Of a DNA stretch of 64,000 nucleotides, positions 1 through 64,000 are shown one piece after another. This DNA is from Bacteroidota bacterium (GTDB lineage Bacteria > Bacteroidota > Bacteroidia > NS11-12g > UBA955). The stretch covers positions 186,001-250,000 of the forward strand of contig JAMLHC010000003.1 in NCBI GenBank assembly GCA_023957335.1. The letters are read 5' to 3'. The notes beneath the pieces were generated by a model. That model was given only the letters and a program-made list of their open reading frames with translations, had not been told where the DNA came from and ran no database searches. Position 1 is the stretch's first letter; each line of letters begins with the position of its first letter. The position numbers and the translations under genes were made by a program.

Positions 1-17
1 AATCACTCAATAATATA

Positions 18-488
18 TTATGCTTTAAAATGTGCAAAAGCTTTGTTAGCTTCAGCCATTCTATGTGTATCGTCTTTCTTTTTAACTGATGCTCCTTCAC
101 CTTTAGCTGCTGCAATAATTTCAGAAGCTAATTTTTCAGCCATTGATTTCTCATTTCTTTTTCTAGCGTATCCAATCATCCATTTCATTCCCATTGCAAT
201 TCTTCTGTCAGGATGAATTTCAATTGGAATTTGAAAGGTTGCACCACCCACTCTTCTTGACTTTACTTCAACTGTGGGAGTTACATTATTCAAAGCCTTT
301 TTCCATGTTTCCAAAGCAGGCTCTTCGGTTACTTTCTTTTCTACAATAGCAAGGGCATCATAAAAAGTGGCTTGCGATACACTTTTCTTGCCTGAATACA
401 TCATATTGTTTACAAATCGTGTTACCAAAGTATCATTGAACTTTGGGTCGGGTAACAATATTCTCTTTTTTGCTTTTATTTTTCTCAT
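18..488 (-). CDS. rpsG: 30S ribosomal protein S7
   Basis: This 156-residue protein is S7, the primary 16S rRNA-binding protein that nucleates assembly of the 30S head. The length matches the bacterial family. Recognisable family segments are the N-terminal [17 protein letters not shown] stretch, the [11 protein letters not shown] strand and the [12 protein letters not shown] tail. It lies 19 bases downstream of rpsL on the minus strand, the usual str-operon order, so fusA would be expected beyond the left edge of the window. The TAA stop is at 18-20. No promoter is seen between rpsL and rpsG, so it is probably expressed from the rpsL promoter. Confidence 0.98.
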
Positions 489-507
489 GCTCTGTTCTTT
501 CTATTTA

Positions 508-885
508 TCAAGATTTCTTAGGTCTTTTAGCACCATATTTTGATCTTCTTTGCATTCTTCCGTTCACTCCGGCAGTATCCAAAGCTCCACGAACGATGTG
601 ATATCGAACTCCCGGAAGGTCTTTTACCCTACCACCTCTAACTAAAACAATAGAGTGTTCTTGCAAGTTGTGTCCTTCACCGGGGATATAGGCGTTCACC
701 TCTTTTCCATTGGTTAATCTAACCCTTGCAACTTTTCTCATTGCAGAGTTTGGTTTCTTGGGCGTGGTTGTATATACACGTGTACATACTCCCCTGCGCT
801 GTGGACAAGAATCAAGTGCAGGAGACTTGCTCTTTGTTGTCAATGTCTCTCTACCCTTTCTAACTAATTGTTGTATAGTTGGCAT
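508..885 (-). CDS. rpsL: 30S ribosomal protein S12
   Basis: This 125-residue protein is S12, part of the decoding centre. The [20 protein letters not shown] and [10 protein letters not shown] segments are near-invariant in the family. Both lysines associated with streptomycin sensitivity (in the KKPNS and GRVKDLPG motifs) are present, so the protein looks wild type at those sites. The aspartate of KDLPG is the residue that RimO modifies in some bacteria. It is the first gene of a minus-strand rpsL-rpsG unit. The ATG at 885 is supported by a Bacteroidota-type promoter about 35 bases upstream. Confidence 0.98.
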
Positions 886-920
886 ATTTCAATATTTTCC
901 AGTTGTCTAAAAAAGGACGG

Positions 921-951
921 CAAAGGTAAGAATCTTATTTTTCTAAACAAA
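921..951 (-). promoter_or_regulatory. Bacteroidota-type promoter for rpsL-rpsG
   Basis: On the minus strand a -33 TTTG (948-951) is followed by 19 bases and a -7 box TACCTTTG (921-928), which fits the Bacteroidota sigma-ABfr consensus TTTG-N17..21-TAnnTTTG. The start codon of rpsL follows 35 bases downstream. The site is seen in sequence; activity is inferred. Confidence 0.7.
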
Positions 952-1025
952 TGGTTTGTGCAAAATTATTTTAATGTTTTTTTGAGAATCTTTTTAGGTG
1001 CAACTTTGCTGCCTCAAAACGAAGT

Positions 1026-2915
1026 ATGAAACAACGTATTTTTATTGCTAAATCTTTGACAAACAGCTTGTTAATTGCTTTCATTCTTCTTTTGTTTAGT
1101 AGAGTTATTTTCTTTGCATTTAACTATCATTCATTTGCACAATTTTCCATTACAGCTCTGTTCCAATCATTTTTTTTCGGCATTTTATTCGATAGTGTAT
1201 TCCTTTTTTATACACTTTCTCCTTTCATTCTTTTCTATCTTTTACCCTTCCGATTTAAATCAAAAAAGGGGTGGTATCTAGTTGTCAAAAGTTACTTTTT
1301 GATTATCCTTAGCCTGGGTATTTTACTAAATCTGATAGACTCTATTTATTTTCGTTTCTCCCAAAAAAGAACCGGTACTGAAATATATTATATGATAACT
1401 GACAAGGCAAATCCTTTAGGAAGTTATTTAATTGATTATTGGTATCTGCTTATTATTCTCTCCTTATTTATATATATAGCAAATCGTTTTTACCCAAAAA
1501 TAGAAATTCTCAGTTTGGATAAATTTACCCTGCGCGACATACCTACTGTGTTTGTTGTGATTGTGATTAGCATTTTGGGTATGCGTGGAAGTTTAGGACT
1601 GAAACCATTGAGAAGTGTGGATGCATCTAAATATACCGAGTCCGGCTTGGAAGCATTGACACTCAATACTCCTTTCCAGATTATCAGCTCTATTGAATCT
1701 AAAAAACCACAAAACCCTTTTGGACCAGTTGTATTCAGCAGTGATTTTGACAGCATTCAATCCAAGTTTTATGGGAATCGCCCGGTTGTTAAGGAAAAAA
1801 AGAATATTGTTCTCATCATTCTGGAAAGTTTTGGGCGTAATCATATCGGATTTCTCACCGAAGATGAGAGTCAAAAAATTTCTGCTACTCCTTTTATAGA
1901 TAGCTTCTCTAAATCCTGTTTGGTTTTCCCTAATTGTTATGCAAACGGAAGAAAATCCATTGATGCGGTACCTGCCTTATTTGTATCCTTACCTTCTTTA
2001 CTTGACCAGCCTTTTATCTATTCATGGTATCAGGCAAATACAATCCGAGGGATTCAATACTATTTAGCCAAAGAGGGATATAATTCCTCATTCTATCATG
2101 GAGCTGCCAACGGAACTATGGGGTTTGAAAGTTTTTTGAAAAAAGCTGGCCCTATTGACTATTTTGGCTTGAATGAATTCAAGGGTGACAGAAGCAAAGA
2201 GTATGATGGCAACTGGGGTATTTACGACCATTTTTATTTGCACTATTTTAACCAAGAACTCGAGCACAAAAAACAGCCATACTTTAGTACTGTGTTTACA
2301 TTATCCTCACATCCACCTTACAAAATACCGAAAGACATTGAAAACAAGTTGCCGAATATTTCAGACCCCGCCCTCAAGAGTATTGCCTATACTGATTATT
2401 CACTAAAATTATTTTTTGAAGAGCGCACCAAATCTCCTGACAACAACAATACAATCTATATATTAATAGGAGACCATACCGCTAATGCTAACAATGATTA
2501 CTTTTTTTCTTCCAAAGGGCAAATGGAGTTATTTTGTATGGTTTATGATCCTACGGGACAAATAAAACCCGGAATTAATAACAAAGTTGTGCAACAATTA
2601 GACATCATGCCAAGCATCCTTAATCTAAGCAATTTCCAAGATAGTTTCTTTTCTTTGGGCAATAGCTTCTTTGATACCACAACAGTAGGAAGGGCTTTTT
2701 TTGACATTTATGGCTCTTATCAAATTGTCCAAGATGAACATATTTTCAGTGAGAATGCTTTAGGCGAAAAGAAGTTCTATTACTACCCAAAACAATATTA
2801 TAAACTACCTATCCCATTCAGCGAAAACCAGCAATTAGAAAGAGAAATGAAAAATGAACTTGAGCAACTGATTGAACTATTTTACAAAAGACTTGACCAA
2901 AACAGATTTTATTAA
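1026..2915 (+). CDS. LTA synthase family / sulfatase-fold phosphotransferase, membrane-bound
   Basis: This 629-residue protein has about five hydrophobic segments in residues 10-200 and a C-terminal alkaline-phosphatase/sulfatase-fold domain from about residue 255, the architecture of LtaS-like enzymes. Metal-site and catalytic candidates are Glu267 in LIILESFG, Ser311 in NGRKSID (position of the nucleophile, usually Thr in LtaS) and Asp483-His484 in LIGDHT. Family members transfer phosphoglycerol or phosphoethanolamine onto glycans or lipids at the periplasmic face. Bacteroidota do not make classical lipoteichoic acid, so the substrate here is probably another envelope glycan. It heads a plus-strand run with two SGNH hydrolases and an MBOAT protein. 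A weak promoter (TTTG at 981-984, CAACTTTG at 1001-1008) lies just upstream. Confidence 0.85.
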   Translation: MKQRIFIAKSLTNSLLIAFILLLFSRVIFFAFNYHSFAQFSITALFQSFFFGILFDSVFLFYTLSPFILFYLLPFRFKSKKGWYLVVKSYFLIILSLGILLNLIDSIYFRFSQKRTGTEIYYMITDKANPLGSYLIDYWYLLIILSLFIYIANRFYPKIEILSLDKFTLRDIPTVFVVIVISILGMRGSLGLKPLRSVDASKYTESGLEALTLNTPFQIISSIESKKPQNPFGPVVFSSDFDSIQSKFYGNRPVVKEKKNIVLIILESFGRNHIGFLTEDESQKISATPFIDSFSKSCLVFPNCYANGRKSIDAVPALFVSLPSLLDQPFIYSWYQANTIRGIQYYLAKEGYNSSFYHGAANGTMGFESFLKKAGPIDYFGLNEFKGDRSKEYDGNWGIYDHFYLHYFNQELEHKKQPYFSTVFTLSSHPPYKIPKDIENKLPNISDPALKSIAYTDYSLKLFFEERTKSPDNNNTIYILIGDHTANANNDYFFSSKGQMELFCMVYDPTGQIKPGINNKVVQQLDIMPSILNLSNFQDSFFSLGNSFFDTTTVGRAFFDIYGSYQIVQDEHIFSENALGEKKFYYYPKQYYKLPIPFSENQQLEREMKNELEQLIELFYKRLDQNRFY

Positions 2916-3002
2916 GTTCGACTTCAACACCTACTAATATACTACACTCTGTTTATTACTTTATTTCACTAAGAATATCTTTCACTTATTTTCGCAGCCT
3001 TA

Positions 3003-4454
3003 ATGATTACTCCTGCTAAGGTCTTAGGTTTTATTATTGCCTCATATTTGTCGATTTTGACTTTGTCTGTAGCACTGGATTACACTATCAAAGGCAATTC
3101 AACCATAAAATATTTCACTATCTCTCATATTATTGGATTTGAGAAGTTCAAATCCGAAAGATTAGAATCATTAGATAAACAAAAGCTTGCCAGCGAAAAG
3201 GAGGAATATGAGCATGAACTTCTTGCCTCCATGAAGACATTGGCGGACTCCGTAAATGTAGCACAAAAAATTGCCGATTTGGATTCTACTCGATTCTGGT
3301 TACCCAATAATAATCGAGCCTTTTGGGATGAGTTGTTTGCTCAATGGGAGTATCTTAGAACGTCTAAAACTCTTTTTAGGATTTTACATTATGGAGATTC
3401 CCAAATTGAAATGGACAGAATCACTGCCTATATTCGCGAGAAACTGCAACATCAATTTGGCGGAGGCGGTCCCGGTCTGTTGCCCGCATTGCAATTAGTC
3501 CCTTCATACACCATACAACAAAGCAGTTCTGACAACTGGAAAAGAAGGGTATCTTTTGGGATTGAAGATGACAGAGCTTCTCACGGACACTACGGTGTAG
3601 CCGGCACATTATGCAATTTCGATTCTGCATTTGCAACTGTCAGTATCCGCCCGCGCAATCGCAAGGTATTCTATAATCTTCAAAAATTTGAAACGGCTAA
3701 AATACTGGTGGGCAGGTTATCTACACCACTTAACGTAAGTATTTCTTACCCTCGCGGAACCAATACCCAAACGGTACACCCAAAGAATACAGAACAAATG
3801 ATTCGGTGGAATTTTGATACTGCACAAGCCTATTTTAACTTTAGTTTCAGAGGAGATACCACTGCTGATATACTGGGAATTGCCATTGACCCAAAATGGG
3901 GAATTGTGTTAGATAATATTCCTTGGCGTGGCTCTTCCGGGCTTACTTTTACTTCCATCAGTAAGTCTTCTCTCAAGAAAACATATCAGTTTCTGAATGT
4001 AAAAATGGTGATTATGCAGTTTGGAGGCAATAGTGTTCCATACTTAAAGAATGCAACTATGATAGAGAACTTCGTTCAGCGCTTTGGCAGACAAATCGAA
4101 CATATCAAAGCGATTGACCCAAGCATTCGAATTCTCATCATTGGTCCTTCGGATATGTCAGTCAACGAAAATGGTCAGATGGTTACCTATCCTCTTTTAG
4201 AAACCCTGATTACCAGAATGCGAGAAGTGAGTAATGAAAAAGGGGCTGCTTATTGGAGTCTTTATCACGCTATGGGTGGAAAGAACAGCATGCCAAAATG
4301 GGTAAAAGCCCAACCTCCGCTTGGAGCACCGGATTACATCCATTTTTCACAGCAAGGTGCAAATGAAATTGCTGTATTACTTAAAAATGCAATTTGGCGA
4401 GAATACGATATCTATCAGAAGAAAAAGAGATTAGAAACGAACCCAAGTGAATAG
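3003..4454 (+). CDS. SGNH/GDSL-type hydrolase with N-terminal membrane anchor
   Basis: This 483-residue protein has one hydrophobic segment at residues 5-25, probably an uncleaved anchor, followed by a charged helical stretch rich in Glu and Lys (50-75). The SGNH core begins at about residue 125. Block I is LHYGDSQ, with nucleophile Ser133. Other candidates are the Gly/Asn of MQFGGNS and the C-terminal DYIH (Asp444, His447). Such proteins act as acetyl-esterases or acetyltransferases on envelope glycans in the periplasm. The gene overlaps the next SGNH gene by 8 bases and sits beside an MBOAT gene, the usual partner in polysaccharide O-acetylation. Acetyl transfer to a surface or wall polysaccharide is inferred from context. 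Confidence 0.85.
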   Translation: MITPAKVLGFIIASYLSILTLSVALDYTIKGNSTIKYFTISHIIGFEKFKSERLESLDKQKLASEKEEYEHELLASMKTLADSVNVAQKIADLDSTRFWLPNNNRAFWDELFAQWEYLRTSKTLFRILHYGDSQIEMDRITAYIREKLQHQFGGGGPGLLPALQLVPSYTIQQSSSDNWKRRVSFGIEDDRASHGHYGVAGTLCNFDSAFATVSIRPRNRKVFYNLQKFETAKILVGRLSTPLNVSISYPRGTNTQTVHPKNTEQMIRWNFDTAQAYFNFSFRGDTTADILGIAIDPKWGIVLDNIPWRGSSGLTFTSISKSSLKKTYQFLNVKMVIMQFGGNSVPYLKNATMIENFVQRFGRQIEHIKAIDPSIRILIIGPSDMSVNENGQMVTYPLLETLITRMREVSNEKGAAYWSLYHAMGGKNSMPKWVKAQPPLGAPDYIHFSQQGANEIAVLLKNAIWREYDIYQKKKRLETNPSE

Positions 4455-5709
4455 GTTATTATTGTGCATAGTACTTTTAGTTTCTGTTGGCAAATCACGC
4501 GGGCAGGATTTCATCTCATTTGAAAACACGTACTCTTTTATTCAATACGACATAAACAAAATTGATTTACCGGGTGACAGTCTTGATTTTATGTTGTTTA
4601 TGCAAAAGTTTGACAAACTTGTGAGTTCCGGACATGGCAATCTGAATATTGTACATTTCGGGGGTTCGCATGTCCAAGCAGATATGTGGACACGTAAAAT
4701 CAGACAAAATTTCGACCGATTTCTCAACCAGCAAGTAACAAGCAGAGGAAGTATTTTCCCCTATAAAGCAGTTAAAACCAATGGTTCACTTCAATTCGAT
4801 GTAGAATACAATAAGACATGGAACGGGTTGCGTAATGTAATGCTGAACGGCAGTGGTGCAAAAATGGGTTTGATGGGTTGGAGAGCTACAGCCAGAGACA
4901 GCGGACAATATATTAAGATAGTGCTGAAAAATGATGATTACAGCCGCTTTTACTTTGATGAACTTCGTGTTTTTTATGATACCGGAGTCAACTACTTTGC
5001 TTTCAGTATTGAGGTGGACACTATGTTGTATATGTCAGATTTTGACACCCTTTGTAATTGTGCAAAGTTCACATTTGACAAACCTGCCAATAGTTTTATT
5101 CTAACGGTACACAAATTGGATTCGCTGCAAAACGAATTCAATCTTTATGGCATCCAAACGCAACTACACGGACCGGGATTAACTTATCATTCGGTGGGAA
5201 TCAACGGGGCTTCTGTTCCTTCATACCTGAATTGCCCTGATTTAGAACAACAACTTGCTTTGCTGCATCCTGATTTGATTATTTTTTCGATTGGAATTAA
5301 TGATGCCTTTGGCAAAAACTTTACTCGCGAAGGGTTTGAGAGAGATTATACTGAACTTATACGCAGAATCAAGACCACTTGCCCCAATACTGCCATCTTG
5401 TTCACCACCAACACCGACAGCTATAAGACAGTCAGAAGAAGAACATACAAAAACTACAATGGAAATGATGTGAGGGCGGCCATGTATAATTTAGCAAAGA
5501 AAAATGGGGCTGCTGTGTGGGATTTGTATTCTGTGATGGGAGGATTAGGTTCGATAGCAGCATGGCGAAAGCACGGGATGGCTCAACGAGATTTAATCCA
5601 CCTTACAAACACAGGATACACCTACCTTGGCGACCTTTTCTTTGAAGCGTTTTTAAAAAAATACGACAGTTTTCTGATAACACCTTTCGCAAACTTTTCT
5701 TATGAATGA
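4447..5709 (+). CDS. SGNH/GDSL-type hydrolase, exported
   Basis: This 420-residue protein starts at GTG 4447, giving an 8-base overlap with the preceding gene and placing a signal peptide (residues 1-20, ending near SRGQ) at the N-terminus; no ATG nearby gives a better start. Block I is VHFGGSH, where the usual GDS is GGS with nucleophile Ser74. Block III is FSIGINDAFG, and the catalytic pair is Asp382/His385 in RDLIH. It is distantly paralogous to the preceding protein: both have HxGxS and an Asp-x-x-His about 310 residues later. It is probably the periplasmic partner of the downstream MBOAT protein. Its exact substrate is unknown. Confidence 0.85.
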   Translation: MNRLLLCIVLLVSVGKSRGQDFISFENTYSFIQYDINKIDLPGDSLDFMLFMQKFDKLVSSGHGNLNIVHFGGSHVQADMWTRKIRQNFDRFLNQQVTSRGSIFPYKAVKTNGSLQFDVEYNKTWNGLRNVMLNGSGAKMGLMGWRATARDSGQYIKIVLKNDDYSRFYFDELRVFYDTGVNYFAFSIEVDTMLYMSDFDTLCNCAKFTFDKPANSFILTVHKLDSLQNEFNLYGIQTQLHGPGLTYHSVGINGASVPSYLNCPDLEQQLALLHPDLIIFSIGINDAFGKNFTREGFERDYTELIRRIKTTCPNTAILFTTNTDSYKTVRRRTYKNYNGNDVRAAMYNLAKKNGAAVWDLYSVMGGLGSIAAWRKHGMAQRDLIHLTNTGYTYLGDLFFEAFLKKYDSFLITPFANFSYE

Positions 5710-7372
5710 AATTTATAAAGAATATATCATCAAACTGCTGACTTACTCTCCAGCTAACCCACTCATTTTCACGGGTGTGTATTTTTGGGGATTTTTTGCA
5801 GTTGTCTTTGGTATTTTTTCTATCATTCACAAACGTATTACGCTTCGTAATCTCTTTCTATTTGTAGCAAGTATTTTCTTCTATTACAAAACCAGCGGAT
5901 TGTATTTTACACTCCTATTGCTCACTATTTTTTACGATTATTTCATAGGACACAGCATTTATAAATCCCAAAATTCCTTAGTCCGAAAACTTTGGCTTAC
6001 GCTCAGTATAGTGCTTAATCTATCTATCCTTGCCTATTTTAAATATGCATACTTTTTTACCGATTCCTATAATGCCATTTTCGGAACTGATTACAAAGTG
6101 TTGAATTACTTTGCCATGTTCAAGCACACCTTAACCGGCTCAGGTTCAATAGTTGACAAAATCTTACTACCAATCGGAATTTCTTTTTACACCTTTCAAT
6201 CTATAAGCTATACCGTTGATATCTATCAAAAGAAGTTAAAACCACTAAACAACATTCTGGACTATGGATTTTTTGTTTCCTTCTTTCCACCGCTGGTTTC
6301 AGGTCCAATTTCCAGAGCTTCGGAGTTTATTCCTCAGATGTTAAGCAAATACCATATTACAGGCTATCAATTCGGATTTGCGGTATTTATGATTTTGCAG
6401 GGATTGCTTAAAAAAATGGTCTTTGGTGACTATATGGCATTTCACTTTATTGATAAAATATATGCTGCTCCCGAGACCTATCCGGGTTTTGCAAACCTGA
6501 TGGCTGCTTTGTGCTATTCATTGCAGGTTTACTTGGATTTTTCGGGTTATACAGATATTGCCATCGGTGTGGCTTTGCTCATGGGATTCAGGTTTATGAC
6601 AAACTTCAACTCTCCTTACAAAGCCCTAAATGTGGCTGATTTCTGGAGACGCTGGCACATCAGCCTTTCCACTTGGCTCAGAGATTATCTTTATATCCCA
6701 TTGGGAGGAAACAGAAAGGGTACTTGGGCTTCTCATTTAATCATTGCCTTCATAGCATGTATCTTGGTTTTACTTATTGGGGACTACAATTATTTTTGGA
6801 TTTTTGGCGCAATTGCTTTGCTATTTATCATACTAAGCAAAATCTTTCCTGCATTTAAAAAACAAGTGGACTTAAATATTAACTTAATGATAACCATGCT
6901 GCTTGGCGGTCTTTGGCACGGTTCTACTTGGAATTTTATTATTTGGGGCGGAATCAATGGATTAGGGTTGGTTGTCTATAAACTATGGAAAAAAATCAGC
7001 CCTTATGAGAAGCTTAAAGGGTGGTATATACGTGCTTTTAAAATTGCACTGACTTTTGCTTTTGTCAGCTATACAAGAATTTGGTTTAGAGCACCCAACA
7101 AAGAAATCGCAGACACAGTTCGTTCTAAAATTTTCTCTGACATGGACTGGTCTTTGGCAGAGGCAGTGTTGATGGGGTATTGGAAAGTCTTTGTACTATT
7201 TTTGTTGGGAATGATAGTACACTGGCTGCCACGTTCACTCAAACTCAAATACAGATTTGCATTTATCAAATCTCCCGTACCTGTCAAATTGCTTGCGGTT
7301 GTACTTACTATGTTTCTAATCTGGCAAACAGTTACAGCCGGATTTATGCCTTTTATTTATTTTCAGTTTTAA
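5702..7372 (+). CDS. MBOAT family O-acyltransferase
   Basis: This 556-residue polytopic membrane protein has about eleven hydrophobic segments and the MBOAT hallmarks: the WRRWHISLSTWLRDYLYIPL segment, and GGLWHGSTWNF with the catalytic His406. The family includes AlgI and DltB, which move acyl groups across the membrane to extracytoplasmic acceptors. The ATG at 5702 overlaps the upstream SGNH gene by 8 bases, so the two are translationally coupled. The trio LtaS-like / SGNH / SGNH-MBOAT suggests decoration of an envelope polymer by acetyl and phospho groups. The acceptor is not shown by the sequence. Confidence 0.93.
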   Translation: MNEIYKEYIIKLLTYSPANPLIFTGVYFWGFFAVVFGIFSIIHKRITLRNLFLFVASIFFYYKTSGLYFTLLLLTIFYDYFIGHSIYKSQNSLVRKLWLTLSIVLNLSILAYFKYAYFFTDSYNAIFGTDYKVLNYFAMFKHTLTGSGSIVDKILLPIGISFYTFQSISYTVDIYQKKLKPLNNILDYGFFVSFFPPLVSGPISRASEFIPQMLSKYHITGYQFGFAVFMILQGLLKKMVFGDYMAFHFIDKIYAAPETYPGFANLMAALCYSLQVYLDFSGYTDIAIGVALLMGFRFMTNFNSPYKALNVADFWRRWHISLSTWLRDYLYIPLGGNRKGTWASHLIIAFIACILVLLIGDYNYFWIFGAIALLFIILSKIFPAFKKQVDLNINLMITMLLGGLWHGSTWNFIIWGGINGLGLVVYKLWKKISPYEKLKGWYIRAFKIALTFAFVSYTRIWFRAPNKEIADTVRSKIFSDMDWSLAEAVLMGYWKVFVLFLLGMIVHWLPRSLKLKYRFAFIKSPVPVKLLAVVLTMFLIWQTVTAGFMPFIYFQF

Positions 7373-7461
7373 GTTTGCTAAATAGAAACAAAAATTGTGT
7401 GGCTTGAAAAATTTATTGCTTTGAAACTTTATCACTATCAATAAAAATCCATATTTGCTTC

Positions 7462-8322
7462 ATGATAGATAAAATCAAATCAGTTGCAAAATTTATTTCT
7501 CCAAAATTTCAAACGCTACATCTGGATTATAAGGTCAAACCCCAACCCAGATATGGGCACGGAAATCCTCCGCATGCACTATTATTTGATTTAATCAATC
7601 AAAACCGAGCAATTTATAAAGCAAACTTGGAGTATTTTTTGACACTCGCCCAACACATTCACCAAATTCAAGACACACAAACAGAACAAAACGAGAACAA
7701 TCCTTCTTGGAACAATGGGTTCTTGCCGGGTCTTGACATCGTGAGTATATATGGCATGATTGCTAAGTACAAACCTAAAAAATACATTGAAATAGGTTCA
7801 GGTAACTCAACAAAAGTGGCGCGAAAATCTGTTTCCGAAAATAAAACAAGCTCTGAAATCATTTCTATTGACCCTTTTCCCAGAGCCAATATTGATCATT
7901 TGGCAGACAAGGTTATCAGGACACCTTTCGAAAATCTTACCGATAACAAATTTATCATTGAATCGTTGGGTGAAAATGATATTTTATTTATTGACAACTC
8001 GCACCGCCTTTTTCCAAATTCAGACGTAATGGTCTGCTTTATGGAATTACTCCCTTTTATGAAAAAGGGAGTAATTGTGCATATACACGACATCTATCTG
8101 CCTTATGATTATCCGCAGTTTATGTGTAACAGATTTTACAACGAGCAATATATGCTCGCCATGTTAATTCTGGCTAATCCAAACAGATATAGCCCCATTT
8201 TGCCCAATTATTTTATAAGCCAAGACCCTGAATTGTCGCAAAGTATTGCGCCAATATGGAACCATCCCAATCTAATTAATGTAGAAAGGCACGGAGATTC
8301 CTGTTGGTTACAAATAAATTAA
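7462..8322 (+). CDS. Class I SAM-dependent methyltransferase-like protein
   Basis: This 286-residue soluble protein has a Rossmann-type methyltransferase core. YIEIGSGNSTKVARK (from about residue 110) is the glycine-rich SAM loop, SIDPFP the acidic end of strand 2, and DILFIDNSHR a later core strand. It resembles the Methyltransf_24 type found in polysaccharide loci. There is no signal peptide or membrane segment. A 90-base gap separates it from the MBOAT gene, so it may belong to the same transcript. The acceptor is unknown, and an O-methyltransferase acting on a glycan precursor is only inferred from position. It converges with the next gene, with 11 bases between the stops. Confidence 0.75.
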   Translation: MIDKIKSVAKFISPKFQTLHLDYKVKPQPRYGHGNPPHALLFDLINQNRAIYKANLEYFLTLAQHIHQIQDTQTEQNENNPSWNNGFLPGLDIVSIYGMIAKYKPKKYIEIGSGNSTKVARKSVSENKTSSEIISIDPFPRANIDHLADKVIRTPFENLTDNKFIIESLGENDILFIDNSHRLFPNSDVMVCFMELLPFMKKGVIVHIHDIYLPYDYPQFMCNRFYNEQYMLAMLILANPNRYSPILPNYFISQDPELSQSIAPIWNHPNLINVERHGDSCWLQIN

Positions 8323-8333
8323 GGAGTCAAATA

Positions 8334-8912
8334 TTATTTGCTGGGGGTTGAGGGGCTTAAATTACCCAACAGTTGCACAAATTCATTTTGCAAAGCTTGT
8401 CCCTTGTCTTGATTATACCATTGCTGCAAAGCAAGTTTAGTTGAATCAAGGTCTGTACCTTTATTTTTCAAATCAAGAAAGAAATCTTGCGCCAATTTTG
8501 GTCGAGGTCCCCATCTGAAAATATCTTTATTGTTTTCATCTCTTACAACCAGAATCGGAATGGCTTTGCTTCCATTTGTCAAATAATCGTTGATTGTAAA
8601 TGGTGCAGAATCTCTGAGCTCATACTCTATGTTAATTAATGGATTAAGCGAAGCAATCATGTGAAAGAACGGAACAATGTGGGCAGCATCACCACACCAA
8701 GGTTCAGTAATTACAATCCAGTTCAGAGGGCGATTAATTTTTGAAACTGTTTCTTTGAGTGCGGGATTAATTTCTCCACTCTTAAGCCATCTGTTGAGCC
8801 TTGACCAGTTTAGTTTTGTGTACTCCACAAACGCAGGGTCGTCATACGGTGCTGATGGATTGGGGTTTTCTAAAATTTGGGTAAATTGATTAAGATAAGT
8901 TTGAAAGTTCAT
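8334..8912 (-). CDS. Thioredoxin-family protein with single active-site cysteine
   Basis: This 192-residue cytoplasmic protein has the thioredoxin signature as ITEPWCGDAAHIVPF, where the usual CxxC is CGDA; only the first cysteine remains. A cis-Pro region (KAIPILVV) follows about 50 residues later. It matches the Thioredoxin_9-type family common in Bacteroidota. Loss of the resolving cysteine argues against dithiol oxidoreductase activity; monothiol chemistry or binding is possible. It has no signal peptide. It is a single gene with its own TAAATTTG box upstream. Confidence 0.85.
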   Translation of the reverse strand: MNFQTYLNQFTQILENPNPSAPYDDPAFVEYTKLNWSRLNRWLKSGEINPALKETVSKINRPLNWIVITEPWCGDAAHIVPFFHMIASLNPLINIEYELRDSAPFTINDYLTNGSKAIPILVVRDENNKDIFRWGPRPKLAQDFFLDLKNKGTDLDSTKLALQQWYNQDKGQALQNEFVQLLGNLSPSTPSK

Positions 8913-8941
8913 AAACGATAAATATTAAATAAATGATGGTG

Positions 8942-8949
8942 CAAATTTA
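8942..8949 (-). promoter_or_regulatory. Candidate -7 box (TAAATTTG) for the thioredoxin-family gene
   Basis: TAAATTTG on the minus strand matches TAnnTTTG and lies 29 bases upstream of the ATG at 8912. No clear -33 TTTG is at the expected distance, so support is partial. Confidence 0.45.
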
Positions 8950-8967
8950 GGCAATTAATAGAAGAGA

Positions 8968-9708
8968 TTATTTAACCTCTACTCTAAAGTATTTCTTAAA
9001 CTCGCCATTCACCCATATTTCGGCTACAATATAACCTTGCGGTATTTCCGAGTCAAAGTTTAAAGGAAAATCAACATAATTAAAGTCTCCCGTAATTGTA
9101 TATTTAGAAACTGACAAAAAAAGCGGCTCATCACCTGCCATTTCAAAAAAGAAGACTGCTTCTAATTGACTACTGTCCTGAACTACATAACGGTCAAAGA
9201 AAACACGCAAAAAAGCATGTTTATCCTGTTTATTCCATTGAGTGACAGCTACCTTTTCGTCTCCGTCCGATTTCAAAAATTGTCCTGACAACACAGGCTC
9301 TGCCAAAACTTTAAAAGAGTATCGTTCTTGAAATTTTCCATTCAAATACACATTTGTGTAATAAAAACCCACCGGGAAAGCAATACTATTGCGCGAATAT
9401 GAAACTGCAAATTTTCTTTGCACATTCTTAATACCTAACGCCATAGAATCAATACGTTGTGGTTGCGAACCTTCAAATCCATCCAAGTACCATGCAACAG
9501 TTAGTGTGTTCAAAGTATCAACATTCGAAAGTGTTAATTGTAACAAAAATGTGGAATCCCCACTCAAATAATCTTTTGTTTGTTCCAACCCAAAGGCTGT
9601 CTTTCTATAAAATTCACCATTCACTATTTTAGTATTATTCTGAGCAACCGTATGGATTTCAGTAATCAAAAGAAAACTTAATAAAATTGAATATTTAATA
9701 TGATTCAT
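8968..9708 (-). CDS. Exported protein of unknown function with two similar halves
   Basis: I do not recognise this family. The start is placed at ATG 9708 because a signal peptide (about residues 1-22, ending near TVAQ) begins there, and a -7 box lies 9 bases upstream; an upstream in-frame ATG at 9786 would put 26 non-hydrophobic residues before the signal. The mature protein is beta-rich with no cysteine pairs or catalytic motif. Its two halves end in related strands, VGFYYTNVYLNGKFQERYSF and QGYIVAEIWVNGEFKKYF, which suggests two tandem beta-sandwich domains from an internal duplication. No T9SS sorting domain is seen, so it is predicted to be periplasmic. It is monocistronic and divergent from murG. 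Confidence 0.75.
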   Translation of the reverse strand: MNHIKYSILLSFLLITEIHTVAQNNTKIVNGEFYRKTAFGLEQTKDYLSGDSTFLLQLTLSNVDTLNTLTVAWYLDGFEGSQPQRIDSMALGIKNVQRKFAVSYSRNSIAFPVGFYYTNVYLNGKFQERYSFKVLAEPVLSGQFLKSDGDEKVAVTQWNKQDKHAFLRVFFDRYVVQDSSQLEAVFFFEMAGDEPLFLSVSKYTITGDFNYVDFPLNFDSEIPQGYIVAEIWVNGEFKKYFRVEVK

Positions 9709-9717
9709 GAGCTTAGG

Positions 9718-9725
9718 CAAAAGTA
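9718..9725 (-). promoter_or_regulatory. Candidate -7 box (TACTTTTG)
   Basis: TACTTTTG on the minus strand matches TAnnTTTG and ends 9 bases before the chosen ATG at 9708. Its position supports that start over the upstream ATG. Confidence 0.45.
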
Positions 9726-9830
9726 AAATTTGCCGGCTTTTAAATTCATATTCCATGCTTAAACACAAAAAATAACAGATAGACAACTAGCATGTGGGCA
9801 ATTTATGATTCATCAACATTATTGCATTAT

Positions 9831-9838
9831 TACATTTG
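9831..9838 (+). promoter_or_regulatory. Candidate -7 box (TACATTTG) for murG
   Basis: TACATTTG lies 23 bases before the murG ATG at 9862 and inside the coding extension that an earlier start would require. It therefore supports the downstream start. Confidence 0.5.
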
Positions 9839-9861
9839 TCGCACAATTCACAGACTTTTCT

Positions 9862-10947
9862 ATGCCATACAAATTCATTATCTCAGGCGGAGGGACAGGC
9901 GGACACATTTTCCCTGCCATTGCTATTGCAAACGAACTCAAAGCAAGATATCCAGACGCTGAGTTCTTATTTGTAGGTGCACAAGACCGCATGGAAATGA
10001 CAAAAGTGCCCGAAGCCGGATATAAGATTGAAGGGCTTTGGATTAGTGGTATTCAAAGAAAACTAACCTTAAAAAATCTGGTAGTACCTTTCAAACTCAT
10101 TCACAGCCTCTATAAAGCAGGACAAATTGTGCGCAAATTCAAACCTAATGCGGTTATTGGAGTAGGTGGATATGCAAGCGCAGCTGTACTTTTTGCAGCA
10201 TCGAAGAGAGGAATACCATGTCTGATACAAGAACAAAACTCCTTTGCCGGTGTTACCAATAAATGGCTAAGCAGAAGGGTGCAAAAAATTTGTGTGGCTT
10301 ATGAAGGCATGGAAAAATTCTTTCCAAAAGAAAAGATAATCAAAACCGGAAATCCTGTGCGCAACAACCTGTTCAATTGTAATATTACCAAAGAAGATGC
10401 TCTCAAAAGTTATGGATTGAATCCTGACAAAAAAACAGTATTGATTACAGGTGGCAGTTTGGGTGCCAGAACACTCAACGAAGCAATCAAAAAAAGTTTG
10501 TATGCAATTACACAGGCTGATATTCAGTTGATTTGGCAGACCGGTTCATTCTATTTTAATGAATATAAAAACCTTGAACAAGAAGGGGTAAAAATTTTAG
10601 AGTTTATCAAAGACATGAACACCGCCTATCAAGCAGCAGACCTTGTAGTATGCAGAGCCGGAGCACTCACAATAGCTGAAATTTGCGTGCTTGGAAAACC
10701 TTCTATACTTATCCCCTCTCCACACGTTACCGAAGACCATCAAACACATAACGCTTTGCAATTATCAAACAATAGTGCAGCCTTATTAATCAAAGATGCA
10801 GAAGCAATAGAAGCGCTCGGTTTACAAATTATTTCAACGGTAACAAACAGTCGGCTGCTCGACTCTTTGTCCACCCATTCAAAGTCTATGGGAATTCCTG
10901 ATGCAACAAGCAAAATTGCAAATGAAATTGAATCTATTATGCACTGA
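9862..10947 (+). CDS. murG: UDP-GlcNAc:lipid I N-acetylglucosaminyltransferase MurG
   Basis: MurG makes lipid II from lipid I at the inner face of the cytoplasmic membrane. The 361-residue protein starts at ATG 9862 with PYKFIISGGGTGGHIFPA, the family's N-terminal G-loop. The second G-loop is ITGGSLGARTLNEA, and the UDP-GlcNAc site is CRAGALTIAEICVLGKPSIL followed by TEDHQTHNA. The length is typical. An earlier in-frame ATG (9805) would add 19 unconserved residues and place the -7 box inside the gene, so it was not used. The gene is solitary here, about 50 kb from the dcw cluster at the right end of the window. Confidence 0.96.
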   Translation: MPYKFIISGGGTGGHIFPAIAIANELKARYPDAEFLFVGAQDRMEMTKVPEAGYKIEGLWISGIQRKLTLKNLVVPFKLIHSLYKAGQIVRKFKPNAVIGVGGYASAAVLFAASKRGIPCLIQEQNSFAGVTNKWLSRRVQKICVAYEGMEKFFPKEKIIKTGNPVRNNLFNCNITKEDALKSYGLNPDKKTVLITGGSLGARTLNEAIKKSLYAITQADIQLIWQTGSFYFNEYKNLEQEGVKILEFIKDMNTAYQAADLVVCRAGALTIAEICVLGKPSILIPSPHVTEDHQTHNALQLSNNSAALLIKDAEAIEALGLQIISTVTNSRLLDSLSTHSKSMGIPDATSKIANEIESIMH

Positions 10948-10976
10948 AAGCGTACTTAATGAGGTGTACACGGAGC

Positions 10977-13409
10977 TTAGAAATCCATATCATCACCACC
11001 GCCATCATCCATTCTTCGTTTGGTCTTTTTACTTTCAAAATCGTTCTTAAGTGTGCCAAATTTATAGGTAAAATTGACTGTCAAAACTCTGGATTGCCAT
11101 TTCCATGTAGATTCGCTCTCAAAATTAGAACCATTGCTTATTATTGAAAATTGGCGTGTATTAAACACATCCGTAAAATTAACCGCAATCGTCCCACGCT
11201 TTTTCATTATATCCATCTTAAATCCTAAATCTAAGTTGTGCATGGGTTTCATGGTACCCTGAACTGTGGTAACCTTGCCCCTGAAAAAATAGGATGCTTG
11301 TACATCAATATTCTTATTAATTTTATATGTCGTAAGCAGTTTACTAAACCAAGAATAGTTGATGGCAGACGCAGCAGAATTCATCAAATTGCCTGAAACT
11401 TGATTTCTGAATAGATTCAAATTTAAGGTTGCACTAAAATCCTTGATTTTCTTTCTCACAATTCCTTCTAAACCAATATTTCTGGACACATCCAAATTGG
11501 TTGTAGTCATTGTGGCAACGCCACGATCATCCACCATCCTAAAACGTTGAAACACATCGTTAACTTGCCTGTAATAAGCAGTACCTGAAATAAAATCTCC
11601 CTTCTTTGTTATAAAATACGTAGCTTCATAGGCATCAATGAGCTCGGGGTTCAAGTAGGGATTTCCCTTGCGTAGATTATAAGGGTCAGATTGCTCTGCA
11701 AATGGATTTAGTGCGTGAATCCATGGTCGGTTAATTCTTCTGCTGTAACTGAGCTGAAAATCCTGACCTTTTGTTATCTCTTTTGTTAAAAACAAAGAAG
11801 GAAATAAATTAATATATTTCCTTGCAAAAGTTAGATTGCCAACCTTTTGATCTCCGTTGATAATCGATTGTTCTGCCCTCACTCCGGCTTTGACCTTAAA
11901 CCATGTAAATTCCTGAGAATAGTTGACATAAGCCGCATTGATGATTTCAGAGTAAATAAAATTATTTGTTAAACTCCTATCAACATCATAGGTTTCTGCA
12001 TTATAATTCAAGGTGTCAGCATAGAAATCATTGTCAATTTTTCGCATCGAAAATTTCAGCCCGGACTCAAACATTTTCTTATCCCCAATAGGACGTGTAT
12101 AATCAAGTTGTGCTAAAGGAAGTATGTTTGCTGTATTGGTTTTTGTATTTTGAAATTGTCTGTAAATTCCGTTTTCGTCTTGTCGGTATTGTGAATTATT
12201 TTTATTCGCGGAACCGGACATATTTGCAAGGAAAAGGAGTGTATGTTTTTTAGCTTTATCAAAACTATGATTAATTGAGAAGCCTATTTCTCCATTTCTG
12301 CTGTTACTCAAATCACTGCCCAATCGAGAATATGCATACAAAGGTGCCAAAGCCTTGTCTTCAAAAGAATAATTAACCGTCTCGGGATTTTTTCTTGCAC
12401 TAATACTTCCAAGCCAGCTAAAGGACAATGTAGTTCTTTTGTTGATATCATAATCAATGTTTCCATTCCATGTATTACTCAAATCTCCTCTGGTTGAAGA
12501 GTTATTTTGCATTAAATAATAAGTAGTATCAAGCAACAAATTCAATCTTTCGGAATTACCGGTAGAAATACTGGTGTTATTTCTGTATCCGTATGTGGTA
12601 CTAAGTTTAATCTTATTTTTTCCATAAGAGAAAGTAGCCGAGCCATTATACCTGTTAAAAGTACCATAGCCTCCGGTAACACTTGCATTCCAACCTTTGG
12701 AATCAGAGGATTTCAAAATAATATTGATGATACCCGAGGTTCCTTCTGCATCATATTTTGCCGATGGATTATTAATAAGCTCTACACGTTCAATATTGGC
12801 AGCAGGTATTTGCTGTAAAATAGCTTGTTTGTCTGCACCTCCAAAACTAGTGGGTTTGCCATTAATATATATCTGCACATCGGATGAGCCACGCAAAGAT
12901 ATTGTGCCGTTCATATCCACATCAATTGTAGGGATTTGGTTCAACACATCCACTGCTGTTCCACCGGTTGTCATAGGGTTATTTTGCACATCAAAAACCT
13001 TTTTGTCAACTTCCAGTTTCATTGTTTCTTTCTCACCCTCAATCTTAGCTCCTTCAAGAACCTGTGCATCCGACTTCAACGTAATTTTACCCAAATTTAC
13101 TGTTGTATCTGTAGAGGTGATTATCAAGTTATCTTTTACATACGTTTTATAGCCGGTAAAGGAGATAGAAATTTTGTAAGTGCCTGGTTGCAACTGCAAA
13201 ACAAAAAATCCATTCAAATCGGACACTACACCCGTAAAGTCACCTGAACCGTGCTGATTGGCACTAACTGTCGCATAGGGTAGCTCAATACCTGTCTGCA
13301 TATCCCAGATATAGCCTTGAACCTTGACAGTCTGGGCTGTTGAAAATAAAGATGACAGTATTAAGAAAAAGAAAAGAGTTGCAAATTTTAACCTTTGATT
13401 CGTATTCAT
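10977..13409 (-). CDS. TonB-dependent receptor-type outer-membrane beta-barrel protein
   Basis: The 810-residue protein starts at ATG 13409, where a signal peptide begins (about 25 residues, ending STAQ). A CarboxypepD_reg-like domain (about 26-110) has the motif DLNGFFVLQLQPGTYKISIS. A plug domain follows (about 125-230), with TAVDVLNQIPTIDVDMNG and SDVQIYINGKPT, then a barrel of alternating strands to the C-terminus, typical of the outer membrane beta-barrel family (PF14905-like). The end is unusual: an Asp/Gly-rich tail RRMDDGGGDDMDF after the last strand. No SusD-like partner is adjacent, so the substrate is unknown. It is convergent with murG, and a terminator-promoter pair lies just upstream. 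Confidence 0.9.
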   Translation of the reverse strand: MNTNQRLKFATLFFFLILSSLFSTAQTVKVQGYIWDMQTGIELPYATVSANQHGSGDFTGVVSDLNGFFVLQLQPGTYKISISFTGYKTYVKDNLIITSTDTTVNLGKITLKSDAQVLEGAKIEGEKETMKLEVDKKVFDVQNNPMTTGGTAVDVLNQIPTIDVDMNGTISLRGSSDVQIYINGKPTSFGGADKQAILQQIPAANIERVELINNPSAKYDAEGTSGIINIILKSSDSKGWNASVTGGYGTFNRYNGSATFSYGKNKIKLSTTYGYRNNTSISTGNSERLNLLLDTTYYLMQNNSSTRGDLSNTWNGNIDYDINKRTTLSFSWLGSISARKNPETVNYSFEDKALAPLYAYSRLGSDLSNSRNGEIGFSINHSFDKAKKHTLLFLANMSGSANKNNSQYRQDENGIYRQFQNTKTNTANILPLAQLDYTRPIGDKKMFESGLKFSMRKIDNDFYADTLNYNAETYDVDRSLTNNFIYSEIINAAYVNYSQEFTWFKVKAGVRAEQSIINGDQKVGNLTFARKYINLFPSLFLTKEITKGQDFQLSYSRRINRPWIHALNPFAEQSDPYNLRKGNPYLNPELIDAYEATYFITKKGDFISGTAYYRQVNDVFQRFRMVDDRGVATMTTTNLDVSRNIGLEGIVRKKIKDFSATLNLNLFRNQVSGNLMNSAASAINYSWFSKLLTTYKINKNIDVQASYFFRGKVTTVQGTMKPMHNLDLGFKMDIMKKRGTIAVNFTDVFNTRQFSIISNGSNFESESTWKWQSRVLTVNFTYKFGTLKNDFESKKTKRRMDDGGGDDMDF

Positions 13410-13423
13410 TTGTAATTGAGCGG

Positions 13424-13431
13424 CAAAAATA
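13424..13431 (-). promoter_or_regulatory. Candidate -7 box (TATTTTTG) for the TonB-type receptor
   Basis: TATTTTTG on the minus strand lies 14 bases upstream of ATG 13409. It directly follows, and touches the U-tract of, the terminator hairpin at 13436-13459. Confidence 0.5.
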
Positions 13432-13435
13432 TAAA

Positions 13436-13459
13436 AGGGCAAGGCAAAAGCTTTGCCCT
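13436..13459 (-). terminator. Intrinsic terminator of the universal stress protein gene
   Basis: On the minus strand the arms AGGGCAAAGC and GCCTTGCCCT pair over 10 bases with one G-U-type mismatch around a 4-base loop, followed by TTTTAT. It lies 65 bases after the USP stop at 13525. Confidence 0.7.
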
Positions 13460-13524
13460 ATAATATCAATACATCAATTAAAAGGGTAAATACGTAATTT
13501 CTTCTACAAGAACCTTGTTACTTT

Positions 13525-14343
13525 CTACGAAGCAAACACGGCTCCTTCAAGAGTTAGCGAACGTGCATGCACAGACAAAACAGGTATGGAAGAATGATGC
13601 ACAAGTTGCTGTGCATAGGTTCCCATGAAGAAACTATTGGTTGTTTCAGTTTCTGTCATGATTGAAATTAAATCTACGCCATTTTCTTTTGCAAATTCAA
13701 CACAAGCATCGGCAACATTCTGCCCAAATTTTTCTGCATAGGTACTAGAAACTCTGTGTTTGTCCAAATAATCTTTGGCTTGTTTTGCATACATTCTAAG
13801 TTTCTGAATTGTAGTTTCGTCTTTTCTTGCACTCACGCAAAAAATCACAACTTCTGCATCAAATCCTCTTGCCAACTGTGTAACCATCGGGATTTTTTGA
13901 CGGGTTTGGTCGGTATCGTTGAGTGGGAGTAAGATTTTTTGAAAAGTATCCGGATAAGGGAACTCTTGCATAGTCAACACCGGACATTGGGATGAGCTCA
14001 CCACACGAAAGGCGTTAGTTCCAATCCAACTTTCCTGAAAACCTTTGGCACCGTGGGTGCCCATCATGATTAAATCAGCTCCGATTTCTCTTTCAAGGGC
14101 TGTAATTTCTTTGTATATCCTGCCCTTTCTCTGAACAAAATTCATTCTTACTCCGCTGTTTTGGTATTTGTCAACTGTCACTTCTTTAACTTTTTCTGCC
14201 ATTGCTGCGGCAGTTGAATCTGTTACTACAAATACAACGGTAATTTCAGCATCAAAAATCTTGGCTGTTAAAACTGCTTTTTTTAGTGCAATCTCTGATG
14301 AAGGTGAACCTTCGTAGGGGACTAGTATTTTTTTAATTTCCAT
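13525..14343 (-). CDS. Universal stress protein with two UspA domains
   Basis: The 272-residue protein is a tandem UspA. Domain 1 (about 1-140) starts KKILVPYEGSPSSEIAL and has the ATP-binding pattern G-2x-G-9x-G as GTHGAKGFQESWIGTN. Domain 2 (about 141-272) starts QKILLPLNDTDQTR; its corresponding loop ETETTNSFFMGTYA lacks the glycines, so only the first domain is likely to bind ATP. It is cytoplasmic. It has its own promoter and terminator, so it is monocistronic and separate from scoAB upstream. Confidence 0.93.
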   Translation of the reverse strand: MEIKKILVPYEGSPSSEIALKKAVLTAKIFDAEITVVFVVTDSTAAAMAEKVKEVTVDKYQNSGVRMNFVQRKGRIYKEITALEREIGADLIMMGTHGAKGFQESWIGTNAFRVVSSSQCPVLTMQEFPYPDTFQKILLPLNDTDQTRQKIPMVTQLARGFDAEVVIFCVSARKDETTIQKLRMYAKQAKDYLDKHRVSSTYAEKFGQNVADACVEFAKENGVDLISIMTETETTNSFFMGTYAQQLVHHSSIPVLSVHARSLTLEGAVFAS

Positions 14344-14374
14344 AAGCTATAAAGTTTAGTTAAATTTGATATGT

Positions 14375-14406
14375 CAAAAGTAAACAACAAATATTTATCC
14401 TCCAAA
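14375..14406 (-). promoter_or_regulatory. Bacteroidota-type promoter for the universal stress protein gene
   Basis: On the minus strand TTTG (14403-14406), 20 bases, then TACTTTTG (14375-14382). The ATG follows 31 bases further. Both elements and the spacing fit the consensus. Confidence 0.65.
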
Positions 14407-14509
14407 TATTTGTGTTTATCTATTTTACAAACGGATTTTATTCTATACTAAACTATATTAACTGCCTTGGTAATGTAGCAACTCAGTAATTAAAAAAAAA
14501 AAAGAGTTT

Positions 14510-15166
14510 TTACAATTCAATCGTTTTAAGTGATTTTGCAATAGTCAGGCGTCCCTCTGTCTTGGATATTACTTCATCAACAGTAACTCCGGGCGCAATT
14601 TCAATGAGTTCAAATCCATTTTCATTGATATTAAAAAATCCTAATTCAGTTACAACTCTTTTCACACAAGCCAATCCTGTGATGGGCAATGTACATTTCT
14701 TCAGCAATTTTGACTCACCGGCTTTATTTGTATGCTGCATAGCAACAATAATATTTTTGGCAGAAGCCACCAAGTCCATAGCCCCTCCCATTCCTTTGAC
14801 CATTTTGCCCGGAATTTTCCAACTTGCAATATCTCCATTATCACTCACTTCCATTGCACCCAATACTGTCAAATTCACTTTGCCTGCCCGAATCATCCCA
14901 AAACTCAAAGCGGAATCAAAGAATGCAGACCCTTTGACTGTTGTAACTGTTTGTTTGCCGGCATTGATTAAATCTGCATCCTCCTCTCCTTCGTAGGGAA
15001 AAGGACCGATGCCCAACAGCCCGTTTTCTGATTGAAGTACCACCTCAATACCTTTGGGTATATAGTTGGCTACTAAAGTAGGTATTCCGATACCGAGATT
15101 TACATAATATCCGTCCTGAAGTTCTTTTGCAATCCTTTGTGCTATTTGTTCTTTTGTAAGTGCCAT
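14510..15166 (-). CDS. scoB: 3-oxoacid CoA-transferase subunit B
   Basis: This is the beta subunit of succinyl-CoA:3-ketoacid CoA-transferase, which moves CoA between succinate and acetoacetate in ketone-body use. The protein is 218 residues from ATG 15166, and the motif LQSENGLLGIGP holds the catalytic glutamate (Glu47). GIGIPTLV and the GAMDL segment are also typical. An earlier in-frame start at 15202 would overlap scoA by 32 bases and add unconserved residues; ATG 15166 lies 4 bases after the scoA stop. A run of twelve T follows the stop by about 9 bases on the minus strand, without a clear hairpin. Confidence 0.95.
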   Translation of the reverse strand: MALTKEQIAQRIAKELQDGYYVNLGIGIPTLVANYIPKGIEVVLQSENGLLGIGPFPYEGEEDADLINAGKQTVTTVKGSAFFDSALSFGMIRAGKVNLTVLGAMEVSDNGDIASWKIPGKMVKGMGGAMDLVASAKNIIVAMQHTNKAGESKLLKKCTLPITGLACVKRVVTELGFFNINENGFELIEIAPGVTVDEVISKTEGRLTIAKSLKTIEL

Positions 15167-15170
15167 AATC

Positions 15171-15869
15171 CTAAATTCTTTTTCTTGTTGTTCTTTGCTC
15201 AATTCTTTTTTGGTAATCAGTACCTTGGAAAATTCTATTTACGTAAATACCGGGTGTGTGAATCATATCGGGGTCTAACTCTCCGGCAGGTAATAAGTGT
15301 TCTACTTCCGCAATGGTAATGACTCCTGCCATTGCCATCACCGGATTAAAATTGCGAGCGGTTTCTTTATATATCAAGTTGCCGTGCGTATCTCCTTTCC
15401 ATGCTTTCACAATCGCAAATTCAGCTTTGAAGGCATGTTCGAGCAAATATTTTTTTCCATCAAACTCTCTTACTTCTTTCCCTTCGGCAACCTCAGTTCC
15501 CACACCTGCCGGAGTAAAAAATGCGGGCATTCCATAACCGGCAGCCATACAACGGGTTGCAAGTGTGCCTTGAGGAACAAGCTCAACTTCTAATTCGCCC
15601 GACAAAAGTTGTCTTTCAAATTCTGCGTTCTCGCCCACATACGAAGCAATCATTTTTTTGACTTGTCTTTTTTGTAACATCAAGCCTATGCCAAAATCGT
15701 CCACCCCGGCATTGTTTGATATACATGTCAAATTATTGACACCTTTTTTCACCAAAGCTGCTATACAGTTCTCCGGCAAGCCACAGAGTCCGAAACCACC
15801 GAGCATTAAGGTTGTACCGGATTGAATGTCAGAAATAGCCTCATCAGCATTTTTATATACTTTATTCAT
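15171..15869 (-). CDS. scoA: 3-oxoacid CoA-transferase subunit A
   Basis: This is the alpha subunit of the same CoA transferase, 232 residues, a normal length. The glycine-rich LMLGGFGLCGLPENCIAAL near the N-terminus binds CoA, and CISNNAGVDDFGIGLM and the FFTPAGVGTEV segment are characteristic. It is transcribed first in a two-gene operon; scoB starts 4 bases after its stop, as expected for a heteromeric enzyme. A TAATTTTG box precedes it. Confidence 0.95.
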   Translation of the reverse strand: MNKVYKNADEAISDIQSGTTLMLGGFGLCGLPENCIAALVKKGVNNLTCISNNAGVDDFGIGLMLQKRQVKKMIASYVGENAEFERQLLSGELEVELVPQGTLATRCMAAGYGMPAFFTPAGVGTEVAEGKEVREFDGKKYLLEHAFKAEFAIVKAWKGDTHGNLIYKETARNFNPVMAMAGVITIAEVEHLLPAGELDPDMIHTPGIYVNRIFQGTDYQKRIEQRTTRKRI

Positions 15870-15893
15870 TTCATTTAATTGAATTTATGCCTT

Positions 15894-15901
15894 CAAAATT
15901 A
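15894..15901 (-). promoter_or_regulatory. Candidate -7 box (TAATTTTG) for scoAB
   Basis: TAATTTTG on the minus strand matches TAnnTTTG, 24 bases upstream of the scoA ATG. A TTTG lies upstream but at a short spacing of 13, so only the -7 box is well supported. Confidence 0.45.
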
Positions 15902-15987
15902 GCAACTATTTGTCAAACATGTAACAATGAGCACCCATACGGCTCATTCTTAAGAAAGTATCGATGAATAACAATACGCTACAGACA

Positions 15988-16017
15988 TTTGCAACATTCG
16001 TAATTGAATTATCTTTG
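15988..16017 (+). promoter_or_regulatory. Bacteroidota-type promoter for the GDP-fucose synthase gene
   Basis: TTTG (15988-15991), an 18-base spacer, then TATCTTTG (16010-16017). The ATG at 16026 is only 8 bases after the box, so the transcript would have a very short leader or none. The alternative GTG start at 16017 would begin inside the -7 box. Confidence 0.7.
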
Positions 16018-16025
16018 TGCCTGCA

Positions 16026-16955
16026 ATGGAAGAAAAGTCCAAAATATATATCGCTGGTCACCGAGGCATGGTGGGGTCTGCGCTAAAGCGACAATTAGAG
16101 AAACTGGGATTTCACAATTTTATCTTGCGAACTTCTGCTGAATTAGACTTAAGAAGTCAGCAAGCTGTGGCAGATTTCTTCCTAAATGAAAAACCGGAGT
16201 ATGTATTCTTGGCAGCGGCAAAAGTGGGCGGAATTGTTGCCAACAACACCTATCGTGCTGATTTTATTTATGATAACATTCAAATTCAAACCAATATTAT
16301 CCATCAATCCTATTTGAACGGGGTAAAAAAACTCATGTTCTTTGGTTCCTCTTGTATTTATCCCAAATGGGCAGAACAACCGCTCAGGGAAGAGAGTTTA
16401 TTAACCGGAGTATTGGAACCCACAAATGAACCTTATGCTATAGCAAAAATTGCAGGTATCAAAATGTGCGAAGCGTACCGCGATCAATATGGTTGCAATT
16501 TTATCAGTGTGATGCCAACAAATCTGTATGGGTTGAACGACAATTATCACCCACAAAACAGTCATGTGCTGCCGGCACTCATACGTAAATTCCATGAAGC
16601 CAAACAAAACCAAGCACCTTTTGTTGAAATTTGGGGAACCGGCACACCCAGAAGAGAGTTCCTATTTGCAGATGATTTGGCTAGTGCTGCAGTCTTTCTG
16701 ATGTTAAATTATCATGAAAAAGGTTTTGTCAATATTGGTTGTGGCGAAGATTTATCAATTCAGGAACTTGCTCAAATTGTACAAAATGTTATTGGATATA
16801 AGGGCAGTTTGCAATTTGACACAAGCAAACCAGACGGAACACCGCGCAAACTCATGAATGTAGAAAAATTGTTTTCACAAGGTTGGAGACCAAAATTCAG
16901 TCTTGAGGAAGGTATCGCAATCGCTTATAAAGACTTTGTGGAAAGATACGCTTGA
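16026..16955 (+). CDS. fcl: GDP-L-fucose synthase
   Basis: Fcl converts GDP-4-keto-6-deoxymannose to GDP-L-fucose with NADPH. The 309-residue short-chain dehydrogenase fold starts [20 protein letters not shown] with the GxxGxxG loop. The catalytic set is the Ser-Ser-Cys of FFGSSCIYP and the YxxxK of PYAIAKIAG, and [11 protein letters not shown] is the family's substrate-side motif. The start is ATG 16026 because of the promoter position. The downstream glycosyltransferase overlaps by 4 bases, so GDP-fucose may feed that enzyme, although no gmd gene is in the window. Confidence 0.95.
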
Positions 16956-17929
16956 AAACCTTCAGCATCAAATACCTGAGCAATGGACCCAAAAACACCG
17001 GTGGTTTTTTTCACGAGCGTTTTTGGTTTGAACAAATACAACAATATTATACCGACCAAGGGCACAAAGTCAATGCTGACGCTGAAAGACCAACGCATTA
17101 CCATTCAGGATTATGGACAAAATGCCAATGGTTTTGGCATCTTTTCAAAGTTTCCGATGCTGACATAACCATAGTGCCCGGCAGATGTGCGTTGCCGGTT
17201 CTGCTTAGAAATTTATTTACAAAAAGAAGGGTACTTGTTGTTTTACATTCACTTAACTCCACAAGCTTACACAAGAACAAGACATTAGCATTCTATTATT
17301 CGTTCATTTTCAGATTAATAAAAATGCGGTCAAACTTCTTTCTTGTAACAGTTGCAGAGTATTGGCAAACATACTTTTGTGAGAAAAAACGTATCCCATC
17401 GAAGCGTGTTCTCCTTTTACCTAACCTCTTTGAGGCTGAACGATACTTGGAATTTAAGTCTGCCAAGAAAAAGCTAAATATCCATTTGGGAATGTGGTCA
17501 ACAAAATTGGACAAAGTATTGTATGACATTGCTTCACGCCTCAGCCACAGAGGATATTACTGTTTTTTTACTACGCCAGAAGACATCATGTCGATGGGGG
17601 CATACGGTTATGATATTATTTATTGTCCGACTATAAATGAATACAAGACTCGTGTAGCTAATGCGCTTTTTACCATATCGATTCCGGCTGTACCTGAAGG
17701 ATGGTCAAGAGTAGCACACGAAAGTTTTTTGTTAGGAACACCCGTTATTGGATATAACAATGCAGGATTGGGAGAACTCCTCCATGAAGCAGGTGGATAT
17801 ATTGCAAATAATACGGATGAGGTCTTGCAAATTATCGAATCAAAATGTGAATGGAAGTTGTCGCAAACTTTTGTACAAAAATTTCATGCCGAGCGAGCGC
17901 GTCAATTCCTTATTCGGAGCGGATTATAG
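16952..17929 (+). CDS. Glycosyltransferase, GT-B type (group 1-like)
   Basis: The 325-residue protein starts at TTG 16952 within the stop of fcl (a TTGA overlap); the next in-frame ATG would lose about 125 residues including conserved N-terminal sequence. The C-terminal half has the group 1 pattern [20 protein letters not shown] with NNAGLGELL, where Glu and Gly contact the nucleotide-sugar. No signal peptide is seen. Translational coupling to fcl suggests a fucosyl or related transfer to a surface glycan, which is inference. Its 3' end overlaps the convergent downstream gene by 6 bases. Confidence 0.8.
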
Positions 17930-18334
17930 CAAACTTTTCAGACCTTTCTCAATTTTTTCTTGTGAATGGTCGCTGCTCTCATATCTGATTTTTTCAACTC
18001 CGTCTTTTAAAAGAATGACTACCGGAAAACCGCGTACTACATAGTATCTGGCAATATTTTGATTCTTATCAAAATCCACTTTTGCAAAATACACTGAATC
18101 AAATTCCGGTTTCTGTGCAACAGATTCCAATTTCGGCAATAAGTCCGCACTATTCTTGTCCCACGAATTATAGAAATAGATGAGTGAAACACCTTTCAGG
18201 GTTGCTCTCTCAAGTTCATCAAAGTTATTTTGGTCAGGGATATTACTCTTGCTTGGGTCAAACAGAGGCTCTTTCTTACAAGACGCCAGAAACACGACCA
18301 AAGTAAAAAAGAAAATTACAAATCTTGATTTCAT
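17924..18334 (-). CDS. Thioredoxin-fold lipoprotein without active-site cysteines
   Basis: The 136-residue protein starts at ATG 18334 and opens with a lipoprotein signal peptide, with lipobox FLASC and cysteine followed by KKE. The mature part has a thioredoxin fold: LIYFYNSWDKNSADLLPKL aligns to the active-site helix, but WCxxC is WDKNS with no cysteine; the cis-Pro is in RGFPVVILLKDG. It is therefore probably a non-catalytic, membrane-tethered thioredoxin-like protein. A -7 box 10 bases upstream supports the start. It converges and overlaps with the glycosyltransferase gene by 6 bases. Confidence 0.75.
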   Translation of the reverse strand: MKSRFVIFFFTLVVFLASCKKEPLFDPSKSNIPDQNNFDELERATLKGVSLIYFYNSWDKNSADLLPKLESVAQKPEFDSVYFAKVDFDKNQNIARYYVVRGFPVVILLKDGVEKIRYESSDHSQEKIEKGLKSLL

Positions 18335-18343
18335 AATACATGG

Positions 18344-18351
18344 CAAAATTA
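18344..18351 (-). promoter_or_regulatory. Candidate -7 box (TAATTTTG)
   Basis: TAATTTTG on the minus strand lies 9 bases upstream of ATG 18334 and matches TAnnTTTG. No convincing -33 TTTG was seen. Confidence 0.4.
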
Positions 18352-18372
18352 GCATATTTCAAAACTATCACA

Positions 18373-18960
18373 TTAGTATATCCTCATTGCCCTTCTCCAC
18401 GAAACTAAGCCCCATACAGACATGAGCGAAAAAACAATTCCCAACACTGTATATAGCTGCAAATCTTTAATAATATATAAAGTAACAGAAACCGGATTGA
18501 CAACAAGCCAATAATACCAACATGAGAGCACCTTGCGTGCTTCTAATATAGTGGCAATAATGGCGAAAATTGTTGTGAAAGCATCCAAATAAGGGTAGTG
18601 AGCCTGTGTGTAATGTCCAAAATACCACCCTGTAAGCAAAGTCAAAGCAAAACCGATAATCAGAAAAGCAACATGTATACCCAAAGGCAATTCACTGATG
18701 ACAGCTCTGTGTACAGAATGATTGACGGTCAGTTTTTGCAATATCCTCCATTTCCACCAACCATAAAAACCTAAGACAATATACAAACCTTGCAAGTATG
18801 ATTCAGAATAAAGTTTTTCCTGAAAAAAGAGAATACAAGCCAGAAATGATCCAACAATACCAAAAGCCCATGCCCAAATCTTTTGTCTTGCCACACCGGC
18901 AATAAACACCAAGGAGCAAAACACAGACGCAACTTCAATGGGATTTGAGAAGAAATCCAT
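18373..18960 (-). CDS. pnuC: PnuC-family vitamin/nucleoside transporter
   Basis: The 195-residue membrane protein has about seven hydrophobic segments and the PnuC signature ESYLQGLYIVLGFYGWWKWR. Family members facilitate uptake of nicotinamide riboside or, in some lineages, thiamine, driven by intracellular trapping. No TPP or NAD riboswitch is visible: only 39 bases separate it from the giant gene upstream. No kinase gene is adjacent, so the substrate cannot be assigned. A weak box TAATTTCG lies at 18966-18973 on the minus strand. Confidence 0.9.
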   Translation of the reverse strand: MDFFSNPIEVASVFCSLVFIAGVARQKIWAWAFGIVGSFLACILFFQEKLYSESYLQGLYIVLGFYGWWKWRILQKLTVNHSVHRAVISELPLGIHVAFLIIGFALTLLTGWYFGHYTQAHYPYLDAFTTIFAIIATILEARKVLSCWYYWLVVNPVSVTLYIIKDLQLYTVLGIVFSLMSVWGLVSWRRAMRIY

Positions 18961-18999
18961 AGCGGGCGAAATTAGTAAAATTGACTTATTTCCAGTCCA

Positions 19000-21900
19000 T
19001 TATCTCACCACCGTAACCGTTCCTGTAAAGAACTGTGTTTCTCCGAAAACGTTGACCACACGCAGGGTGAAGGCATACACTCCGTTCGGCACTTGAACGC
19101 CCTGACTGCTGCCATCCCATGCCTCGTCTGAGCGGCTGTGGAACAACAGTTCGCCCCAGCGGCTGTATACCTTGAAGTCTAATTCAGAGAACCCGCGCAC
19201 AAGGGGTTTGAACGTGTCATTCAAACCGTCTCCGTTGGGAGAGAACGCACTTGGGAAGAATACGCGGTAGTTAGTTTTGATGTAAAGTCGAGAGTCTGAC
19301 GTGTCGCGGCAGCCGTGGCTGCTCACTGCAATCAGCCGAACGTTGTGATAGCCGGTGTCGCTATAAGTTACAATTGGGTTCTCGTCCGTAAACGTGCCAA
19401 AGGGTGCTATGTCCCATTGATATGACACCGCTCCCGTGCTGCGGTTCTGAAAACTCACCAAGGGATTGTCCATATCCGGTTCTTCGGGCTGATAGCCGAA
19501 GTCTGCAAAGGGTTTGGGATAGACTTCTATGGCTTGTCCGCTCACTTGTGCTTGGCAGCCACCTGCGGTTATCAGTGTGAGTAAGGGAATGAAGTGTCCT
19601 GCGTGGGGATATGTGTAATGCAGCGTAGGTGGAATTTCAAACGTGTGGGTGGAGTCTCCGTTGCCAAAGCTGAGGGTAAAACCATATTTGTCAGGATAAT
19701 TGGTTTGTAATGTAAAATCTACAGGAAGCGGCTCGCAGCCTTCGCTTGGAGTGTTTTCTAAAGTTAGTAATTCTGGAACTCTATCAACTTTGATTTCAGC
19801 GGTTGCACTTTCGCTTGAACAGTTATCAGAAAGTGTTGCGCTAAACTTATCAAAGCCTTCTGGAGAAACAGTTTGCGTTAGTCCATTTCCAAGTGGATTT
19901 CCGTTTTTATCAAACCAATTTATTGAATAAGAATTTGGATTTCCGCCTTTTGGATTTGCGGTTAGGGTTGCATTTGGGTCAGCGCAAATTGTTGAGCTTG
20001 AAAGTGTTAAACTGAGTTCAGGTCGGATGATTATTTTCCTCGAAAAAGTATCATTCGGAGAGCTGCAATTATCTCTTAAAACTAAAAAGATTTCTCGGGT
20101 GTTAAATTGTGAATATTGGCTTTCTGAAATTAGCGCTTTGCTATTCAAATCAAGTGTATCAGCGTTTTTGAGTACTTCCAAACTTTCGTCATCTTTTTTG
20201 TGAAGCCAAGTAAATTGATATTGATTTTCAACTCCCCCAAAACCTTGTGCTGTGAGGGAAATTTCCTCGCCTAAACAGATTGTATCCGGTGCTGAAAATT
20301 CAGCTTTGAGTTCCGGAAGAGTATGTAAATTGATTTTTTGAGTATCAGCTAATACTGAGCAATCGTCACTCAAAATTAAAGTCAAAATAGCATCCGGATT
20401 TTTAAAGTCTTTGGAGTTGATTTCAACTGAATCTCCTTTTGAAATTTCCTCATTGTCTAAAAGCCAAGTAAATTCATAGTCTTCTTCAACTCCACCTATT
20501 CCTTTTGCAAAGAATTTTAATTCACTTCCTGAGCAAACGGATGTGTCATTTGCAGGGGCGTAGTCTTGATCGAACATTTGAACGGATAATTTGGGACGGA
20601 TTCGCAACGTGATATCAGCTGTGTCGGAGGGCATGCAGCCGTCTGTCATGACGAGCCGGAGTTGTTGGACATTGTCGCTCGTGCCGGGATTAAATAGCTG
20701 CACGCTGACAACTGCGCTGTCCGAATTGCTGAGGGTCAAGTCCGGTGTGCCTGTCCAACTGTATGTGTAGACGGACGGCAAACCTCCTGTCCCTTTGGCG
20801 ACAAAGGTTAAGGTTTGTCCTGAACAGCCTTTGACTTCGCTTAAAATATTGTCCAAACTGTCCGTTATGTCCGCTAAAAGAGGGGATGTAGGGCGGGCAA
20901 CAATGTATGCCGTATCTTGTAGAGTCGAGCAACCGTCTTCTAATACCAATGCAAAATGTGTTATGGCGGATGTGTCGGGGAAAGTGAACAGAATGGTGTC
21001 TGTCAGGGCGAATGAGTCCGTTTTTAGCTCCTGCCAACTGCTCAAATCATTGGTGTTGTACCATGTCCACCTGAAACCGCTCGTATCACCTTGCGTAAAG
21101 GAAGCGATGAGATTTATTTCCTCTCTCAAACAAATGTTGATTAGACTGTCTGTAATAATTCTTGGGTGGGGACGTACATAGATGCGTTTGTATGCTGTGT
21201 CCGCTTCTCCACAGCCGGAGCTGTCGCTGATTACGATGCGATAAACTGTGTCTTTGTCAGGGATAATAAAGGGGGTTCGGGACGTACTGTCGTCCATGTT
21301 GTATGCCGGAGTCCATTGCCACGCTGTACCGCCAAAGGTTTTTAGCTGAAAACTGTCGCCATAGCAAACCGTTTCTGCTCCGCCCGGGTCAGCTTTATCG
21401 CGGGAGTAAATCAATAAACGTAAGCTGTCTAACTTGTAAAAACTCTGTACGGGAGGGTGGGTGCTTCTTACTCTTATCCTATAATTGCCGGAGCTGGCTA
21501 CTTGGAACAAGGGCAATCTGCCTGTAATAGTGCTGTCTTCGGTGGATTTTATTCGACCAAGTTCTCTCTCCCCGCCTTCGAAGTTGCCGTTCTCATCGCT
21601 CAACTCCGCTATGAAATAATTGGCGGTGTCGTAGTTGCCCATTTTGCTGTAAGGCACTAGGAAAGTATCCCCAGCACAATATGGTCCCGATAGAACTTCT
21701 CCGCGAGTGATGGAGTAGTCGGTGATTTTGGCGAGGAAACCTGAGGTCCGTTGAGAATTATGAGAATTAAGTATGAATGGGTCTAATTCTAACTGTCCGT
21801 TATACGATCCGCAATAAACCAATTCACTACGTGAATTTGGGGACATATCTGTTGCGGCAACACCTGATTTTAGCCAGAGGGCATTGCCAAGGGTATCAAA

Positions 21901-23271
21901 TTTGACAAACATAGCTATTCTAGATTGTGATTGTGCGATCAACGTATCAGCGAGTTCCCCGATTGCAATGTTGTTGTTGTACCCGTATTCAAATTTTGTG
22001 TATATATTCCCCCTAAAGTCTGTTCGGATTACATCTGAATAAATATTTCTGGAAAATGTACTAGAAAGGGATATTTTCTTTTGTGGCATTCTTACCCAGT
22101 CCACCTGCGACAGGCTCATTTTTATAACATAAGGAAATACTGTTGTAGAATTCGGCTGGGGGATATCAGGAGGCAATCCTTTGGTAACATAGTACGACAC
22201 ACCATTTCTTATCAGTGTATCCTCTACATACCCCACCATGTAAATATTCCCTGTGTCAATGGCTATTATATCCGCTATATTATCTTGCTGCTTCAGTTTG
22301 TTATGAAGAAAATCCGCAAACAGCACATTCCCCACCGAATCATAGACCATAAGAAAACCTTTTGCCGTACCATTATTGGGCAAATTCGTACTATACGTCA
22401 CACCGTTAATTTCTCTTGTGCTTTCACTGAATTTAGAAACAACATAAAGGTTGCCGTGCAAATCTGCACGAATTTTTAAGATATGAAACGGCTGACTATT
22501 ACTCGTTTGACTTGTTACAGGTTGTTTTACCCAAATAAGAGAGTCAAAATTGGGCGAGTATTTTAAAAGCAAAGAGGTCATAAAGTTTTCTGAAAATGAT
22601 GTGCCTGCGTTTCGTGTATAAATAGTACCCTCTCTCATAACAAGAGCCAGCATCACATTGTTATCCTTATCTTTTTCCAATAAGCCTGTAAAGTTAAGTG
22701 CCCCAGCGCTGTAAGCATTCACTATTTTCTGATAATAGGTTAGTCTCCCAAGACTGTCGTACTCGGCTATAAAAATCATATCAGTACCCGCCCCGGAAAC
22801 AAGACTGTCATTTGGGCTTAATAGTACCGCAACACTATCGGAATTAGAAGCGTTATACACTCGTCCGTACACTACGATTCTGTTGGAAGTAAGCACACGT
22901 ATGTTAGACAAGTGTAAACTAATTGCGTCACCCTTAGCAACCATTCGTTTGGTATACAGGGTGCGCACCCATTGCACCTCTCCGTCTGTATTTACTTTTG
23001 CTGTAAAACCAAAATTGTGGTGTAGCTGGCTTCCCACTCCTATTTTAAAGGTGTCTATAAAAAACGAATCCCTACATATCCCCACAACATAGGAATTGTC
23101 GTTGCTGTCAATGTCCAGCCCCCATACGGTGTTGTGGGAATTGGCAGAATTTTGCTTTGCCGTAAAAGACTTTGCCCACTCGTGCATTTGGGCGTGGATA
23201 CTGCTACACAATAGCAAGAACAATATGAAAACTATTTTTTTCAAAACAATACAGTAAAGAGAGGAAAACAT
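19000..23271 (-). CDS. Giant T9SS type B surface protein, array copy 1
   Basis: The 1423-residue protein has an export segment (residues 10-28, ending SIHAQ; a TTG at codon 10 gives a start like its paralogues). A propeller-like N-terminal region to about 515 has SBBP-type repeats such as NDNSYVVGICRDSFFIDTF. A linker follows, ITDYSITRGEVLSGPYCAGD, then Ig-like modules (about 640-1200), a PKD-type domain, and a C-terminal CHU_C/gliding domain (FFPSAFSPNGDGLND to the end), the type B signal for T9SS export. It is the last gene of the S74/giant cassette 1. It carries the L-type linker and lacks the REP-derived segment found in copies 2 and 4. Function is unknown; adhesion or surface-fibre assembly is inferred. 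Confidence 0.88.
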   Translation of the reverse strand: MFSSLYCIVLKKIVFILFLLLCSSIHAQMHEWAKSFTAKQNSANSHNTVWGLDIDSNDNSYVVGICRDSFFIDTFKIGVGSQLHHNFGFTAKVNTDGEVQWVRTLYTKRMVAKGDAISLHLSNIRVLTSNRIVVYGRVYNASNSDSVAVLLSPNDSLVSGAGTDMIFIAEYDSLGRLTYYQKIVNAYSAGALNFTGLLEKDKDNNVMLALVMREGTIYTRNAGTSFSENFMTSLLLKYSPNFDSLIWVKQPVTSQTSNSQPFHILKIRADLHGNLYVVSKFSESTREINGVTYSTNLPNNGTAKGFLMVYDSVGNVLFADFLHNKLKQQDNIADIIAIDTGNIYMVGYVEDTLIRNGVSYYVTKGLPPDIPQPNSTTVFPYVIKMSLSQVDWVRMPQKKISLSSTFSRNIYSDVIRTDFRGNIYTKFEYGYNNNIAIGELADTLIAQSQSRIAMFVKFDTLGNALWLKSGVAATDMSPNSRSELVYCGSYNGQLELDPFILNSHNSQRTSGFLAKITDYSITRGEVLSGPYCAGDTFLVPYSKMGNYDTANYFIAELSDENGNFEGGERELGRIKSTEDSTITGRLPLFQVASSGNYRIRVRSTHPPVQSFYKLDSLRLLIYSRDKADPGGAETVCYGDSFQLKTFGGTAWQWTPAYNMDDSTSRTPFIIPDKDTVYRIVISDSSGCGEADTAYKRIYVRPHPRIITDSLINICLREEINLIASFTQGDTSGFRWTWYNTNDLSSWQELKTDSFALTDTILFTFPDTSAITHFALVLEDGCSTLQDTAYIVARPTSPLLADITDSLDNILSEVKGCSGQTLTFVAKGTGGLPSVYTYSWTGTPDLTLSNSDSAVVSVQLFNPGTSDNVQQLRLVMTDGCMPSDTADITLRIRPKLSVQMFDQDYAPANDTSVCSGSELKFFAKGIGGVEEDYEFTWLLDNEEISKGDSVEINSKDFKNPDAILTLILSDDCSVLADTQKINLHTLPELKAEFSAPDTICLGEEISLTAQGFGGVENQYQFTWLHKKDDESLEVLKNADTLDLNSKALISESQYSQFNTREIFLVLRDNCSSPNDTFSRKIIIRPELSLTLSSSTICADPNATLTANPKGGNPNSYSINWFDKNGNPLGNGLTQTVSPEGFDKFSATLSDNCSSESATAEIKVDRVPELLTLENTPSEGCEPLPVDFTLQTNYPDKYGFTLSFGNGDSTHTFEIPPTLHYTYPHAGHFIPLLTLITAGGCQAQVSGQAIEVYPKPFADFGYQPEEPDMDNPLVSFQNRSTGAVSYQWDIAPFGTFTDENPIVTYSDTGYHNVRLIAVSSHGCRDTSDSRLYIKTNYRVFFPSAFSPNGDGLNDTFKPLVRGFSELDFKVYSRWGELLFHSRSDEAWDGSSQGVQVPNGVYAFTLRVVNVFGETQFFTGTVTVVR

Positions 23272-23302
23272 ACTGCTCTCCTCCCAAACACAAGTGATAA
23301 AA

Positions 23303-25093
23303 TTATTTTAGCAAAATCATTTTTAGAGTTTCAATAGTATGCCCATCAATAATTAGAGAGTAAAAGTAAGTCCCTGATGCTAATACTCCCGCAGAAAGGA
23401 CAATATTTCCATTTCCTGCATGAGAAACAGGAAAACTGCCTACTATTCTCCCCTCTGTATTCCGTACCTCAATCTTAGCATTAGTATAGTTCTCTGGCAG
23501 AAAATAACGGATAACAGTTGTTTCAGAAAAAGGATTAGGCTCGTTCTGCTCCAAAGCGGGTTGCTCGGTCAATTTGCCTATCTGTCCTAAACTTCCGTTG
23601 CCACCCTTGCCATTTTCGTTTCCGCTAGGATTAGTGTTGCCCTGCTGCTTGAAAAAAAATGCTTCCAAGGCAGCTATCCTTTTTTCCTGCTGCTCGTTCT
23701 TAACTCTTTCCGCTTCCAAATCGGCTCGCAAAATTTGGTTTTCTGTCTTCAATTCTCCATTTTCAACTTTCAACTCTTCAATTTTAGCATCGTGCTCCTG
23801 TATTCCTTGTGTAAGAAAAGGGATAAAGCCGATGTAGTTCACGGCTCCTTTTCCTCGCCATGTGGCAGTAAATTCAGGTAACACTTTCGAAACATCCTGT
23901 GCCATAAAACCATAAGAAAGCATTGCATTTTCTTTCCCTATGTAGTTATAGGAATAGGCTTGCAGTCGCAATATTCTCCGCCAGTCGTCCAGTTTGGATA
24001 TATTGGTTTTCAGGCTGCGGTCAGATTGAATGAAAACACTCCCTCCTGCATACAAACCACTATCAACTTCTATATCACCTCCCGATACACTGAACCTTGG
24101 ATTTGCAGACCAAGTACCTCCAGTTGGTGTCCAGCCACCACCAGGGTCGCTTTCATCATTTACAATAACCCCTAATGGTGCATTTGTCCCAATCCCCACC
24201 CAGCCGGTATTATCAATAGTCATTCTTCTGGTGCGATGTGTCCAAAACTCCATGTTACTATTTTGATTTTGACGGATTTGGAAAATAGAAGACCCTTTTT
24301 CATAGCCAATCTGTGCCCCTATTGGTGCATGCAATGTTGTCCACCTGATATAATTATCAGTCATAAGCCTTCCTGATGTGTCCCCTTCCAAATGCAGTCT
24401 GTCAAGAGGATTGAGTATTTCTCCTATGCCAACAAACCCAGTCATTCCTTTTAGTATCATAGCTGTTTCATTCCATGTAGATAGGTGTATATCATAAGGC
24501 GCAACTTGTTTGATTTGAAGTGCATTTGAGCTACCGTCCTGACCTATGCAAGCCTCCGACATTGGCGCCATTCCTCCTGCGGGTCTTGTAAACCTCAAAT
24601 AATTAACTCCAATAGGGTCGCTTTCATTAATATGCAGCTTGCCAAGCGGATTTATAGTGTCAATACCTATGCTATGTGTTCCAGGGTTAACGTTAAAAAA
24701 ACTGGTAGCTTGCCAGTCTGTATTGTCCCAAAACAGGGTCTGTCCAAAGGCTAACCCCTGTTGCACGCCAATACCATTCTGCCAAGAGAGATTTCCTATC
24801 GGGTCTGTTGTCAGGTATCGGTTCAGACCAAATGAAAGAGGAAGGTTTTCAAATCTTACTGTTCCATTAACATGCAGGTCTGCAGTAGGTAATATCATAG
24901 GAGGTAAATTAATCCCCACAGGTGCATCTCCCAAAAAGGGTGGGTTTCCTGGCGCAAACAGTGATTGTGCCCCGCCCGTTCGCCAAAAGCCTAACAGCAG
25001 AAACAAGATAATTGCTTTTGTCCATAGAGTCGCAGGCAATGGACCTGCATTGTAAACCGCGTTTAATCTTTGATTTTGTAGTAATTGTTTCAT
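23303..25093 (-). CDS. Tail-fibre-like protein with S74 chaperone and T9SS sorting domains, array copy 1
   Basis: The 596-residue protein begins with the array-wide N-terminus MKQLLQNQRLNAVY, then a hydrophobic export segment (about 26-43, ending GGAQ). Residues 44-304 are fibre-like with repeated collar motifs (VGIG, LDRLHLEGD). A peptidase S74 intramolecular chaperone domain starts at Ser357-Asp and Lys362 (SDRSLK), the Ser/Lys spacing of self-cleaving phage fibres. A coiled coil (about 430-485) and a Gly/Asn linker precede a T9SS type A sorting domain (EQNEPNPFSETTVIRYF to the end). Residues 42-304 are nearly identical to copy 3. The giant gene starts 31 bases after its stop, forming a two-gene unit. 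Confidence 0.9.
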   Translation of the reverse strand: MKQLLQNQRLNAVYNAGPLPATLWTKAIILFLLLGFWRTGGAQSLFAPGNPPFLGDAPVGINLPPMILPTADLHVNGTVRFENLPLSFGLNRYLTTDPIGNLSWQNGIGVQQGLAFGQTLFWDNTDWQATSFFNVNPGTHSIGIDTINPLGKLHINESDPIGVNYLRFTRPAGGMAPMSEACIGQDGSSNALQIKQVAPYDIHLSTWNETAMILKGMTGFVGIGEILNPLDRLHLEGDTSGRLMTDNYIRWTTLHAPIGAQIGYEKGSSIFQIRQNQNSNMEFWTHRTRRMTIDNTGWVGIGTNAPLGVIVNDESDPGGGWTPTGGTWSANPRFSVSGGDIEVDSGLYAGGSVFIQSDRSLKTNISKLDDWRRILRLQAYSYNYIGKENAMLSYGFMAQDVSKVLPEFTATWRGKGAVNYIGFIPFLTQGIQEHDAKIEELKVENGELKTENQILRADLEAERVKNEQQEKRIAALEAFFFKQQGNTNPSGNENGKGGNGSLGQIGKLTEQPALEQNEPNPFSETTVIRYFLPENYTNAKIEVRNTEGRIVGSFPVSHAGNGNIVLSAGVLASGTYFYSLIIDGHTIETLKMILLK

Positions 25094-25117
25094 ATCAGTA
25101 TTTGACTAAGTGAACTT

Positions 25118-25125
25118 CAAAGTTA
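25118..25125 (-). promoter_or_regulatory. Shared cassette promoter, -7 box TAACTTTG, copy 1
   Basis: TAACTTTG on the minus strand, 24 bases before the S74 ATG. The same box and the following GAAGTTCA leader occur before all four cassette starts. The bases further upstream (25158-25180) resemble the end of the S74 fragment at 42751. Confidence 0.55.
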
Positions 25126-25218
25126 ATACTATTTTTTTAATAATAACAAATTACCCTGTTTCTGTTACTATGGGAGTGTGTCTATGCAACAAAATATTTT
25201 GTGATAATAAAACAAGCA

Positions 25219-28200
25219 CTACCGCACCACCGTAACCGTCCCGGTAAAGAACTGTGTTTCTCCGAAGACGTTGACCACACGCAGGGTGAAGGCATACACT
25301 CCGTTCGGTACCGGAACGCCCTGGCTGCTGCCATCCCATGCCTCGTCTGAGCGGCTGTGGAACAACAGTTCGCCCCAGCGGCTGTAAACCTTGAAGTCTA
25401 ATTCCGAGAACCCGCGCACAATGGGTTTGAACATGTCATTCAAGCCGTCTCCGTTGGGAGAGAATGCACTTGGGAAGAAAACGCGGTAGTTCGTTTTGAT
25501 ATAAAGTCGCGAGTCTGACGTGTCACGGCAGCCGTGGCTGCTCACGGCAATCAGCCGAACGTTGTGATAGCCGGTGTCGCTATAAGTTACAACTGGGTTT
25601 TCGTCCGTGAACGTGCCAAAGGGTGTTATGTCCCATTGATATGACACCGCTCCCGTGCTGCGGTTCTGAAAACTCACCAAGGGATTGTCCATGTCCGGTT
25701 CTTCGGGCTGATAGCCGAAGTCCGCAAAGGGTTTGGGATAGACTTCTATGGCTTGTCCGCTCACTTGTGCTTGGCAGCCACCTGCGGTTATCAGTGTGAG
25801 TAAGGGAATGAAGTGTCCTGCGTGGGGATATGTGTAATGCAGCGTAGGTGGAATTTCAAACGTGTGGGTGGAGTCTCCGTTGCCAAAGCTGAGGGTAAAA
25901 CCATATTTGTCAGGATAATTGGTTTGTAATGTAAAATCTACAGGAAGCGGCTCGCAGCCTTCGCTTGGAGTGTTTTCTAAAGTCAGCAATTCCGGAACTC
26001 TATCAACTTTGATTTCAGCGGTTGCATTTTCGCTTGAACAATTGTCTGAAAGTGTTGCGCTAAACCTGTCAAAGCCTTCTGGAATGGCGGTTTGGGTCAA
26101 TCCATTTCCAAGTGAATTTCCATTTTTATCAAACCAATCTATTGAATATGAATTTGGATTTCCGCCTTTTGGATTTGCAGTTAGGGTTGCATTTGGGTCA
26201 GCGCAAATTGTGGAGCTTGAAAGTGTTAAACTGAGTTCAGGTCGGATGATTATTTTCTTTGAAAAAGTATCATTCGGAGAACTGCAATTATCTCTCAAAA
26301 CTAAAAGGATTTCACGGGTGTTAAATTGTGAATATTGGCTTTCTGAAATTAGTGTTTTACTATTCAAATCAAGCGTTTCAGCGTTTTTGAGAACTTCTAG
26401 AGTTCCATCATCTTTTTTGTGAAGCCAAGTGAATTGATATTGATTTTCAATTCCACCTGAACCTTGTGCTGCGAGGGAAATCTCCTCGCCCAAGCAGATT
26501 GTATCTGGTGCTGAAAATTCAGCTTTGAGTTCTGGAAGTGTGTGAAGATTTATCCTTTGTGTATCAGCCAAAATCGAGCAATCGTCTTGTAGAATTAAAG
26601 TTAAAATTGCATCAGGACTTTTAAAGTCCTTGGAGTTGATTTCAACTGAATCTCCTTTTGAAATTTCTTCATCGTCCAAAAGCCAAGTAAATTCATAGTC
26701 TTCCTCTACACCACCCGTTCCATTTGCAAAGAATTTTAATTCACTTCCGGAGCAAACCGAAGTGTCATTCGCGCTCTTTTGAGCAAAATTTAAAATCTGT
26801 GCTTTTAGTGGTTCTCTGATTTTTACTTCAAATGAAATGCTATCTCCTTTTTCCATGCAACCGTTATGAAGAGTAAGAGTTACAAGCAATTTTCTCAATA
26901 GTTCTGACGGTTCGTAATCAGTTAAACTATCCGAATTTCCCTCAGGCAAATGCTGAAATGAGTTCAGCATTACGTCATTGATTGGGTTTAGGATTTTCCA
27001 GTTCCATTGGTATTTTTGTTCTGTTCCGCCTTTTCCATTTGCAGTGAAGTTTAAAAGCTCTTTGAAGCATGCTTCGACTCCGCTCAGCATACCGTTTGTC
27101 CTGGTTAGCAAGGTGTTGCCATAATATAATTCGCTGATTTCCAAAGGTGGAAGTGGTGAAATTACAAATTCTTGCGTGTCACTTTCAGGGCTGCAAATGT
27201 CCTCAACTATGAACCAAAACCTTTGGCTGTCTTGGCTATTGAAAATTGGTTTTATTGTGGTTTTTGTTTCAGAAACATTGCCGCTATCTTGGCTTAAAAT
27301 ATTACCCTTTTCATCAATCCATTTCCACCTAAAACCTTTGCCACTGCCATCAGAAATTTGTGCTGTAATTTCAGCAGAAGTGCTTGGACAAATTGCTGTA
27401 TCTCGTGGAAATACAACAGATTTTGGAACTCTGCGATCGATTTTCAGTTCAATAAAACTGCTGTCAATATATGGCAAACACTCATCTTTTGTTACAAAAG
27501 CAAATTTCCTTGAATCAAAAATACTTTTGTTTAATTGAACGCTGATTGTGTCTGCAAATTTATTCTGACCAGAATTTAAGAAATGAAATTTATCCGAAAC
27601 ATCCACTTCAAACCATTCCCAGCTGTAAGTTGCGCTATCTCCACCAGAAATATTTCCAAATAGTTCAACCAAACTGCCGTCACACTGTAAGCTGTCAAGA
27701 GTCGAAATTTTGCCTTTTATTTTTATTGGTTTTAGGGTTACAACGAACTCAGCTGTGTCTTTTATTACTGAACAATTATCATCCAAAACGATTGCTAATC
27801 TTCGCGTTGCTGTGGTATTATTATATTTGTATAAAAGTGTATCAAGCAAAGCAAATGAATCACGCGCAATCTCGCTCCAGCCTTTGTTTTTAACAATATT
27901 ATACCAAGTCCATTTATAGCCTAAAGTATCGCCATTTCTGAAAGATGCACTCAAGGCTACTTCCTCGTTTAAGCACACTTTGAAACTGTCTGTGATATCA
28001 ACTTTGGGATTATTTCGAATAATAATTCTTTTGAAAGCCGTATCTGGCTCTCCACAACCAGAAGTATCGGAAATCACAATTCTAAAAACAGTATCTTGCA
28101 AAGCCAAAACCTTTGGTGTTCTTGATGTTGAGTCACCCATCAAATAGGCTGGCGACCATTCCCAAACCGTTCCACCATAGGTGTGTAACTGAAAACTATC

Positions 28201-30090
28201 TCCAAAACAAGCTAATTCCGGTGGTCCGGGGTCGGCTTTATCGCGGGAATAAATAAGGAGTCGAAGGCTATCTCTTTTATAAAAACTCTGAACAGGTGGA
28301 CTAGTGCTGATTACACGGATTCGGTAATTCCCAGAACTGGCAACTTGGAACAAGGGAAGTTCTCCCCTTATTGTACTGTCTTCTGTTGATTTTACTCTGC
28401 CAAGCTCTCTGACTTTACTTGTGTCATCAAAGTTACCATTTTCATCACTTAGTTGGGCGATGAACCAATTGTCGGGGTCATACTTCCCTTTTCTTGTATA
28501 AGGAATATCCATGCTGTCGCCAGCACAATATGGACCAGCAGAGACCTCTCCACGAGTGATGGAATAGTCATTTACCTTCGCTATAAAACCTGACTGACTC
28601 TGTGAATATGGCAAAGTAAAAGGAGGTAATGATAAAGTATCAACATAATTACCGCAATATACAAGACTATTATCCATATCAGACTTCATATCAATTGTAT
28701 TAACACCAGATCGTAACCACAAAGCATTGCCCAAACTATCTAGTTTAACAAATCCTGTTTTCCCCATTGAACTGTCTGTTAACCCACCCATTGAAAGTAC
28801 GTTAATTTGATAATCAAAATATGAATAAACAAAACCATGTTTATCGCACCCTATTCTACTATTAAAACCACTATTGAAAAATGTACTACTAAAAGCAGTT
28901 ACGGTCTTATTATGTGTAAGTTTTATCCAGTTAGCTTTACTAATACTCAATTTTGCAATATATGGATACGCAATGTCAAAAGACGATACACCAGAAGATG
29001 TAAACCATTTCCCTCCATATAACATACTGTCTTGAACATAACCTGTTATGTATATTCTCCCTGTGTCAACTGCAAAAATGTCAAAAATATTATCTTGTTG
29101 CGTAACATCATTATTGATAAAACCTTTGTGAATAAAGTTTCCAAGAGGAGAAAGCACAGTTAAAAAACCTTTCGTAAAATTATTCGTTATAAATTGTGAA
29201 TAGTCAATGGAGTCTATTGTAATTGTCCCTGACCCAACTGTATGGATGAATGATGCTATATATACATTATTGTCATTTAAACCGATGCTCATTCTAGAAG
29301 GTTTGTAATAGTTTACACCTGTATGAGTTGATAATACTTTACACCATGCGATACTATCAAAATTGGCAGTAAACTTAACTAATAACATAGTTTGATTAGC
29401 TTGATAACTAACCGTTGTATCTACTTTATTAGAAAAGAAAGTTCCCGATGTGGCTTTATTAATTTGAGTTAGGATATATAAATTTTTTTGATCATCAATA
29501 GCTACTTGACCATTTAAATTGGACGAAGATAATCCACCCTCAAATAACTTATTGCATTTAATCACGTTTCCTATACTGTCGTATATCGCATAAAACCCAA
29601 TAATATTTTGATTGTTACTATTTGTATTAATTATGCTGTCTGTTTTACTTAACTTTAATATTGTAGTTACATTAGATTCAGCAGCAAGTCCGCCTCTCTG
29701 GAAATAACCATGAACTATTATCTTATTATCTGAAATCGTATTGATATTATAAGCAAAAAGTCTAAGAGAGGTTGGGTCAATAGAATTAGTATATAAGTAC
29801 ATCGTATTTACCCACTTAACATCACCCGAAGGGTTAAATTTTGCAACGAATGAGTTTGCCAAATAGCCACCACCATTATGAAGAATTGTATCTTTATCAA
29901 TAACAAAATCAGGGCTAAACGCTCCTAGTACATAACTGTTATTATTGCTATCCAAGGACATTGCCATGGTAGGTAAAAAAGGGATCTGTATTTTATTGGG
30001 GGCAAATAAAGTGGTTACCCATTCGTGCTCTTGTGCATTAGCAAAGTAGGCTATAGCCAAAAATAATATAAGAAATGGATTTCTCATCAT
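25219..30090 (-). CDS. Giant T9SS type B surface protein, array copy 2
   Basis: The 1623-residue protein is the largest of the array. It has a signal peptide (ending YFANAQ), a propeller-like N-terminus (to about 510, related to copy 1), the S-type linker GEVSAGPYCAGDSMDIPY, a longer series of Ig-like modules than copies 1 and 3, a PKD domain and the CHU_C type B sorting domain ending TGTVTVVR. The extra modules include a stretch encoded by two REP-like palindromes (26950-27090). The last ~450 residues are nearly identical to copies 1 and 4, consistent with gene conversion. It follows S74 copy 2 by 51 bases with a hairpin plus T-run between them. The function is unknown. Confidence 0.88.
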   Translation of the reverse strand: MMRNPFLILFLAIAYFANAQEHEWVTTLFAPNKIQIPFLPTMAMSLDSNNNSYVLGAFSPDFVIDKDTILHNGGGYLANSFVAKFNPSGDVKWVNTMYLYTNSIDPTSLRLFAYNINTISDNKIIVHGYFQRGGLAAESNVTTILKLSKTDSIINTNSNNQNIIGFYAIYDSIGNVIKCNKLFEGGLSSSNLNGQVAIDDQKNLYILTQINKATSGTFFSNKVDTTVSYQANQTMLLVKFTANFDSIAWCKVLSTHTGVNYYKPSRMSIGLNDNNVYIASFIHTVGSGTITIDSIDYSQFITNNFTKGFLTVLSPLGNFIHKGFINNDVTQQDNIFDIFAVDTGRIYITGYVQDSMLYGGKWFTSSGVSSFDIAYPYIAKLSISKANWIKLTHNKTVTAFSSTFFNSGFNSRIGCDKHGFVYSYFDYQINVLSMGGLTDSSMGKTGFVKLDSLGNALWLRSGVNTIDMKSDMDNSLVYCGNYVDTLSLPPFTLPYSQSQSGFIAKVNDYSITRGEVSAGPYCAGDSMDIPYTRKGKYDPDNWFIAQLSDENGNFDDTSKVRELGRVKSTEDSTIRGELPLFQVASSGNYRIRVISTSPPVQSFYKRDSLRLLIYSRDKADPGPPELACFGDSFQLHTYGGTVWEWSPAYLMGDSTSRTPKVLALQDTVFRIVISDTSGCGEPDTAFKRIIIRNNPKVDITDSFKVCLNEEVALSASFRNGDTLGYKWTWYNIVKNKGWSEIARDSFALLDTLLYKYNNTTATRRLAIVLDDNCSVIKDTAEFVVTLKPIKIKGKISTLDSLQCDGSLVELFGNISGGDSATYSWEWFEVDVSDKFHFLNSGQNKFADTISVQLNKSIFDSRKFAFVTKDECLPYIDSSFIELKIDRRVPKSVVFPRDTAICPSTSAEITAQISDGSGKGFRWKWIDEKGNILSQDSGNVSETKTTIKPIFNSQDSQRFWFIVEDICSPESDTQEFVISPLPPLEISELYYGNTLLTRTNGMLSGVEACFKELLNFTANGKGGTEQKYQWNWKILNPINDVMLNSFQHLPEGNSDSLTDYEPSELLRKLLVTLTLHNGCMEKGDSISFEVKIREPLKAQILNFAQKSANDTSVCSGSELKFFANGTGGVEEDYEFTWLLDDEEISKGDSVEINSKDFKSPDAILTLILQDDCSILADTQRINLHTLPELKAEFSAPDTICLGEEISLAAQGSGGIENQYQFTWLHKKDDGTLEVLKNAETLDLNSKTLISESQYSQFNTREILLVLRDNCSSPNDTFSKKIIIRPELSLTLSSSTICADPNATLTANPKGGNPNSYSIDWFDKNGNSLGNGLTQTAIPEGFDRFSATLSDNCSSENATAEIKVDRVPELLTLENTPSEGCEPLPVDFTLQTNYPDKYGFTLSFGNGDSTHTFEIPPTLHYTYPHAGHFIPLLTLITAGGCQAQVSGQAIEVYPKPFADFGYQPEEPDMDNPLVSFQNRSTGAVSYQWDITPFGTFTDENPVVTYSDTGYHNVRLIAVSSHGCRDTSDSRLYIKTNYRVFFPSAFSPNGDGLNDMFKPIVRGFSELDFKVYSRWGELLFHSRSDEAWDGSSQGVPVPNGVYAFTLRVVNVFGETQFFTGTVTVVR
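26950..27090 (-). repeat. Two REP-like palindromes inside the coding sequence of giant copy 2
   Basis: ATGCTGAA (26950-26957) and TTCAGCAT (26963-26970) are perfect 8-base arms around 5 bases. The second element (27069-27090) reads on the minus strand ATGCTGAGCGGAGTCGAAGC, then AT. Both resemble families of short palindromic repeats dispersed in many Bacteroidota and other genomes. They are read in frame as VMLNSFQHLPEG and GMLSGVEACF. The same pair occurs in giant copy 4. Confidence 0.7.
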
Positions 30091-30101
30091 ACAAGAAGTT
30101 A

Positions 30102-30143
30102 AAAAAAATATGGCACCATTTATCCTTTCAATATAAAATGGTC
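30102..30143 (-). terminator. Terminator-like hairpin between S74 copy 2 and giant copy 2
   Basis: On the minus strand ACCATTTTAT (30143-30134) pairs with ATAAATGGT (30124-30116), with one bulge, then GCCAT, then eight T (30109-30102). It overlaps the S74 stop codon and sits 12 bases before the giant gene's ATG. It could attenuate read-through from the S74 gene. Confidence 0.45.
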
Positions 30144-31437
30144 ATTTTGACAGAACCATTTTCTTGTTTTCAATTATCTTATTGTCAATTATCAAAGAAT
30201 AGAAATAATTCCCTGCCGATAATGTTCCGGCAGATATTGTAATATTCCCGTAGCCAACCTGTGTCACACGAAACAAACCAACTATTCTACCTTCAGTATC
30301 CTTTATTTCAATTTTGGCATTGTTACTAGCGTAGGGTAAGAAATAGTGAATAACGGTTTCTTCTGAAAATGGATTAGGTTCATTCTGTTCCAATAAAGCA
30401 GGTCGATTCAGTACACCTATTGGATCAAAAGTATTATCGGTAAAAGGCTTTGAATTTTCTTGTTTGCCAAAAATAAACGATTCTAAAGCTATTAATCTTT
30501 TTTCTAATTGAACTTTCTCATTTTCCAATGTTTCTAATCTATTATTCATAGTTTGATTCTCGATCTTCAGATTTGTATTTTCTATTTGCAATGCTTGTAT
30601 TTTAGTATCATGTTCCTGTACACCTTGCGTAAGAACAGGAATAAAACCTATATAATTTACAGATAAACAACTATCCCCTTCTGAAACGAGACTTGGAAAT
30701 ACCTTTTTGACATCTTGCGCTTTAAAACCAAAAGAGTGTGTCGCACTCAAATTTAATCCCTCTACTCGCTTAAAATCATATGAATAAGGCTGTAAAATTA
30801 GTAGCTTCCGCCAGTCAGTATTTAAACTCTTAAAGTTCATTTTGAAGTTTTCATCAGATGTCAAGTAGAAATTCCCAATACACGTAACATCTCCATTAAA
30901 CTCAGCAGATCCATTTGCAGCAAAAACAACATTAGGCGCAGGTGTTGCCGGACCTGTACCGCCTGCGGCAGTAAAATTACGATTTAAAGCGGGGAAGGCA
31001 GTCCCCACACCTACGAAATTAGCTACCGGATTAACATTTAAAAAAGAAGTAGGTTGCCAATGAGTACCGCTCCAATATAATGACTGCCCCAAAGCTGATC
31101 CCATTAACGGCAATGAACCTGTTTGATGAAAAATATTACCTACAACATCCATCGCAAGAAAGCTATTTGCAAGTGCGATATTAGGCAATCCTTGGAATCT
31201 GATATTTCCATTCACATGAAAATCTATCCCCGGTGCTGGAGGGATGTTGATTCCTACAGGAGATTGAGGAAGCGGGACAATAGGAGCACCACCCGGCATA
31301 AACACCGACTGCCCCATTCCCACTCGCCATGCTCCTAACACGAAGAATAAAACAATGACTTTTGTCCATAGAGTAACATACAAGGGCTTTGCCTTGTAAA
31401 CCGCGTTTAATCTTTGATTTTGTAGTAATTGTTTCAT
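30142..31437 (-). CDS. Tail-fibre-like protein with S74 chaperone and T9SS sorting domains, array copy 2
   Basis: The 431-residue protein is the short member of the trio. The N-terminus MKQLLQNQRLNAVYKAKPL matches copy 3, and the export segment ends about residue 43. The fibre part is only about 150 residues, about 150 fewer than in copies 1 and 3. The S74 domain begins SDENFK with Ser194 and Lys199; the following NYIGFIPVLTQGVQEHD is typical. A strong coiled coil (about 270-325) and a T9SS type A domain (EQNEPNPFSEETVIHYF) follow. Its first codons lie within the 290-bp duplicated block shared with copy 3. It forms a two-gene unit with giant copy 2. Confidence 0.9.
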   Translation of the reverse strand: MKQLLQNQRLNAVYKAKPLYVTLWTKVIVLFFVLGAWRVGMGQSVFMPGGAPIVPLPQSPVGINIPPAPGIDFHVNGNIRFQGLPNIALANSFLAMDVVGNIFHQTGSLPLMGSALGQSLYWSGTHWQPTSFLNVNPVANFVGVGTAFPALNRNFTAAGGTGPATPAPNVVFAANGSAEFNGDVTCIGNFYLTSDENFKMNFKSLNTDWRKLLILQPYSYDFKRVEGLNLSATHSFGFKAQDVKKVFPSLVSEGDSCLSVNYIGFIPVLTQGVQEHDTKIQALQIENTNLKIENQTMNNRLETLENEKVQLEKRLIALESFIFGKQENSKPFTDNTFDPIGVLNRPALLEQNEPNPFSEETVIHYFLPYASNNAKIEIKDTEGRIVGLFRVTQVGYGNITISAGTLSAGNYFYSLIIDNKIIENKKMVLSK

Positions 31438-31675
31438 ATCGGTATTGTTTTAAATGAACTTCAAAGTTAAAACTATTTTTTTTATAAAAACAAACTTATC
31501 AAGTTTATACTATCAGGCGAGTGATGGGTATGCAACAAAATTTTTTGTGATAATAAAACAAGCAACGGTGTTTCGGCTCCGTTTAGACTATCCTTCGACT
31601 ATCCTTAGACTACGCTCAGGACAAGCGCTCAGAACAGGCTTCTCAGCGACCGCGCATTCATAATTCATAATTCAC
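31386..31675. repeat. 290-bp direct repeat, copy A
   Basis: This block matches 37565-37854 at a constant offset of 6179 with one difference I could find (near 31632, A versus G). It covers the first ~17 codons of S74 copy 2, its promoter, and the intergenic region back to the end of giant copy 3. It contains three 11-base tandem units (31586, 31597, 31608; GACTATCCTTC-like) running into a REP-like CTACGCTCAGGACAAGC. A 69-residue frame inside it is identical in both copies only because the DNA is. Confidence 0.9.
31462..31494 (-). promoter_or_regulatory. Shared cassette promoter, copy 2
   Basis: On the minus strand TTTG (31491-31494), a 21-base A/T-rich spacer, then TAACTTTG (31462-31469), 24 bases before the ATG at 31437. 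It is identical in copy 3. Confidence 0.65.
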
Positions 31676-31684
31676 CATTAATAA

Positions 31685-34600
31685 TTATCTAATTAGCGTC
31701 ACCGTCCCTTTAAATAACTGTTTCTCGCCAAAAACATTTATCACGCTCAATGTGAACGCGTAAACCCCGTCTGGCATTTGTTCTCCGTTGAAAGTGCCGT
31801 CCCAAGCTTCGTCTTTTGTAGAGTGAAAAATCAGTTCTCCCCAACGGCTGTAAACTCGGAAATCCAGTTCGCTAAATCCTCGAACTGACGGCTTGAAATC
31901 ATCGTTCAGTCCATCTCCATTTGGCGAAAATGCACTCGGAAGAAAAACGCGGTAGTTGGTTTTGATATAGATTTGACTTTCTGTTGTGTCAGAACAATTT
32001 TTGTCGCTGATTGCAATCAGGCGCACATAGTGATAACCTGAATCTTGGTATTTGATTTCCGGGTTGTCTGCGGTGAAATCTCCATAAGTGCCCAATGTCC
32101 AGATATAGGATTTTGCACCATGACTTTGGTTTTTAAACTGTACTAACGGATTGTCCATATCTGGGTATTCCGGTTCATAGGAAAAGTCCGCAATCGGCTT
32201 TGGATAAATGGTTATGGGCGTTCCTTGAATAGTTTTTTCACAGCCATTTTGAGTTGTGATTTTTAGGCTTGGAGTGAAAGTGCCTGCGGTTTTGTAGGTG
32301 TAATCAATTCTTGAAGTTCCTTCGGATACATTTTCGGAATTGTTATTTCCGAAGTTTATTTCAAAACCGTATTTATCAGGATAATTTGTTTTTGGTTCAA
32401 AAATCACTGGAAGTGGTTGACAACCTTCGCTTGGAGTGTTTTCTAAAGTTAGTAATTCTGGAACTCTATCAACTTTGATTTCAGCGGTTGCACTTTCGCT
32501 TGAACAATTATCTGAAAGTGTTGCACTAAACTTGTCAAAACCTTCCGGGCTGACGGTTTGCGTTAGTCCATTTCCAAGTGGATTTCCATTTTTATCAAAC
32601 CAATTTATTGAATATGAATTTTGATTTCCACCTTTTGGATTTGCGGTTAGGGTTGCATTTGGGTCAGCGCAGATTGTTGAACTTGAAAGGGTCAAACTCA
32701 GCTCCGGTCTGATGATTATTTTCTTTGAAAAAGTATCATTTGGAGAACTGCAATTATCTCTAAAAACTAAAAATATTTCACGGGTGTTAAATTGTGAATA
32801 TTGGCTTTCTGAAATTAGCGCTTTGCTATTCAAATCAAGTGTATCAGCGTTTTTGAGTACTTCCAAACTTCCGTCATCTTTTTTGTGAAGCCAAGTAAAT
32901 TGATATTGATTTTCAATCCCGCCTGTGCCTTGTGCTGTCAAGAAAATTTCCTCGCCTAAGCAAATTGTGTCAGGTGCTGAAAATTCAGCTTTAAGTTCGG
33001 GAAGTGTATGCAAATTTATCTTTTGAGTATCAGCCAAAATTGAGCAATCGTCCTTTAAAATCAAGATCAGAACTGCATCCGGATTTTTAAAGTCCTTGGA
33101 GTTGATTTCAATGGAATCTCCTTTTGAAATTTCCTCATTGTCTAAAAGCCAAGTAAATTCATAGTCTTCCTCTACTCCGCCAGTTCCGTTTGCAAAGAAT
33201 TTTAATTCACTTCCGGAGCAAACCGAAGTGTCATTCGCGCTCTTTTGATATTCATCTAATACCGATACTTCTAGTTTTGCTCTAACTGTAATTTGTGCAA
33301 CAAAGCTATCAATCCCCATGCAGTCATCAAAAACAAAAACTTTCAAGGAATTTGAAATTGATGTTTGCAAATCTTCTAATATAAAATAATCCGAGGGAGT
33401 AAATTCCAAACTCTGTTTTTCGCCAATCAAACTATCTTTAAAATACCATTTAAAATTATAATTAAGACTATCTCCTCCATTGGCAAATGCCCTAATATGA
33501 ATTTTTTCTCCAATGCAAACAGTTGTATCCTGTAAGTCTGCCACGACTTCGAGCGGGGAATTTAGATTTATCAAAACAAAGGCAGTATCTTTGACAATTG
33601 AGCAACCGTCTTCTAGAACCAAACCGATATTTGTTGAAACCGGCTTTGATTTAAAAATATAGTTCAGGGAATCAAAGTAGGCAAATGAATCGGACTTCAA
33701 TTCTTGCCAAGAAAAATCTTGTTCCGTATTGTACCAAGTCCATTTATAAGCACTAGAATCTCCATTTTTAAATTGCGCAGAAAGAGTTATATTAGTATTG
33801 TTGCAGATGTTTACTAGCCTATCAGTAATGATTTTGGGATTACTTTTAATAAAAATTTGTTTGAAAGCGGTATCGGGTTCTCCGCAACCGGAACTATCTG
33901 AAATCACAATCCTAAAAACAGTATCTTTTTCTAAATAAATCCAAGGAGTTCTGGAACTACTGTCATCCATTCTAAAGGCAGGAGACCACTCCCAAGCGGT
34001 TCCGCCATAAGTATGCAACTGAAAACTATCTCCATAGCAAAGAGTTTCCGATGGTCCGGGATCGGCTTTATCGCGGGAGTATATCAATAATCGTAAGCTA
34101 TCTAACTTGTAAAAACTCTGCACGGGCGGGTGAGTGCTTCTTACTCTTATCCTATAATTGCCTGAACTGGCAACTTGGAACAAAGGCAATCTGCCTATAA
34201 TAGTGCTGTCTTGGGTGGATTTCATTTGACCAAGTTCTCTCTCTCCGCCTTCGAAGTTGCCCTTCTCATCGCTCAATTCCGCTATGAAATAATTGGCGGT
34301 GTCGTAGTTACCCATTTTGGTGTAAGGAACTAGGAAAGTATCACCCGCACAATAAGGTCCTGATAGAACTTCTCCACGAGTGATGGAGTAGTCGGTAATT
34401 TTGGCGAGAAAGGATCCTGCAATGTTGTTATTGGCAAGCGAATCGTTGAATATTCTTACTTTTCCTACAAATACTCCTGCTAAAAGCAAATTTCCCACAG
34501 TATCGACTGTCATACTGTTTATTGAAGTCACTACATTTAAATTTCCGTTTGCAAATCCCCACAAGAGGTTGCCTAATGTATCTGCTTTGGCTATAAATAA

Positions 34601-35821
34601 CTTGGAACCAGCGGTTAGCCCTGTGCCAAACAAAGTATTGCTAAGATATACACTATCGCCAGTCAACTGCCCTCCAAGGTAAAGATTGTTGTTATCTAGC
34701 AGTAATCCTGCAACAGGACTTAAAAAACCTTGTGATAAACTGTCCTGGCATTTACACCAGACAAGGGAATCCATCTGCTTATTGAGTTTTAACAAGCAGA
34801 AAGATAGTGGATTGGTAAAATTTGTTTTGGATATTTCCTTATGGGAAAGAATTTCAATAGAATCATGGAAAGGTAACCCCATATAAACAGAACCGCTAAA
34901 GGTATCAACATCAAACTTAATTCCTGAATAAGAACTTATGTTGCGTGTTGCATATTTTATGTAAATATAGTTAGCAAGTCTGCCCGCAGTATCAAGCTGA
35001 ATCAAGTAGTAGCCTTTGGGCAGTGTGTCGGAATTGTGAATATACTCTTTGTCAAAATAAGCCGTAAAGTAAATAGAGGAAAGGGTTGCTTTTAAATCTC
35101 TTCTTGCAGTAGCAGAACCAACAATCGAACCATATTGCTTAACCCACAGAAAACTACCGTTTGAATCATAAGCAGCAAGACCATAATTCCAACTGTCAGT
35201 TGCGCTGCATGTTTGGTTACTTCCTGTATATTCCATAATACCTCTAAGAGTATGATAAATATATATCCTCCCTCCAGAATAGTCCATTTTATGGGTTACT
35301 TGGTCTGTTGGGTCAAGCGTTGTACTACCATATTCTTTTGCCCACAAAGGATTTCCGTTTCTATCAAATTTGATAAGGGCATTTCTTCTTCCCGAGTAGC
35401 CTGAAGGATATGAAAGCTGAATATTTGACGAAAAACTAATACTTCCTCCATTGTAGTGAAGCAATAAATAAATATTGCCGACCTCATCGGTTGTAATGTC
35501 AATGGGGGCAATGTTTTGATTTGTATTTACATCTGTTGAGAATACCCACATCAATGAACTGTCGGGTGTTACGCTCGAAAGCATTAAATTAGTTGTTGTA
35601 GCTGTATTCAGGTTCGTGGTTGTAACAGTAGCTCCTTTGAATTGAAAAGAACCCGTATTAGTAAATGAATTGGACAAAACAATGTTTCCGTCAATATTTC
35701 TACACACCACAGGACTCACACTTCGCACTACGTTGTTGATGGAAAATAGCCATTGGGTTTCCTGTGCAGGAACAGAAAAACAGAAAACAAACAAACTCGC
35801 TATGGAGAGGATTTTTTTCAT
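31685..35821 (-). CDS. Giant T9SS type B surface protein, array copy 3
   Basis: The 1378-residue protein has a signal peptide (ending SVPAQ), an N-terminal propeller-like region (to about 478) related to copy 4, the L-type linker GEVLSGPYCAGDTFLVPY as in copy 1, Ig-like modules, a PKD domain and a CHU_C type B sorting domain. From about residue 1133 to the end it departs from the other three: PSEGCQPLPVIFEPKTNYPD replaces the PSEGCEPLPVDF version, and the sorting domain ends KGTVTLIR. The switch corresponds to about 32424 in DNA, after which the other copies remain nearly identical to each other. It follows S74 copy 3 by 58 bases, across a stem-loop with a G8 tract. Function is unknown. Confidence 0.88.
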   Translation of the reverse strand: MKKILSIASLFVFCFSVPAQETQWLFSINNVVRSVSPVVCRNIDGNIVLSNSFTNTGSFQFKGATVTTTNLNTATTTNLMLSSVTPDSSLMWVFSTDVNTNQNIAPIDITTDEVGNIYLLLHYNGGSISFSSNIQLSYPSGYSGRRNALIKFDRNGNPLWAKEYGSTTLDPTDQVTHKMDYSGGRIYIYHTLRGIMEYTGSNQTCSATDSWNYGLAAYDSNGSFLWVKQYGSIVGSATARRDLKATLSSIYFTAYFDKEYIHNSDTLPKGYYLIQLDTAGRLANYIYIKYATRNISSYSGIKFDVDTFSGSVYMGLPFHDSIEILSHKEISKTNFTNPLSFCLLKLNKQMDSLVWCKCQDSLSQGFLSPVAGLLLDNNNLYLGGQLTGDSVYLSNTLFGTGLTAGSKLFIAKADTLGNLLWGFANGNLNVVTSINSMTVDTVGNLLLAGVFVGKVRIFNDSLANNNIAGSFLAKITDYSITRGEVLSGPYCAGDTFLVPYTKMGNYDTANYFIAELSDEKGNFEGGERELGQMKSTQDSTIIGRLPLFQVASSGNYRIRVRSTHPPVQSFYKLDSLRLLIYSRDKADPGPSETLCYGDSFQLHTYGGTAWEWSPAFRMDDSSSRTPWIYLEKDTVFRIVISDSSGCGEPDTAFKQIFIKSNPKIITDRLVNICNNTNITLSAQFKNGDSSAYKWTWYNTEQDFSWQELKSDSFAYFDSLNYIFKSKPVSTNIGLVLEDGCSIVKDTAFVLINLNSPLEVVADLQDTTVCIGEKIHIRAFANGGDSLNYNFKWYFKDSLIGEKQSLEFTPSDYFILEDLQTSISNSLKVFVFDDCMGIDSFVAQITVRAKLEVSVLDEYQKSANDTSVCSGSELKFFANGTGGVEEDYEFTWLLDNEEISKGDSIEINSKDFKNPDAVLILILKDDCSILADTQKINLHTLPELKAEFSAPDTICLGEEIFLTAQGTGGIENQYQFTWLHKKDDGSLEVLKNADTLDLNSKALISESQYSQFNTREIFLVFRDNCSSPNDTFSKKIIIRPELSLTLSSSTICADPNATLTANPKGGNQNSYSINWFDKNGNPLGNGLTQTVSPEGFDKFSATLSDNCSSESATAEIKVDRVPELLTLENTPSEGCQPLPVIFEPKTNYPDKYGFEINFGNNNSENVSEGTSRIDYTYKTAGTFTPSLKITTQNGCEKTIQGTPITIYPKPIADFSYEPEYPDMDNPLVQFKNQSHGAKSYIWTLGTYGDFTADNPEIKYQDSGYHYVRLIAISDKNCSDTTESQIYIKTNYRVFLPSAFSPNGDGLNDDFKPSVRGFSELDFRVYSRWGELIFHSTKDEAWDGTFNGEQMPDGVYAFTLSVINVFGEKQLFKGTVTLIR

Positions 35822-35832
35822 GTTTGTAATTA

Positions 35833-35870
35833 TTAGAGAAAAGGGACATTTCTCCCCCCCCTTTCTCTAA
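35833..35870 (-). other. Intercistronic stem-loop with a G8 homopolymer
   Basis: On the minus strand TTAGAGAAA plus GGG (35870-35859) can pair with CCC plus TTTTCTCTAA (35845-35833) with one bulge. The 5' arm runs into eight consecutive G (C at 35854-35861 on plus). It lies 12 bases before the ATG of giant copy 3. No T-run follows, so it is not an obvious terminator. Slippage of the G tract would change arm pairing and the spacing before the gene. Confidence 0.5.
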
Positions 35871-35879
35871 TACAAGTGG

Positions 35880-37616
35880 TTATTTAAATAAAATCATACT
35901 TTTAGTATCTACAACTCTGTCGCCAATAATCAGGCTATAGTAGTATGTCCCCGCAGTTAAAGAACCCGCTTTCAAGGTAATGCTGCCTTGTCCGTTGCCC
36001 TGTGCTACAAAACTACCCACTATTTTGCCCTCAATGTTCTTTACCTCAACTCTTACGGTTGCAACTCCTTTGGGAACAAAATAACGGATAACGGTTGTTT
36101 CACTAAAAGGATTAGGCTCGTTCTGCTCCAAAGAAGGAAGTTCGCCCAATGTACCTATTTGTCCAAAGTCGTTGCCAGTTCCTTCGCACTGTTGATTGTA
36201 AATAAACTCTTCCAAAGCAGCTAAACGCCTTTTCAGTTGCTCATTTTCGTTTTCCAAAGTTTCAATTTTTGCATTCGTTTCGGAATTTACAGTTTGGTTC
36301 TGCTCTATGGCGTTCAGCCTGTTCTCATGCTCCTGAATGCCTTGTGTCAAGAAAGGTATAAAGCCGTTGTAGTTTACCAAGTGAAATTTCCCGTTGTGGG
36401 TAACAAGTTCAGGAATGTGCAATTTAACTTCCTGTGCTTTGAAGCCATAAGACATTGTTATTGAGAAATTAAACTCTCCGTTTTCCTTAAACCTGTATGA
36501 GTAAGCAGGAACACTAAGGATTCTTTTCCAGTCAGTGCTTAAACTCTGGAAAGATTCTTTGAGGGTTTCATCAGAAGCCTCAAAGAATGCCCCCGATATG
36601 TGTAAATCACCGTTAAACTCTCCTGTACCATTTGCTGAAAATATTATGGGATTTCCTGTTGGAGTAGCTGTACCTATCTGAGTACCTATAAAACCATATG
36701 GCGCATTAGTTCCAATTCCCACCCAACCAGTATTATCAATGGTCATACGTGCATTGTTATTCGTCCAAAACTCCATGTTACTATTTTGATTTTGACGGAT
36801 TTGAAAAACAGACGACCCTTTTTCATAGCCAATCTGCGCTCCAACTGGTGCATGCAATGTTGTCCACCTGATATAATTATCAGTCATAAGCCTTCCTGAT
36901 GTGTCTCCTTCCAAATGCAGCCTGTCAAGAGGATTGAGTATTTCTCCTATGCCAACATACCCAGTCATCCCTTTTAGTATCATGGCTGTTTCATTCCATG
37001 TAGATAAGTGTATGTCATAAGGCGCAACCTGTTTGATTTGCAGTGCATTTGAGCTTCCGTCCTGACCTATGCAAGCCTCCGACATTGGTGCCATTCCTCC
37101 TGCGGGTCTTGTAAATCTCAAATAATTAACACCAATAGGGTCACTTTCATTAATATGTAGCTTGCCAAGCGGATTTATAGTGTCAATACCTATGCTATGT
37201 GCTCCAGGGTTAACGTTAAAGAAACTGGTAGCTTGCCAGTCTGTATTGTCCCAAAATAGGGTCTGTCCAAAGGCAAAACCCTGTTGCACTCCAATACCGT
37301 TCTGCCAAGAGAGATTTCCTGTCGGGTCTGTTGTCAGGTATCGGTTCCGACCAAATGAAGGAGGCAGGTTTTCAAACCTTACTGTTCCATTAACATGAAG
37401 GTCTGCGGTAGGTAATATCATAGGAGGTAAATTAATCCCCACAGGTGCATCTCCCAAAAAGGGTGGGTTTCCTGGCGCAAACAGTGATTGCGCCTCACCA
37501 GTTCGAAAAAAACCTAACATCAGAAATAAGAGAATTGCTCTTGCCCATAGAGTCGCAGACAATGGCTTTGCCTTGTAAACCGCGTTTAATCTTTGATTTT
37601 GTAGTAATTGTTTCAT
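35880..37616 (-). CDS. Tail-fibre-like protein with S74 chaperone and T9SS sorting domains, array copy 3
   Basis: The 578-residue protein has the same order as copy 1: invariant N-terminus, export segment ending GEAQ, fibre region, S74 domain (SDETLK, Ser348/Lys353), coiled coil (about 430-470) and a T9SS type A sorting domain (EQNEPNPFSETTVIRYF). Residues 42-304 differ from copy 1 at about a dozen sites, but the S74 domain and C-terminus diverge strongly. The first ~17 codons and upstream DNA match copy 2 instead. It is therefore a mosaic. It is expected to be secreted and to trimerise, and it forms a unit with giant copy 3. Confidence 0.9.
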   Translation of the reverse strand: MKQLLQNQRLNAVYKAKPLSATLWARAILLFLMLGFFRTGEAQSLFAPGNPPFLGDAPVGINLPPMILPTADLHVNGTVRFENLPPSFGRNRYLTTDPTGNLSWQNGIGVQQGFAFGQTLFWDNTDWQATSFFNVNPGAHSIGIDTINPLGKLHINESDPIGVNYLRFTRPAGGMAPMSEACIGQDGSSNALQIKQVAPYDIHLSTWNETAMILKGMTGYVGIGEILNPLDRLHLEGDTSGRLMTDNYIRWTTLHAPVGAQIGYEKGSSVFQIRQNQNSNMEFWTNNNARMTIDNTGWVGIGTNAPYGFIGTQIGTATPTGNPIIFSANGTGEFNGDLHISGAFFEASDETLKESFQSLSTDWKRILSVPAYSYRFKENGEFNFSITMSYGFKAQEVKLHIPELVTHNGKFHLVNYNGFIPFLTQGIQEHENRLNAIEQNQTVNSETNAKIETLENENEQLKRRLAALEEFIYNQQCEGTGNDFGQIGTLGELPSLEQNEPNPFSETTVIRYFVPKGVATVRVEVKNIEGKIVGSFVAQGNGQGSITLKAGSLTAGTYYYSLIIGDRVVDTKSMILFK

Positions 37617-37854
37617 ATCGGTATTGTTTTAAATGAACTTCAAAGTTAAAACTATTTTTTTTATAAAAACAAACTTATCAAGTTTATACTATCAGGCGAG
37701 TGATGGGTATGCAACAAAATTTTTTGTGATAATAAAACAAGCAACGGTGTTTCGGCTCCGTTTAGACTATCCTTCGACTATCCTTAGACTACGCTCAGGA
37801 CAAGCGCTCAGGACAGGCTTCTCAGCGACCGCGCATTCATAATTCATAATTCAC
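37565..37854. repeat. 290-bp direct repeat, copy B
   Basis: Matches 31386-31675 with one observed base difference. It spans the 5' end of S74 copy 3, its promoter and the spacer to giant copy 4, ending 10 bases before the stop of giant copy 4. Confidence 0.9.
37641..37673 (-). promoter_or_regulatory. Shared cassette promoter, copy 3
   Basis: Identical to the copy 2 promoter: TTTG (37670-37673), 21 bases, TAACTTTG (37641-37648), 24 bases before ATG 37616. Confidence 0.65.
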
Positions 37855-37864
37855 AATTACAAAA

Positions 37865-40800
37865 CTACCGCACCACCGTAACCGTTCCGGTAAAGAACTG
37901 TGTTTCTCCGAAAACGTTGACCACACGCAGGGTGAAGGCATACACTCCGTCCGGCACTTGAAGACCATTACTGCTGCCATCCCATGCCTCGTCTGAGCGG
38001 CTGTGGAACAGCAGTTCGCCCCAGCGGCTATATACCTTGAAGTCTAATTCAGAGAACTCGCGCACAATGGGTTTGAACGTGTCATTCAAGCCGTCTCCGT
38101 TGGGAGAGAAAGCACTTGGGAAGAATACGCGGTAGTTCGTTTTGATATAAAGTCGCGAGTCTGACGTGTCGCGGCAGCCGTGGCTGCTCACGGCAATCAG
38201 CCGTACGCTGTGATAGCCCGAATCGGTATAAGTTACAATCGGGTTCTCATCCGTGAACGTGCCAAAGGGTGCTATGTCCCATTGATATGACACCGCTCCC
38301 GTGCTGCGGTTCTGAAAACTCACCAAGGGATTGTCCATGTCCGGTTCTTCGGGTTGATAGCCGAAGTCCGCAAAGGGTTTGGGATAGATGTCTATGGCTT
38401 GTCCGCTCACTTGGGCTTGGCAGCCACCTGCGGTGATGAGCGTGAGCAAGGGAATGAAGTGTCCTGCGTGGGGATATGTGTAATGCAGCGTAGGTGGAAT
38501 TTCAAACGTGTGGGTGGAGTCTCCGTTGCCAAAGCTGAGTGTGAAACCATATTTGTCAGGGTAATTGGTTTGTAATGTAAAATCTACAGGAAGCGGCTCG
38601 CAGCCTTCGCTTGGAGTATTTTCTAAGGTCAGCAATTCAGGAACTCTATCCACTTTTATTTCGGCAGTTGTATTTTCGCTTGAACAGTTATCAGAAAGTG
38701 TTGCGCTAAACTTATCAAAGCCTTCTGGAGAAACAGTTTGCGTTAGTCCGTTTCCAAGTGGATTTCCGTTTTTGTCAAACCAATTTATTGAATAAAAATT
38801 TGGATTTCCGCCTTTTGGATTTGCGGTTAAAATTGCATTTGGGTCAGCGCAAATTGTTGAACTTGAAAGTGTTAAACTGAGTTCAGGTCGGATGATTATT
38901 TTCCTCGAAAAAGTATCATTCGGAGAGCTGCAATTATCTCTTAAAACTAAAAAGATTTCTCGGGTGTTGAATTGTGAATATTGGCTTTCTGAAATAAGTG
39001 ATTTGCTATTCAAATCAAGTGTATCAGCATTTTTTAGCACTTCCATAGTTCCGTCATCTTTTTTGTGAAGCCAAGTAAATTGATATTGTTTTGAAATCCC
39101 GCCAGAGCCTTGTGCTGTCAAGGAAATTTCCTCGCCTAAGCAGATCGTATCCGGTGCTGAAAACTCAGCTTTGAGTTCCGGAAGTGTATGCAAATTGATT
39201 GTTTGGGTGTCAGCCAAAACGGAGCAATTGTCTTTTAAAATCAAGATCAGAACTGCATCCGGATTTTTAAAGTCTTTGGAGTTGATTTCAACTGAATCTC
39301 CTTTTGAAATTTCCTCATCGTCTAAAAGCCAAGTAAATTCATAATCTTCCTCCACTTCGCCAGTTCCGTATGCAAAGAATTTCAATTCACTGCCAGAGCA
39401 AACAGATGTGTCGTTTGCGCTTTTTTGAGCAAAATTTAAAATCTGTGCTTTAAGTGGTTCTCTTATTATTACTTCAAATGAAACACTGTCTCCTTTTGCC
39501 ATGCAACCGTCTTGAAGAGTAAGGGTTACAAGGAGTTTTCTCAATAATTCGGAGGGCTCGTAATCAGTTAAACTATCCGAATTTCCCTCAGGCAAATGCT
39601 GAAACAAGTTCAGCATTACGTTGTTGTCGGGGTTGAAGATTTTCCAGTTCCATTGGTAGTTTTGTTCTGTTCCGCCTTTTCCATTTGCAGTGAAGTTGAG
39701 GTGTGCTCCAAAACATGCTTCGACTCCGCTCAGCATCCCGTTAGTCCCAGTTAGCAAGGTGCTGCCGGAATACAATTCGTTGATTTCCAAAGGATGAAGC
39801 GGTGAAATAACGAATTTCTGTGTGTCACATTCAGGGCTGCAAATGTCTTCAACTATAAACCAAAATCTCTGACTATCTTGGTTGTTGAAAATCGGTTTAA
39901 TTATTGTTTTTGTCTCAGAAACATTGCCACTATCTTGGCTTAAAATATTGCCTTTTTCATCAATCCATTTCCACCTAAAACCCTTGCCACTACCATCAGA
40001 AATCTGTGCTGTAATTTCAGCAGAAGTGCTTGGACAGACTGCCGTATCTCGAGGAAATACAATAGCTTTAGGAACTCTGCGGTCAATTTTTAGTTCTATA
40101 AAACTACTGTCAATATATGGAAGACATTCATCTTTTGTTACAAAAGCAAATTTCCGAGAATCAAAAATACTTTTATCAAGCTGAACGCCAATTGTGTCAG
40201 CAAATTTCCCTTTTCCAGAATCCAGAAAAACAGGGAGATTTTGCTCGTCAATTTCAAACCATTCCCAGCTATAAGTTGCACTATCGCCACCAGAAATATT
40301 TCCAAATAGCTCAACTAAACTGCCGTCACACTGTAAGCTATCCAAAGTCGAAATTTTGCCTTTTGCTCGACTTGGATGAAGGATTATCGTATAAAAAGCG
40401 GTGTCTTCTTTTATCGAACAACCGTCATTTAAGACCAAAGCAATATTCCTTGTCGAGGTGTTGTGGGTGTAGTAAACTGTGTCAACAAAAGCGAAAGAAT
40501 CACTCTTGATTTCACGCCAAATATTTGCTCTTGGAATATTATACCAAGTCCAGTTATAACCGGCACTGTCACCATCTTGAAAGGATGCATCAAGCGCAAA
40601 ATTTTCGTTTAGGCAAGAGTAAAAAGTATCTGCATTTGAGACGATTTTAGGGTTGTTTCTGATAAAAATCCTTTTGAAAGCGGTATCAGGTTCTCCGCAA
40701 CCAGAAGTGTCTGAAATTACAATCTTGAAAATGGTATCTTTCATTGCAAGAATTGTCGGAGTTCTTGAAGTGGAATCGTCCATTAAATACTTGGGCGACC

Positions 40801-42589
40801 ACTCCCAAACAGTTCCGCCATAAGTGTGCAACTGGAAACTATCTCCCAAACAAACGGTTTCTGGAGGACCGGGGTCAGCTTTATCCATGGAATAAATTAA
40901 CAATCGCAAGCTGTCTCTTTTATAAAAACTCTGAACAGGCGGACTGGTGCTGATTACACGGATTCTATAATTTGCTGAACTGGAAACTCGGAATAATGGC
41001 AACGCACCCCGAATGGTACTATCTTCAGTTGCTTGTAGGCGACCGAGTTCCCTGACTTTACTTGTATCATCAAAGTTTCCATTTTCATCACTTAGTTGAG
41101 CTATGAACCAATTGTCGGGATTGTACCTTCCCATTTTTGTATATGGAATGTCCATGCTGTCGCCTGCACAATAGGGTCCTGCCGAAACCTCTCCACGAGT
41201 GATGGAGTAGTCGGTGATTTTGGCTATAAAAGATTCTGCAATACCTTTATTTAAAAGTGAGTCATTAAATAATCTGATTTTATTAAAGAATATTCCAGCT
41301 ACATAAAAATTTCCCTTTTTATCAGAAGCTATACTCGAAACTTGAATGCTCACGCCAAAACCACCATCAGTAAAACCCCATAAAACATTCCCTTTAGTAT
41401 CAAATTTAAGAATACATAGGTCAAAGGCAGTAGAGCGATATACAAGAGGTATTCCTTTGATATTAACCGTGCCACCTTGCAAATTTCCTCCAATGTAAAA
41501 TGTTCCATCCCCCCCGTCTTCAACACCACCTCCTGGTGAGAATACTGATGGAGAAGTTGCCGTAGTATGAGCGTGCCATTTTAATTTGTTGTTTTGGTTA
41601 AACACGATTGAAGTAGGATAATTATAGTTGTCTGTTAGTATGACTGAATCATTAAAGAGTAAACTGTCCATTGCATTAAAAGCCCATGCAATATTTGCCA
41701 GACTTGCACCTGAGTCCAATAAAGTAAATCTGTTGTAGGTAATATTCGTATTATTGACCACATAATTTTTACTTAACAATAAACCATTGCTATCAATATT
41801 GCAAATGTAAATTCCACTAAAAACCGTGTCGTTACCGATGATACTTTTATTTTCAACGCTTCCATTAAAATAAATGCTGTTGTGATTAAGAACTCCAATG
41901 TCGGAATAATTGCTAACATTAAGACCATCAAAAGTATTTGCATATAGAAAAGCCCCTGATGTATCGTAACACGATAGTATAGCACCTTTTGAAACAGTAA
42001 AAGTATCTACTGCGTCTTCAAAACTGACATTACAGTTATCTGTATCATAATAGCTTGTAAAGTATAACCTGTCTGAAAATATTTTTATCCCACGTGTCCA
42101 ATACACATCCATATCAGTTCTGCCAAATTCTCTTTTCCAGATTAATGTGCCGTTAGGAGAATATTTTAAGATTGCATGCCTATAATTAGCACCACTTGAA
42201 ACTAAACTTATTGAAGGCGACAACGGAATGGGTCCTCCAAAATATTGAACCAAGATATATATATTGTTGTTATTGTCAGTATTCACTCGTAGAGGTTTTA
42301 TCGTACTACTTGCAGGCACATTAGTACTGATTAGCCATAACAGGGAATCTTTGGGGTTGTATTTCATTAATATGAGGTTGTCTTGTCCTGCATTATTTAA
42401 AACCGAAAATCCCCTGTAAGTGAAAGCAACAGAAGAAGATGTTGCCATTATTATATCTCCATTGCTGTCACATGTGATATAGGGAATACTGCTTTTGTTT
42501 CCTCCCAAACCGTTAATCCACTCCGTTTCTTGTGCGGAACCAGAAAGAATAGAAATGAAAAGTGATAATATAGAAAGGAGTTTTTTCAA
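37865..42589 (-). CDS. Giant T9SS type B surface protein, array copy 4
   Basis: The 1574-residue protein has a signal peptide (ending SGSAQ), a propeller-like N-terminus (to about 460, related to copy 3), the S-type linker GEVSAGPYCAGDSMDIPY shared with copy 2, the same extra Ig-like modules and REP-derived segment as copy 2, then the PKD and CHU_C type B region nearly identical to copies 1 and 2. It thus joins a copy-3-like front to a copy-2-like middle. The S74 gene that should precede it is reduced to a 23-codon remnant 32 bases upstream, so this copy lacks its own intact partner. Function is unknown. Confidence 0.88.
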   Translation of the reverse strand: MKKLLSILSLFISILSGSAQETEWINGLGGNKSSIPYITCDSNGDIIMATSSSVAFTYRGFSVLNNAGQDNLILMKYNPKDSLLWLISTNVPASSTIKPLRVNTDNNNNIYILVQYFGGPIPLSPSISLVSSGANYRHAILKYSPNGTLIWKREFGRTDMDVYWTRGIKIFSDRLYFTSYYDTDNCNVSFEDAVDTFTVSKGAILSCYDTSGAFLYANTFDGLNVSNYSDIGVLNHNSIYFNGSVENKSIIGNDTVFSGIYICNIDSNGLLLSKNYVVNNTNITYNRFTLLDSGASLANIAWAFNAMDSLLFNDSVILTDNYNYPTSIVFNQNNKLKWHAHTTATSPSVFSPGGGVEDGGDGTFYIGGNLQGGTVNIKGIPLVYRSTAFDLCILKFDTKGNVLWGFTDGGFGVSIQVSSIASDKKGNFYVAGIFFNKIRLFNDSLLNKGIAESFIAKITDYSITRGEVSAGPYCAGDSMDIPYTKMGRYNPDNWFIAQLSDENGNFDDTSKVRELGRLQATEDSTIRGALPLFRVSSSANYRIRVISTSPPVQSFYKRDSLRLLIYSMDKADPGPPETVCLGDSFQLHTYGGTVWEWSPKYLMDDSTSRTPTILAMKDTIFKIVISDTSGCGEPDTAFKRIFIRNNPKIVSNADTFYSCLNENFALDASFQDGDSAGYNWTWYNIPRANIWREIKSDSFAFVDTVYYTHNTSTRNIALVLNDGCSIKEDTAFYTIILHPSRAKGKISTLDSLQCDGSLVELFGNISGGDSATYSWEWFEIDEQNLPVFLDSGKGKFADTIGVQLDKSIFDSRKFAFVTKDECLPYIDSSFIELKIDRRVPKAIVFPRDTAVCPSTSAEITAQISDGSGKGFRWKWIDEKGNILSQDSGNVSETKTIIKPIFNNQDSQRFWFIVEDICSPECDTQKFVISPLHPLEINELYSGSTLLTGTNGMLSGVEACFGAHLNFTANGKGGTEQNYQWNWKIFNPDNNVMLNLFQHLPEGNSDSLTDYEPSELLRKLLVTLTLQDGCMAKGDSVSFEVIIREPLKAQILNFAQKSANDTSVCSGSELKFFAYGTGEVEEDYEFTWLLDDEEISKGDSVEINSKDFKNPDAVLILILKDNCSVLADTQTINLHTLPELKAEFSAPDTICLGEEISLTAQGSGGISKQYQFTWLHKKDDGTMEVLKNADTLDLNSKSLISESQYSQFNTREIFLVLRDNCSSPNDTFSRKIIIRPELSLTLSSSTICADPNAILTANPKGGNPNFYSINWFDKNGNPLGNGLTQTVSPEGFDKFSATLSDNCSSENTTAEIKVDRVPELLTLENTPSEGCEPLPVDFTLQTNYPDKYGFTLSFGNGDSTHTFEIPPTLHYTYPHAGHFIPLLTLITAGGCQAQVSGQAIDIYPKPFADFGYQPEEPDMDNPLVSFQNRSTGAVSYQWDIAPFGTFTDENPIVTYTDSGYHSVRLIAVSSHGCRDTSDSRLYIKTNYRVFFPSAFSPNGDGLNDTFKPIVREFSELDFKVYSRWGELLFHSRSDEAWDGSSNGLQVPDGVYAFTLRVVNVFGETQFFTGTVTVVR
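39596..39736 (-). repeat. Two REP-like palindromes inside the coding sequence of giant copy 4
   Basis: ATGCTGAA (39596-39603) and TTCAGCAT (39609-39616) form perfect arms around ACAAG. The second element is at 39715-39736. They are read in frame as VMLNLFQHLPEG and GMLSGVEACF. Spacing between the two elements equals that in copy 2 (119 bases start to start). Confidence 0.7.
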
Positions 42590-42621
42590 AACTTCAGCAG
42601 AAACAGGTTGAATACTTTAGC

Positions 42622-42693
42622 TCATACAGCCTTTGGTAAGGGTATTGTCTTGTAAACCGCACTTACTCTTTGATATTGTAATAATTGTTTCAT
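42622..42693 (-). pseudogene. 5' remnant of a fourth S74 fibre gene
   Basis: A 23-codon frame from ATG 42693 reads MKQLLQYQRVSAVYKT and stops at TGA 42622-42624 after PLPKAV. The first 14 residues match the invariant N-terminus of the three intact S74 proteins with three changes. The normal promoter box lies 24 bases upstream. The rest of the gene is missing and giant copy 4 starts 32 bases later. It might still act as a short leader peptide. Confidence 0.75.
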
Positions 42694-42717
42694 ATCAGTA
42701 TTGGGTTAAGTGAACTT

Positions 42718-42725
42718 CAAAGTTA
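42718..42725 (-). promoter_or_regulatory. Shared cassette promoter, -7 box TAACTTTG, copy 4
   Basis: The fourth occurrence of TAACTTTG with the GAAGTTCA leader, 24 bases before ATG 42693. It would drive the remnant and giant copy 4. Confidence 0.55.
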
Positions 42726-42750
42726 ATAATATTTTTTTAATAATAACTAA

Positions 42751-42877
42751 TCATCCTGTTTCTGTTACAAGTGGGAGTGGGATAGGGTCAAAAGGAGCAT
42801 CTCCGAGCATCAACACTGACTGCTCCAATCCAGCTCGCCATGCTCCTAACACGAAGAATAAAACAATGACTTTTGTC
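42751..42877 (-). pseudogene. Internal fragment of an S74 fibre gene (export-segment region)
   Basis: Read on the minus strand, TKVIVLFFVLGAWRAGLEQS and then VLMLGDAPFDPIPLP match residues 25-60 of S74 copy 2, with an in-frame stop at 42751-42753. The fragment lies upstream of the cassette promoter and out of order relative to the 5' remnant at 42622, so a partial duplication or deletion has scrambled a former gene. The remaining 42878-42970 holds nothing I recognise. Confidence 0.75.
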
Positions 42878-42970
42878 AAAACATAAATTGTCAAGAGTGT
42901 TCTCTATGCCATCTCTACATTCAGGTTGCGAACGATTAACGCTCTATTGTTTAGTAAAGAAATTTACACC

Positions 42971-43774
42971 CTAAGACAGAATTACCATGTTCAATTTGTT
43001 CATCAGTATCAAACATATAATGACTCCACCCACGATCATTCTGTACCATCCAAACCACACAAAACCTTTGCGTGTGAGAAATGAGATAAATCCTTTTATG
43101 GCAATCAAGCCGACAAGAAAAGATACAATATTGCCAATCAGCAACACATTCATTTCTTGCGTACTTAGACTGAAACCGACTTTAGTAAGATAGGATAGCA
43201 ATTTATATCCCGTAGCTGCCAAAAGAGTGGGTACTGCCAAGAAAAATGAAAACTCAGCCGCGTTTTTTCTGTTCAATTTTGCAACTAATCCGCCTACGAT
43301 TGTAGTGGCAGAGCGACTTGTGCCGGGAATCATGGATAACACCTGAAAAAGACCTACGGTCAATGATTTCTTATATGTAACTTGCTGATTTTGATTATTT
43401 TCATTCTCCTTGAACCAGCGATCCACAAATAGCAAGAAAATTCCGCCTACAAGCAAGGTAATACCTACAGTCAGAGGACTTTCCAATAGTTTATCAATTA
43501 CATCATCAAAGAGCAATCCGCACACGGCAGCGGGTATGAAAGCAATGAGCAGATTGAGATAGAAATGAAAAGATTGAAAGAATTTTTTCCAATAGAGTAC
43601 CAAAACAGAGAGAATAGCACCGGGTTGCACAGCAATGGTAAATAATTTGACAAAATCTGTTGGTTCTATTCCCAACAGTGCTGTGCCTATTATGAGATGC
43701 CCGGTAGATGAAACAGGCAGATACTCTGTTAGACCTTCTATGATGGCCAGAATAATTGCCTCAAGATAATTCAT
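42971..43774 (-). CDS. uppP: Undecaprenyl-diphosphatase UppP (BacA)
   Basis: UppP dephosphorylates undecaprenyl pyrophosphate to recycle the lipid carrier of wall and glycan synthesis. The 267-residue polytopic protein has both family motifs: EGLTEYLPVSSTGHLIIG near the N-terminus and SMIPGTSRSATTIVGGL in the middle. The length is normal. It is the last gene of ftsX-DUF3098-uppP, 14 bases after the DUF3098 stop, an arrangement I recognise from other Bacteroidota. Confidence 0.96.
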   Translation of the reverse strand: MNYLEAIILAIIEGLTEYLPVSSTGHLIIGTALLGIEPTDFVKLFTIAVQPGAILSVLVLYWKKFFQSFHFYLNLLIAFIPAAVCGLLFDDVIDKLLESPLTVGITLLVGGIFLLFVDRWFKENENNQNQQVTYKKSLTVGLFQVLSMIPGTSRSATTIVGGLVAKLNRKNAAEFSFFLAVPTLLAATGYKLLSYLTKVGFSLSTQEMNVLLIGNIVSFLVGLIAIKGFISFLTRKGFVWFGWYRMIVGGVIICLILMNKLNMVILS

Positions 43775-43788
43775 TTGTAAGACGAGGT

Positions 43789-44064
43789 TTATTCCTCAGA
43801 CTCAGACTTGTCTTCGGGTGATTTGGCAATTACCGAATAAATTGCAAGTCCAAACCCCAGCATAACAACAATAGGGGCGATGGTTAACTGTCTGCTTTTT
43901 ACGTCCACAACATCACCATCATTGCCGGTCATAAGTAAAAAACCAATGATGACAATAACCGCACTTACGATTAATAAAAGATAGTTTTTTTTGCCAAAAA
44001 CCATGGGTTCCATAGTTTTGGATGTTTGAGATTTAGCCAATGTAGTTTTTTTTTCTTTAGCCAT
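43789..44064 (-). CDS. DUF3098 family small membrane protein
   Basis: The 91-residue protein has two hydrophobic segments (about 28-45 and 62-80), a Lys-rich N-terminus, the conserved FGKKNYLLLIVS, and an acidic C-terminus. It matches DUF3098, a Bacteroidota family that commonly lies between ftsX and uppP. No function is established to my knowledge. Its position 12 bases after ftsX suggests a role with cell division or envelope synthesis. Confidence 0.85.
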   Translation of the reverse strand: MAKEKKTTLAKSQTSKTMEPMVFGKKNYLLLIVSAVIVIIGFLLMTGNDGDVVDVKSRQLTIAPIVVMLGFGLAIYSVIAKSPEDKSESEE

Positions 44065-44076
44065 TTTGGGTATCTG

Positions 44077-44940
44077 TTAGTATAGTTTATTGATATCTAA
44101 TCTTAAATATTTTCTGCAAGCAAAATAAGTTGCGGGCAAAATAATGATAATTGAAATTAAAATCAAAGCACTTGCAATAATTGCATAAGGAATTGGATCT
44201 TTGAACTGAATCAGACCGGTAAAAGTCTTGTTAATCCAAAACAAAACACCTGCATTCAGAACAATGGCAAGCAGCGCACCCGCAAGCCCTTGCAGCAGGT
44301 ACATCCTGAGAAAAGGTTTGATGATAAACCCATCCGTTGCACCCACAAATTGCATGCTTTTGATAAGAAATCTACGGGCAAAAATATTAAGCCTGATAGT
44401 GTTATTAATGACAAACAATGCTGCAAAAAGAAATACGGCTAAAATAATCAACAACACAACTTCTACAGTTTTGAGATTATCATTCACCAAGGACAAAATA
44501 TTCTCGGGGTAACTGACACTCTCTACAATCTTGTTTTTCTTAATGTTAGAGACCAATTGATTTATTTGCGATTCATTGGTATAATCCGAATGAAGTGTGA
44601 TAAAAATGGCATGCGGTAAAGGGTTGTAACCAAGGCTTTCGATAAAATTAATGCCTTGCTCCTCCATCTCTTTTTGGGCAGCTTCCTCTTTGCTGACAAA
44701 TTTGGCACTTTTAATCTCTTTCATCTCTTTGAACTGCATACTCAAATTAATCCCGTCTTTATCTTCAGTGCCATCTTGCAAATAAATACGAATCTCAAAA
44801 TTTTCTCTGATATATGCGTCCATTTGGTGAGAAAATTGGTAAATCAACCCCAACAATCCGGTAAGAAAAAGAACAATGCCTATGCTCATTACCGTAGGAA
44901 AAAAGGAAGTGCGTTTGCGATATTTCTTTTCTTGTGCCAA
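44077..44940 (-). CDS. ftsX: Cell-division permease FtsX
   Basis: The 287-residue protein has one N-terminal transmembrane segment (about 17-35), an extracytoplasmic domain (about 40-165, starting with the RENFEIRIYLQDG strand), and three C-terminal membrane segments, the FtsX topology. FtsX with FtsE links division to wall hydrolase activation. No ftsE is adjacent in the window. It leads a three-gene minus-strand operon. A purine-rich, weakly promoter-like TTATTTTG (44949-44956 on the minus strand) precedes it. Confidence 0.9.
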   Translation of the reverse strand: MAQEKKYRKRTSFFPTVMSIGIVLFLTGLLGLIYQFSHQMDAYIRENFEIRIYLQDGTEDKDGINLSMQFKEMKEIKSAKFVSKEEAAQKEMEEQGINFIESLGYNPLPHAIFITLHSDYTNESQINQLVSNIKKNKIVESVSYPENILSLVNDNLKTVEVVLLIILAVFLFAALFVINNTIRLNIFARRFLIKSMQFVGATDGFIIKPFLRMYLLQGLAGALLAIVLNAGVLFWINKTFTGLIQFKDPIPYAIIASALILISIIIILPATYFACRKYLRLDINKLY

Positions 44941-45233
44941 TGTGCGGGCAAAATAATGGAATAATCAGGCAAAGACAAAAAGTTTTTTATCACAAAAAGT
45001 CGTTTACAAATTACAAATTCATGACATTTCTCTTCAAATACAATCTGATATTTGCCAGCAATTTTAACTCTCGATATATGTACAAAAGATAGCTAACACC
45101 ATTGAGTTATTGTCCAAATCAGCAAAAGGACAATATCATTTCATAGAGAACAACATTGTTAAAAACTTGATTAAAAAAAAACTGAGCAAAAGTATTTTTT
45201 CATAGATTTTTGCAACCTAATTTTCTTTCACAC
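44941..45233. other. Divergent intergenic region between ftsX and glnN
   Basis: These 293 bases hold weak promoter-like boxes on both strands (TTATTTTG at 44949-44956 minus; GATTTTTG at 45205-45212 plus) and the inverted repeat at 45108-45135. Nothing else is recognised. Confidence 0.5.
45108..45135. promoter_or_regulatory. Inverted repeat, candidate operator upstream of glnN
   Basis: TATTGTCC (45108-45115) and GGACAATA (45128-45135) are perfect 8-base arms separated by 12 bases, about 100 bases before the glnN start. It could be an operator for a dimeric regulator. No T-run follows, so it is not a terminator. Confidence 0.4.
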
Positions 45234-47417
45234 ATGGCAAAAACAAATCTAAGCCCTGACCACTCGTCAGATCCTAAAACAAACACGCAGAGTATCAATT
45301 TCAATCAGATTTCTTCGTATTTTGGGATGAATGTTTTTGCCGGTAAGAATGCAAAAAAATATCTATCAGCACAAGTAATCAAAGAACTCGAAAAAGTGGC
45401 ACTTAGCGGAGAACACCTTTCGCGCAAGATGGCCGATGAGATTGCCGAAGGCATGAAAAAGTGGGCTATTAATAAAGGTGTAACCCACTACACACACTGG
45501 TTTCAGCCGCTCAGAGGCACAACTGCCGAGAAACACGATGCTTTTTTTGAACCCACCGGCATTGATTCCGGAATGGAGGTTTTTTCAGGCAAGTCACTTG
45601 TGCAACAGGAACCGGATGCATCCAGTTTTCCAAACGGAGGTATGCGTAACACCTTTGAAGCCAGAGGATATTCGGCTTGGGACCCCTCCTCTCCGGCATT
45701 TATTTTAGAAAAAGCATCCGGCAAAACACTCTGTATTCCAACCGTGTTTGTGTCATATACAGGACAAGCGTTAGACTATAAAACACCCATGTTGCGTTCT
45801 GCAAAATTTGTGCAAGACACTGCAACAGAAGTTTGCGCTCTATTTGATAAAAAAGTCAAACACACCAACGTGTCGCTTGGAATTGAGCAGGAGTATTTCG
45901 TGGTTGACTATAAGTTGTACCGCAAACGCCAAGACTTGATGCTTGCCGGAAGAACACTGTTGGGGCATGCGCCTGCTAAGGGGCAACAACTGGAAGACCA
46001 TTATTTTGGAAGCATTCCTGAAAGGGTTTTTGAGTTTATGACTGCTTTGGAAAAAGAAGCATTAAAGCTCGGAATTCCGCTCAAAACCAGGCATAACGAA
46101 GTAGCACCCTGCCAATATGAATGTGCCCCTATGTTTGAAACAATCAACCTTGCGATTGACCACAATTCATTGTTGATGGATTTGATGGAATCAATCAGTG
46201 AAAAATTTAATTTGAAGGTTTTGCTTCACGAAAAACCTTTCAAAGGAGTCAATGGCAGCGGCAAACACAATAACTGGTCTATCATCACAGATACCGGTGT
46301 GAATCTGTTTTCACCCGGAAAAACACCGATTGAGAATCTGCAATTCTTGACTTTTTTTATCAATACCATTAAGGCTATATACGATCATGGCGCACTGTTG
46401 AGAGCAAGTATAGGTACTGCCAGCAACGACCACCGACTGGGTGCAAACGAAGCCCCTCCTGCGATTATGTCAGTGTTTATTGGTAGTTTCCTAAGCGAAA
46501 TTTTAAATGATTTCGAAAAAGAGAAATCAAACAAATCCAAAGGAGGAACTGACGAGAAGACCTTGAATATTCCTCATATTCCACCTATTTTGCAGGACAA
46601 TACAGACCGCAACAGAACATCACCTTTTGCTTTTACCGGCAATAAATTTGAGTTGCGTGCCGTAGGTTCCTCCGACAACTGTGCTTCTTCTATGTCTGTA
46701 CTCAACACGATTGTAGGAAATCAACTAAAAGAATTTTTAAAAGATGTGGAAGCACTTAAGAAAAAGGGCAACTCTAAAGAAAGGGCAATCCAACAGGTAT
46801 TGAGAAGTTACATCAAGAAATCATCCAAAGTGATTTTTGAAGGAAACGGCTACAGTAAAGAATGGGAACAAGAAGCTAAAAAACGAGGTTTGGAAAATAT
46901 CAAAACCACGCCTCACTCTCTTGCTACTTATTTGAAACCGCAATCAAAAAAGATTTTTATTGACAACGGAATTTTATCCGAAGAGGAGATAGAAGCACGC
47001 ACAGATATACGCTACGAAAGCTATGCACTCAAACTCCAAATAGAAGGCAGGGTGTTGGCTGACATGGTAAAAACCAACATTATTCCTCCGGCTATTGAGT
47101 TCCATACACGCGTTTTAGAAAATCTAAAACTACAAAAAGAGTTAGGAATCAAACCGGAATTATATGCCGCTACACTTGATCTTGCAGGCAAAATAGGCTT
47201 TTATATTCAGCAGGTTCAACATTTTACAAAACTCATGGTAGATGAAAGAAAAAGAGCGAATCTGATAGAATCTCATGCTGAAAAAGCTTTGGCTTATTGC
47301 GAAAAAGTACTGCCGCTTTTTGATGAAATCCGCTATCAGGCAGATAAGTTGGAAAGACTGATTGATGACAGTTTGTGGCAGATTCCCAAATACAGAGAAT
47401 TATTGTCTATAAAGTAA
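45234..47417 (+). CDS. glnN: Glutamine synthetase type III
   Basis: GlnN makes glutamine from glutamate, ammonia and ATP. The 727-residue length is that of the large type III class. Characteristic parts are SNDHRLGANEAPPAI, NGSGKHNNWSIITDTGVN and the KTRHNEVAPCQYE segment with substrate and metal ligands. ATG 45234 was chosen; a TTG at 45210 would add 8 residues with no support. The next gene, msrA, starts 9 bases after the stop. An inverted repeat upstream is the only regulatory candidate; no GlnR or NtrC site was recognised. Confidence 0.97.
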   Translation: MAKTNLSPDHSSDPKTNTQSINFNQISSYFGMNVFAGKNAKKYLSAQVIKELEKVALSGEHLSRKMADEIAEGMKKWAINKGVTHYTHWFQPLRGTTAEKHDAFFEPTGIDSGMEVFSGKSLVQQEPDASSFPNGGMRNTFEARGYSAWDPSSPAFILEKASGKTLCIPTVFVSYTGQALDYKTPMLRSAKFVQDTATEVCALFDKKVKHTNVSLGIEQEYFVVDYKLYRKRQDLMLAGRTLLGHAPAKGQQLEDHYFGSIPERVFEFMTALEKEALKLGIPLKTRHNEVAPCQYECAPMFETINLAIDHNSLLMDLMESISEKFNLKVLLHEKPFKGVNGSGKHNNWSIITDTGVNLFSPGKTPIENLQFLTFFINTIKAIYDHGALLRASIGTASNDHRLGANEAPPAIMSVFIGSFLSEILNDFEKEKSNKSKGGTDEKTLNIPHIPPILQDNTDRNRTSPFAFTGNKFELRAVGSSDNCASSMSVLNTIVGNQLKEFLKDVEALKKKGNSKERAIQQVLRSYIKKSSKVIFEGNGYSKEWEQEAKKRGLENIKTTPHSLATYLKPQSKKIFIDNGILSEEEIEARTDIRYESYALKLQIEGRVLADMVKTNIIPPAIEFHTRVLENLKLQKELGIKPELYAATLDLAGKIGFYIQQVQHFTKLMVDERKRANLIESHAEKALAYCEKVLPLFDEIRYQADKLERLIDDSLWQIPKYRELLSIK

Positions 47418-47426
47418 AAAGCGATT

Positions 47427-47963
47427 ATGGGCAAAGAAACGATAGTATTGGGCGGGGGCTGCTTTTGGTGTACCGAATCTGTTTTTAGTCAAATCCAAGG
47501 AGTAACAAAAGTAGAGTCAGGGTATTCCGGAGGACATATCAAAAACCCAAGTTACAAAGAGGTTTGCACCGGAATGACAGGACATGTAGAGGTGATTAAA
47601 GTTTGGTTTGAACCTGAAGTGGTGTCGCTACATACGCTCTTATCCATATTTTTTACCACACACAACCCTACTACCCTTAACCGACAAGGAAATGATATAG
47701 GGACACAATACCGAAGTGTTATTTTTTATGCAGATCATACCCAGCAAGAAATAGCCGAGAAAGTAATGAAAGAGATTGACTCACAAAACATTTATGACAA
47801 GCCTATTATTACCGAAATCTCTCCACTGATTAACTTCTATCGAGCCGAACAATACCATCATAACTATTTTGCAAATAATCCTGACGAGCCTTATTGTGAA
47901 GCTGTTATCAGCCCAAAAATCGCCAAGTTCAGAGCACATTACAAACATTTACTTAAAGGCTGA
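47427..47963 (+). CDS. msrA: Peptide-methionine (S)-S-oxide reductase
   Basis: MsrA reduces methionine-S-sulfoxide in proteins. The 178-residue single-domain protein starts ETIVLGGGCFWCTESVF, with catalytic Cys in GCFWC. The family's SGYSGGHIKNPSYKEVC, TGHVEV, GTQYRSVIFY and EQYHHNYF segments are all present. There is no signal peptide and no fused MsrB domain. It is probably co-transcribed with glnN. Confidence 0.96.
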   Translation: MGKETIVLGGGCFWCTESVFSQIQGVTKVESGYSGGHIKNPSYKEVCTGMTGHVEVIKVWFEPEVVSLHTLLSIFFTTHNPTTLNRQGNDIGTQYRSVIFYADHTQQEIAEKVMKEIDSQNIYDKPIITEISPLINFYRAEQYHHNYFANNPDEPYCEAVISPKIAKFRAHYKHLLKG

Positions 47964-48032
47964 GCCCTATTCAACTTTTATACATAAAACACATTGTTGA
48001 TGGGTGCCAAAACATTCAATCTAAAAAAAGTT

Positions 48033-48040
48033 TAGCTTTG
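48033..48040 (+). promoter_or_regulatory. Candidate -7 box (TAGCTTTG) for recR
   Basis: TAGCTTTG lies 25 bases before the recR ATG and matches TAnnTTTG. No -33 TTTG is at the expected spacing. A 10-base palindrome CTTTGCAAAG overlaps its end (48036-48045). Confidence 0.45.
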
Positions 48041-48065
48041 CAAAGCATAGAAAATAAGACTTCTG

Positions 48066-48671
48066 ATGGCATATTCATCCAAAACCATTGAACAAGCAGT
48101 AGAGTATTTTTCCAAATTCCCCGGAGTGGGCAGCAAAAGTGCTTTACGCATGGTTTTGTATTTGGCAAAAAGACCTGAAAACGAAGTGATTAGACTGGCA
48201 GAAGCAATAAAAGCCATCAAGACTCAACTAAAACTCTGTACAGAATGTGGTAATCTTTCGGACACAGACGTATGTAGCATTTGTGCTTCTCCGATTCGCA
48301 ACAAACAAATGATTTGTGTAGTAGAAGATTTTAAAGATGTAATGGCAGTTGAAAATACCGTTCAATTCAAAGGTTTGTATCATGTATTGGGAGGATTGAT
48401 TTCGCCCATCGATGGCATTGGACCCGAAGAACTGAATGTTTCTAAACTTTTTGAGCGAATCCAAACCAACCAAGTTACAGAAGTTGTTTTTGCATTGAGT
48501 GCTAACATGGAAGGCGATACAACCACTTATTATTTGAGCAAAAAACTCAAGGAAATTGCAGTAAATGTCAGTGTAATATCCAGAGGGATTTCTGTGGGTT
48601 CCGACCTTGAGTTTACTGATGAAATCACATTGGGACGCTCGATCATCAACAGAGTTCCTTACGAAATATAA
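48066..48671 (+). CDS. recR: Recombination mediator RecR
   Basis: RecR acts with RecO to load RecA on gapped DNA. The 201-residue protein has the helix-hairpin-helix KFPGVGSKSALRMVLYL, the C4 zinc finger CTECGNLSDTDVCSIC, a Toprim domain starting ICVVEDFKDVMAVE, and the C-terminal Walker-like TLGRSIINR. The length is normal. A glycosyltransferase gene follows after 9 bases. Confidence 0.97.
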   Translation: MAYSSKTIEQAVEYFSKFPGVGSKSALRMVLYLAKRPENEVIRLAEAIKAIKTQLKLCTECGNLSDTDVCSICASPIRNKQMICVVEDFKDVMAVENTVQFKGLYHVLGGLISPIDGIGPEELNVSKLFERIQTNQVTEVVFALSANMEGDTTTYYLSKKLKEIAVNVSVISRGISVGSDLEFTDEITLGRSIINRVPYEI

Positions 48672-48680
48672 CAATCTCTG

Positions 48681-50612
48681 ATGAGCGACCTGAGTATAAT
48701 CATAGTCAGCTACAATGTACGCAGGTTTCTGGAACAGGCAATACTTGCTGTACAACGTTCTACGGGTAATTTGAAATTTGAAATTATTGTAGTGGACAAC
48801 GCTTCGTCAGATGACAGTTGCAAGGTTGTCAGAGAAAAATACCCCTCAGTACACCTCATTGAGAACAAAAAAAATCTTGGTTTTTCAGGAGCCAACAATC
48901 AAGGAATTAAAATAAGTACGGGCAAATATGTGCTATTACTCAATCCGGATACTGTTGTTGCCGAGGACACACTGAACAAATGTTTTGACTTTATGGAGCA
49001 CACCTACGACTGTGGTGCTTTGGGGGTGAGAATGATTGATGGAGGCGGTAAATTTTTGCCCGAAAGCAAAAGAGGACTTCCTACTCCAACAACATCTTTT
49101 TATAAAATCTTCGGATTAGCTTCATTATTTCCAAAATCCAAAAAGTTCGGCTCCTACCACCTCAAATACCTAAATGAGTTTGAGACAAACTCAGTGGATG
49201 TGCTATCCGGTGCATTTATGTTAATGCGAAAAGAGGCTTTGGACAAATCCGGTTTGTTAGATGAAACATTCTTTATGTATGGCGAAGATATTGATTTGAG
49301 CTACCGTATCACGCAGTCCGGGTACAAAAACTACTATTTCCCCGAAACCTCAATCATACATTACAAAGGCGAGAGCACAAAGAAAAACAGTCTTCACTAT
49401 GTCCAAGTGTTCTATCAAGCTATGATCATCTTTGCAGAAAAGCACTTTGGGATTAAATCAGGGAAAATGCTGGGAAAAATGATTTACCTGGCAGTATATC
49501 TTCGTGCATTTGCAGCATTAATCAAACGATTTGCGACAAAAAGCCTCCCTGTTTTAATTGAATTTATACTCTTGTATTTATCTTACTTTGGTGTCACAAG
49601 ATATTGGGAGGAATATAACAAATGGGTCGAAGGAGGCGCATATCCTAAGGAATATTTTGTTTATCACCTCACGTCCTATTCATTGATTTTGATAATAGGA
49701 TTAATGTTAGGCGGGGCTTATCGCAGATATTTTTCGGGAAATAATCTCTGGCGTGGTTTTTTTATTGCCTCTGCAATATTGGTCATTTTTTATGCGTTTT
49801 TGCCCGAAACCCTGCGTTACTCAAGAGCCATATTACTTTTGGGAGCATTCTTAGGTTTGAGCATTTTAGCCATTTATCGTTCGATTCTGAATTTTATCAA
49901 AACCCGCTCATTCTCTTTGGGAAGCCATAGAGAGAAAAGAGTTCTTGTAGTTGGGAGTCCTAAATCTATTGACAAAGTACGGAAAATCTTAGTCTCTACA
50001 GGCATCACAACAGAGGTAATCACTATGATTGTGTCAGATATGGAGCAAACCAAAACTGATTTAATGCCTTATCTTGATTTTTATAAAATTGATGAAATAG
50101 TCCTTTGTACCGAAGACCTGAGCAATAAAACAATTATTGAGATATTAGAACACCCGAATCTAACCAGAATCTCGGTTAAAGTCCTGCCTCCGGGTCTGGA
50201 CTTTATAGTGGGCAGCAACCACAAAAACAAATCCGGCAATTTTTACTCAACAGATAAGGACTATAAAATAGCCACTCCAAGCGCTGTCTTAAACAAACGC
50301 ATATTTGACATTATCAGTTCGGTTATTTTACTGCCCTTTATGCTATTGTTCTTATTTCGAAGAAAAGGAATTTGGGGCGCATGGACAAGTGTTATAACAG
50401 GCAAAAAGACTTGGATTGGATACAATGTTGCTGTAATGGAAAATTCACTTCCACAAATCAAAGAAAGTGTTTTTGAACTAAAAGATTATGTCGAACTGTA
50501 TTCAAAAGAAAATGATTTGTTTCTCAAAGAAAGCAACATTTATTACGCCCAACAATATAACTGGAAAATGGACCTTGATTTTTTAGGCAAATGCTTACTA
50601 ATCAAGCACTAA
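48681..50612 (+). CDS. Fused glycosyltransferase family 2 / membrane / sugar-transferase-like protein
   Basis: The 643-residue protein has several parts. Residues 1-240 are a GT-A (GT2) domain with LSIIIVSYNV, IIVVDNASSDDS, NLGFSGANNQGI and LLNPDTVV, close to rhamnosyl-type transferases; MYGEDIDLSYR is the ED-type catalytic motif. Several membrane segments follow (about 260-410). A Rossmann-like domain (about 417-515) begins KRVLVVGSPKSIDKV. The C-terminus (about 536-643) begins KRIFDIISSVILLPF, which resembles the start of a polyprenyl-phosphate sugar transferase but lacks the rest of the catalytic core. It probably acts on lipid-linked surface glycans. No frameshift is evident. Confidence 0.8.
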   Translation: MSDLSIIIVSYNVRRFLEQAILAVQRSTGNLKFEIIVVDNASSDDSCKVVREKYPSVHLIENKKNLGFSGANNQGIKISTGKYVLLLNPDTVVAEDTLNKCFDFMEHTYDCGALGVRMIDGGGKFLPESKRGLPTPTTSFYKIFGLASLFPKSKKFGSYHLKYLNEFETNSVDVLSGAFMLMRKEALDKSGLLDETFFMYGEDIDLSYRITQSGYKNYYFPETSIIHYKGESTKKNSLHYVQVFYQAMIIFAEKHFGIKSGKMLGKMIYLAVYLRAFAALIKRFATKSLPVLIEFILLYLSYFGVTRYWEEYNKWVEGGAYPKEYFVYHLTSYSLILIIGLMLGGAYRRYFSGNNLWRGFFIASAILVIFYAFLPETLRYSRAILLLGAFLGLSILAIYRSILNFIKTRSFSLGSHREKRVLVVGSPKSIDKVRKILVSTGITTEVITMIVSDMEQTKTDLMPYLDFYKIDEIVLCTEDLSNKTIIEILEHPNLTRISVKVLPPGLDFIVGSNHKNKSGNFYSTDKDYKIATPSAVLNKRIFDIISSVILLPFMLLFLFRRKGIWGAWTSVITGKKTWIGYNVAVMENSLPQIKESVFELKDYVELYSKENDLFLKESNIYYAQQYNWKMDLDFLGKCLLIKH

Positions 50613-50700
50613 CATATTTTTTTAAAATTTTTCTCTTTAAAATTATCTTTTTTCGGATTTATTATAATACCTTAGCCCTCAATTAAAAATAATCCTGACT

Positions 50701-53700
50701 ATGAAAAAAATTACTACACTATTCATGATGCTTGCACTCGGCTTTATGAGCGCTCAGGCACAGACAGTATTACTTTCTGAGGATTTTTCAGTATCCTCAG
50801 ATACCACTCCTCCGGTTGGCTGGAAGAATGTTCAATACTACACTTCGAGTGCATTAACAGACTATTGGCACTTTGACAATCCCGGAAGTCGCACTCCTTC
50901 AGGAGGATTTTCAGGCAAATTTGCAATTTATGACAGCGACAATTACTCTAATAATGGCGCATTAGAGGACATCGGACTTGAATCTCCGGTTTTCTCTACA
51001 ATTGGATATGATTCCTTGTTCATTAGTTTTGATTTGTCAACCCAACCGGCTTTAAGCAATAGAACATCTATATTTATTGATGTTTTTGACGGAAACTATT
51101 GGAAAACTGCAAAAGTTTATATTGATACAGCAACCACAGGACAAAGAGACACATTTGACATCTCTGCATTGGGCAGAAATAATTGCAAAACCAAAATCAG
51201 ATTCCGATTTTATTGCCAAAGTGGTGGTTGGTTTGCAGTTGATAACGTAGAAGTTTATTCTCCTAAATCAGCCGTAGCCACCAACGTGCAATTAGTATCT
51301 ATGACAAGACCTTTGTCAACAGGATGCGCAGATCCTTTTGCACAAATTAATTTGCGCATCAAAAATGCCGGTACGACACCCGCCTCCAATATTCCATTTT
51401 ATGCAGACATCAATGACGGGAATTATACTCAGCATTACAGCTATACACTGACTTCAACCTTGTCACAATGCGCAGACACTGTAGTCATTCTACCAGACAC
51501 AATCAAAATTGCTTATGACTCAACTTTCACTTTTGTCATTTATTCTGACTTATCAGGAGATTTAGTTAAATTGAATTCTGATACTGTTTATGTCAATAAC
51601 TTCAAAAATCTACCCTCCCCACTCTTCTACCCCGATGTAGATTCTTCGTTTTGCGGACATCTGCCCATGATAGATTCTATTCCTATTTCAGGCAAACAAA
51701 CTGCAAAATGGTATAAGAGTCTGAGTGATACACTACCAATTTATGTGGGACCCAAGGTTAATTTTGGCGTATTAGCCAATGACACCACGTTGTTTTTAGA
51801 AACCGGTTTCAAAGAGGATTTTCAGTACCCAACAAATAGTTCCTCTCCTCTTCCATCAAGTGCCGCCTTCGCTCCCCCTACCATTTCCGGCAGCTATATT
51901 GATATTACTGCAAAAACAGATATTTATGTAGATTCTCTTGAAGTTGTGGTTAGAACAGATTGTAAGTGGAGATATGAAGTATACACTACGCCCGGCTCAT
52001 ATGTACCTCAAATCCAGAATTTTGGAGCATGGTCGTTAGCATATAAAGGAAAGGACTCAGTCTATGCTTCCAACAGAAATAAGATATATGTAGGAGGGGT
52101 AAAAATAAAACGAGGAGAAACCATTGGATTTCACATATTTGACGGTGGTGATTCTGCCACTAACAACGGGGTGGGATTATCTGTAGGTGGAGGAACTCCA
52201 ATCATTTATGACAACCCTCAAATCAAAACTTATGCAAGTCATTACACCCAACAATCGGCAGGCAGCCCCGGAACCGTCATTCAAGTTCTGTCCGGTTACG
52301 GATACCACACCAATATCTATTACAGAATAGAATGTCCGGGTAGTTTTAGCGAACGAACATACCGCAAACCTGTTGACCTCCCTGAGACTAAAATTCAGTC
52401 TATTGCACCCTTTGACGGAAAAGCAGGGCAACACAGAGATACAATCATGAGCAGAAAACCCATGATTTATGAAATGCAAGCGCCCCTTGGATATTCAAAC
52501 AGTGATTTTGGAACCAAATGGACCGTTTCGTCTTTAGACTTTACAACCATGAATGGAACACTTGTACCTGCTGCACACTATAGTATCACTAACAATCCGC
52601 CATCTTCAGGCAATAATTTAAGACTGACATATACGCCAACTGAAGATTGGGTTGATTCTATAGTGAATATTAGTGTAGGTGTTAAGAACTTGGCTATTTA
52701 TCCTTATTGTGACACGGTAATCAACCGCCAAATACTTATTACAGCAAGACCTGTAATTGACATTTCTTTTACAGCTGCTTGTCAAAACAACCAAACTGTA
52801 TTTAAGAATCTATCTAATATCTCTCACGGAACGGTTAACTATTATTGGGACTTTGGCAATGGTGAAAGTTCAATTTTAACAAACCCGACAGTAGTGTATA
52901 AAGGTTTTGGAAACTATACTGTAAAACTCACGCTCACCAACAATTACAATCTCAAAATTGATACAAGTTTTACAGTTAATATCAAGGAGAAGCCGGATGT
53001 TAAATTCACATACGACAATAATCTCTGTGCAGGACTTGATGTACACACCAAAAACAACTCTACTTATACTTCAGGTACTGTAACATATACTTGGAAATAT
53101 GGCGATGGAAGAAGCTTCAGCACAAAAGAGCCAATAATCAAGTACAATAAAGGCGGTGTCTATGCTTTAAGACTGATTGCTGACGGGGACAACGGATGTA
53201 CTGACTCATTTACACAACTTGCTAATATTTATTATTCTCCTAAGGCTGATTTTCAAGAAAGTTCAGGTATTTTATGTCAAGGGGCATTGGTAAATTTTGA
53301 CAACACAACCATCCTTGATTCAGGTTCTTTCTTCTCGAATTGGAAATTTGGAAATTTGGGAACTTCTACTACTAAAAGCCCACAATATCCATTTGCAAAC
53401 AGTGGCACTTATAATATTAATTTATTAGTCTATACCTCTGCAGGTTGCAAAGACTCAATTAAAAAGAGCATTACTATTTATGAAGCACCTTCGGTTGACT
53501 TTACAATTACAGGGGCATGTACCGACAAAGCAATTTATTTGACAAATAATTCCACCATCGGCAGTGGTTCTATCCAATCCTATACATGGGATTTGAATTT
53601 CGAAACCCAGTCTTTTACAAAGGATGCAAACTATACCGCTACAACACCCGGATTGAAGACATTTTTATTAACCGTCATAACAGATAAGGGTTGTGAAAGT

Positions 53701-54498
53701 TCACTCAGCAAGAACTTGACAGTTAATCAAACCGCCAAAGCTGAATTTACTGCTGAAAATAAGGGCTGTGCCGGCACCTTGATGTCTTTCAACAATACTT
53801 CTAAATTAGTACCCGGTACAATTAATTACAAATGGAGGTTTGGCGATGGAGACTCTATGAACACTAAGAATGCCAATCACTCCTACTCTAATTCAACCGG
53901 ACAGAATTTTAATATCATGTTGATTACAAATGTCAATGGCAACTGTCCTGATACTGCTTCAAAGCAGATTTTTATTGGCGAGATGGCAATTTGCAGCTTC
54001 TCTATAGAGGATGATTATTTGCCTGGACATAGAACTTATAAATATGTCCCTGCACGTAATGATTACTCAACCTATAATTGGAACTTTGGAGACGGTTCGA
54101 CATCCACCGAGCAAAGCCCAATTCACCAATTCAGTGAAGATGGCAATTATTTAGTTGAACTGCATGCTATCAATGCTGACGGTTGTGAATGTACTTTAAC
54201 TCAAAATAAATCTGTTGTAAACTTAGGAGTATCTCAAACCTCAGATAAATCATTTATCAAAACTTATCCAAATCCAACTACTGATATAATCAACATAGAA
54301 TATAATGTCCCAGAAGGAATCACGGCTCTTTATATTATTGACTATACCGGCAAACAAGTGCAAAAAGTCGTGTTTGGCAAGAATAATACTATAGGCGACA
54401 TTGCCATCAATGTTTCTGGACTTGCAAGTGGTGTTTATTTCATTAAAGCCGAAACAGAAAATAAAACTATGATTTCAAGATTTGTAATTAGCAAATAA
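50701..54498 (+). CDS. PKD-repeat T9SS type A secreted protein
   Basis: The 1265-residue protein has a signal peptide (ending MSAQAQ). An N-terminal region of about 170 residues resembles a MAM/choice-of-anchor J lectin-like fold (LLSEDFSVSSDTTPPVGWKN opens it). Beta-rich modules with cysteines follow, then at least five PKD-type repeats in the second half (YYWDFGNGESS, YTWKYGDGRS, YKWRFGDGDS, YNWNFGDGST). The C-terminal T9SS type A sorting domain starts KTYPNPTTDIINIEY and ends ISRFVISK. It should be exported across the outer membrane and anchored on the surface. It is a single gene with a clear terminator. Substrate or partner is unknown. Confidence 0.9.
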   Translation: MKKITTLFMMLALGFMSAQAQTVLLSEDFSVSSDTTPPVGWKNVQYYTSSALTDYWHFDNPGSRTPSGGFSGKFAIYDSDNYSNNGALEDIGLESPVFSTIGYDSLFISFDLSTQPALSNRTSIFIDVFDGNYWKTAKVYIDTATTGQRDTFDISALGRNNCKTKIRFRFYCQSGGWFAVDNVEVYSPKSAVATNVQLVSMTRPLSTGCADPFAQINLRIKNAGTTPASNIPFYADINDGNYTQHYSYTLTSTLSQCADTVVILPDTIKIAYDSTFTFVIYSDLSGDLVKLNSDTVYVNNFKNLPSPLFYPDVDSSFCGHLPMIDSIPISGKQTAKWYKSLSDTLPIYVGPKVNFGVLANDTTLFLETGFKEDFQYPTNSSSPLPSSAAFAPPTISGSYIDITAKTDIYVDSLEVVVRTDCKWRYEVYTTPGSYVPQIQNFGAWSLAYKGKDSVYASNRNKIYVGGVKIKRGETIGFHIFDGGDSATNNGVGLSVGGGTPIIYDNPQIKTYASHYTQQSAGSPGTVIQVLSGYGYHTNIYYRIECPGSFSERTYRKPVDLPETKIQSIAPFDGKAGQHRDTIMSRKPMIYEMQAPLGYSNSDFGTKWTVSSLDFTTMNGTLVPAAHYSITNNPPSSGNNLRLTYTPTEDWVDSIVNISVGVKNLAIYPYCDTVINRQILITARPVIDISFTAACQNNQTVFKNLSNISHGTVNYYWDFGNGESSILTNPTVVYKGFGNYTVKLTLTNNYNLKIDTSFTVNIKEKPDVKFTYDNNLCAGLDVHTKNNSTYTSGTVTYTWKYGDGRSFSTKEPIIKYNKGGVYALRLIADGDNGCTDSFTQLANIYYSPKADFQESSGILCQGALVNFDNTTILDSGSFFSNWKFGNLGTSTTKSPQYPFANSGTYNINLLVYTSAGCKDSIKKSITIYEAPSVDFTITGACTDKAIYLTNNSTIGSGSIQSYTWDLNFETQSFTKDANYTATTPGLKTFLLTVITDKGCESSLSKNLTVNQTAKAEFTAENKGCAGTLMSFNNTSKLVPGTINYKWRFGDGDSMNTKNANHSYSNSTGQNFNIMLITNVNGNCPDTASKQIFIGEMAICSFSIEDDYLPGHRTYKYVPARNDYSTYNWNFGDGSTSTEQSPIHQFSEDGNYLVELHAINADGCECTLTQNKSVVNLGVSQTSDKSFIKTYPNPTTDIINIEYNVPEGITALYIIDYTGKQVQKVVFGKNNTIGDIAINVSGLASGVYFIKAETENKTMISRFVISK

Positions 54499-54522
54499 TC
54501 TAAATCTGTTATTCTTACATCT

Positions 54523-54555
54523 AAAAAGGGTTCTGCATTCAGTAGAGCCCTTTTT
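54523..54555 (+). terminator. Intrinsic terminator after the PKD-repeat gene
   Basis: AAAAAGGGTTCT (54523-54534) and AGAGCCCTTTTT (54544-54555) pair over 12 bases with one G-U around a 9-base loop. The T-run is the 3' arm end. Confidence 0.8.
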
Positions 54556-54584
54556 GGTTTATATCTATTTTGAAAAAAACTCGC

Positions 54585-54592
54585 TATCTTTG
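54585..54592 (+). promoter_or_regulatory. Candidate -7 box (TATCTTTG) for the metal module
   Basis: TATCTTTG matches TAnnTTTG and ends 5 bases before the GTG at 54598, so translation would start at or near the 5' end of the transcript. No TTTG is at a good spacing. Confidence 0.5.
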
Positions 54593-54597
54593 CAGCA

Positions 54598-55086
54598 GTG
54601 TTTAGAAAGATATTTGCCATATTACTCACTTTCTTTGTAATTGGAAGCGTACCCGGCTTTACTCTTTTTGTACATTATTGTCATGGTGCAGCCTCCGACA
54701 TCTCATTGTGGGACGACAGCCAATCATGTAAAATGAACACAGAGATCCAGAAAACGGAAGCCAACAAGTCTTGTTGCAAAAAGGAAATCGTAAAGAGCTG
54801 TTGTGAGTCTTCTTCACAACATAAACACTCTCAAAATTGTGTCATATCGCAGTCTGATTGTTGTCAAACTCAAATTGTGAAAGCGCATAATGTTGACATG
54901 CTTTCTTTTAGACCTGATAGCAAAATCCAACAAGTGAGCGTTGAGTATGTAATTAACCTTCCATTGTTGATATCATCAACAGTTTGCAAGGAAAACACTT
55001 CAAACCATAACATCTTATCTTTAATCAATCCGCTCACATTATCGGGACGGAATATTTGTATTAAAGATTGCCATTACCTCATTTGA
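54598..55086 (+). CDS. HYC_CC_PP family cysteine-rich exported protein
   Basis: The 162-residue protein starts at GTG 54598; no earlier start is available and an internal ATG would lose the signal peptide. After a hydrophobic segment comes the motif FVHYCHG, then pairs of cysteines (SCCKKE, SCCESS, DCCQTQ) with His-rich sequence (SSQHKHSQNC). This pattern matches the HYC_CC_PP family, which I recall near HMA-domain and TonB-receptor genes in Bacteroidota. Metal binding, probably copper, is inferred from Cys/His content and neighbours. It is predicted to be periplasmic or membrane-associated. Confidence 0.75.
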   Translation: MFRKIFAILLTFFVIGSVPGFTLFVHYCHGAASDISLWDDSQSCKMNTEIQKTEANKSCCKKEIVKSCCESSSQHKHSQNCVISQSDCCQTQIVKAHNVDMLSFRPDSKIQQVSVEYVINLPLLISSTVCKENTSNHNILSLINPLTLSGRNICIKDCHYLI

Positions 55087-55218
55087 TTTTTTTATTTTTT
55101 GATTTGTGCGCTTGGATTAAACTGAGCGACAGAAGGAGTGCGTTATTTTATACTTTTTAGCCAACTCTCTTGCGTAATCACTGCAAAAGTATTTTACCTA
55201 ATCTAAAAAAAATAAAAA

Positions 55219-55602
55219 ATGAAAAATCTAATTTTAAAACCCATATTTATGGTGATTGCAGGCTTGACATTCATGTCTGTGATGAGCTTTACCGACAACA
55301 ATACAGCAAATAAATCTAAAAAATTTGTAACAGAAACTTTCAAAGTGGACGGATGTTGTGGCGAATGTAAGGAAAGAATTGAACAAGCTCTTGATATCAA
55401 AGGAATACGATATGCAAGCTGGGAAGTATCTACACATATCCTCACTGTTACTTATAATACAAAGAAAATCACCATTCAGGAAATTCACAACACTATTGCA
55501 GGAGTAGGACACGACACAGATTTGGTCAAAGCTCCGGACAATATCTACAATGCACTCCCTGATTGTTGCCAATATAGAGGAGGTCACTCATGCAATCACT
55601 AA
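55219..55602 (+). CDS. Heavy-metal-associated (HMA) domain protein, exported
   Basis: The 127-residue protein has a signal peptide (about 1-22) and one HMA domain (about 38-100). The metal site is DGCCGECKERIEQAL, a GxCxxC-type site with an additional preceding cysteine. The end is Cys/His-rich (DCCQYRGGHSCNH). An extracytoplasmic metal chaperone is likely. Its last 13 bases overlap the TonB receptor gene, so the two are coupled. The 132-base gap from the HYC gene contains A/T-rich sequence but no clear TAnnTTTG box. Confidence 0.88.
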   Translation: MKNLILKPIFMVIAGLTFMSVMSFTDNNTANKSKKFVTETFKVDGCCGECKERIEQALDIKGIRYASWEVSTHILTVTYNTKKITIQEIHNTIAGVGHDTDLVKAPDNIYNALPDCCQYRGGHSCNH

Positions 55603-57863
55603 AGATATATGCCCTCTTAGTCATCACGTTCCTTTCGTGCAGAGTCTATGGACAAGAGCTACACGGAGTTGTCAGAAGCAAAACGGAACCACTTGAAGAA
55701 GCCTATATCTATTGGAAAGGCTTTGTATTAACCAATACCAAGTCGGATTCGGTAGGTCATTTCACTATAGCAACTATACCCGAACAGGACACTCTATTTG
55801 TTACAATGGTGGGATTTGAACCGGCAGAAATAGTGATAGCAAAAGGGCAAACGCATGTAGATGTTGTATTATCACCTTCCACGGTGCTCAATACCGTCAA
55901 TATTGGCGATGTAAAAGGTGCTAAAACACTTAACAAAAAAGATATCCGAAGTATAACTCGTTTTTCTGATAGAGAGTTTGCCAAAGCGGCTTGTTGTAAC
56001 CTTTCAGAAAGTTTCGAAACCATTTCGGCAGTAGATGTTACAACATCCGATGCAGTAACGGGAATACGTCAGATTCAGATGATGGGATTTTCCGGAATTT
56101 ATATTCAAACCCAGGTGGACAACATGCCTTTTGCTTCGGGTTTGATTGCCTCAAGCGGTCTGACCTATATTCCGGGGATTTTTGTAAAAGGAATGCAATT
56201 AGCCAAGGGAGTTGGGTCTGTTACCAATGGCTATGAAGGAATGACCGGCTCATTAAACATTGAACTTAGAAAACCTACTCACAAAGAGAGGCTAATCATT
56301 AACGGATATTTTAATCCTTTCAATCTGCGACCCGAAGGCAATGTGGTTTATTCGCAGCAAATAAGTAACAACTGGGCAACTACTGCCATGCTGCATGGTT
56401 CCGGGACTTATGCCAAATCAGATATCAACAAGGACGGATTTCAAGATTTTCCACTTCAAAAAAAACTGAATTTTAGCAATTCATGGATGTTCATGAAGAA
56501 AAATTGGGAGGGAAATATTGGTATTAAGTACTTCAATTATGATCAAAATTTGGGCGTAAATGATTTCATAAAAACCGGCAATATAGATTGGACGAGTGCT
56601 TCAAAAAATGAGCGTTTCGAGGCTGAAGCTATGCTTGGACATATTTTTGAAGATAAACATCATCCGAAAGATGAACATGCTAACGCACATGCCAATAATT
56701 CCATGGGATTCAGAGCCAATGTCCATTCTCAAAAGCTCGAAAATCATTTTGGAGAGCGTAACTATAAAGGAGATGAAAAGGCAATGAACCTGAAATGGGT
56801 TTTCCAAGGTTTGGCAGGAAATTCATTTCATCAATATATGATTGGAGCCACATTCTATGGCAACCAAACCGGAGAAAAATTTAAAGACAGCTTTTACGAC
56901 TTAAATCTGAATAGAAAAGAACTCGTGTCGGGGGTGTTTTTTGAATGGACAGAATCAAGCATTAAAAATCTTGTTTTGGTTGGTGGTATTCGCTATGATT
57001 ATCACAACTTTTTTGGTTCAATTTTCACTCCGCGCCTACATGGGAAATGGACAATTAACAAGAGAAATGAAGTCAGATTTGGAGCCGGCAGGGGGCAAAG
57101 AACATCTAATCCTTTTGCTGATTACCAAGGCATATTCAGTTCCGGAAGAAGAGTGATTTTACCCTTTAATGCGAGTAATGGGTTTTATGGATTGCAGCAA
57201 GAAGTTTCTTGGAATTCAGGATTTTCATACACTAAGGCATTTAAATTATTCTTCCGTCCTGCAACACTAATGCTTGACTACTACTTTACATGGTTTGATG
57301 AACAATTACAGGTGGACAGAGATTATGAAGCTTCGCAAATTCGATTCTACAATATCGCAGCATTGGGACTAAAATCTTACTCTCACTCTGCCAGTGTAGA
57401 GCTTGATTTTTCTCCTGCTAAGAGGTTTGATGTCCGTATGGCTTATCGCTTTATTGATTCGCGCAGCGGATACCTTGATGGAACTACACGTTTCAATCCA
57501 TTGATTTCTCCACACAGAGCTTTTGTCAACATTGCTTATGAGACCCGTAAAGGATGGTCTTATGATGCAACAGTAAACTGGCAGAGTCAAAAGAGATTAC
57601 CTCAAGGGAACAACCTACCTAATGAACTGAGCGACATGCCCTCATACAGCCCATCGTACACAAGTGTGATGGCACAAATAACAAAGAAATTCAGTAAACA
57701 GTTTGAAGCCTATATCGGTGCTGAGAACATGTTAAATATTGTACAAAAGGACTTGATTCGTTTGGCTTCCAACCCTGAGAGTCCATACTTTGACCCTACT
57801 TTGGTTTGGGGACCCTCTATGGGTATTACATGTTATTTAGGTTTCAGATACTATGTTTGGTAA
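55590..57863 (+). CDS. TonB-dependent receptor, metal-module type
   Basis: The 757-residue protein has a signal peptide (ending RVYGQ), a CarboxypepD_reg-like domain (about 22-95), then the plug with KAACCNLSESFET and GIRQIQMMGFSGIYIQTQ, a signature of a Bacteroidota receptor group that accompanies HMA proteins. The barrel ends in an aromatic residue (GFRYYVW), as outer-membrane barrels do. A His-rich surface loop lies near residue 353 (DKHHPKDEHANAHANN). It likely imports or exports a metal such as copper with the two preceding proteins. The start overlaps the HMA gene by 13 bases; a hairpin follows the stop. Confidence 0.88.
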   Translation: MQSLKIYALLVITFLSCRVYGQELHGVVRSKTEPLEEAYIYWKGFVLTNTKSDSVGHFTIATIPEQDTLFVTMVGFEPAEIVIAKGQTHVDVVLSPSTVLNTVNIGDVKGAKTLNKKDIRSITRFSDREFAKAACCNLSESFETISAVDVTTSDAVTGIRQIQMMGFSGIYIQTQVDNMPFASGLIASSGLTYIPGIFVKGMQLAKGVGSVTNGYEGMTGSLNIELRKPTHKERLIINGYFNPFNLRPEGNVVYSQQISNNWATTAMLHGSGTYAKSDINKDGFQDFPLQKKLNFSNSWMFMKKNWEGNIGIKYFNYDQNLGVNDFIKTGNIDWTSASKNERFEAEAMLGHIFEDKHHPKDEHANAHANNSMGFRANVHSQKLENHFGERNYKGDEKAMNLKWVFQGLAGNSFHQYMIGATFYGNQTGEKFKDSFYDLNLNRKELVSGVFFEWTESSIKNLVLVGGIRYDYHNFFGSIFTPRLHGKWTINKRNEVRFGAGRGQRTSNPFADYQGIFSSGRRVILPFNASNGFYGLQQEVSWNSGFSYTKAFKLFFRPATLMLDYYFTWFDEQLQVDRDYEASQIRFYNIAALGLKSYSHSASVELDFSPAKRFDVRMAYRFIDSRSGYLDGTTRFNPLISPHRAFVNIAYETRKGWSYDATVNWQSQKRLPQGNNLPNELSDMPSYSPSYTSVMAQITKKFSKQFEAYIGAENMLNIVQKDLIRLASNPESPYFDPTLVWGPSMGITCYLGFRYYVW

Positions 57864-57870
57864 TAATCCG

Positions 57871-57905
57871 AAACAAGCCCTGTTGAAATTCTTCAGGACT
57901 TGTTT
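57871..57905 (+). terminator. Intrinsic terminator after the TonB receptor gene
   Basis: AAACAAGCCCTG (57871-57882) pairs with CAGGACTTGTTT (57894-57905) with one mismatch around an 11-base loop, followed by TTTATTT. It lies 7 bases after the stop. Confidence 0.7.
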
Positions 57906-57940
57906 TTATTTCAACAGTTTTAAAAATAAGTCGTTAGTAT

Positions 57941-58720
57941 TTATTGCCTGATTGTCAGCCCCTGAAAATACTCCGCAGCATATTGTAAACGACTGCCATA
58001 CCAAGTAAACATCTCTCCATCCACAAAGATAATTTTTGCATTGGGAAAAATGGCTTCAAATTCTGCACGATGCTTTTCCTTGAAGGGATATGGTTCTGAA
58101 GAAAGCAACACAAACTCCGGATTTAGTTTTCTGAGTGATTCACTTTCTAAAGATGGGTATCTGTCCATATTGGCACAAACATTCTCAAACCCTGCACGCT
58201 GAAGCATGTCATTGATAAAGGTGCCTCCCCCAACAAGCATATAAGGATTACGCCATATCATATAAATGCAACTATGTCGAATTGAAATATTTAATTGTTC
58301 AAACCCTGCTTTGATTCTCTTGTTCAAGGCATGGGTTTCAGAAACTCTTTGACAAATCTGCCCAATAGTAGCAATCATTGTATAAGCATCTTCAAGTTTA
58401 GCGATATCGCTCACCCACACCGGACAATCCTTTGCCAATTCCTCAATTTCTTCTTTGATATTCTCTTCCTTATTGGCAATAATTAAATCAGGTTTTAAAG
58501 AGCGAATCTTAGGTATATTAAGCTTTTTAGGTCCTCCGACTTTGCAGGTGGTTTTGAATTTTGATTCGGGGTGAATACAGAAAATAGTTTGCCCCACAAT
58601 CCTTTCTCCACAGCCAATATCGTAAAGCAATTCGGTCTGAGACGGCACCACAGAAACAATCCGCTGAGGCGGCACATTGATTTCGACTTTGCACCCTAAC
58701 TGATCTGTGAAGACGGTCAT
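57941..58720 (-). CDS. Helical-backbone metal receptor (BtuF/FhuD-type binding protein) without signal peptide
   Basis: The 259-residue protein has the two-lobed cobalamin/siderophore-binding-protein pattern: RIVSVVPSQTELLYDIGCGE with IVGQTIFC, KVGGPKKLNIPKIRSLKPDL, and NPEFVLLSSEPYPFKEKH. It starts at ATG 58720, 4 bases after a -7 box. No signal peptide is visible, so it would stay cytoplasmic unless exported otherwise; signal-less members of this family are found in other Bacteroidota. No permease or ATPase gene is adjacent. It converges with the metal-module receptor gene, but functional linkage is not shown. Confidence 0.8.
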   Translation of the reverse strand: MTVFTDQLGCKVEINVPPQRIVSVVPSQTELLYDIGCGERIVGQTIFCIHPESKFKTTCKVGGPKKLNIPKIRSLKPDLIIANKEENIKEEIEELAKDCPVWVSDIAKLEDAYTMIATIGQICQRVSETHALNKRIKAGFEQLNISIRHSCIYMIWRNPYMLVGGGTFINDMLQRAGFENVCANMDRYPSLESESLRKLNPEFVLLSSEPYPFKEKHRAEFEAIFPNAKIIFVDGEMFTWYGSRLQYAAEYFQGLTIRQ

Positions 58721-58724
58721 GAGG

Positions 58725-58732
58725 CAAAAATA
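58725..58732 (-). promoter_or_regulatory. Candidate -7 box (TATTTTTG) for the metal-receptor gene
   Basis: TATTTTTG on the minus strand lies 4 bases before ATG 58720, which implies a very short leader. It directly follows the T-run of the terminator at 58736-58757. Confidence 0.5.
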
Positions 58733-58735
58733 CAC

Positions 58736-58757
58736 AAAAACCTAAACGCTCTTTAGG
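58736..58757 (-). terminator. Intrinsic terminator of the TlpA-like lipoprotein gene
   Basis: On the minus strand CCTAAA and TTTAGG form a perfect 6-base stem around GAGCG, followed by five T. It lies 2 bases after the stop at 58760. Confidence 0.55.
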
Positions 58758-58759
58758 GC

Positions 58760-59869
58760 TTAATTATTCAGGTATTGTGCGAGTGTTGTAAACAAATCTT
58801 CGCTATATCCATTCTGCCTAAACAGAATCTTACCCTGTGGGTCAACGAGAAGAATAGTTGGAAACGTTGTAACATCAAACACATTGATAGCCATTATATT
58901 CTTATGGGCAAGCATGATGGATGTATGGCTATACTTGTGCTTAAACTGATTCAATATCGCAGTATCTTTGGGATATTTATCATAGGGGTCAATGGTCAGA
59001 TATCGAACTTTATGTGAATATTGCAACGCAAATGAATCCAATAATTGTGCTGCCTGATGACAGGGGACACATCGTGCAAACGAAAAATCAATCAGGCGAT
59101 ATAAGCTGTCTTCTGTGTTTAATACCCAAGGCTGTTTCTCATCATACGAAAACAAACTGATAGGAACCAATTCATCTAATGATTTTAAGTTAATAAGATT
59201 AGGATTTTGTTTTCTTTTTTCTGTTTCAGTTATATTCTTGTCAAAATATCCCTTGTAGGTCTGAAAAATAGAGTCAAACTCCTGATTTGTGATTTCCTGA
59301 TGACTTCTCAGCACAAAATCATTATGTGAAATATTGGAGATACCAAAGAGGCTCAATGAGGCATAAGCCGCCTCTCCTTGTTGATTGAACCTGATTGCTA
59401 TTTTGCGGGATGTGTCATAATACAAATCATCCGATTTCAGATAAATGGTTGTAGTGCTGTCAAAAAATTGAATTGCATGATTGTCAACCCAAAAAGGAAA
59501 TCTATCAAATCTATTTGCCAAAAATTCTTTTATACTTAGCCAAGCAGAGTCGCTCGACACGTTCTCATTTACCGTATATTGTATTCCGTCTTTGAACAGA
59601 GCAAAAATTACTCGCCCGCCATTGCGCCATTCTATTATATATTCGCTCGTAGTGTCGTTTACATACTTTGCAAACATTTGCATTTTACACAAATTGGTGT
59701 CAGAGAAATTATGTGTATAGAGCGCCATGTCATACTCAACATGAAAGGTTTTGTGTTCAATATTGGATTTCAAATGATGATTCATTTTAGTTACCAATGT
59801 GTGATATACCCTCTCATGTGCACATGAGAACAAGCAAAGTGAAACAATGAAGAGAAGCACAACTCGCAT
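58760..59869 (-). CDS. TlpA-like thioredoxin-domain lipoprotein
   Basis: The 369-residue protein starts at ATG 59869 with a lipoprotein signal (lipobox LFSCA). A poorly characterised N-terminal region (about 20-240) is beta-rich, as in many Bacteroidota TlpA proteins. The C-terminal thioredoxin domain has SFARCVPCHQAAQLL with a CVPC redox site and the cis-Pro of DVTTFPTILLVDPQGK. It is probably tethered in the periplasm and reduces disulfides. An upstream in-frame ATG (59947) would put 26 residues before the signal and is rejected; a TATTTTTG box lies between. Confidence 0.88.
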   Translation of the reverse strand: MRVVLLFIVSLCLFSCAHERVYHTLVTKMNHHLKSNIEHKTFHVEYDMALYTHNFSDTNLCKMQMFAKYVNDTTSEYIIEWRNGGRVIFALFKDGIQYTVNENVSSDSAWLSIKEFLANRFDRFPFWVDNHAIQFFDSTTTIYLKSDDLYYDTSRKIAIRFNQQGEAAYASLSLFGISNISHNDFVLRSHQEITNQEFDSIFQTYKGYFDKNITETEKRKQNPNLINLKSLDELVPISLFSYDEKQPWVLNTEDSLYRLIDFSFARCVPCHQAAQLLDSFALQYSHKVRYLTIDPYDKYPKDTAILNQFKHKYSHTSIMLAHKNIMAINVFDVTTFPTILLVDPQGKILFRQNGYSEDLFTTLAQYLNN

Positions 59870-59878
59870 TAATGACTT

Positions 59879-59886
59879 CAAAAATA
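59879..59886 (-). promoter_or_regulatory. Candidate -7 box (TATTTTTG) for the TlpA-like gene
   Basis: TATTTTTG on the minus strand, 9 bases before ATG 59869. The stretch from 59887 to 60071 holds no other recognised signal. Confidence 0.45.
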
Positions 59887-60071
59887 GGAAAATTAAGTAA
59901 TTTAATTTACCCTTCCGGCTCCAAACATAGTTTGCAGCACGAAGCAAACATCCCCTTTATTTAATATTCTCAACAGTGCACTTGTCAAATTTCAGGAGTA
60001 AAGTCAAATCCTGCATAATTCACAAAGTTGCAACTATTTGATTATGTGATATTTAAAAATAATGTTGAAAA

Positions 60072-60110
60072 TTTGTGGTATAAAATGGAAGAAAGTGGTG
60101 AAATGTGGGA
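60072..60110 (+). promoter_or_regulatory. MraZ-binding boxes: four direct repeats with 10-base period
   Basis: TGG occurs at 60076, 60086, 60096 and 60106, exactly 10 bases apart, in contexts TTTGTGG, AAAATGG, AAAGTGG and AATGTGG. Known MraZ operators in E. coli (TGGGN repeats) and Mollicutes (AAAGTG repeats) also recur every 10 bases upstream of mraZ. The cluster covers the region where a -33 element would lie for the box at 60121, so autorepression is expected. Confidence 0.75.
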
Positions 60111-60120
60111 AAATCTGTTA

Positions 60121-60128
60121 TACTTTTA
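60121..60128 (+). promoter_or_regulatory. Candidate -7 box (TACTTTTA) of the dcw cluster
   Basis: TACTTTTA differs from TAnnTTTG only in the last base and lies 11 bases after the MraZ boxes and 24 before the mraZ ATG. Confidence 0.4.
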
Positions 60129-60152
60129 CACCCCGATTGGCATTAACAAGAA

Positions 60153-60626
60153 ATGGCAAAGTTCATAGGAGAATTTGACTGCAAAATTGACAACAAAGGC
60201 AGAATAGCCCTGCCATCCAAGCTGCGTATGCAAATTCCGGCAGGCATGGAACAAACGATGGTCATCAACCGAGGATTTGAATGTTGCCTTGTTCTTTATG
60301 TCATGGAAGATTGGAACAAGGAATCCGAAAAGCTGAATATTCTCAACGAATTCAACCGTGAGTCAAGAAGATTTATCAGGCAATATAACAACGGAGCTAA
60401 CATTTTGTCTGTTGACAACAATGCGCGAATACTCATCCCCAAGAAATTACTTGACTATGCAGAAATAAAAGGGAATGTAGTGCTCTCAGCTTATGGCAAC
60501 AAAATAGAAATCTGGTCAGAGAAAAATTATAAAGAAGAAATGTCCTTTGACGCAGACGACTTTGGCTCAACCGCAGAAAAATTATTAGGAAATAAACCTG
60601 GCGACATCCAAGATGCAAACCGCTAA
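60153..60626 (+). CDS. mraZ: Transcriptional regulator MraZ
   Basis: MraZ is a DNA-binding ring protein that represses its own dcw operon. The 157-residue length is normal, with two SpoVT/AbrB-like repeats: FDCKIDNKGRIALPSKLR near the N-terminus and SVDNNARILIPKKLLDYA in the second half. Direct repeats fitting its operator lie just upstream. It overlaps rsmH by 14 bases and is the first gene of the cluster. Confidence 0.96.
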   Translation: MAKFIGEFDCKIDNKGRIALPSKLRMQIPAGMEQTMVINRGFECCLVLYVMEDWNKESEKLNILNEFNRESRRFIRQYNNGANILSVDNNARILIPKKLLDYAEIKGNVVLSAYGNKIEIWSEKNYKEEMSFDADDFGSTAEKLLGNKPGDIQDANR

Positions 60627-61521
60627 CTACCACATACCCGTACTGGCTAATGAATCCATTGCTGCATTGGACATTAAGCCTGACGGCACTTATGTGGACG
60701 CGACATTTGGCGGTGGAGGACATTCTAAACTCATTCTTAACAAACTCAATAAAGGACAGCTTATTGCCTTTGACATGGACAGCGATGCAGCCAAAAACAT
60801 TCCCGATGACGACCGACTCCTCTTTGTTAATCACAACTACGGTTATATCAAACAATTTCTTGACTACCTAAACATAGACAAAGTGGATGGAATATTAGCG
60901 GATTTGGGGATTTCATCACATCAGATTGACACACCCGAAAGAGGCTTTGCTCATCGCTTTGACGGCACTGTAGATATGCGCATGAACATAGACAATAACC
61001 TGTCTGCAAAAACCCTATTGAATGAATACTCAGAGCAAGAACTTACCCGCATATTTTATGAATACGGTGAACTTTCAAATGCAGTCAGGATAGCACGTGC
61101 AATCTGTTTGGCACGCAAGAACAAGCCCATAGAAACCACCACTGATTTGACTGAATTGCTCGCAGAGTTTGAAAAACCCGGCAAACAAGGTCAATTCCGC
61201 AGCCAAGTGTTTCAGGCGTTACGAATAGAAGTCAATCAAGAACTCGAAGGGTTGAAAAACTTGCTCATCAACGGATGCAACAAACTCAACAAAGACGGGC
61301 GTTTTGTAGTAATCAGCTATCACTCCTTGGAAGACCGCTTAGTAAAAAACTTCTTTAAGTCAGGAAATTTTGAAGGAATTGTAGAAAAGGATTTTTACGG
61401 AGCATCAACAACTCCTTTAAAGCCATTGAGCAGCAAAGCGGTTACACCAAATTTTGAAGAAACAAAAACAAACAACAGATCCAGAAGTGCAAAAATGCGT
61501 GTAGCAATCAAAATCACATAA
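60613..61521 (+). CDS. rsmH: 16S rRNA (cytosine-1402-N4)-methyltransferase RsmH
   Basis: RsmH (MraW) methylates C1402 of 16S rRNA. The 302-residue protein has the SAM loop YVDATFGGGGHSKLIL, DGILADLGISSHQID, the AHRFDGTVDMRMN segment, and the C-terminal VISYHSLEDRLVKNFF. The length is typical. It overlaps mraZ by 14 bases, and ftsL follows after 7. Confidence 0.97.
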   Translation: MQTANYHIPVLANESIAALDIKPDGTYVDATFGGGGHSKLILNKLNKGQLIAFDMDSDAAKNIPDDDRLLFVNHNYGYIKQFLDYLNIDKVDGILADLGISSHQIDTPERGFAHRFDGTVDMRMNIDNNLSAKTLLNEYSEQELTRIFYEYGELSNAVRIARAICLARKNKPIETTTDLTELLAEFEKPGKQGQFRSQVFQALRIEVNQELEGLKNLLINGCNKLNKDGRFVVISYHSLEDRLVKNFFKSGNFEGIVEKDFYGASTTPLKPLSSKAVTPNFEETKTNNRSRSAKMRVAIKIT

Positions 61522-61528
61522 AAAACAG

Positions 61529-61885
61529 ATGTCACAAGACAAGCATGAAAATATGGCTGCCGAGAATACTCCCAACTATGAATCAAAGAAAAAGTTGCCG
61601 GAGTTAAAACTCAATAAAGAGTGGGTAAATAAATCACTCCCTGCCATTCTGGTGCTTTCCACATTAGCAATCTTATATATATACATCGCAAACCTCAATG
61701 TCCGCATGCTCAACGAAGCTGAAAAACTAAAAATAGAAAATCAAGAGTTACGCTCCGAGCTTATTGCCATCCAAACTGATTTGATGACAAAAAGCAAACA
61801 AAGCGAAGTAGCAAACAGAGTCAGAGAAAGTGGATTAAAAGAAATGCGCACCCCGCCCTACCAACTAAAAAAAGCAAAAAAATAA
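61529..61885 (+). CDS. ftsL: FtsL-like cell-division protein
   Basis: The 118-residue bitopic protein has a cytoplasmic N-terminus, one membrane segment (about 37-57) and a leucine-zipper-like coiled coil (about 65-100, EKLKIENQELRSELIAI), the FtsL architecture. Sequence conservation in this family is low, so the call rests on shape and position between rsmH and the division PBP. It would join FtsB/FtsQ in the periplasm to activate the septal synthase. ftsI follows after 3 bases. Confidence 0.85.
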   Translation: MSQDKHENMAAENTPNYESKKKLPELKLNKEWVNKSLPAILVLSTLAILYIYIANLNVRMLNEAEKLKIENQELRSELIAIQTDLMTKSKQSEVANRVRESGLKEMRTPPYQLKKAKK

Positions 61886-61888
61886 TCA

Positions 61889-63985
61889 ATGAGTTTGCGT
61901 AAATCCATACTGCTCCGAACCCGAATTGTGGTATTTGCCATATTGATTTTTGCCGGAATTATCATCGCTCAGGCATTTGACCTAACGGTTCTGGAACGCA
62001 AAGAGTATGTGAAACTCAGTCAAGAACAAAGTATCAGACTTCGCGAAGTTAAAGCCATCAGAGGCAACATTTTGAGTAATGACGGAAGACTTCTTGCAAC
62101 CTCTTTACCAAAATATGACATTCGCTTTGATACACGAGCACCTAAAATTACTGCCGAATTATTCAGCAAATCCGTTGACTCTCTCGCTCTATTACTTTCA
62201 ATTCATTTGCCCGACAAAAATTATCAACTTTGGAGAAGCTATCTTGTTAATGGTCGCAAGAATAAAGAGCGCTATTTGCTAATCCAGCGCAATATTTCGT
62301 ATGAATTAGCCAAAGACATGAATGATTGGCCGATTTTCAGGTTAGGAAAATATGGTGGCGGACTCATCAAAGAAGAACACAATGTACGTGAGATGCCATT
62401 TGGTAAACTTGCGCGCAGAACCATCGGTTTTACCTCACGTGAGGGCAACTCGGTTGGACTGGAATTATCATTCGATTCATTGCTGAGAGGCAAAAGCGGA
62501 AAGCGCTACGAACAAAGAGTCTCGGCTCGTGTGTGGCGTCCTATGGAAAACAATGAATTTGAGCCTGAAAATGGTTATGATATTGTAACCACTATTGATA
62601 TCAATATCCAAGATGTGGCAGAAGATGCCCTAAGACGCGCATTAGACAGCGCCAATGCTATGAGCGGTTGTGCTATTTTAATGGAAGTGGAAACCGGTGC
62701 CGTCAGAGCAATTGCCAATTTTAATCGCATGAAAGACGGAAGCTACTTTGAGAGTATGAATCTGGCTATTGGCGATGCTTCCGACCCCGGTTCAACATTC
62801 AAACTTGCGAGTGTTCTTGCATTATTGGAAGAAGGTGTAATTGACCTTGACGACAGTGTGGACATCAATTACGGAAAAAAACAATTCTATGACAGAACTA
62901 TGGAAGATGCCCATAGTTCTCCCAACAAGAAAATCACGCTCAGGGAGGCATTTGAATACTCATCCAATGTCGGTATTGCAGGGCTTGTGGAGCAATATTT
63001 CAAAAGCAATCCACAAAAATTTATTGACTATTTGTCAAGGCTAAATCTGGATCGTCCCTTGGGGATAGAGCTCAAAGGCGAAGGTAATATTCGCATCAAA
63101 TCACCCAAAGACAAGGACTGGTATTTGACCACACTTCCATGGACAGCCATCGGATATGAGTCCCGTGTTACAGCTCTGCAAATACTCAATATTTACAACA
63201 CAATAGCCAACAATGGCAAGATGGTAAAGCCCTATTTTGTTTCTGAAATCAGAAAAACAGATAAAGTACTGTGGAAACATGAAACAGAAGTATTAAACGA
63301 AAAAGTGTGTTCCCAAAGCACCGTAGAAAAACTCAGAGAACTTCTTATTAGCGTAGTAGAAAGTGGCACAGCAAAAAATCTAAGAAATCTTCAATATAAA
63401 GTTGCGGGCAAAACCGGAACTGCACAAATATATAGACTTGGCGGATTCGATAAAAACTCCCATAAAGCCTCATTTGTGGGTTACTTCCCTGCCGACAAGC
63501 CCAAATATTCATGTATAGTGATAATAAATGAACCGCGCAAAGGAGGTTACTATGGCAATATTATGGCAGGACCGGTTTTCAGAGAAATTGCCGACAAAGT
63601 ATATGCTACATTGCTTGATATTCACCCTGAAATTCAGCCCAACGAAGATGTAATCCTACCTGTTATTAAAGACGGATACAGAGATGATATCAAATTTGTA
63701 CTTAACACGCTTCAAATCAGTTCCAATACCGCAGAGGGAAACACAGGAAGTGAATGGGTGAGAGCATTCAGACAAGAGAAATATATCACCCTCAAACCCA
63801 AAGAATTCGTCAAAAACAAAATGCCTGATGTAACAGGAATGGGGCTAAAAGATGCATTATACCTCTTGGAATCAATGGGTCTGACCGTCTCTGTTCAAGG
63901 TTATGGATGGATAAAATATCAAAGTCTCCCAGCAAACACACCCATAGTACCCGGCAATAAAGTATTGATTGAACTCAAACCATGA
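61889..63985 (+). CDS. ftsI: Division-specific penicillin-binding protein (FtsI/PBP3 type) with PASTA domain
   Basis: The 698-residue transpeptidase crosslinks septal peptidoglycan. It has an N-terminal membrane segment (about 10-30), a pedestal domain with RGNILSNDGRLLATS, then the catalytic domain with all three motifs: Ser302-Thr-Phe-Lys305 (SxxK), Ser358-Ser-Asn360 (SxN) and Lys508-Thr-Gly510 (KTG). A C-terminal PASTA domain (about 640-698) starts MPDVTGMGLKDAL. It lies in the dcw order, and its stop overlaps the next start as ATGA. Confidence 0.96.
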   Translation: MSLRKSILLRTRIVVFAILIFAGIIIAQAFDLTVLERKEYVKLSQEQSIRLREVKAIRGNILSNDGRLLATSLPKYDIRFDTRAPKITAELFSKSVDSLALLLSIHLPDKNYQLWRSYLVNGRKNKERYLLIQRNISYELAKDMNDWPIFRLGKYGGGLIKEEHNVREMPFGKLARRTIGFTSREGNSVGLELSFDSLLRGKSGKRYEQRVSARVWRPMENNEFEPENGYDIVTTIDINIQDVAEDALRRALDSANAMSGCAILMEVETGAVRAIANFNRMKDGSYFESMNLAIGDASDPGSTFKLASVLALLEEGVIDLDDSVDINYGKKQFYDRTMEDAHSSPNKKITLREAFEYSSNVGIAGLVEQYFKSNPQKFIDYLSRLNLDRPLGIELKGEGNIRIKSPKDKDWYLTTLPWTAIGYESRVTALQILNIYNTIANNGKMVKPYFVSEIRKTDKVLWKHETEVLNEKVCSQSTVEKLRELLISVVESGTAKNLRNLQYKVAGKTGTAQIYRLGGFDKNSHKASFVGYFPADKPKYSCIVIINEPRKGGYYGNIMAGPVFREIADKVYATLLDIHPEIQPNEDVILPVIKDGYRDDIKFVLNTLQISSNTAEGNTGSEWVRAFRQEKYITLKPKEFVKNKMPDVTGMGLKDALYLLESMGLTVSVQGYGWIKYQSLPANTPIVPGNKVLIELKP

Positions 63986-64000
63986 AGAAAGTAAAAGAAA
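63982..64000 (+). CDS. Start of the next dcw gene, probably murE (partial)
   Basis: An ATG at 63982 overlaps the ftsI stop (ATGA) and opens a frame reading MKKVKE to the window edge. In Bacteroidota dcw clusters murE follows the division PBP; only six codons are visible, so the identity rests on position. Confidence 0.5.

Follow-up and report, generated by a model that had tools for sequence, protein, structure and literature searches.

S74-domain and giant type B proteins encoded as tandem gene pairs in a Bacteroidota genome: a mosaic and possibly phase-variable family of putative surface proteins

We analyzed a window of 64,000 nucleotides from a Bacteroidota genome (contig JAMLHC010000003.1, positions 186,001 to 250,000) and found at positions 19000-42894 of it an array with three intact gene pairs, each consisting of an S74 gene that encodes a type A sorting signal of the type IX secretion system (T9SS) and a giant gene that encodes a CHU_C type B signal. 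It is safe to say that they belong to a family of co-directional type A and type B T9SS gene pairs behind one promoter and leader, that the family is mosaic, and that some of its members have putative repeat switches. Judged from the sequences, the best explanation, which we consider probable, is that the pairs form a family of T9SS surface proteins that are co-transcribed, mosaic in structure and in part phase-variable. The features of the array are as follows.

25108..25131, minus strand: unit 1 promoter box, containing TAACTTTG; the ATG lies 13 bp downstream of its 20-bp core
23303..25093, minus strand: unit 1 S74 fibre-like gene, 596 aa, with type A sorting domain; S74 domain at 23870-24025
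19000..23271, minus strand: unit 1 giant, 1423 aa, with beta-propeller, GMID Ig-like pair, Ig/PKD stalk and CHU_C
31452..31475, minus strand: unit 2 promoter box
30142..31437, minus strand: unit 2 S74 fibre-like gene, 431 aa, with shorter shaft; S74 domain at 30685-30858
25219..30090, minus strand: unit 2 giant, 1623 aa
37631..37654, minus strand: unit 3 promoter box
35880..37616, minus strand: unit 3 S74 fibre-like gene, 578 aa; S74 domain at 36402-36575
31685..35821, minus strand: unit 3 giant, 1378 aa
42708..42731, minus strand: unit 4 promoter box
about 42622..42693, minus strand: unit 4 S74 remnant, the leader MKQLLQYQRVSAVYKTIPLPKAV and then a stop, 23 codons; the gene body is gone
37865..42589, minus strand: unit 4 giant, 1574 aa, TTG start
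42751..42894, minus strand: what is left of a fifth S74 gene, covering the signal-peptide region; over 112 nt its identity to unit 2 is 81%

All ORFs of the array lie on the minus strand, in the places where the preliminary description of this DNA had put them. The S74 genes and CHU_C giants that it claimed were confirmed by Pfam and NCBIfam matches over the cut-offs. It had also described the S74 gene of unit 4 as decayed, and indeed the promoter box and leader of this unit are intact while the S74 gene has been cut down to its 23-codon remnant. From this remnant and the further S74 relic upstream, it follows that the array once had at least five S74 genes.

The possibility that the copy number is an assembly artefact, raised beforehand, was ruled out. 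That is, the genome (2.77 Mb in 7 contigs) is 99.95% complete, the units are saturated at synonymous sites outside converted tracts, and a genome of the same genus has an empty site, where uppP and pnuC are 3 bp apart and the flanks are syntenic on both sides. This same-genus genome has one related giant, on a different contig and at the contig edge. The array is lineage-specific at this location, which may reflect gain here or loss in the other genome, as far as this one comparison goes. An origin from a prophage or a phage tail was also ruled out, because the neighbours are the housekeeping genes uppP, ftsX and pnuC; no phage tail genes were present among the array neighbours examined.

The three intact S74 proteins matched PF13884 (S74) with 47.0, 42.4 and 33.0 bits against a cut-off of 22, and TIGR04183 (type A signal) with 25.8-27.9 bits against a cut-off of 23. 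Their scores for PF18962 were 22.4-26.4 bits, just under the cut-off of 27. The N-terminal signal peptide, judged by eye, is a hydrophobic segment behind a long leader. It is followed by a beta-rich shaft, the S74 domain with the motif SDxxxK, a long predicted helix, and the type A domain. The shafts are long, and their length differs between units. A structure model based on three sequences, which is of low confidence (mean pLDDT 37.8), predicted a single long helix at residues 424-484 after the S74 domain.

A profile of the S74 parts matched S74 domains of known structure, from phage fibres and from MYRF. The motif SDxxxK was found in all three copies of the window and in every paired S74 relative examined, and its spacing equals that of S911/K916 of endoNF and S587/K592 of MyRF (PMC8326128). 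The Ser-Lys dyad of MyRF cuts only in the trimer (PMC8326128). The S74 proteins of the array resemble the ICA proteins (phage tail fibres and MYRF; PDB 6f45, 8jov, 7dc3, 3gud) in the S74 score over cut-off, the dyad spacing and the beta-rich shaft before the S74 domain; the long helix that the low-confidence model predicts after it may correspond to their C-terminal triple coiled coil. They differ from the ICA proteins in that the gene is a bacterial surface gene, carries a type A domain after the S74 domain, and is paired with a giant.

The four giants matched CHU_C with 44.7-49.8 bits (cut-off 27) and TIGR04131 with 42.6-50.2 bits (cut-off 35). The N-terminal region of about 450 residues was predicted to form a beta-propeller, for which the best Foldseek match was CylK (E 5e-13, mean pLDDT 59); this predicted fold supports the propeller head that had been proposed for the giants. 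The propeller is followed by an Ig-like pair, for which we use our own name GMID, then by an Ig/PKD stalk and CHU_C. In being giant and Ig/PKD-rich with a CHU_C / TIGR04131 type B signal, these proteins resemble known T9SS type B adhesins such as SprB, PG1035 and Fjoh_3952 (PMC9143113, PMC12618676).

The genome encodes a full-length SprA (2431 bits) of the T9SS. There is no PorP/SprF gene beside the array, and the two that the genome has are both on other contigs. In contrast to the pairs of a type B protein with PorP/SprF, the upstream partner of the array giants is a type A protein, and elsewhere a small Cys-rich protein. The array giants resemble in this respect the orphan type B substrates of F. 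johnsoniae, whose PorP/SprF genes are located elsewhere and which are served by shared shuttles (PMC12618676). By analogy, the two PorP/SprF proteins of the genome could serve the type B signals of the array.

A common promoter box for each unit had been claimed as well, and this claim held: the box is present 4 times in the window, near-identical in each unit, and shuffled sequence gave none. It contains TAACTTTG, a match to the Bacteroidota -7 element TAnnTTTG. In the whole 2.77-Mb genome there are exactly six copies of the 20-bp box with the leader start (MKQLLQNQ), four in the array units and two elsewhere. Each of the latter two stands before a type A gene for a protein other than the S74 fibre, which is followed 9 bp on by a type B gene, and in the array cassettes the type B CHU_C gene begins within about 60 bp of the type A gene (of its remnant in unit 4). 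The C4 match to the box, with 3 mismatches, was at chance level (a reverse control gave 3). In G042, the small-protein cassettes described below share their upstream box with the S74 cassette at L075:8679, and each of the 12 exact box matches in the loci examined stands before the first gene of a cassette.

In the two distant cassettes, the leader enters an alternating AC tract before the signal peptide, with a length of 41 and 39 nt ((AC)19-20) in a single assembly in which sequencing error is possible. The tracts lie at about 159256-159295 of C1 and about 78837-78874 of C2. Tracts of (AC)12 or longer are found in the genome only at these two leaders. As assembled, the leader frames end after 39 and 32 codons, and one dinucleotide less and more, respectively, would give frames of 830 and 822 codons. 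The preliminary description had overlooked the promoter and leader that these two cassettes share with the array.

Repeat tracts are also found at the same place in the leaders of the S74 genes of a second family, where they consist of 8-bp tandem repeats (GGCGTTCA, GCAGTTCA). L080 has 12 perfect copies, L082 about 4 and L083 about 7. The genes are out of frame in these three loci and in frame in L077. The S74 genes of the array itself have no repeat tract at the leader. Such non-triplet repeats at the reading-frame start of surface proteins are like those of the SSR contingency loci of H. pylori (SabA) and Neisseria (PMC2715451, PMC5084427). Unlike in those loci, the tract here lies inside a common leader peptide and precedes T9SS-secreted pairs in Bacteroidota; we found no report of this combination in the open-access literature searched.

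The modules of the units are related to each other in different ways. The S74 shafts of units 1 and 3 are 87% identical, and the propellers of the giants are at most 35% identical between units. The GMID parts pair unit 1 with unit 3 and unit 2 with unit 4 (84 and 86%), and over the last 500 residues the giants of units 1, 2 and 4 share 93-95% identity with each other and 77-79% with that of unit 3. That is, the S74 and giant modules do not follow one common pattern of relationship. Synonymous divergence jumps within the S74 gene from 0.13-0.30 to about 0.78, and within the giant it drops from saturated to 0.15. The units are mosaics, most simply explained by recombination or gene conversion between them; such a mosaic array fits the earlier proposal of a reservoir of variants. 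The S74 shaft is under purifying selection, with pN of 0.01-0.07 against pS of 0.13-0.30.

Another point put forward beforehand was that S74 genes with type A signals should lie immediately upstream of related giants in other genomes, and they do so in another genus of this family (L030) and in the second family (f2). A GMID profile search of 108 genomes of the order gave giants in 28 of them, and the upstream gene was inspected for 61 giants. It was an S74 gene in 17 cases (14 intact and 3 remnants, namely unit 4, L079 and L121), a small Cys-rich secreted protein in 24 and neither in 13; the other 7 giants were at contig edges. The giants of L079 and L121 were at first taken as solo, and the S74 remnants upstream of them have internal deletions. 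S74 pairs, some of them in tandem, were found in the genome of the array, in UBA6161 of the same family, and in five genomes of the second family. In some arrays of G042 and G047, S74 cassettes alternate with small-protein cassettes. The giants inspected outside the order had neither an S74 nor a small-protein partner.

The small partner, which we call CDW, has about 130-170 aa, a signal peptide and a few invariant Cys residues. It matched no Pfam family and had no convincing match in the PDB. Comparison of its second-family copies showed a conserved signal part, with pN 0.13, and a mature part that is not conserved, with pN 0.47. A profile of this protein found further copies, and most of those inspected lie directly before a gene for a large secreted protein, even one without the GMID part. 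On the tree of the giants the partner types are clustered, yet they changed several times; when the S74 and small-protein states alone are counted, there are 3 changes. The idea that the S74 gene and the giant form one system thus stands in part. They are real neighbours in two families, but the pairing is not obligatory, since related giants mostly have a different partner or no partner, unit 4 lost its S74 gene, and the modules are discordant. Strict pairing as a rule is rejected.

We next consider how the two products might act. It is likely that the cassettes are a family of variable surface pairs. In the six cassettes of this genome, one promoter and leader would drive a type A gene and then a type B gene; slippage in the tract would switch single cassettes on and off, the array copies, without a tract, look fixed in the on state, and recombination among copies would create new heads. 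Both products would be exported through the T9SS. The S74 protein would trimerize outside the cell by means of its S74 domain and coiled coil, and would probably cut itself, so that the shaft would come away from the portion with the type A signal. A shared PorP/SprF protein and the type B signal would hold the giant, whose variable propeller would be displayed on an Ig/PKD stalk that is conserved. In this way, both proteins may vary the adhesion targets of the cell, or its recognition by phages and grazers. The most specific and least certain step is that the giant directly binds the freed fibre, and a physical complex of the two seems to us rather unlikely. Self-cutting would part the shaft from the type A signal, so the shaft would have to be held by something else or be shed. 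For holding it, the giant expressed alongside is the obvious choice; independent action of the two proteins is almost as likely, given that the modules have discordant histories, that unit 4 lacks S74 and that many giants have no S74 partner. We also think it unlikely that the cassettes encode a new class of variable surface organelle, in which a self-cleaving trimeric S74 fibre, once cut loose from its T9SS signal, passes to the co-expressed giant propeller protein for display, while the promoter-leader cassettes exchange partners (the fibre, the small Cys-rich protein or other type A proteins) and are switched by slippage.

An explanation that we regard as quite possible, if short of probable, is that the S74 fibre and the propeller protein are physically independent adhesins, placed in one operon through common control. 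The exchange of partners behind the same promoter (S74, small Cys-rich or unrelated type A proteins), the discordance of the modules, and the retention of the giant in unit 4 after the S74 gene was lost all speak for it. It is harder to reconcile with the gene order and the very small gaps, sometimes overlaps, that are kept across two families, and with the clustering of S74 and small-protein partners on the giants' tree. The S74 protein might instead help the giant in assembly or secretion and then be cut and shed, rather than serve as a display fibre. The retained dyad and the constant position of the S74 gene close upstream of a giant agree with such a role, but the shafts are long and variable in length, and the many giants of the same family without an S74 partner mean that the giant as such does not require S74 in order to be secreted or to fold. 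We think that this role is very improbable. It is also quite unlikely that the array arose by ordinary tandem duplication of a surface operon with drift and gene conversion, and is no special reservoir or switch. Conversion tracts and a decayed copy are expected in any tandem array, and the lack of a repeat tract in this one agrees with that view. However, duplication fails to explain why the promoter and leader are found on two distant, unrelated pairs with the only (AC)n tracts of the genome, and why another family has independent repeat tracts in the same position.

Variable surface adhesins, T9SS pairs and S74 fibres are each of a known kind, and we did not find their combination described in the open-access literature. 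The mosaic family of surface pairs proposed here links the S74 chaperone domains of phage fibres, the pairing of type A with type B T9SS proteins, and switching by repeat slippage in Bacteroidota, a link not found in the open-access literature searched. If our reading is true, it would offer a testable answer to the role of S74 proteins with T9SS signals, and it would name a partner family, the small Cys-rich CDW proteins, whose genes directly precede those of giant surface proteins. Surface heads that can be switched in this way would be relevant to attachment, phage resistance and strain variation.

The giant T9SS genes of array units 2 (25219-30090) and 4 (37865-42589) contain an in-frame stretch that is translated as VMLN.FQHLPEGNSD and looks like a palindromic repeat, of a kind common in Bacteroidota, that is read as part of the protein. 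The spacer between units 2 and 3 (31510-31684) was 98% identical to that between units 3 and 4 (37690-37864), and both spacers contain CCTGTCCTGAGCG-type short repeats together with 11-bp and 7-bp tandem repeats.

The same genome carries a further S74 gene (contig C3:136130-136924). An in-frame TAA precedes its type A domain, and no giant gene adjoins it.

An undescribed, fast-diverging family of small Cys-rich secreted proteins is encoded directly 5' of giant T9SS genes (loci L075, L077, L122-L160). A further pair in the window's own genome consists of a gene for a Cys-rich secreted protein of 178 aa and, 6 bp after it, a gene for a CHU_C protein of 912 aa (contig C1:702379; L028:4959-8240), and the promoter box is absent at this pair.

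LuxR-type response-regulator-like genes adjoin cassettes on their upstream side at L126, L158, L160, L074 and L075. Near the UBA6161 pair, there is a regulator with kinase-like neighbours (L030:4161-6287).

In the second family of the order, the S74 genes at the following loci possess tandem repeats with an 8-bp unit, which lie after the leader ATG and before the signal peptide:

L080, 5' end 9386, minus strand, S74 gene with 8-bp repeats
L082, 5' end 7602, plus strand, S74 gene with 8-bp repeats
L083, 5' end 9110, minus strand, S74 gene with 8-bp repeats
L121, 5' end 6836, minus strand, S74 gene with 8-bp repeats

Two distant pairs of type A and type B genes in the window's own genome, which strongly resemble each other, possess the array promoter and leader and an (AC)19-20 tract:

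C1, about 154390-159376 (L231), type A and type B pair
C2, about 74010-78954 (L232), type A and type B pair

Judging from their sequences, we consider these two pairs to be candidates for phase variation.
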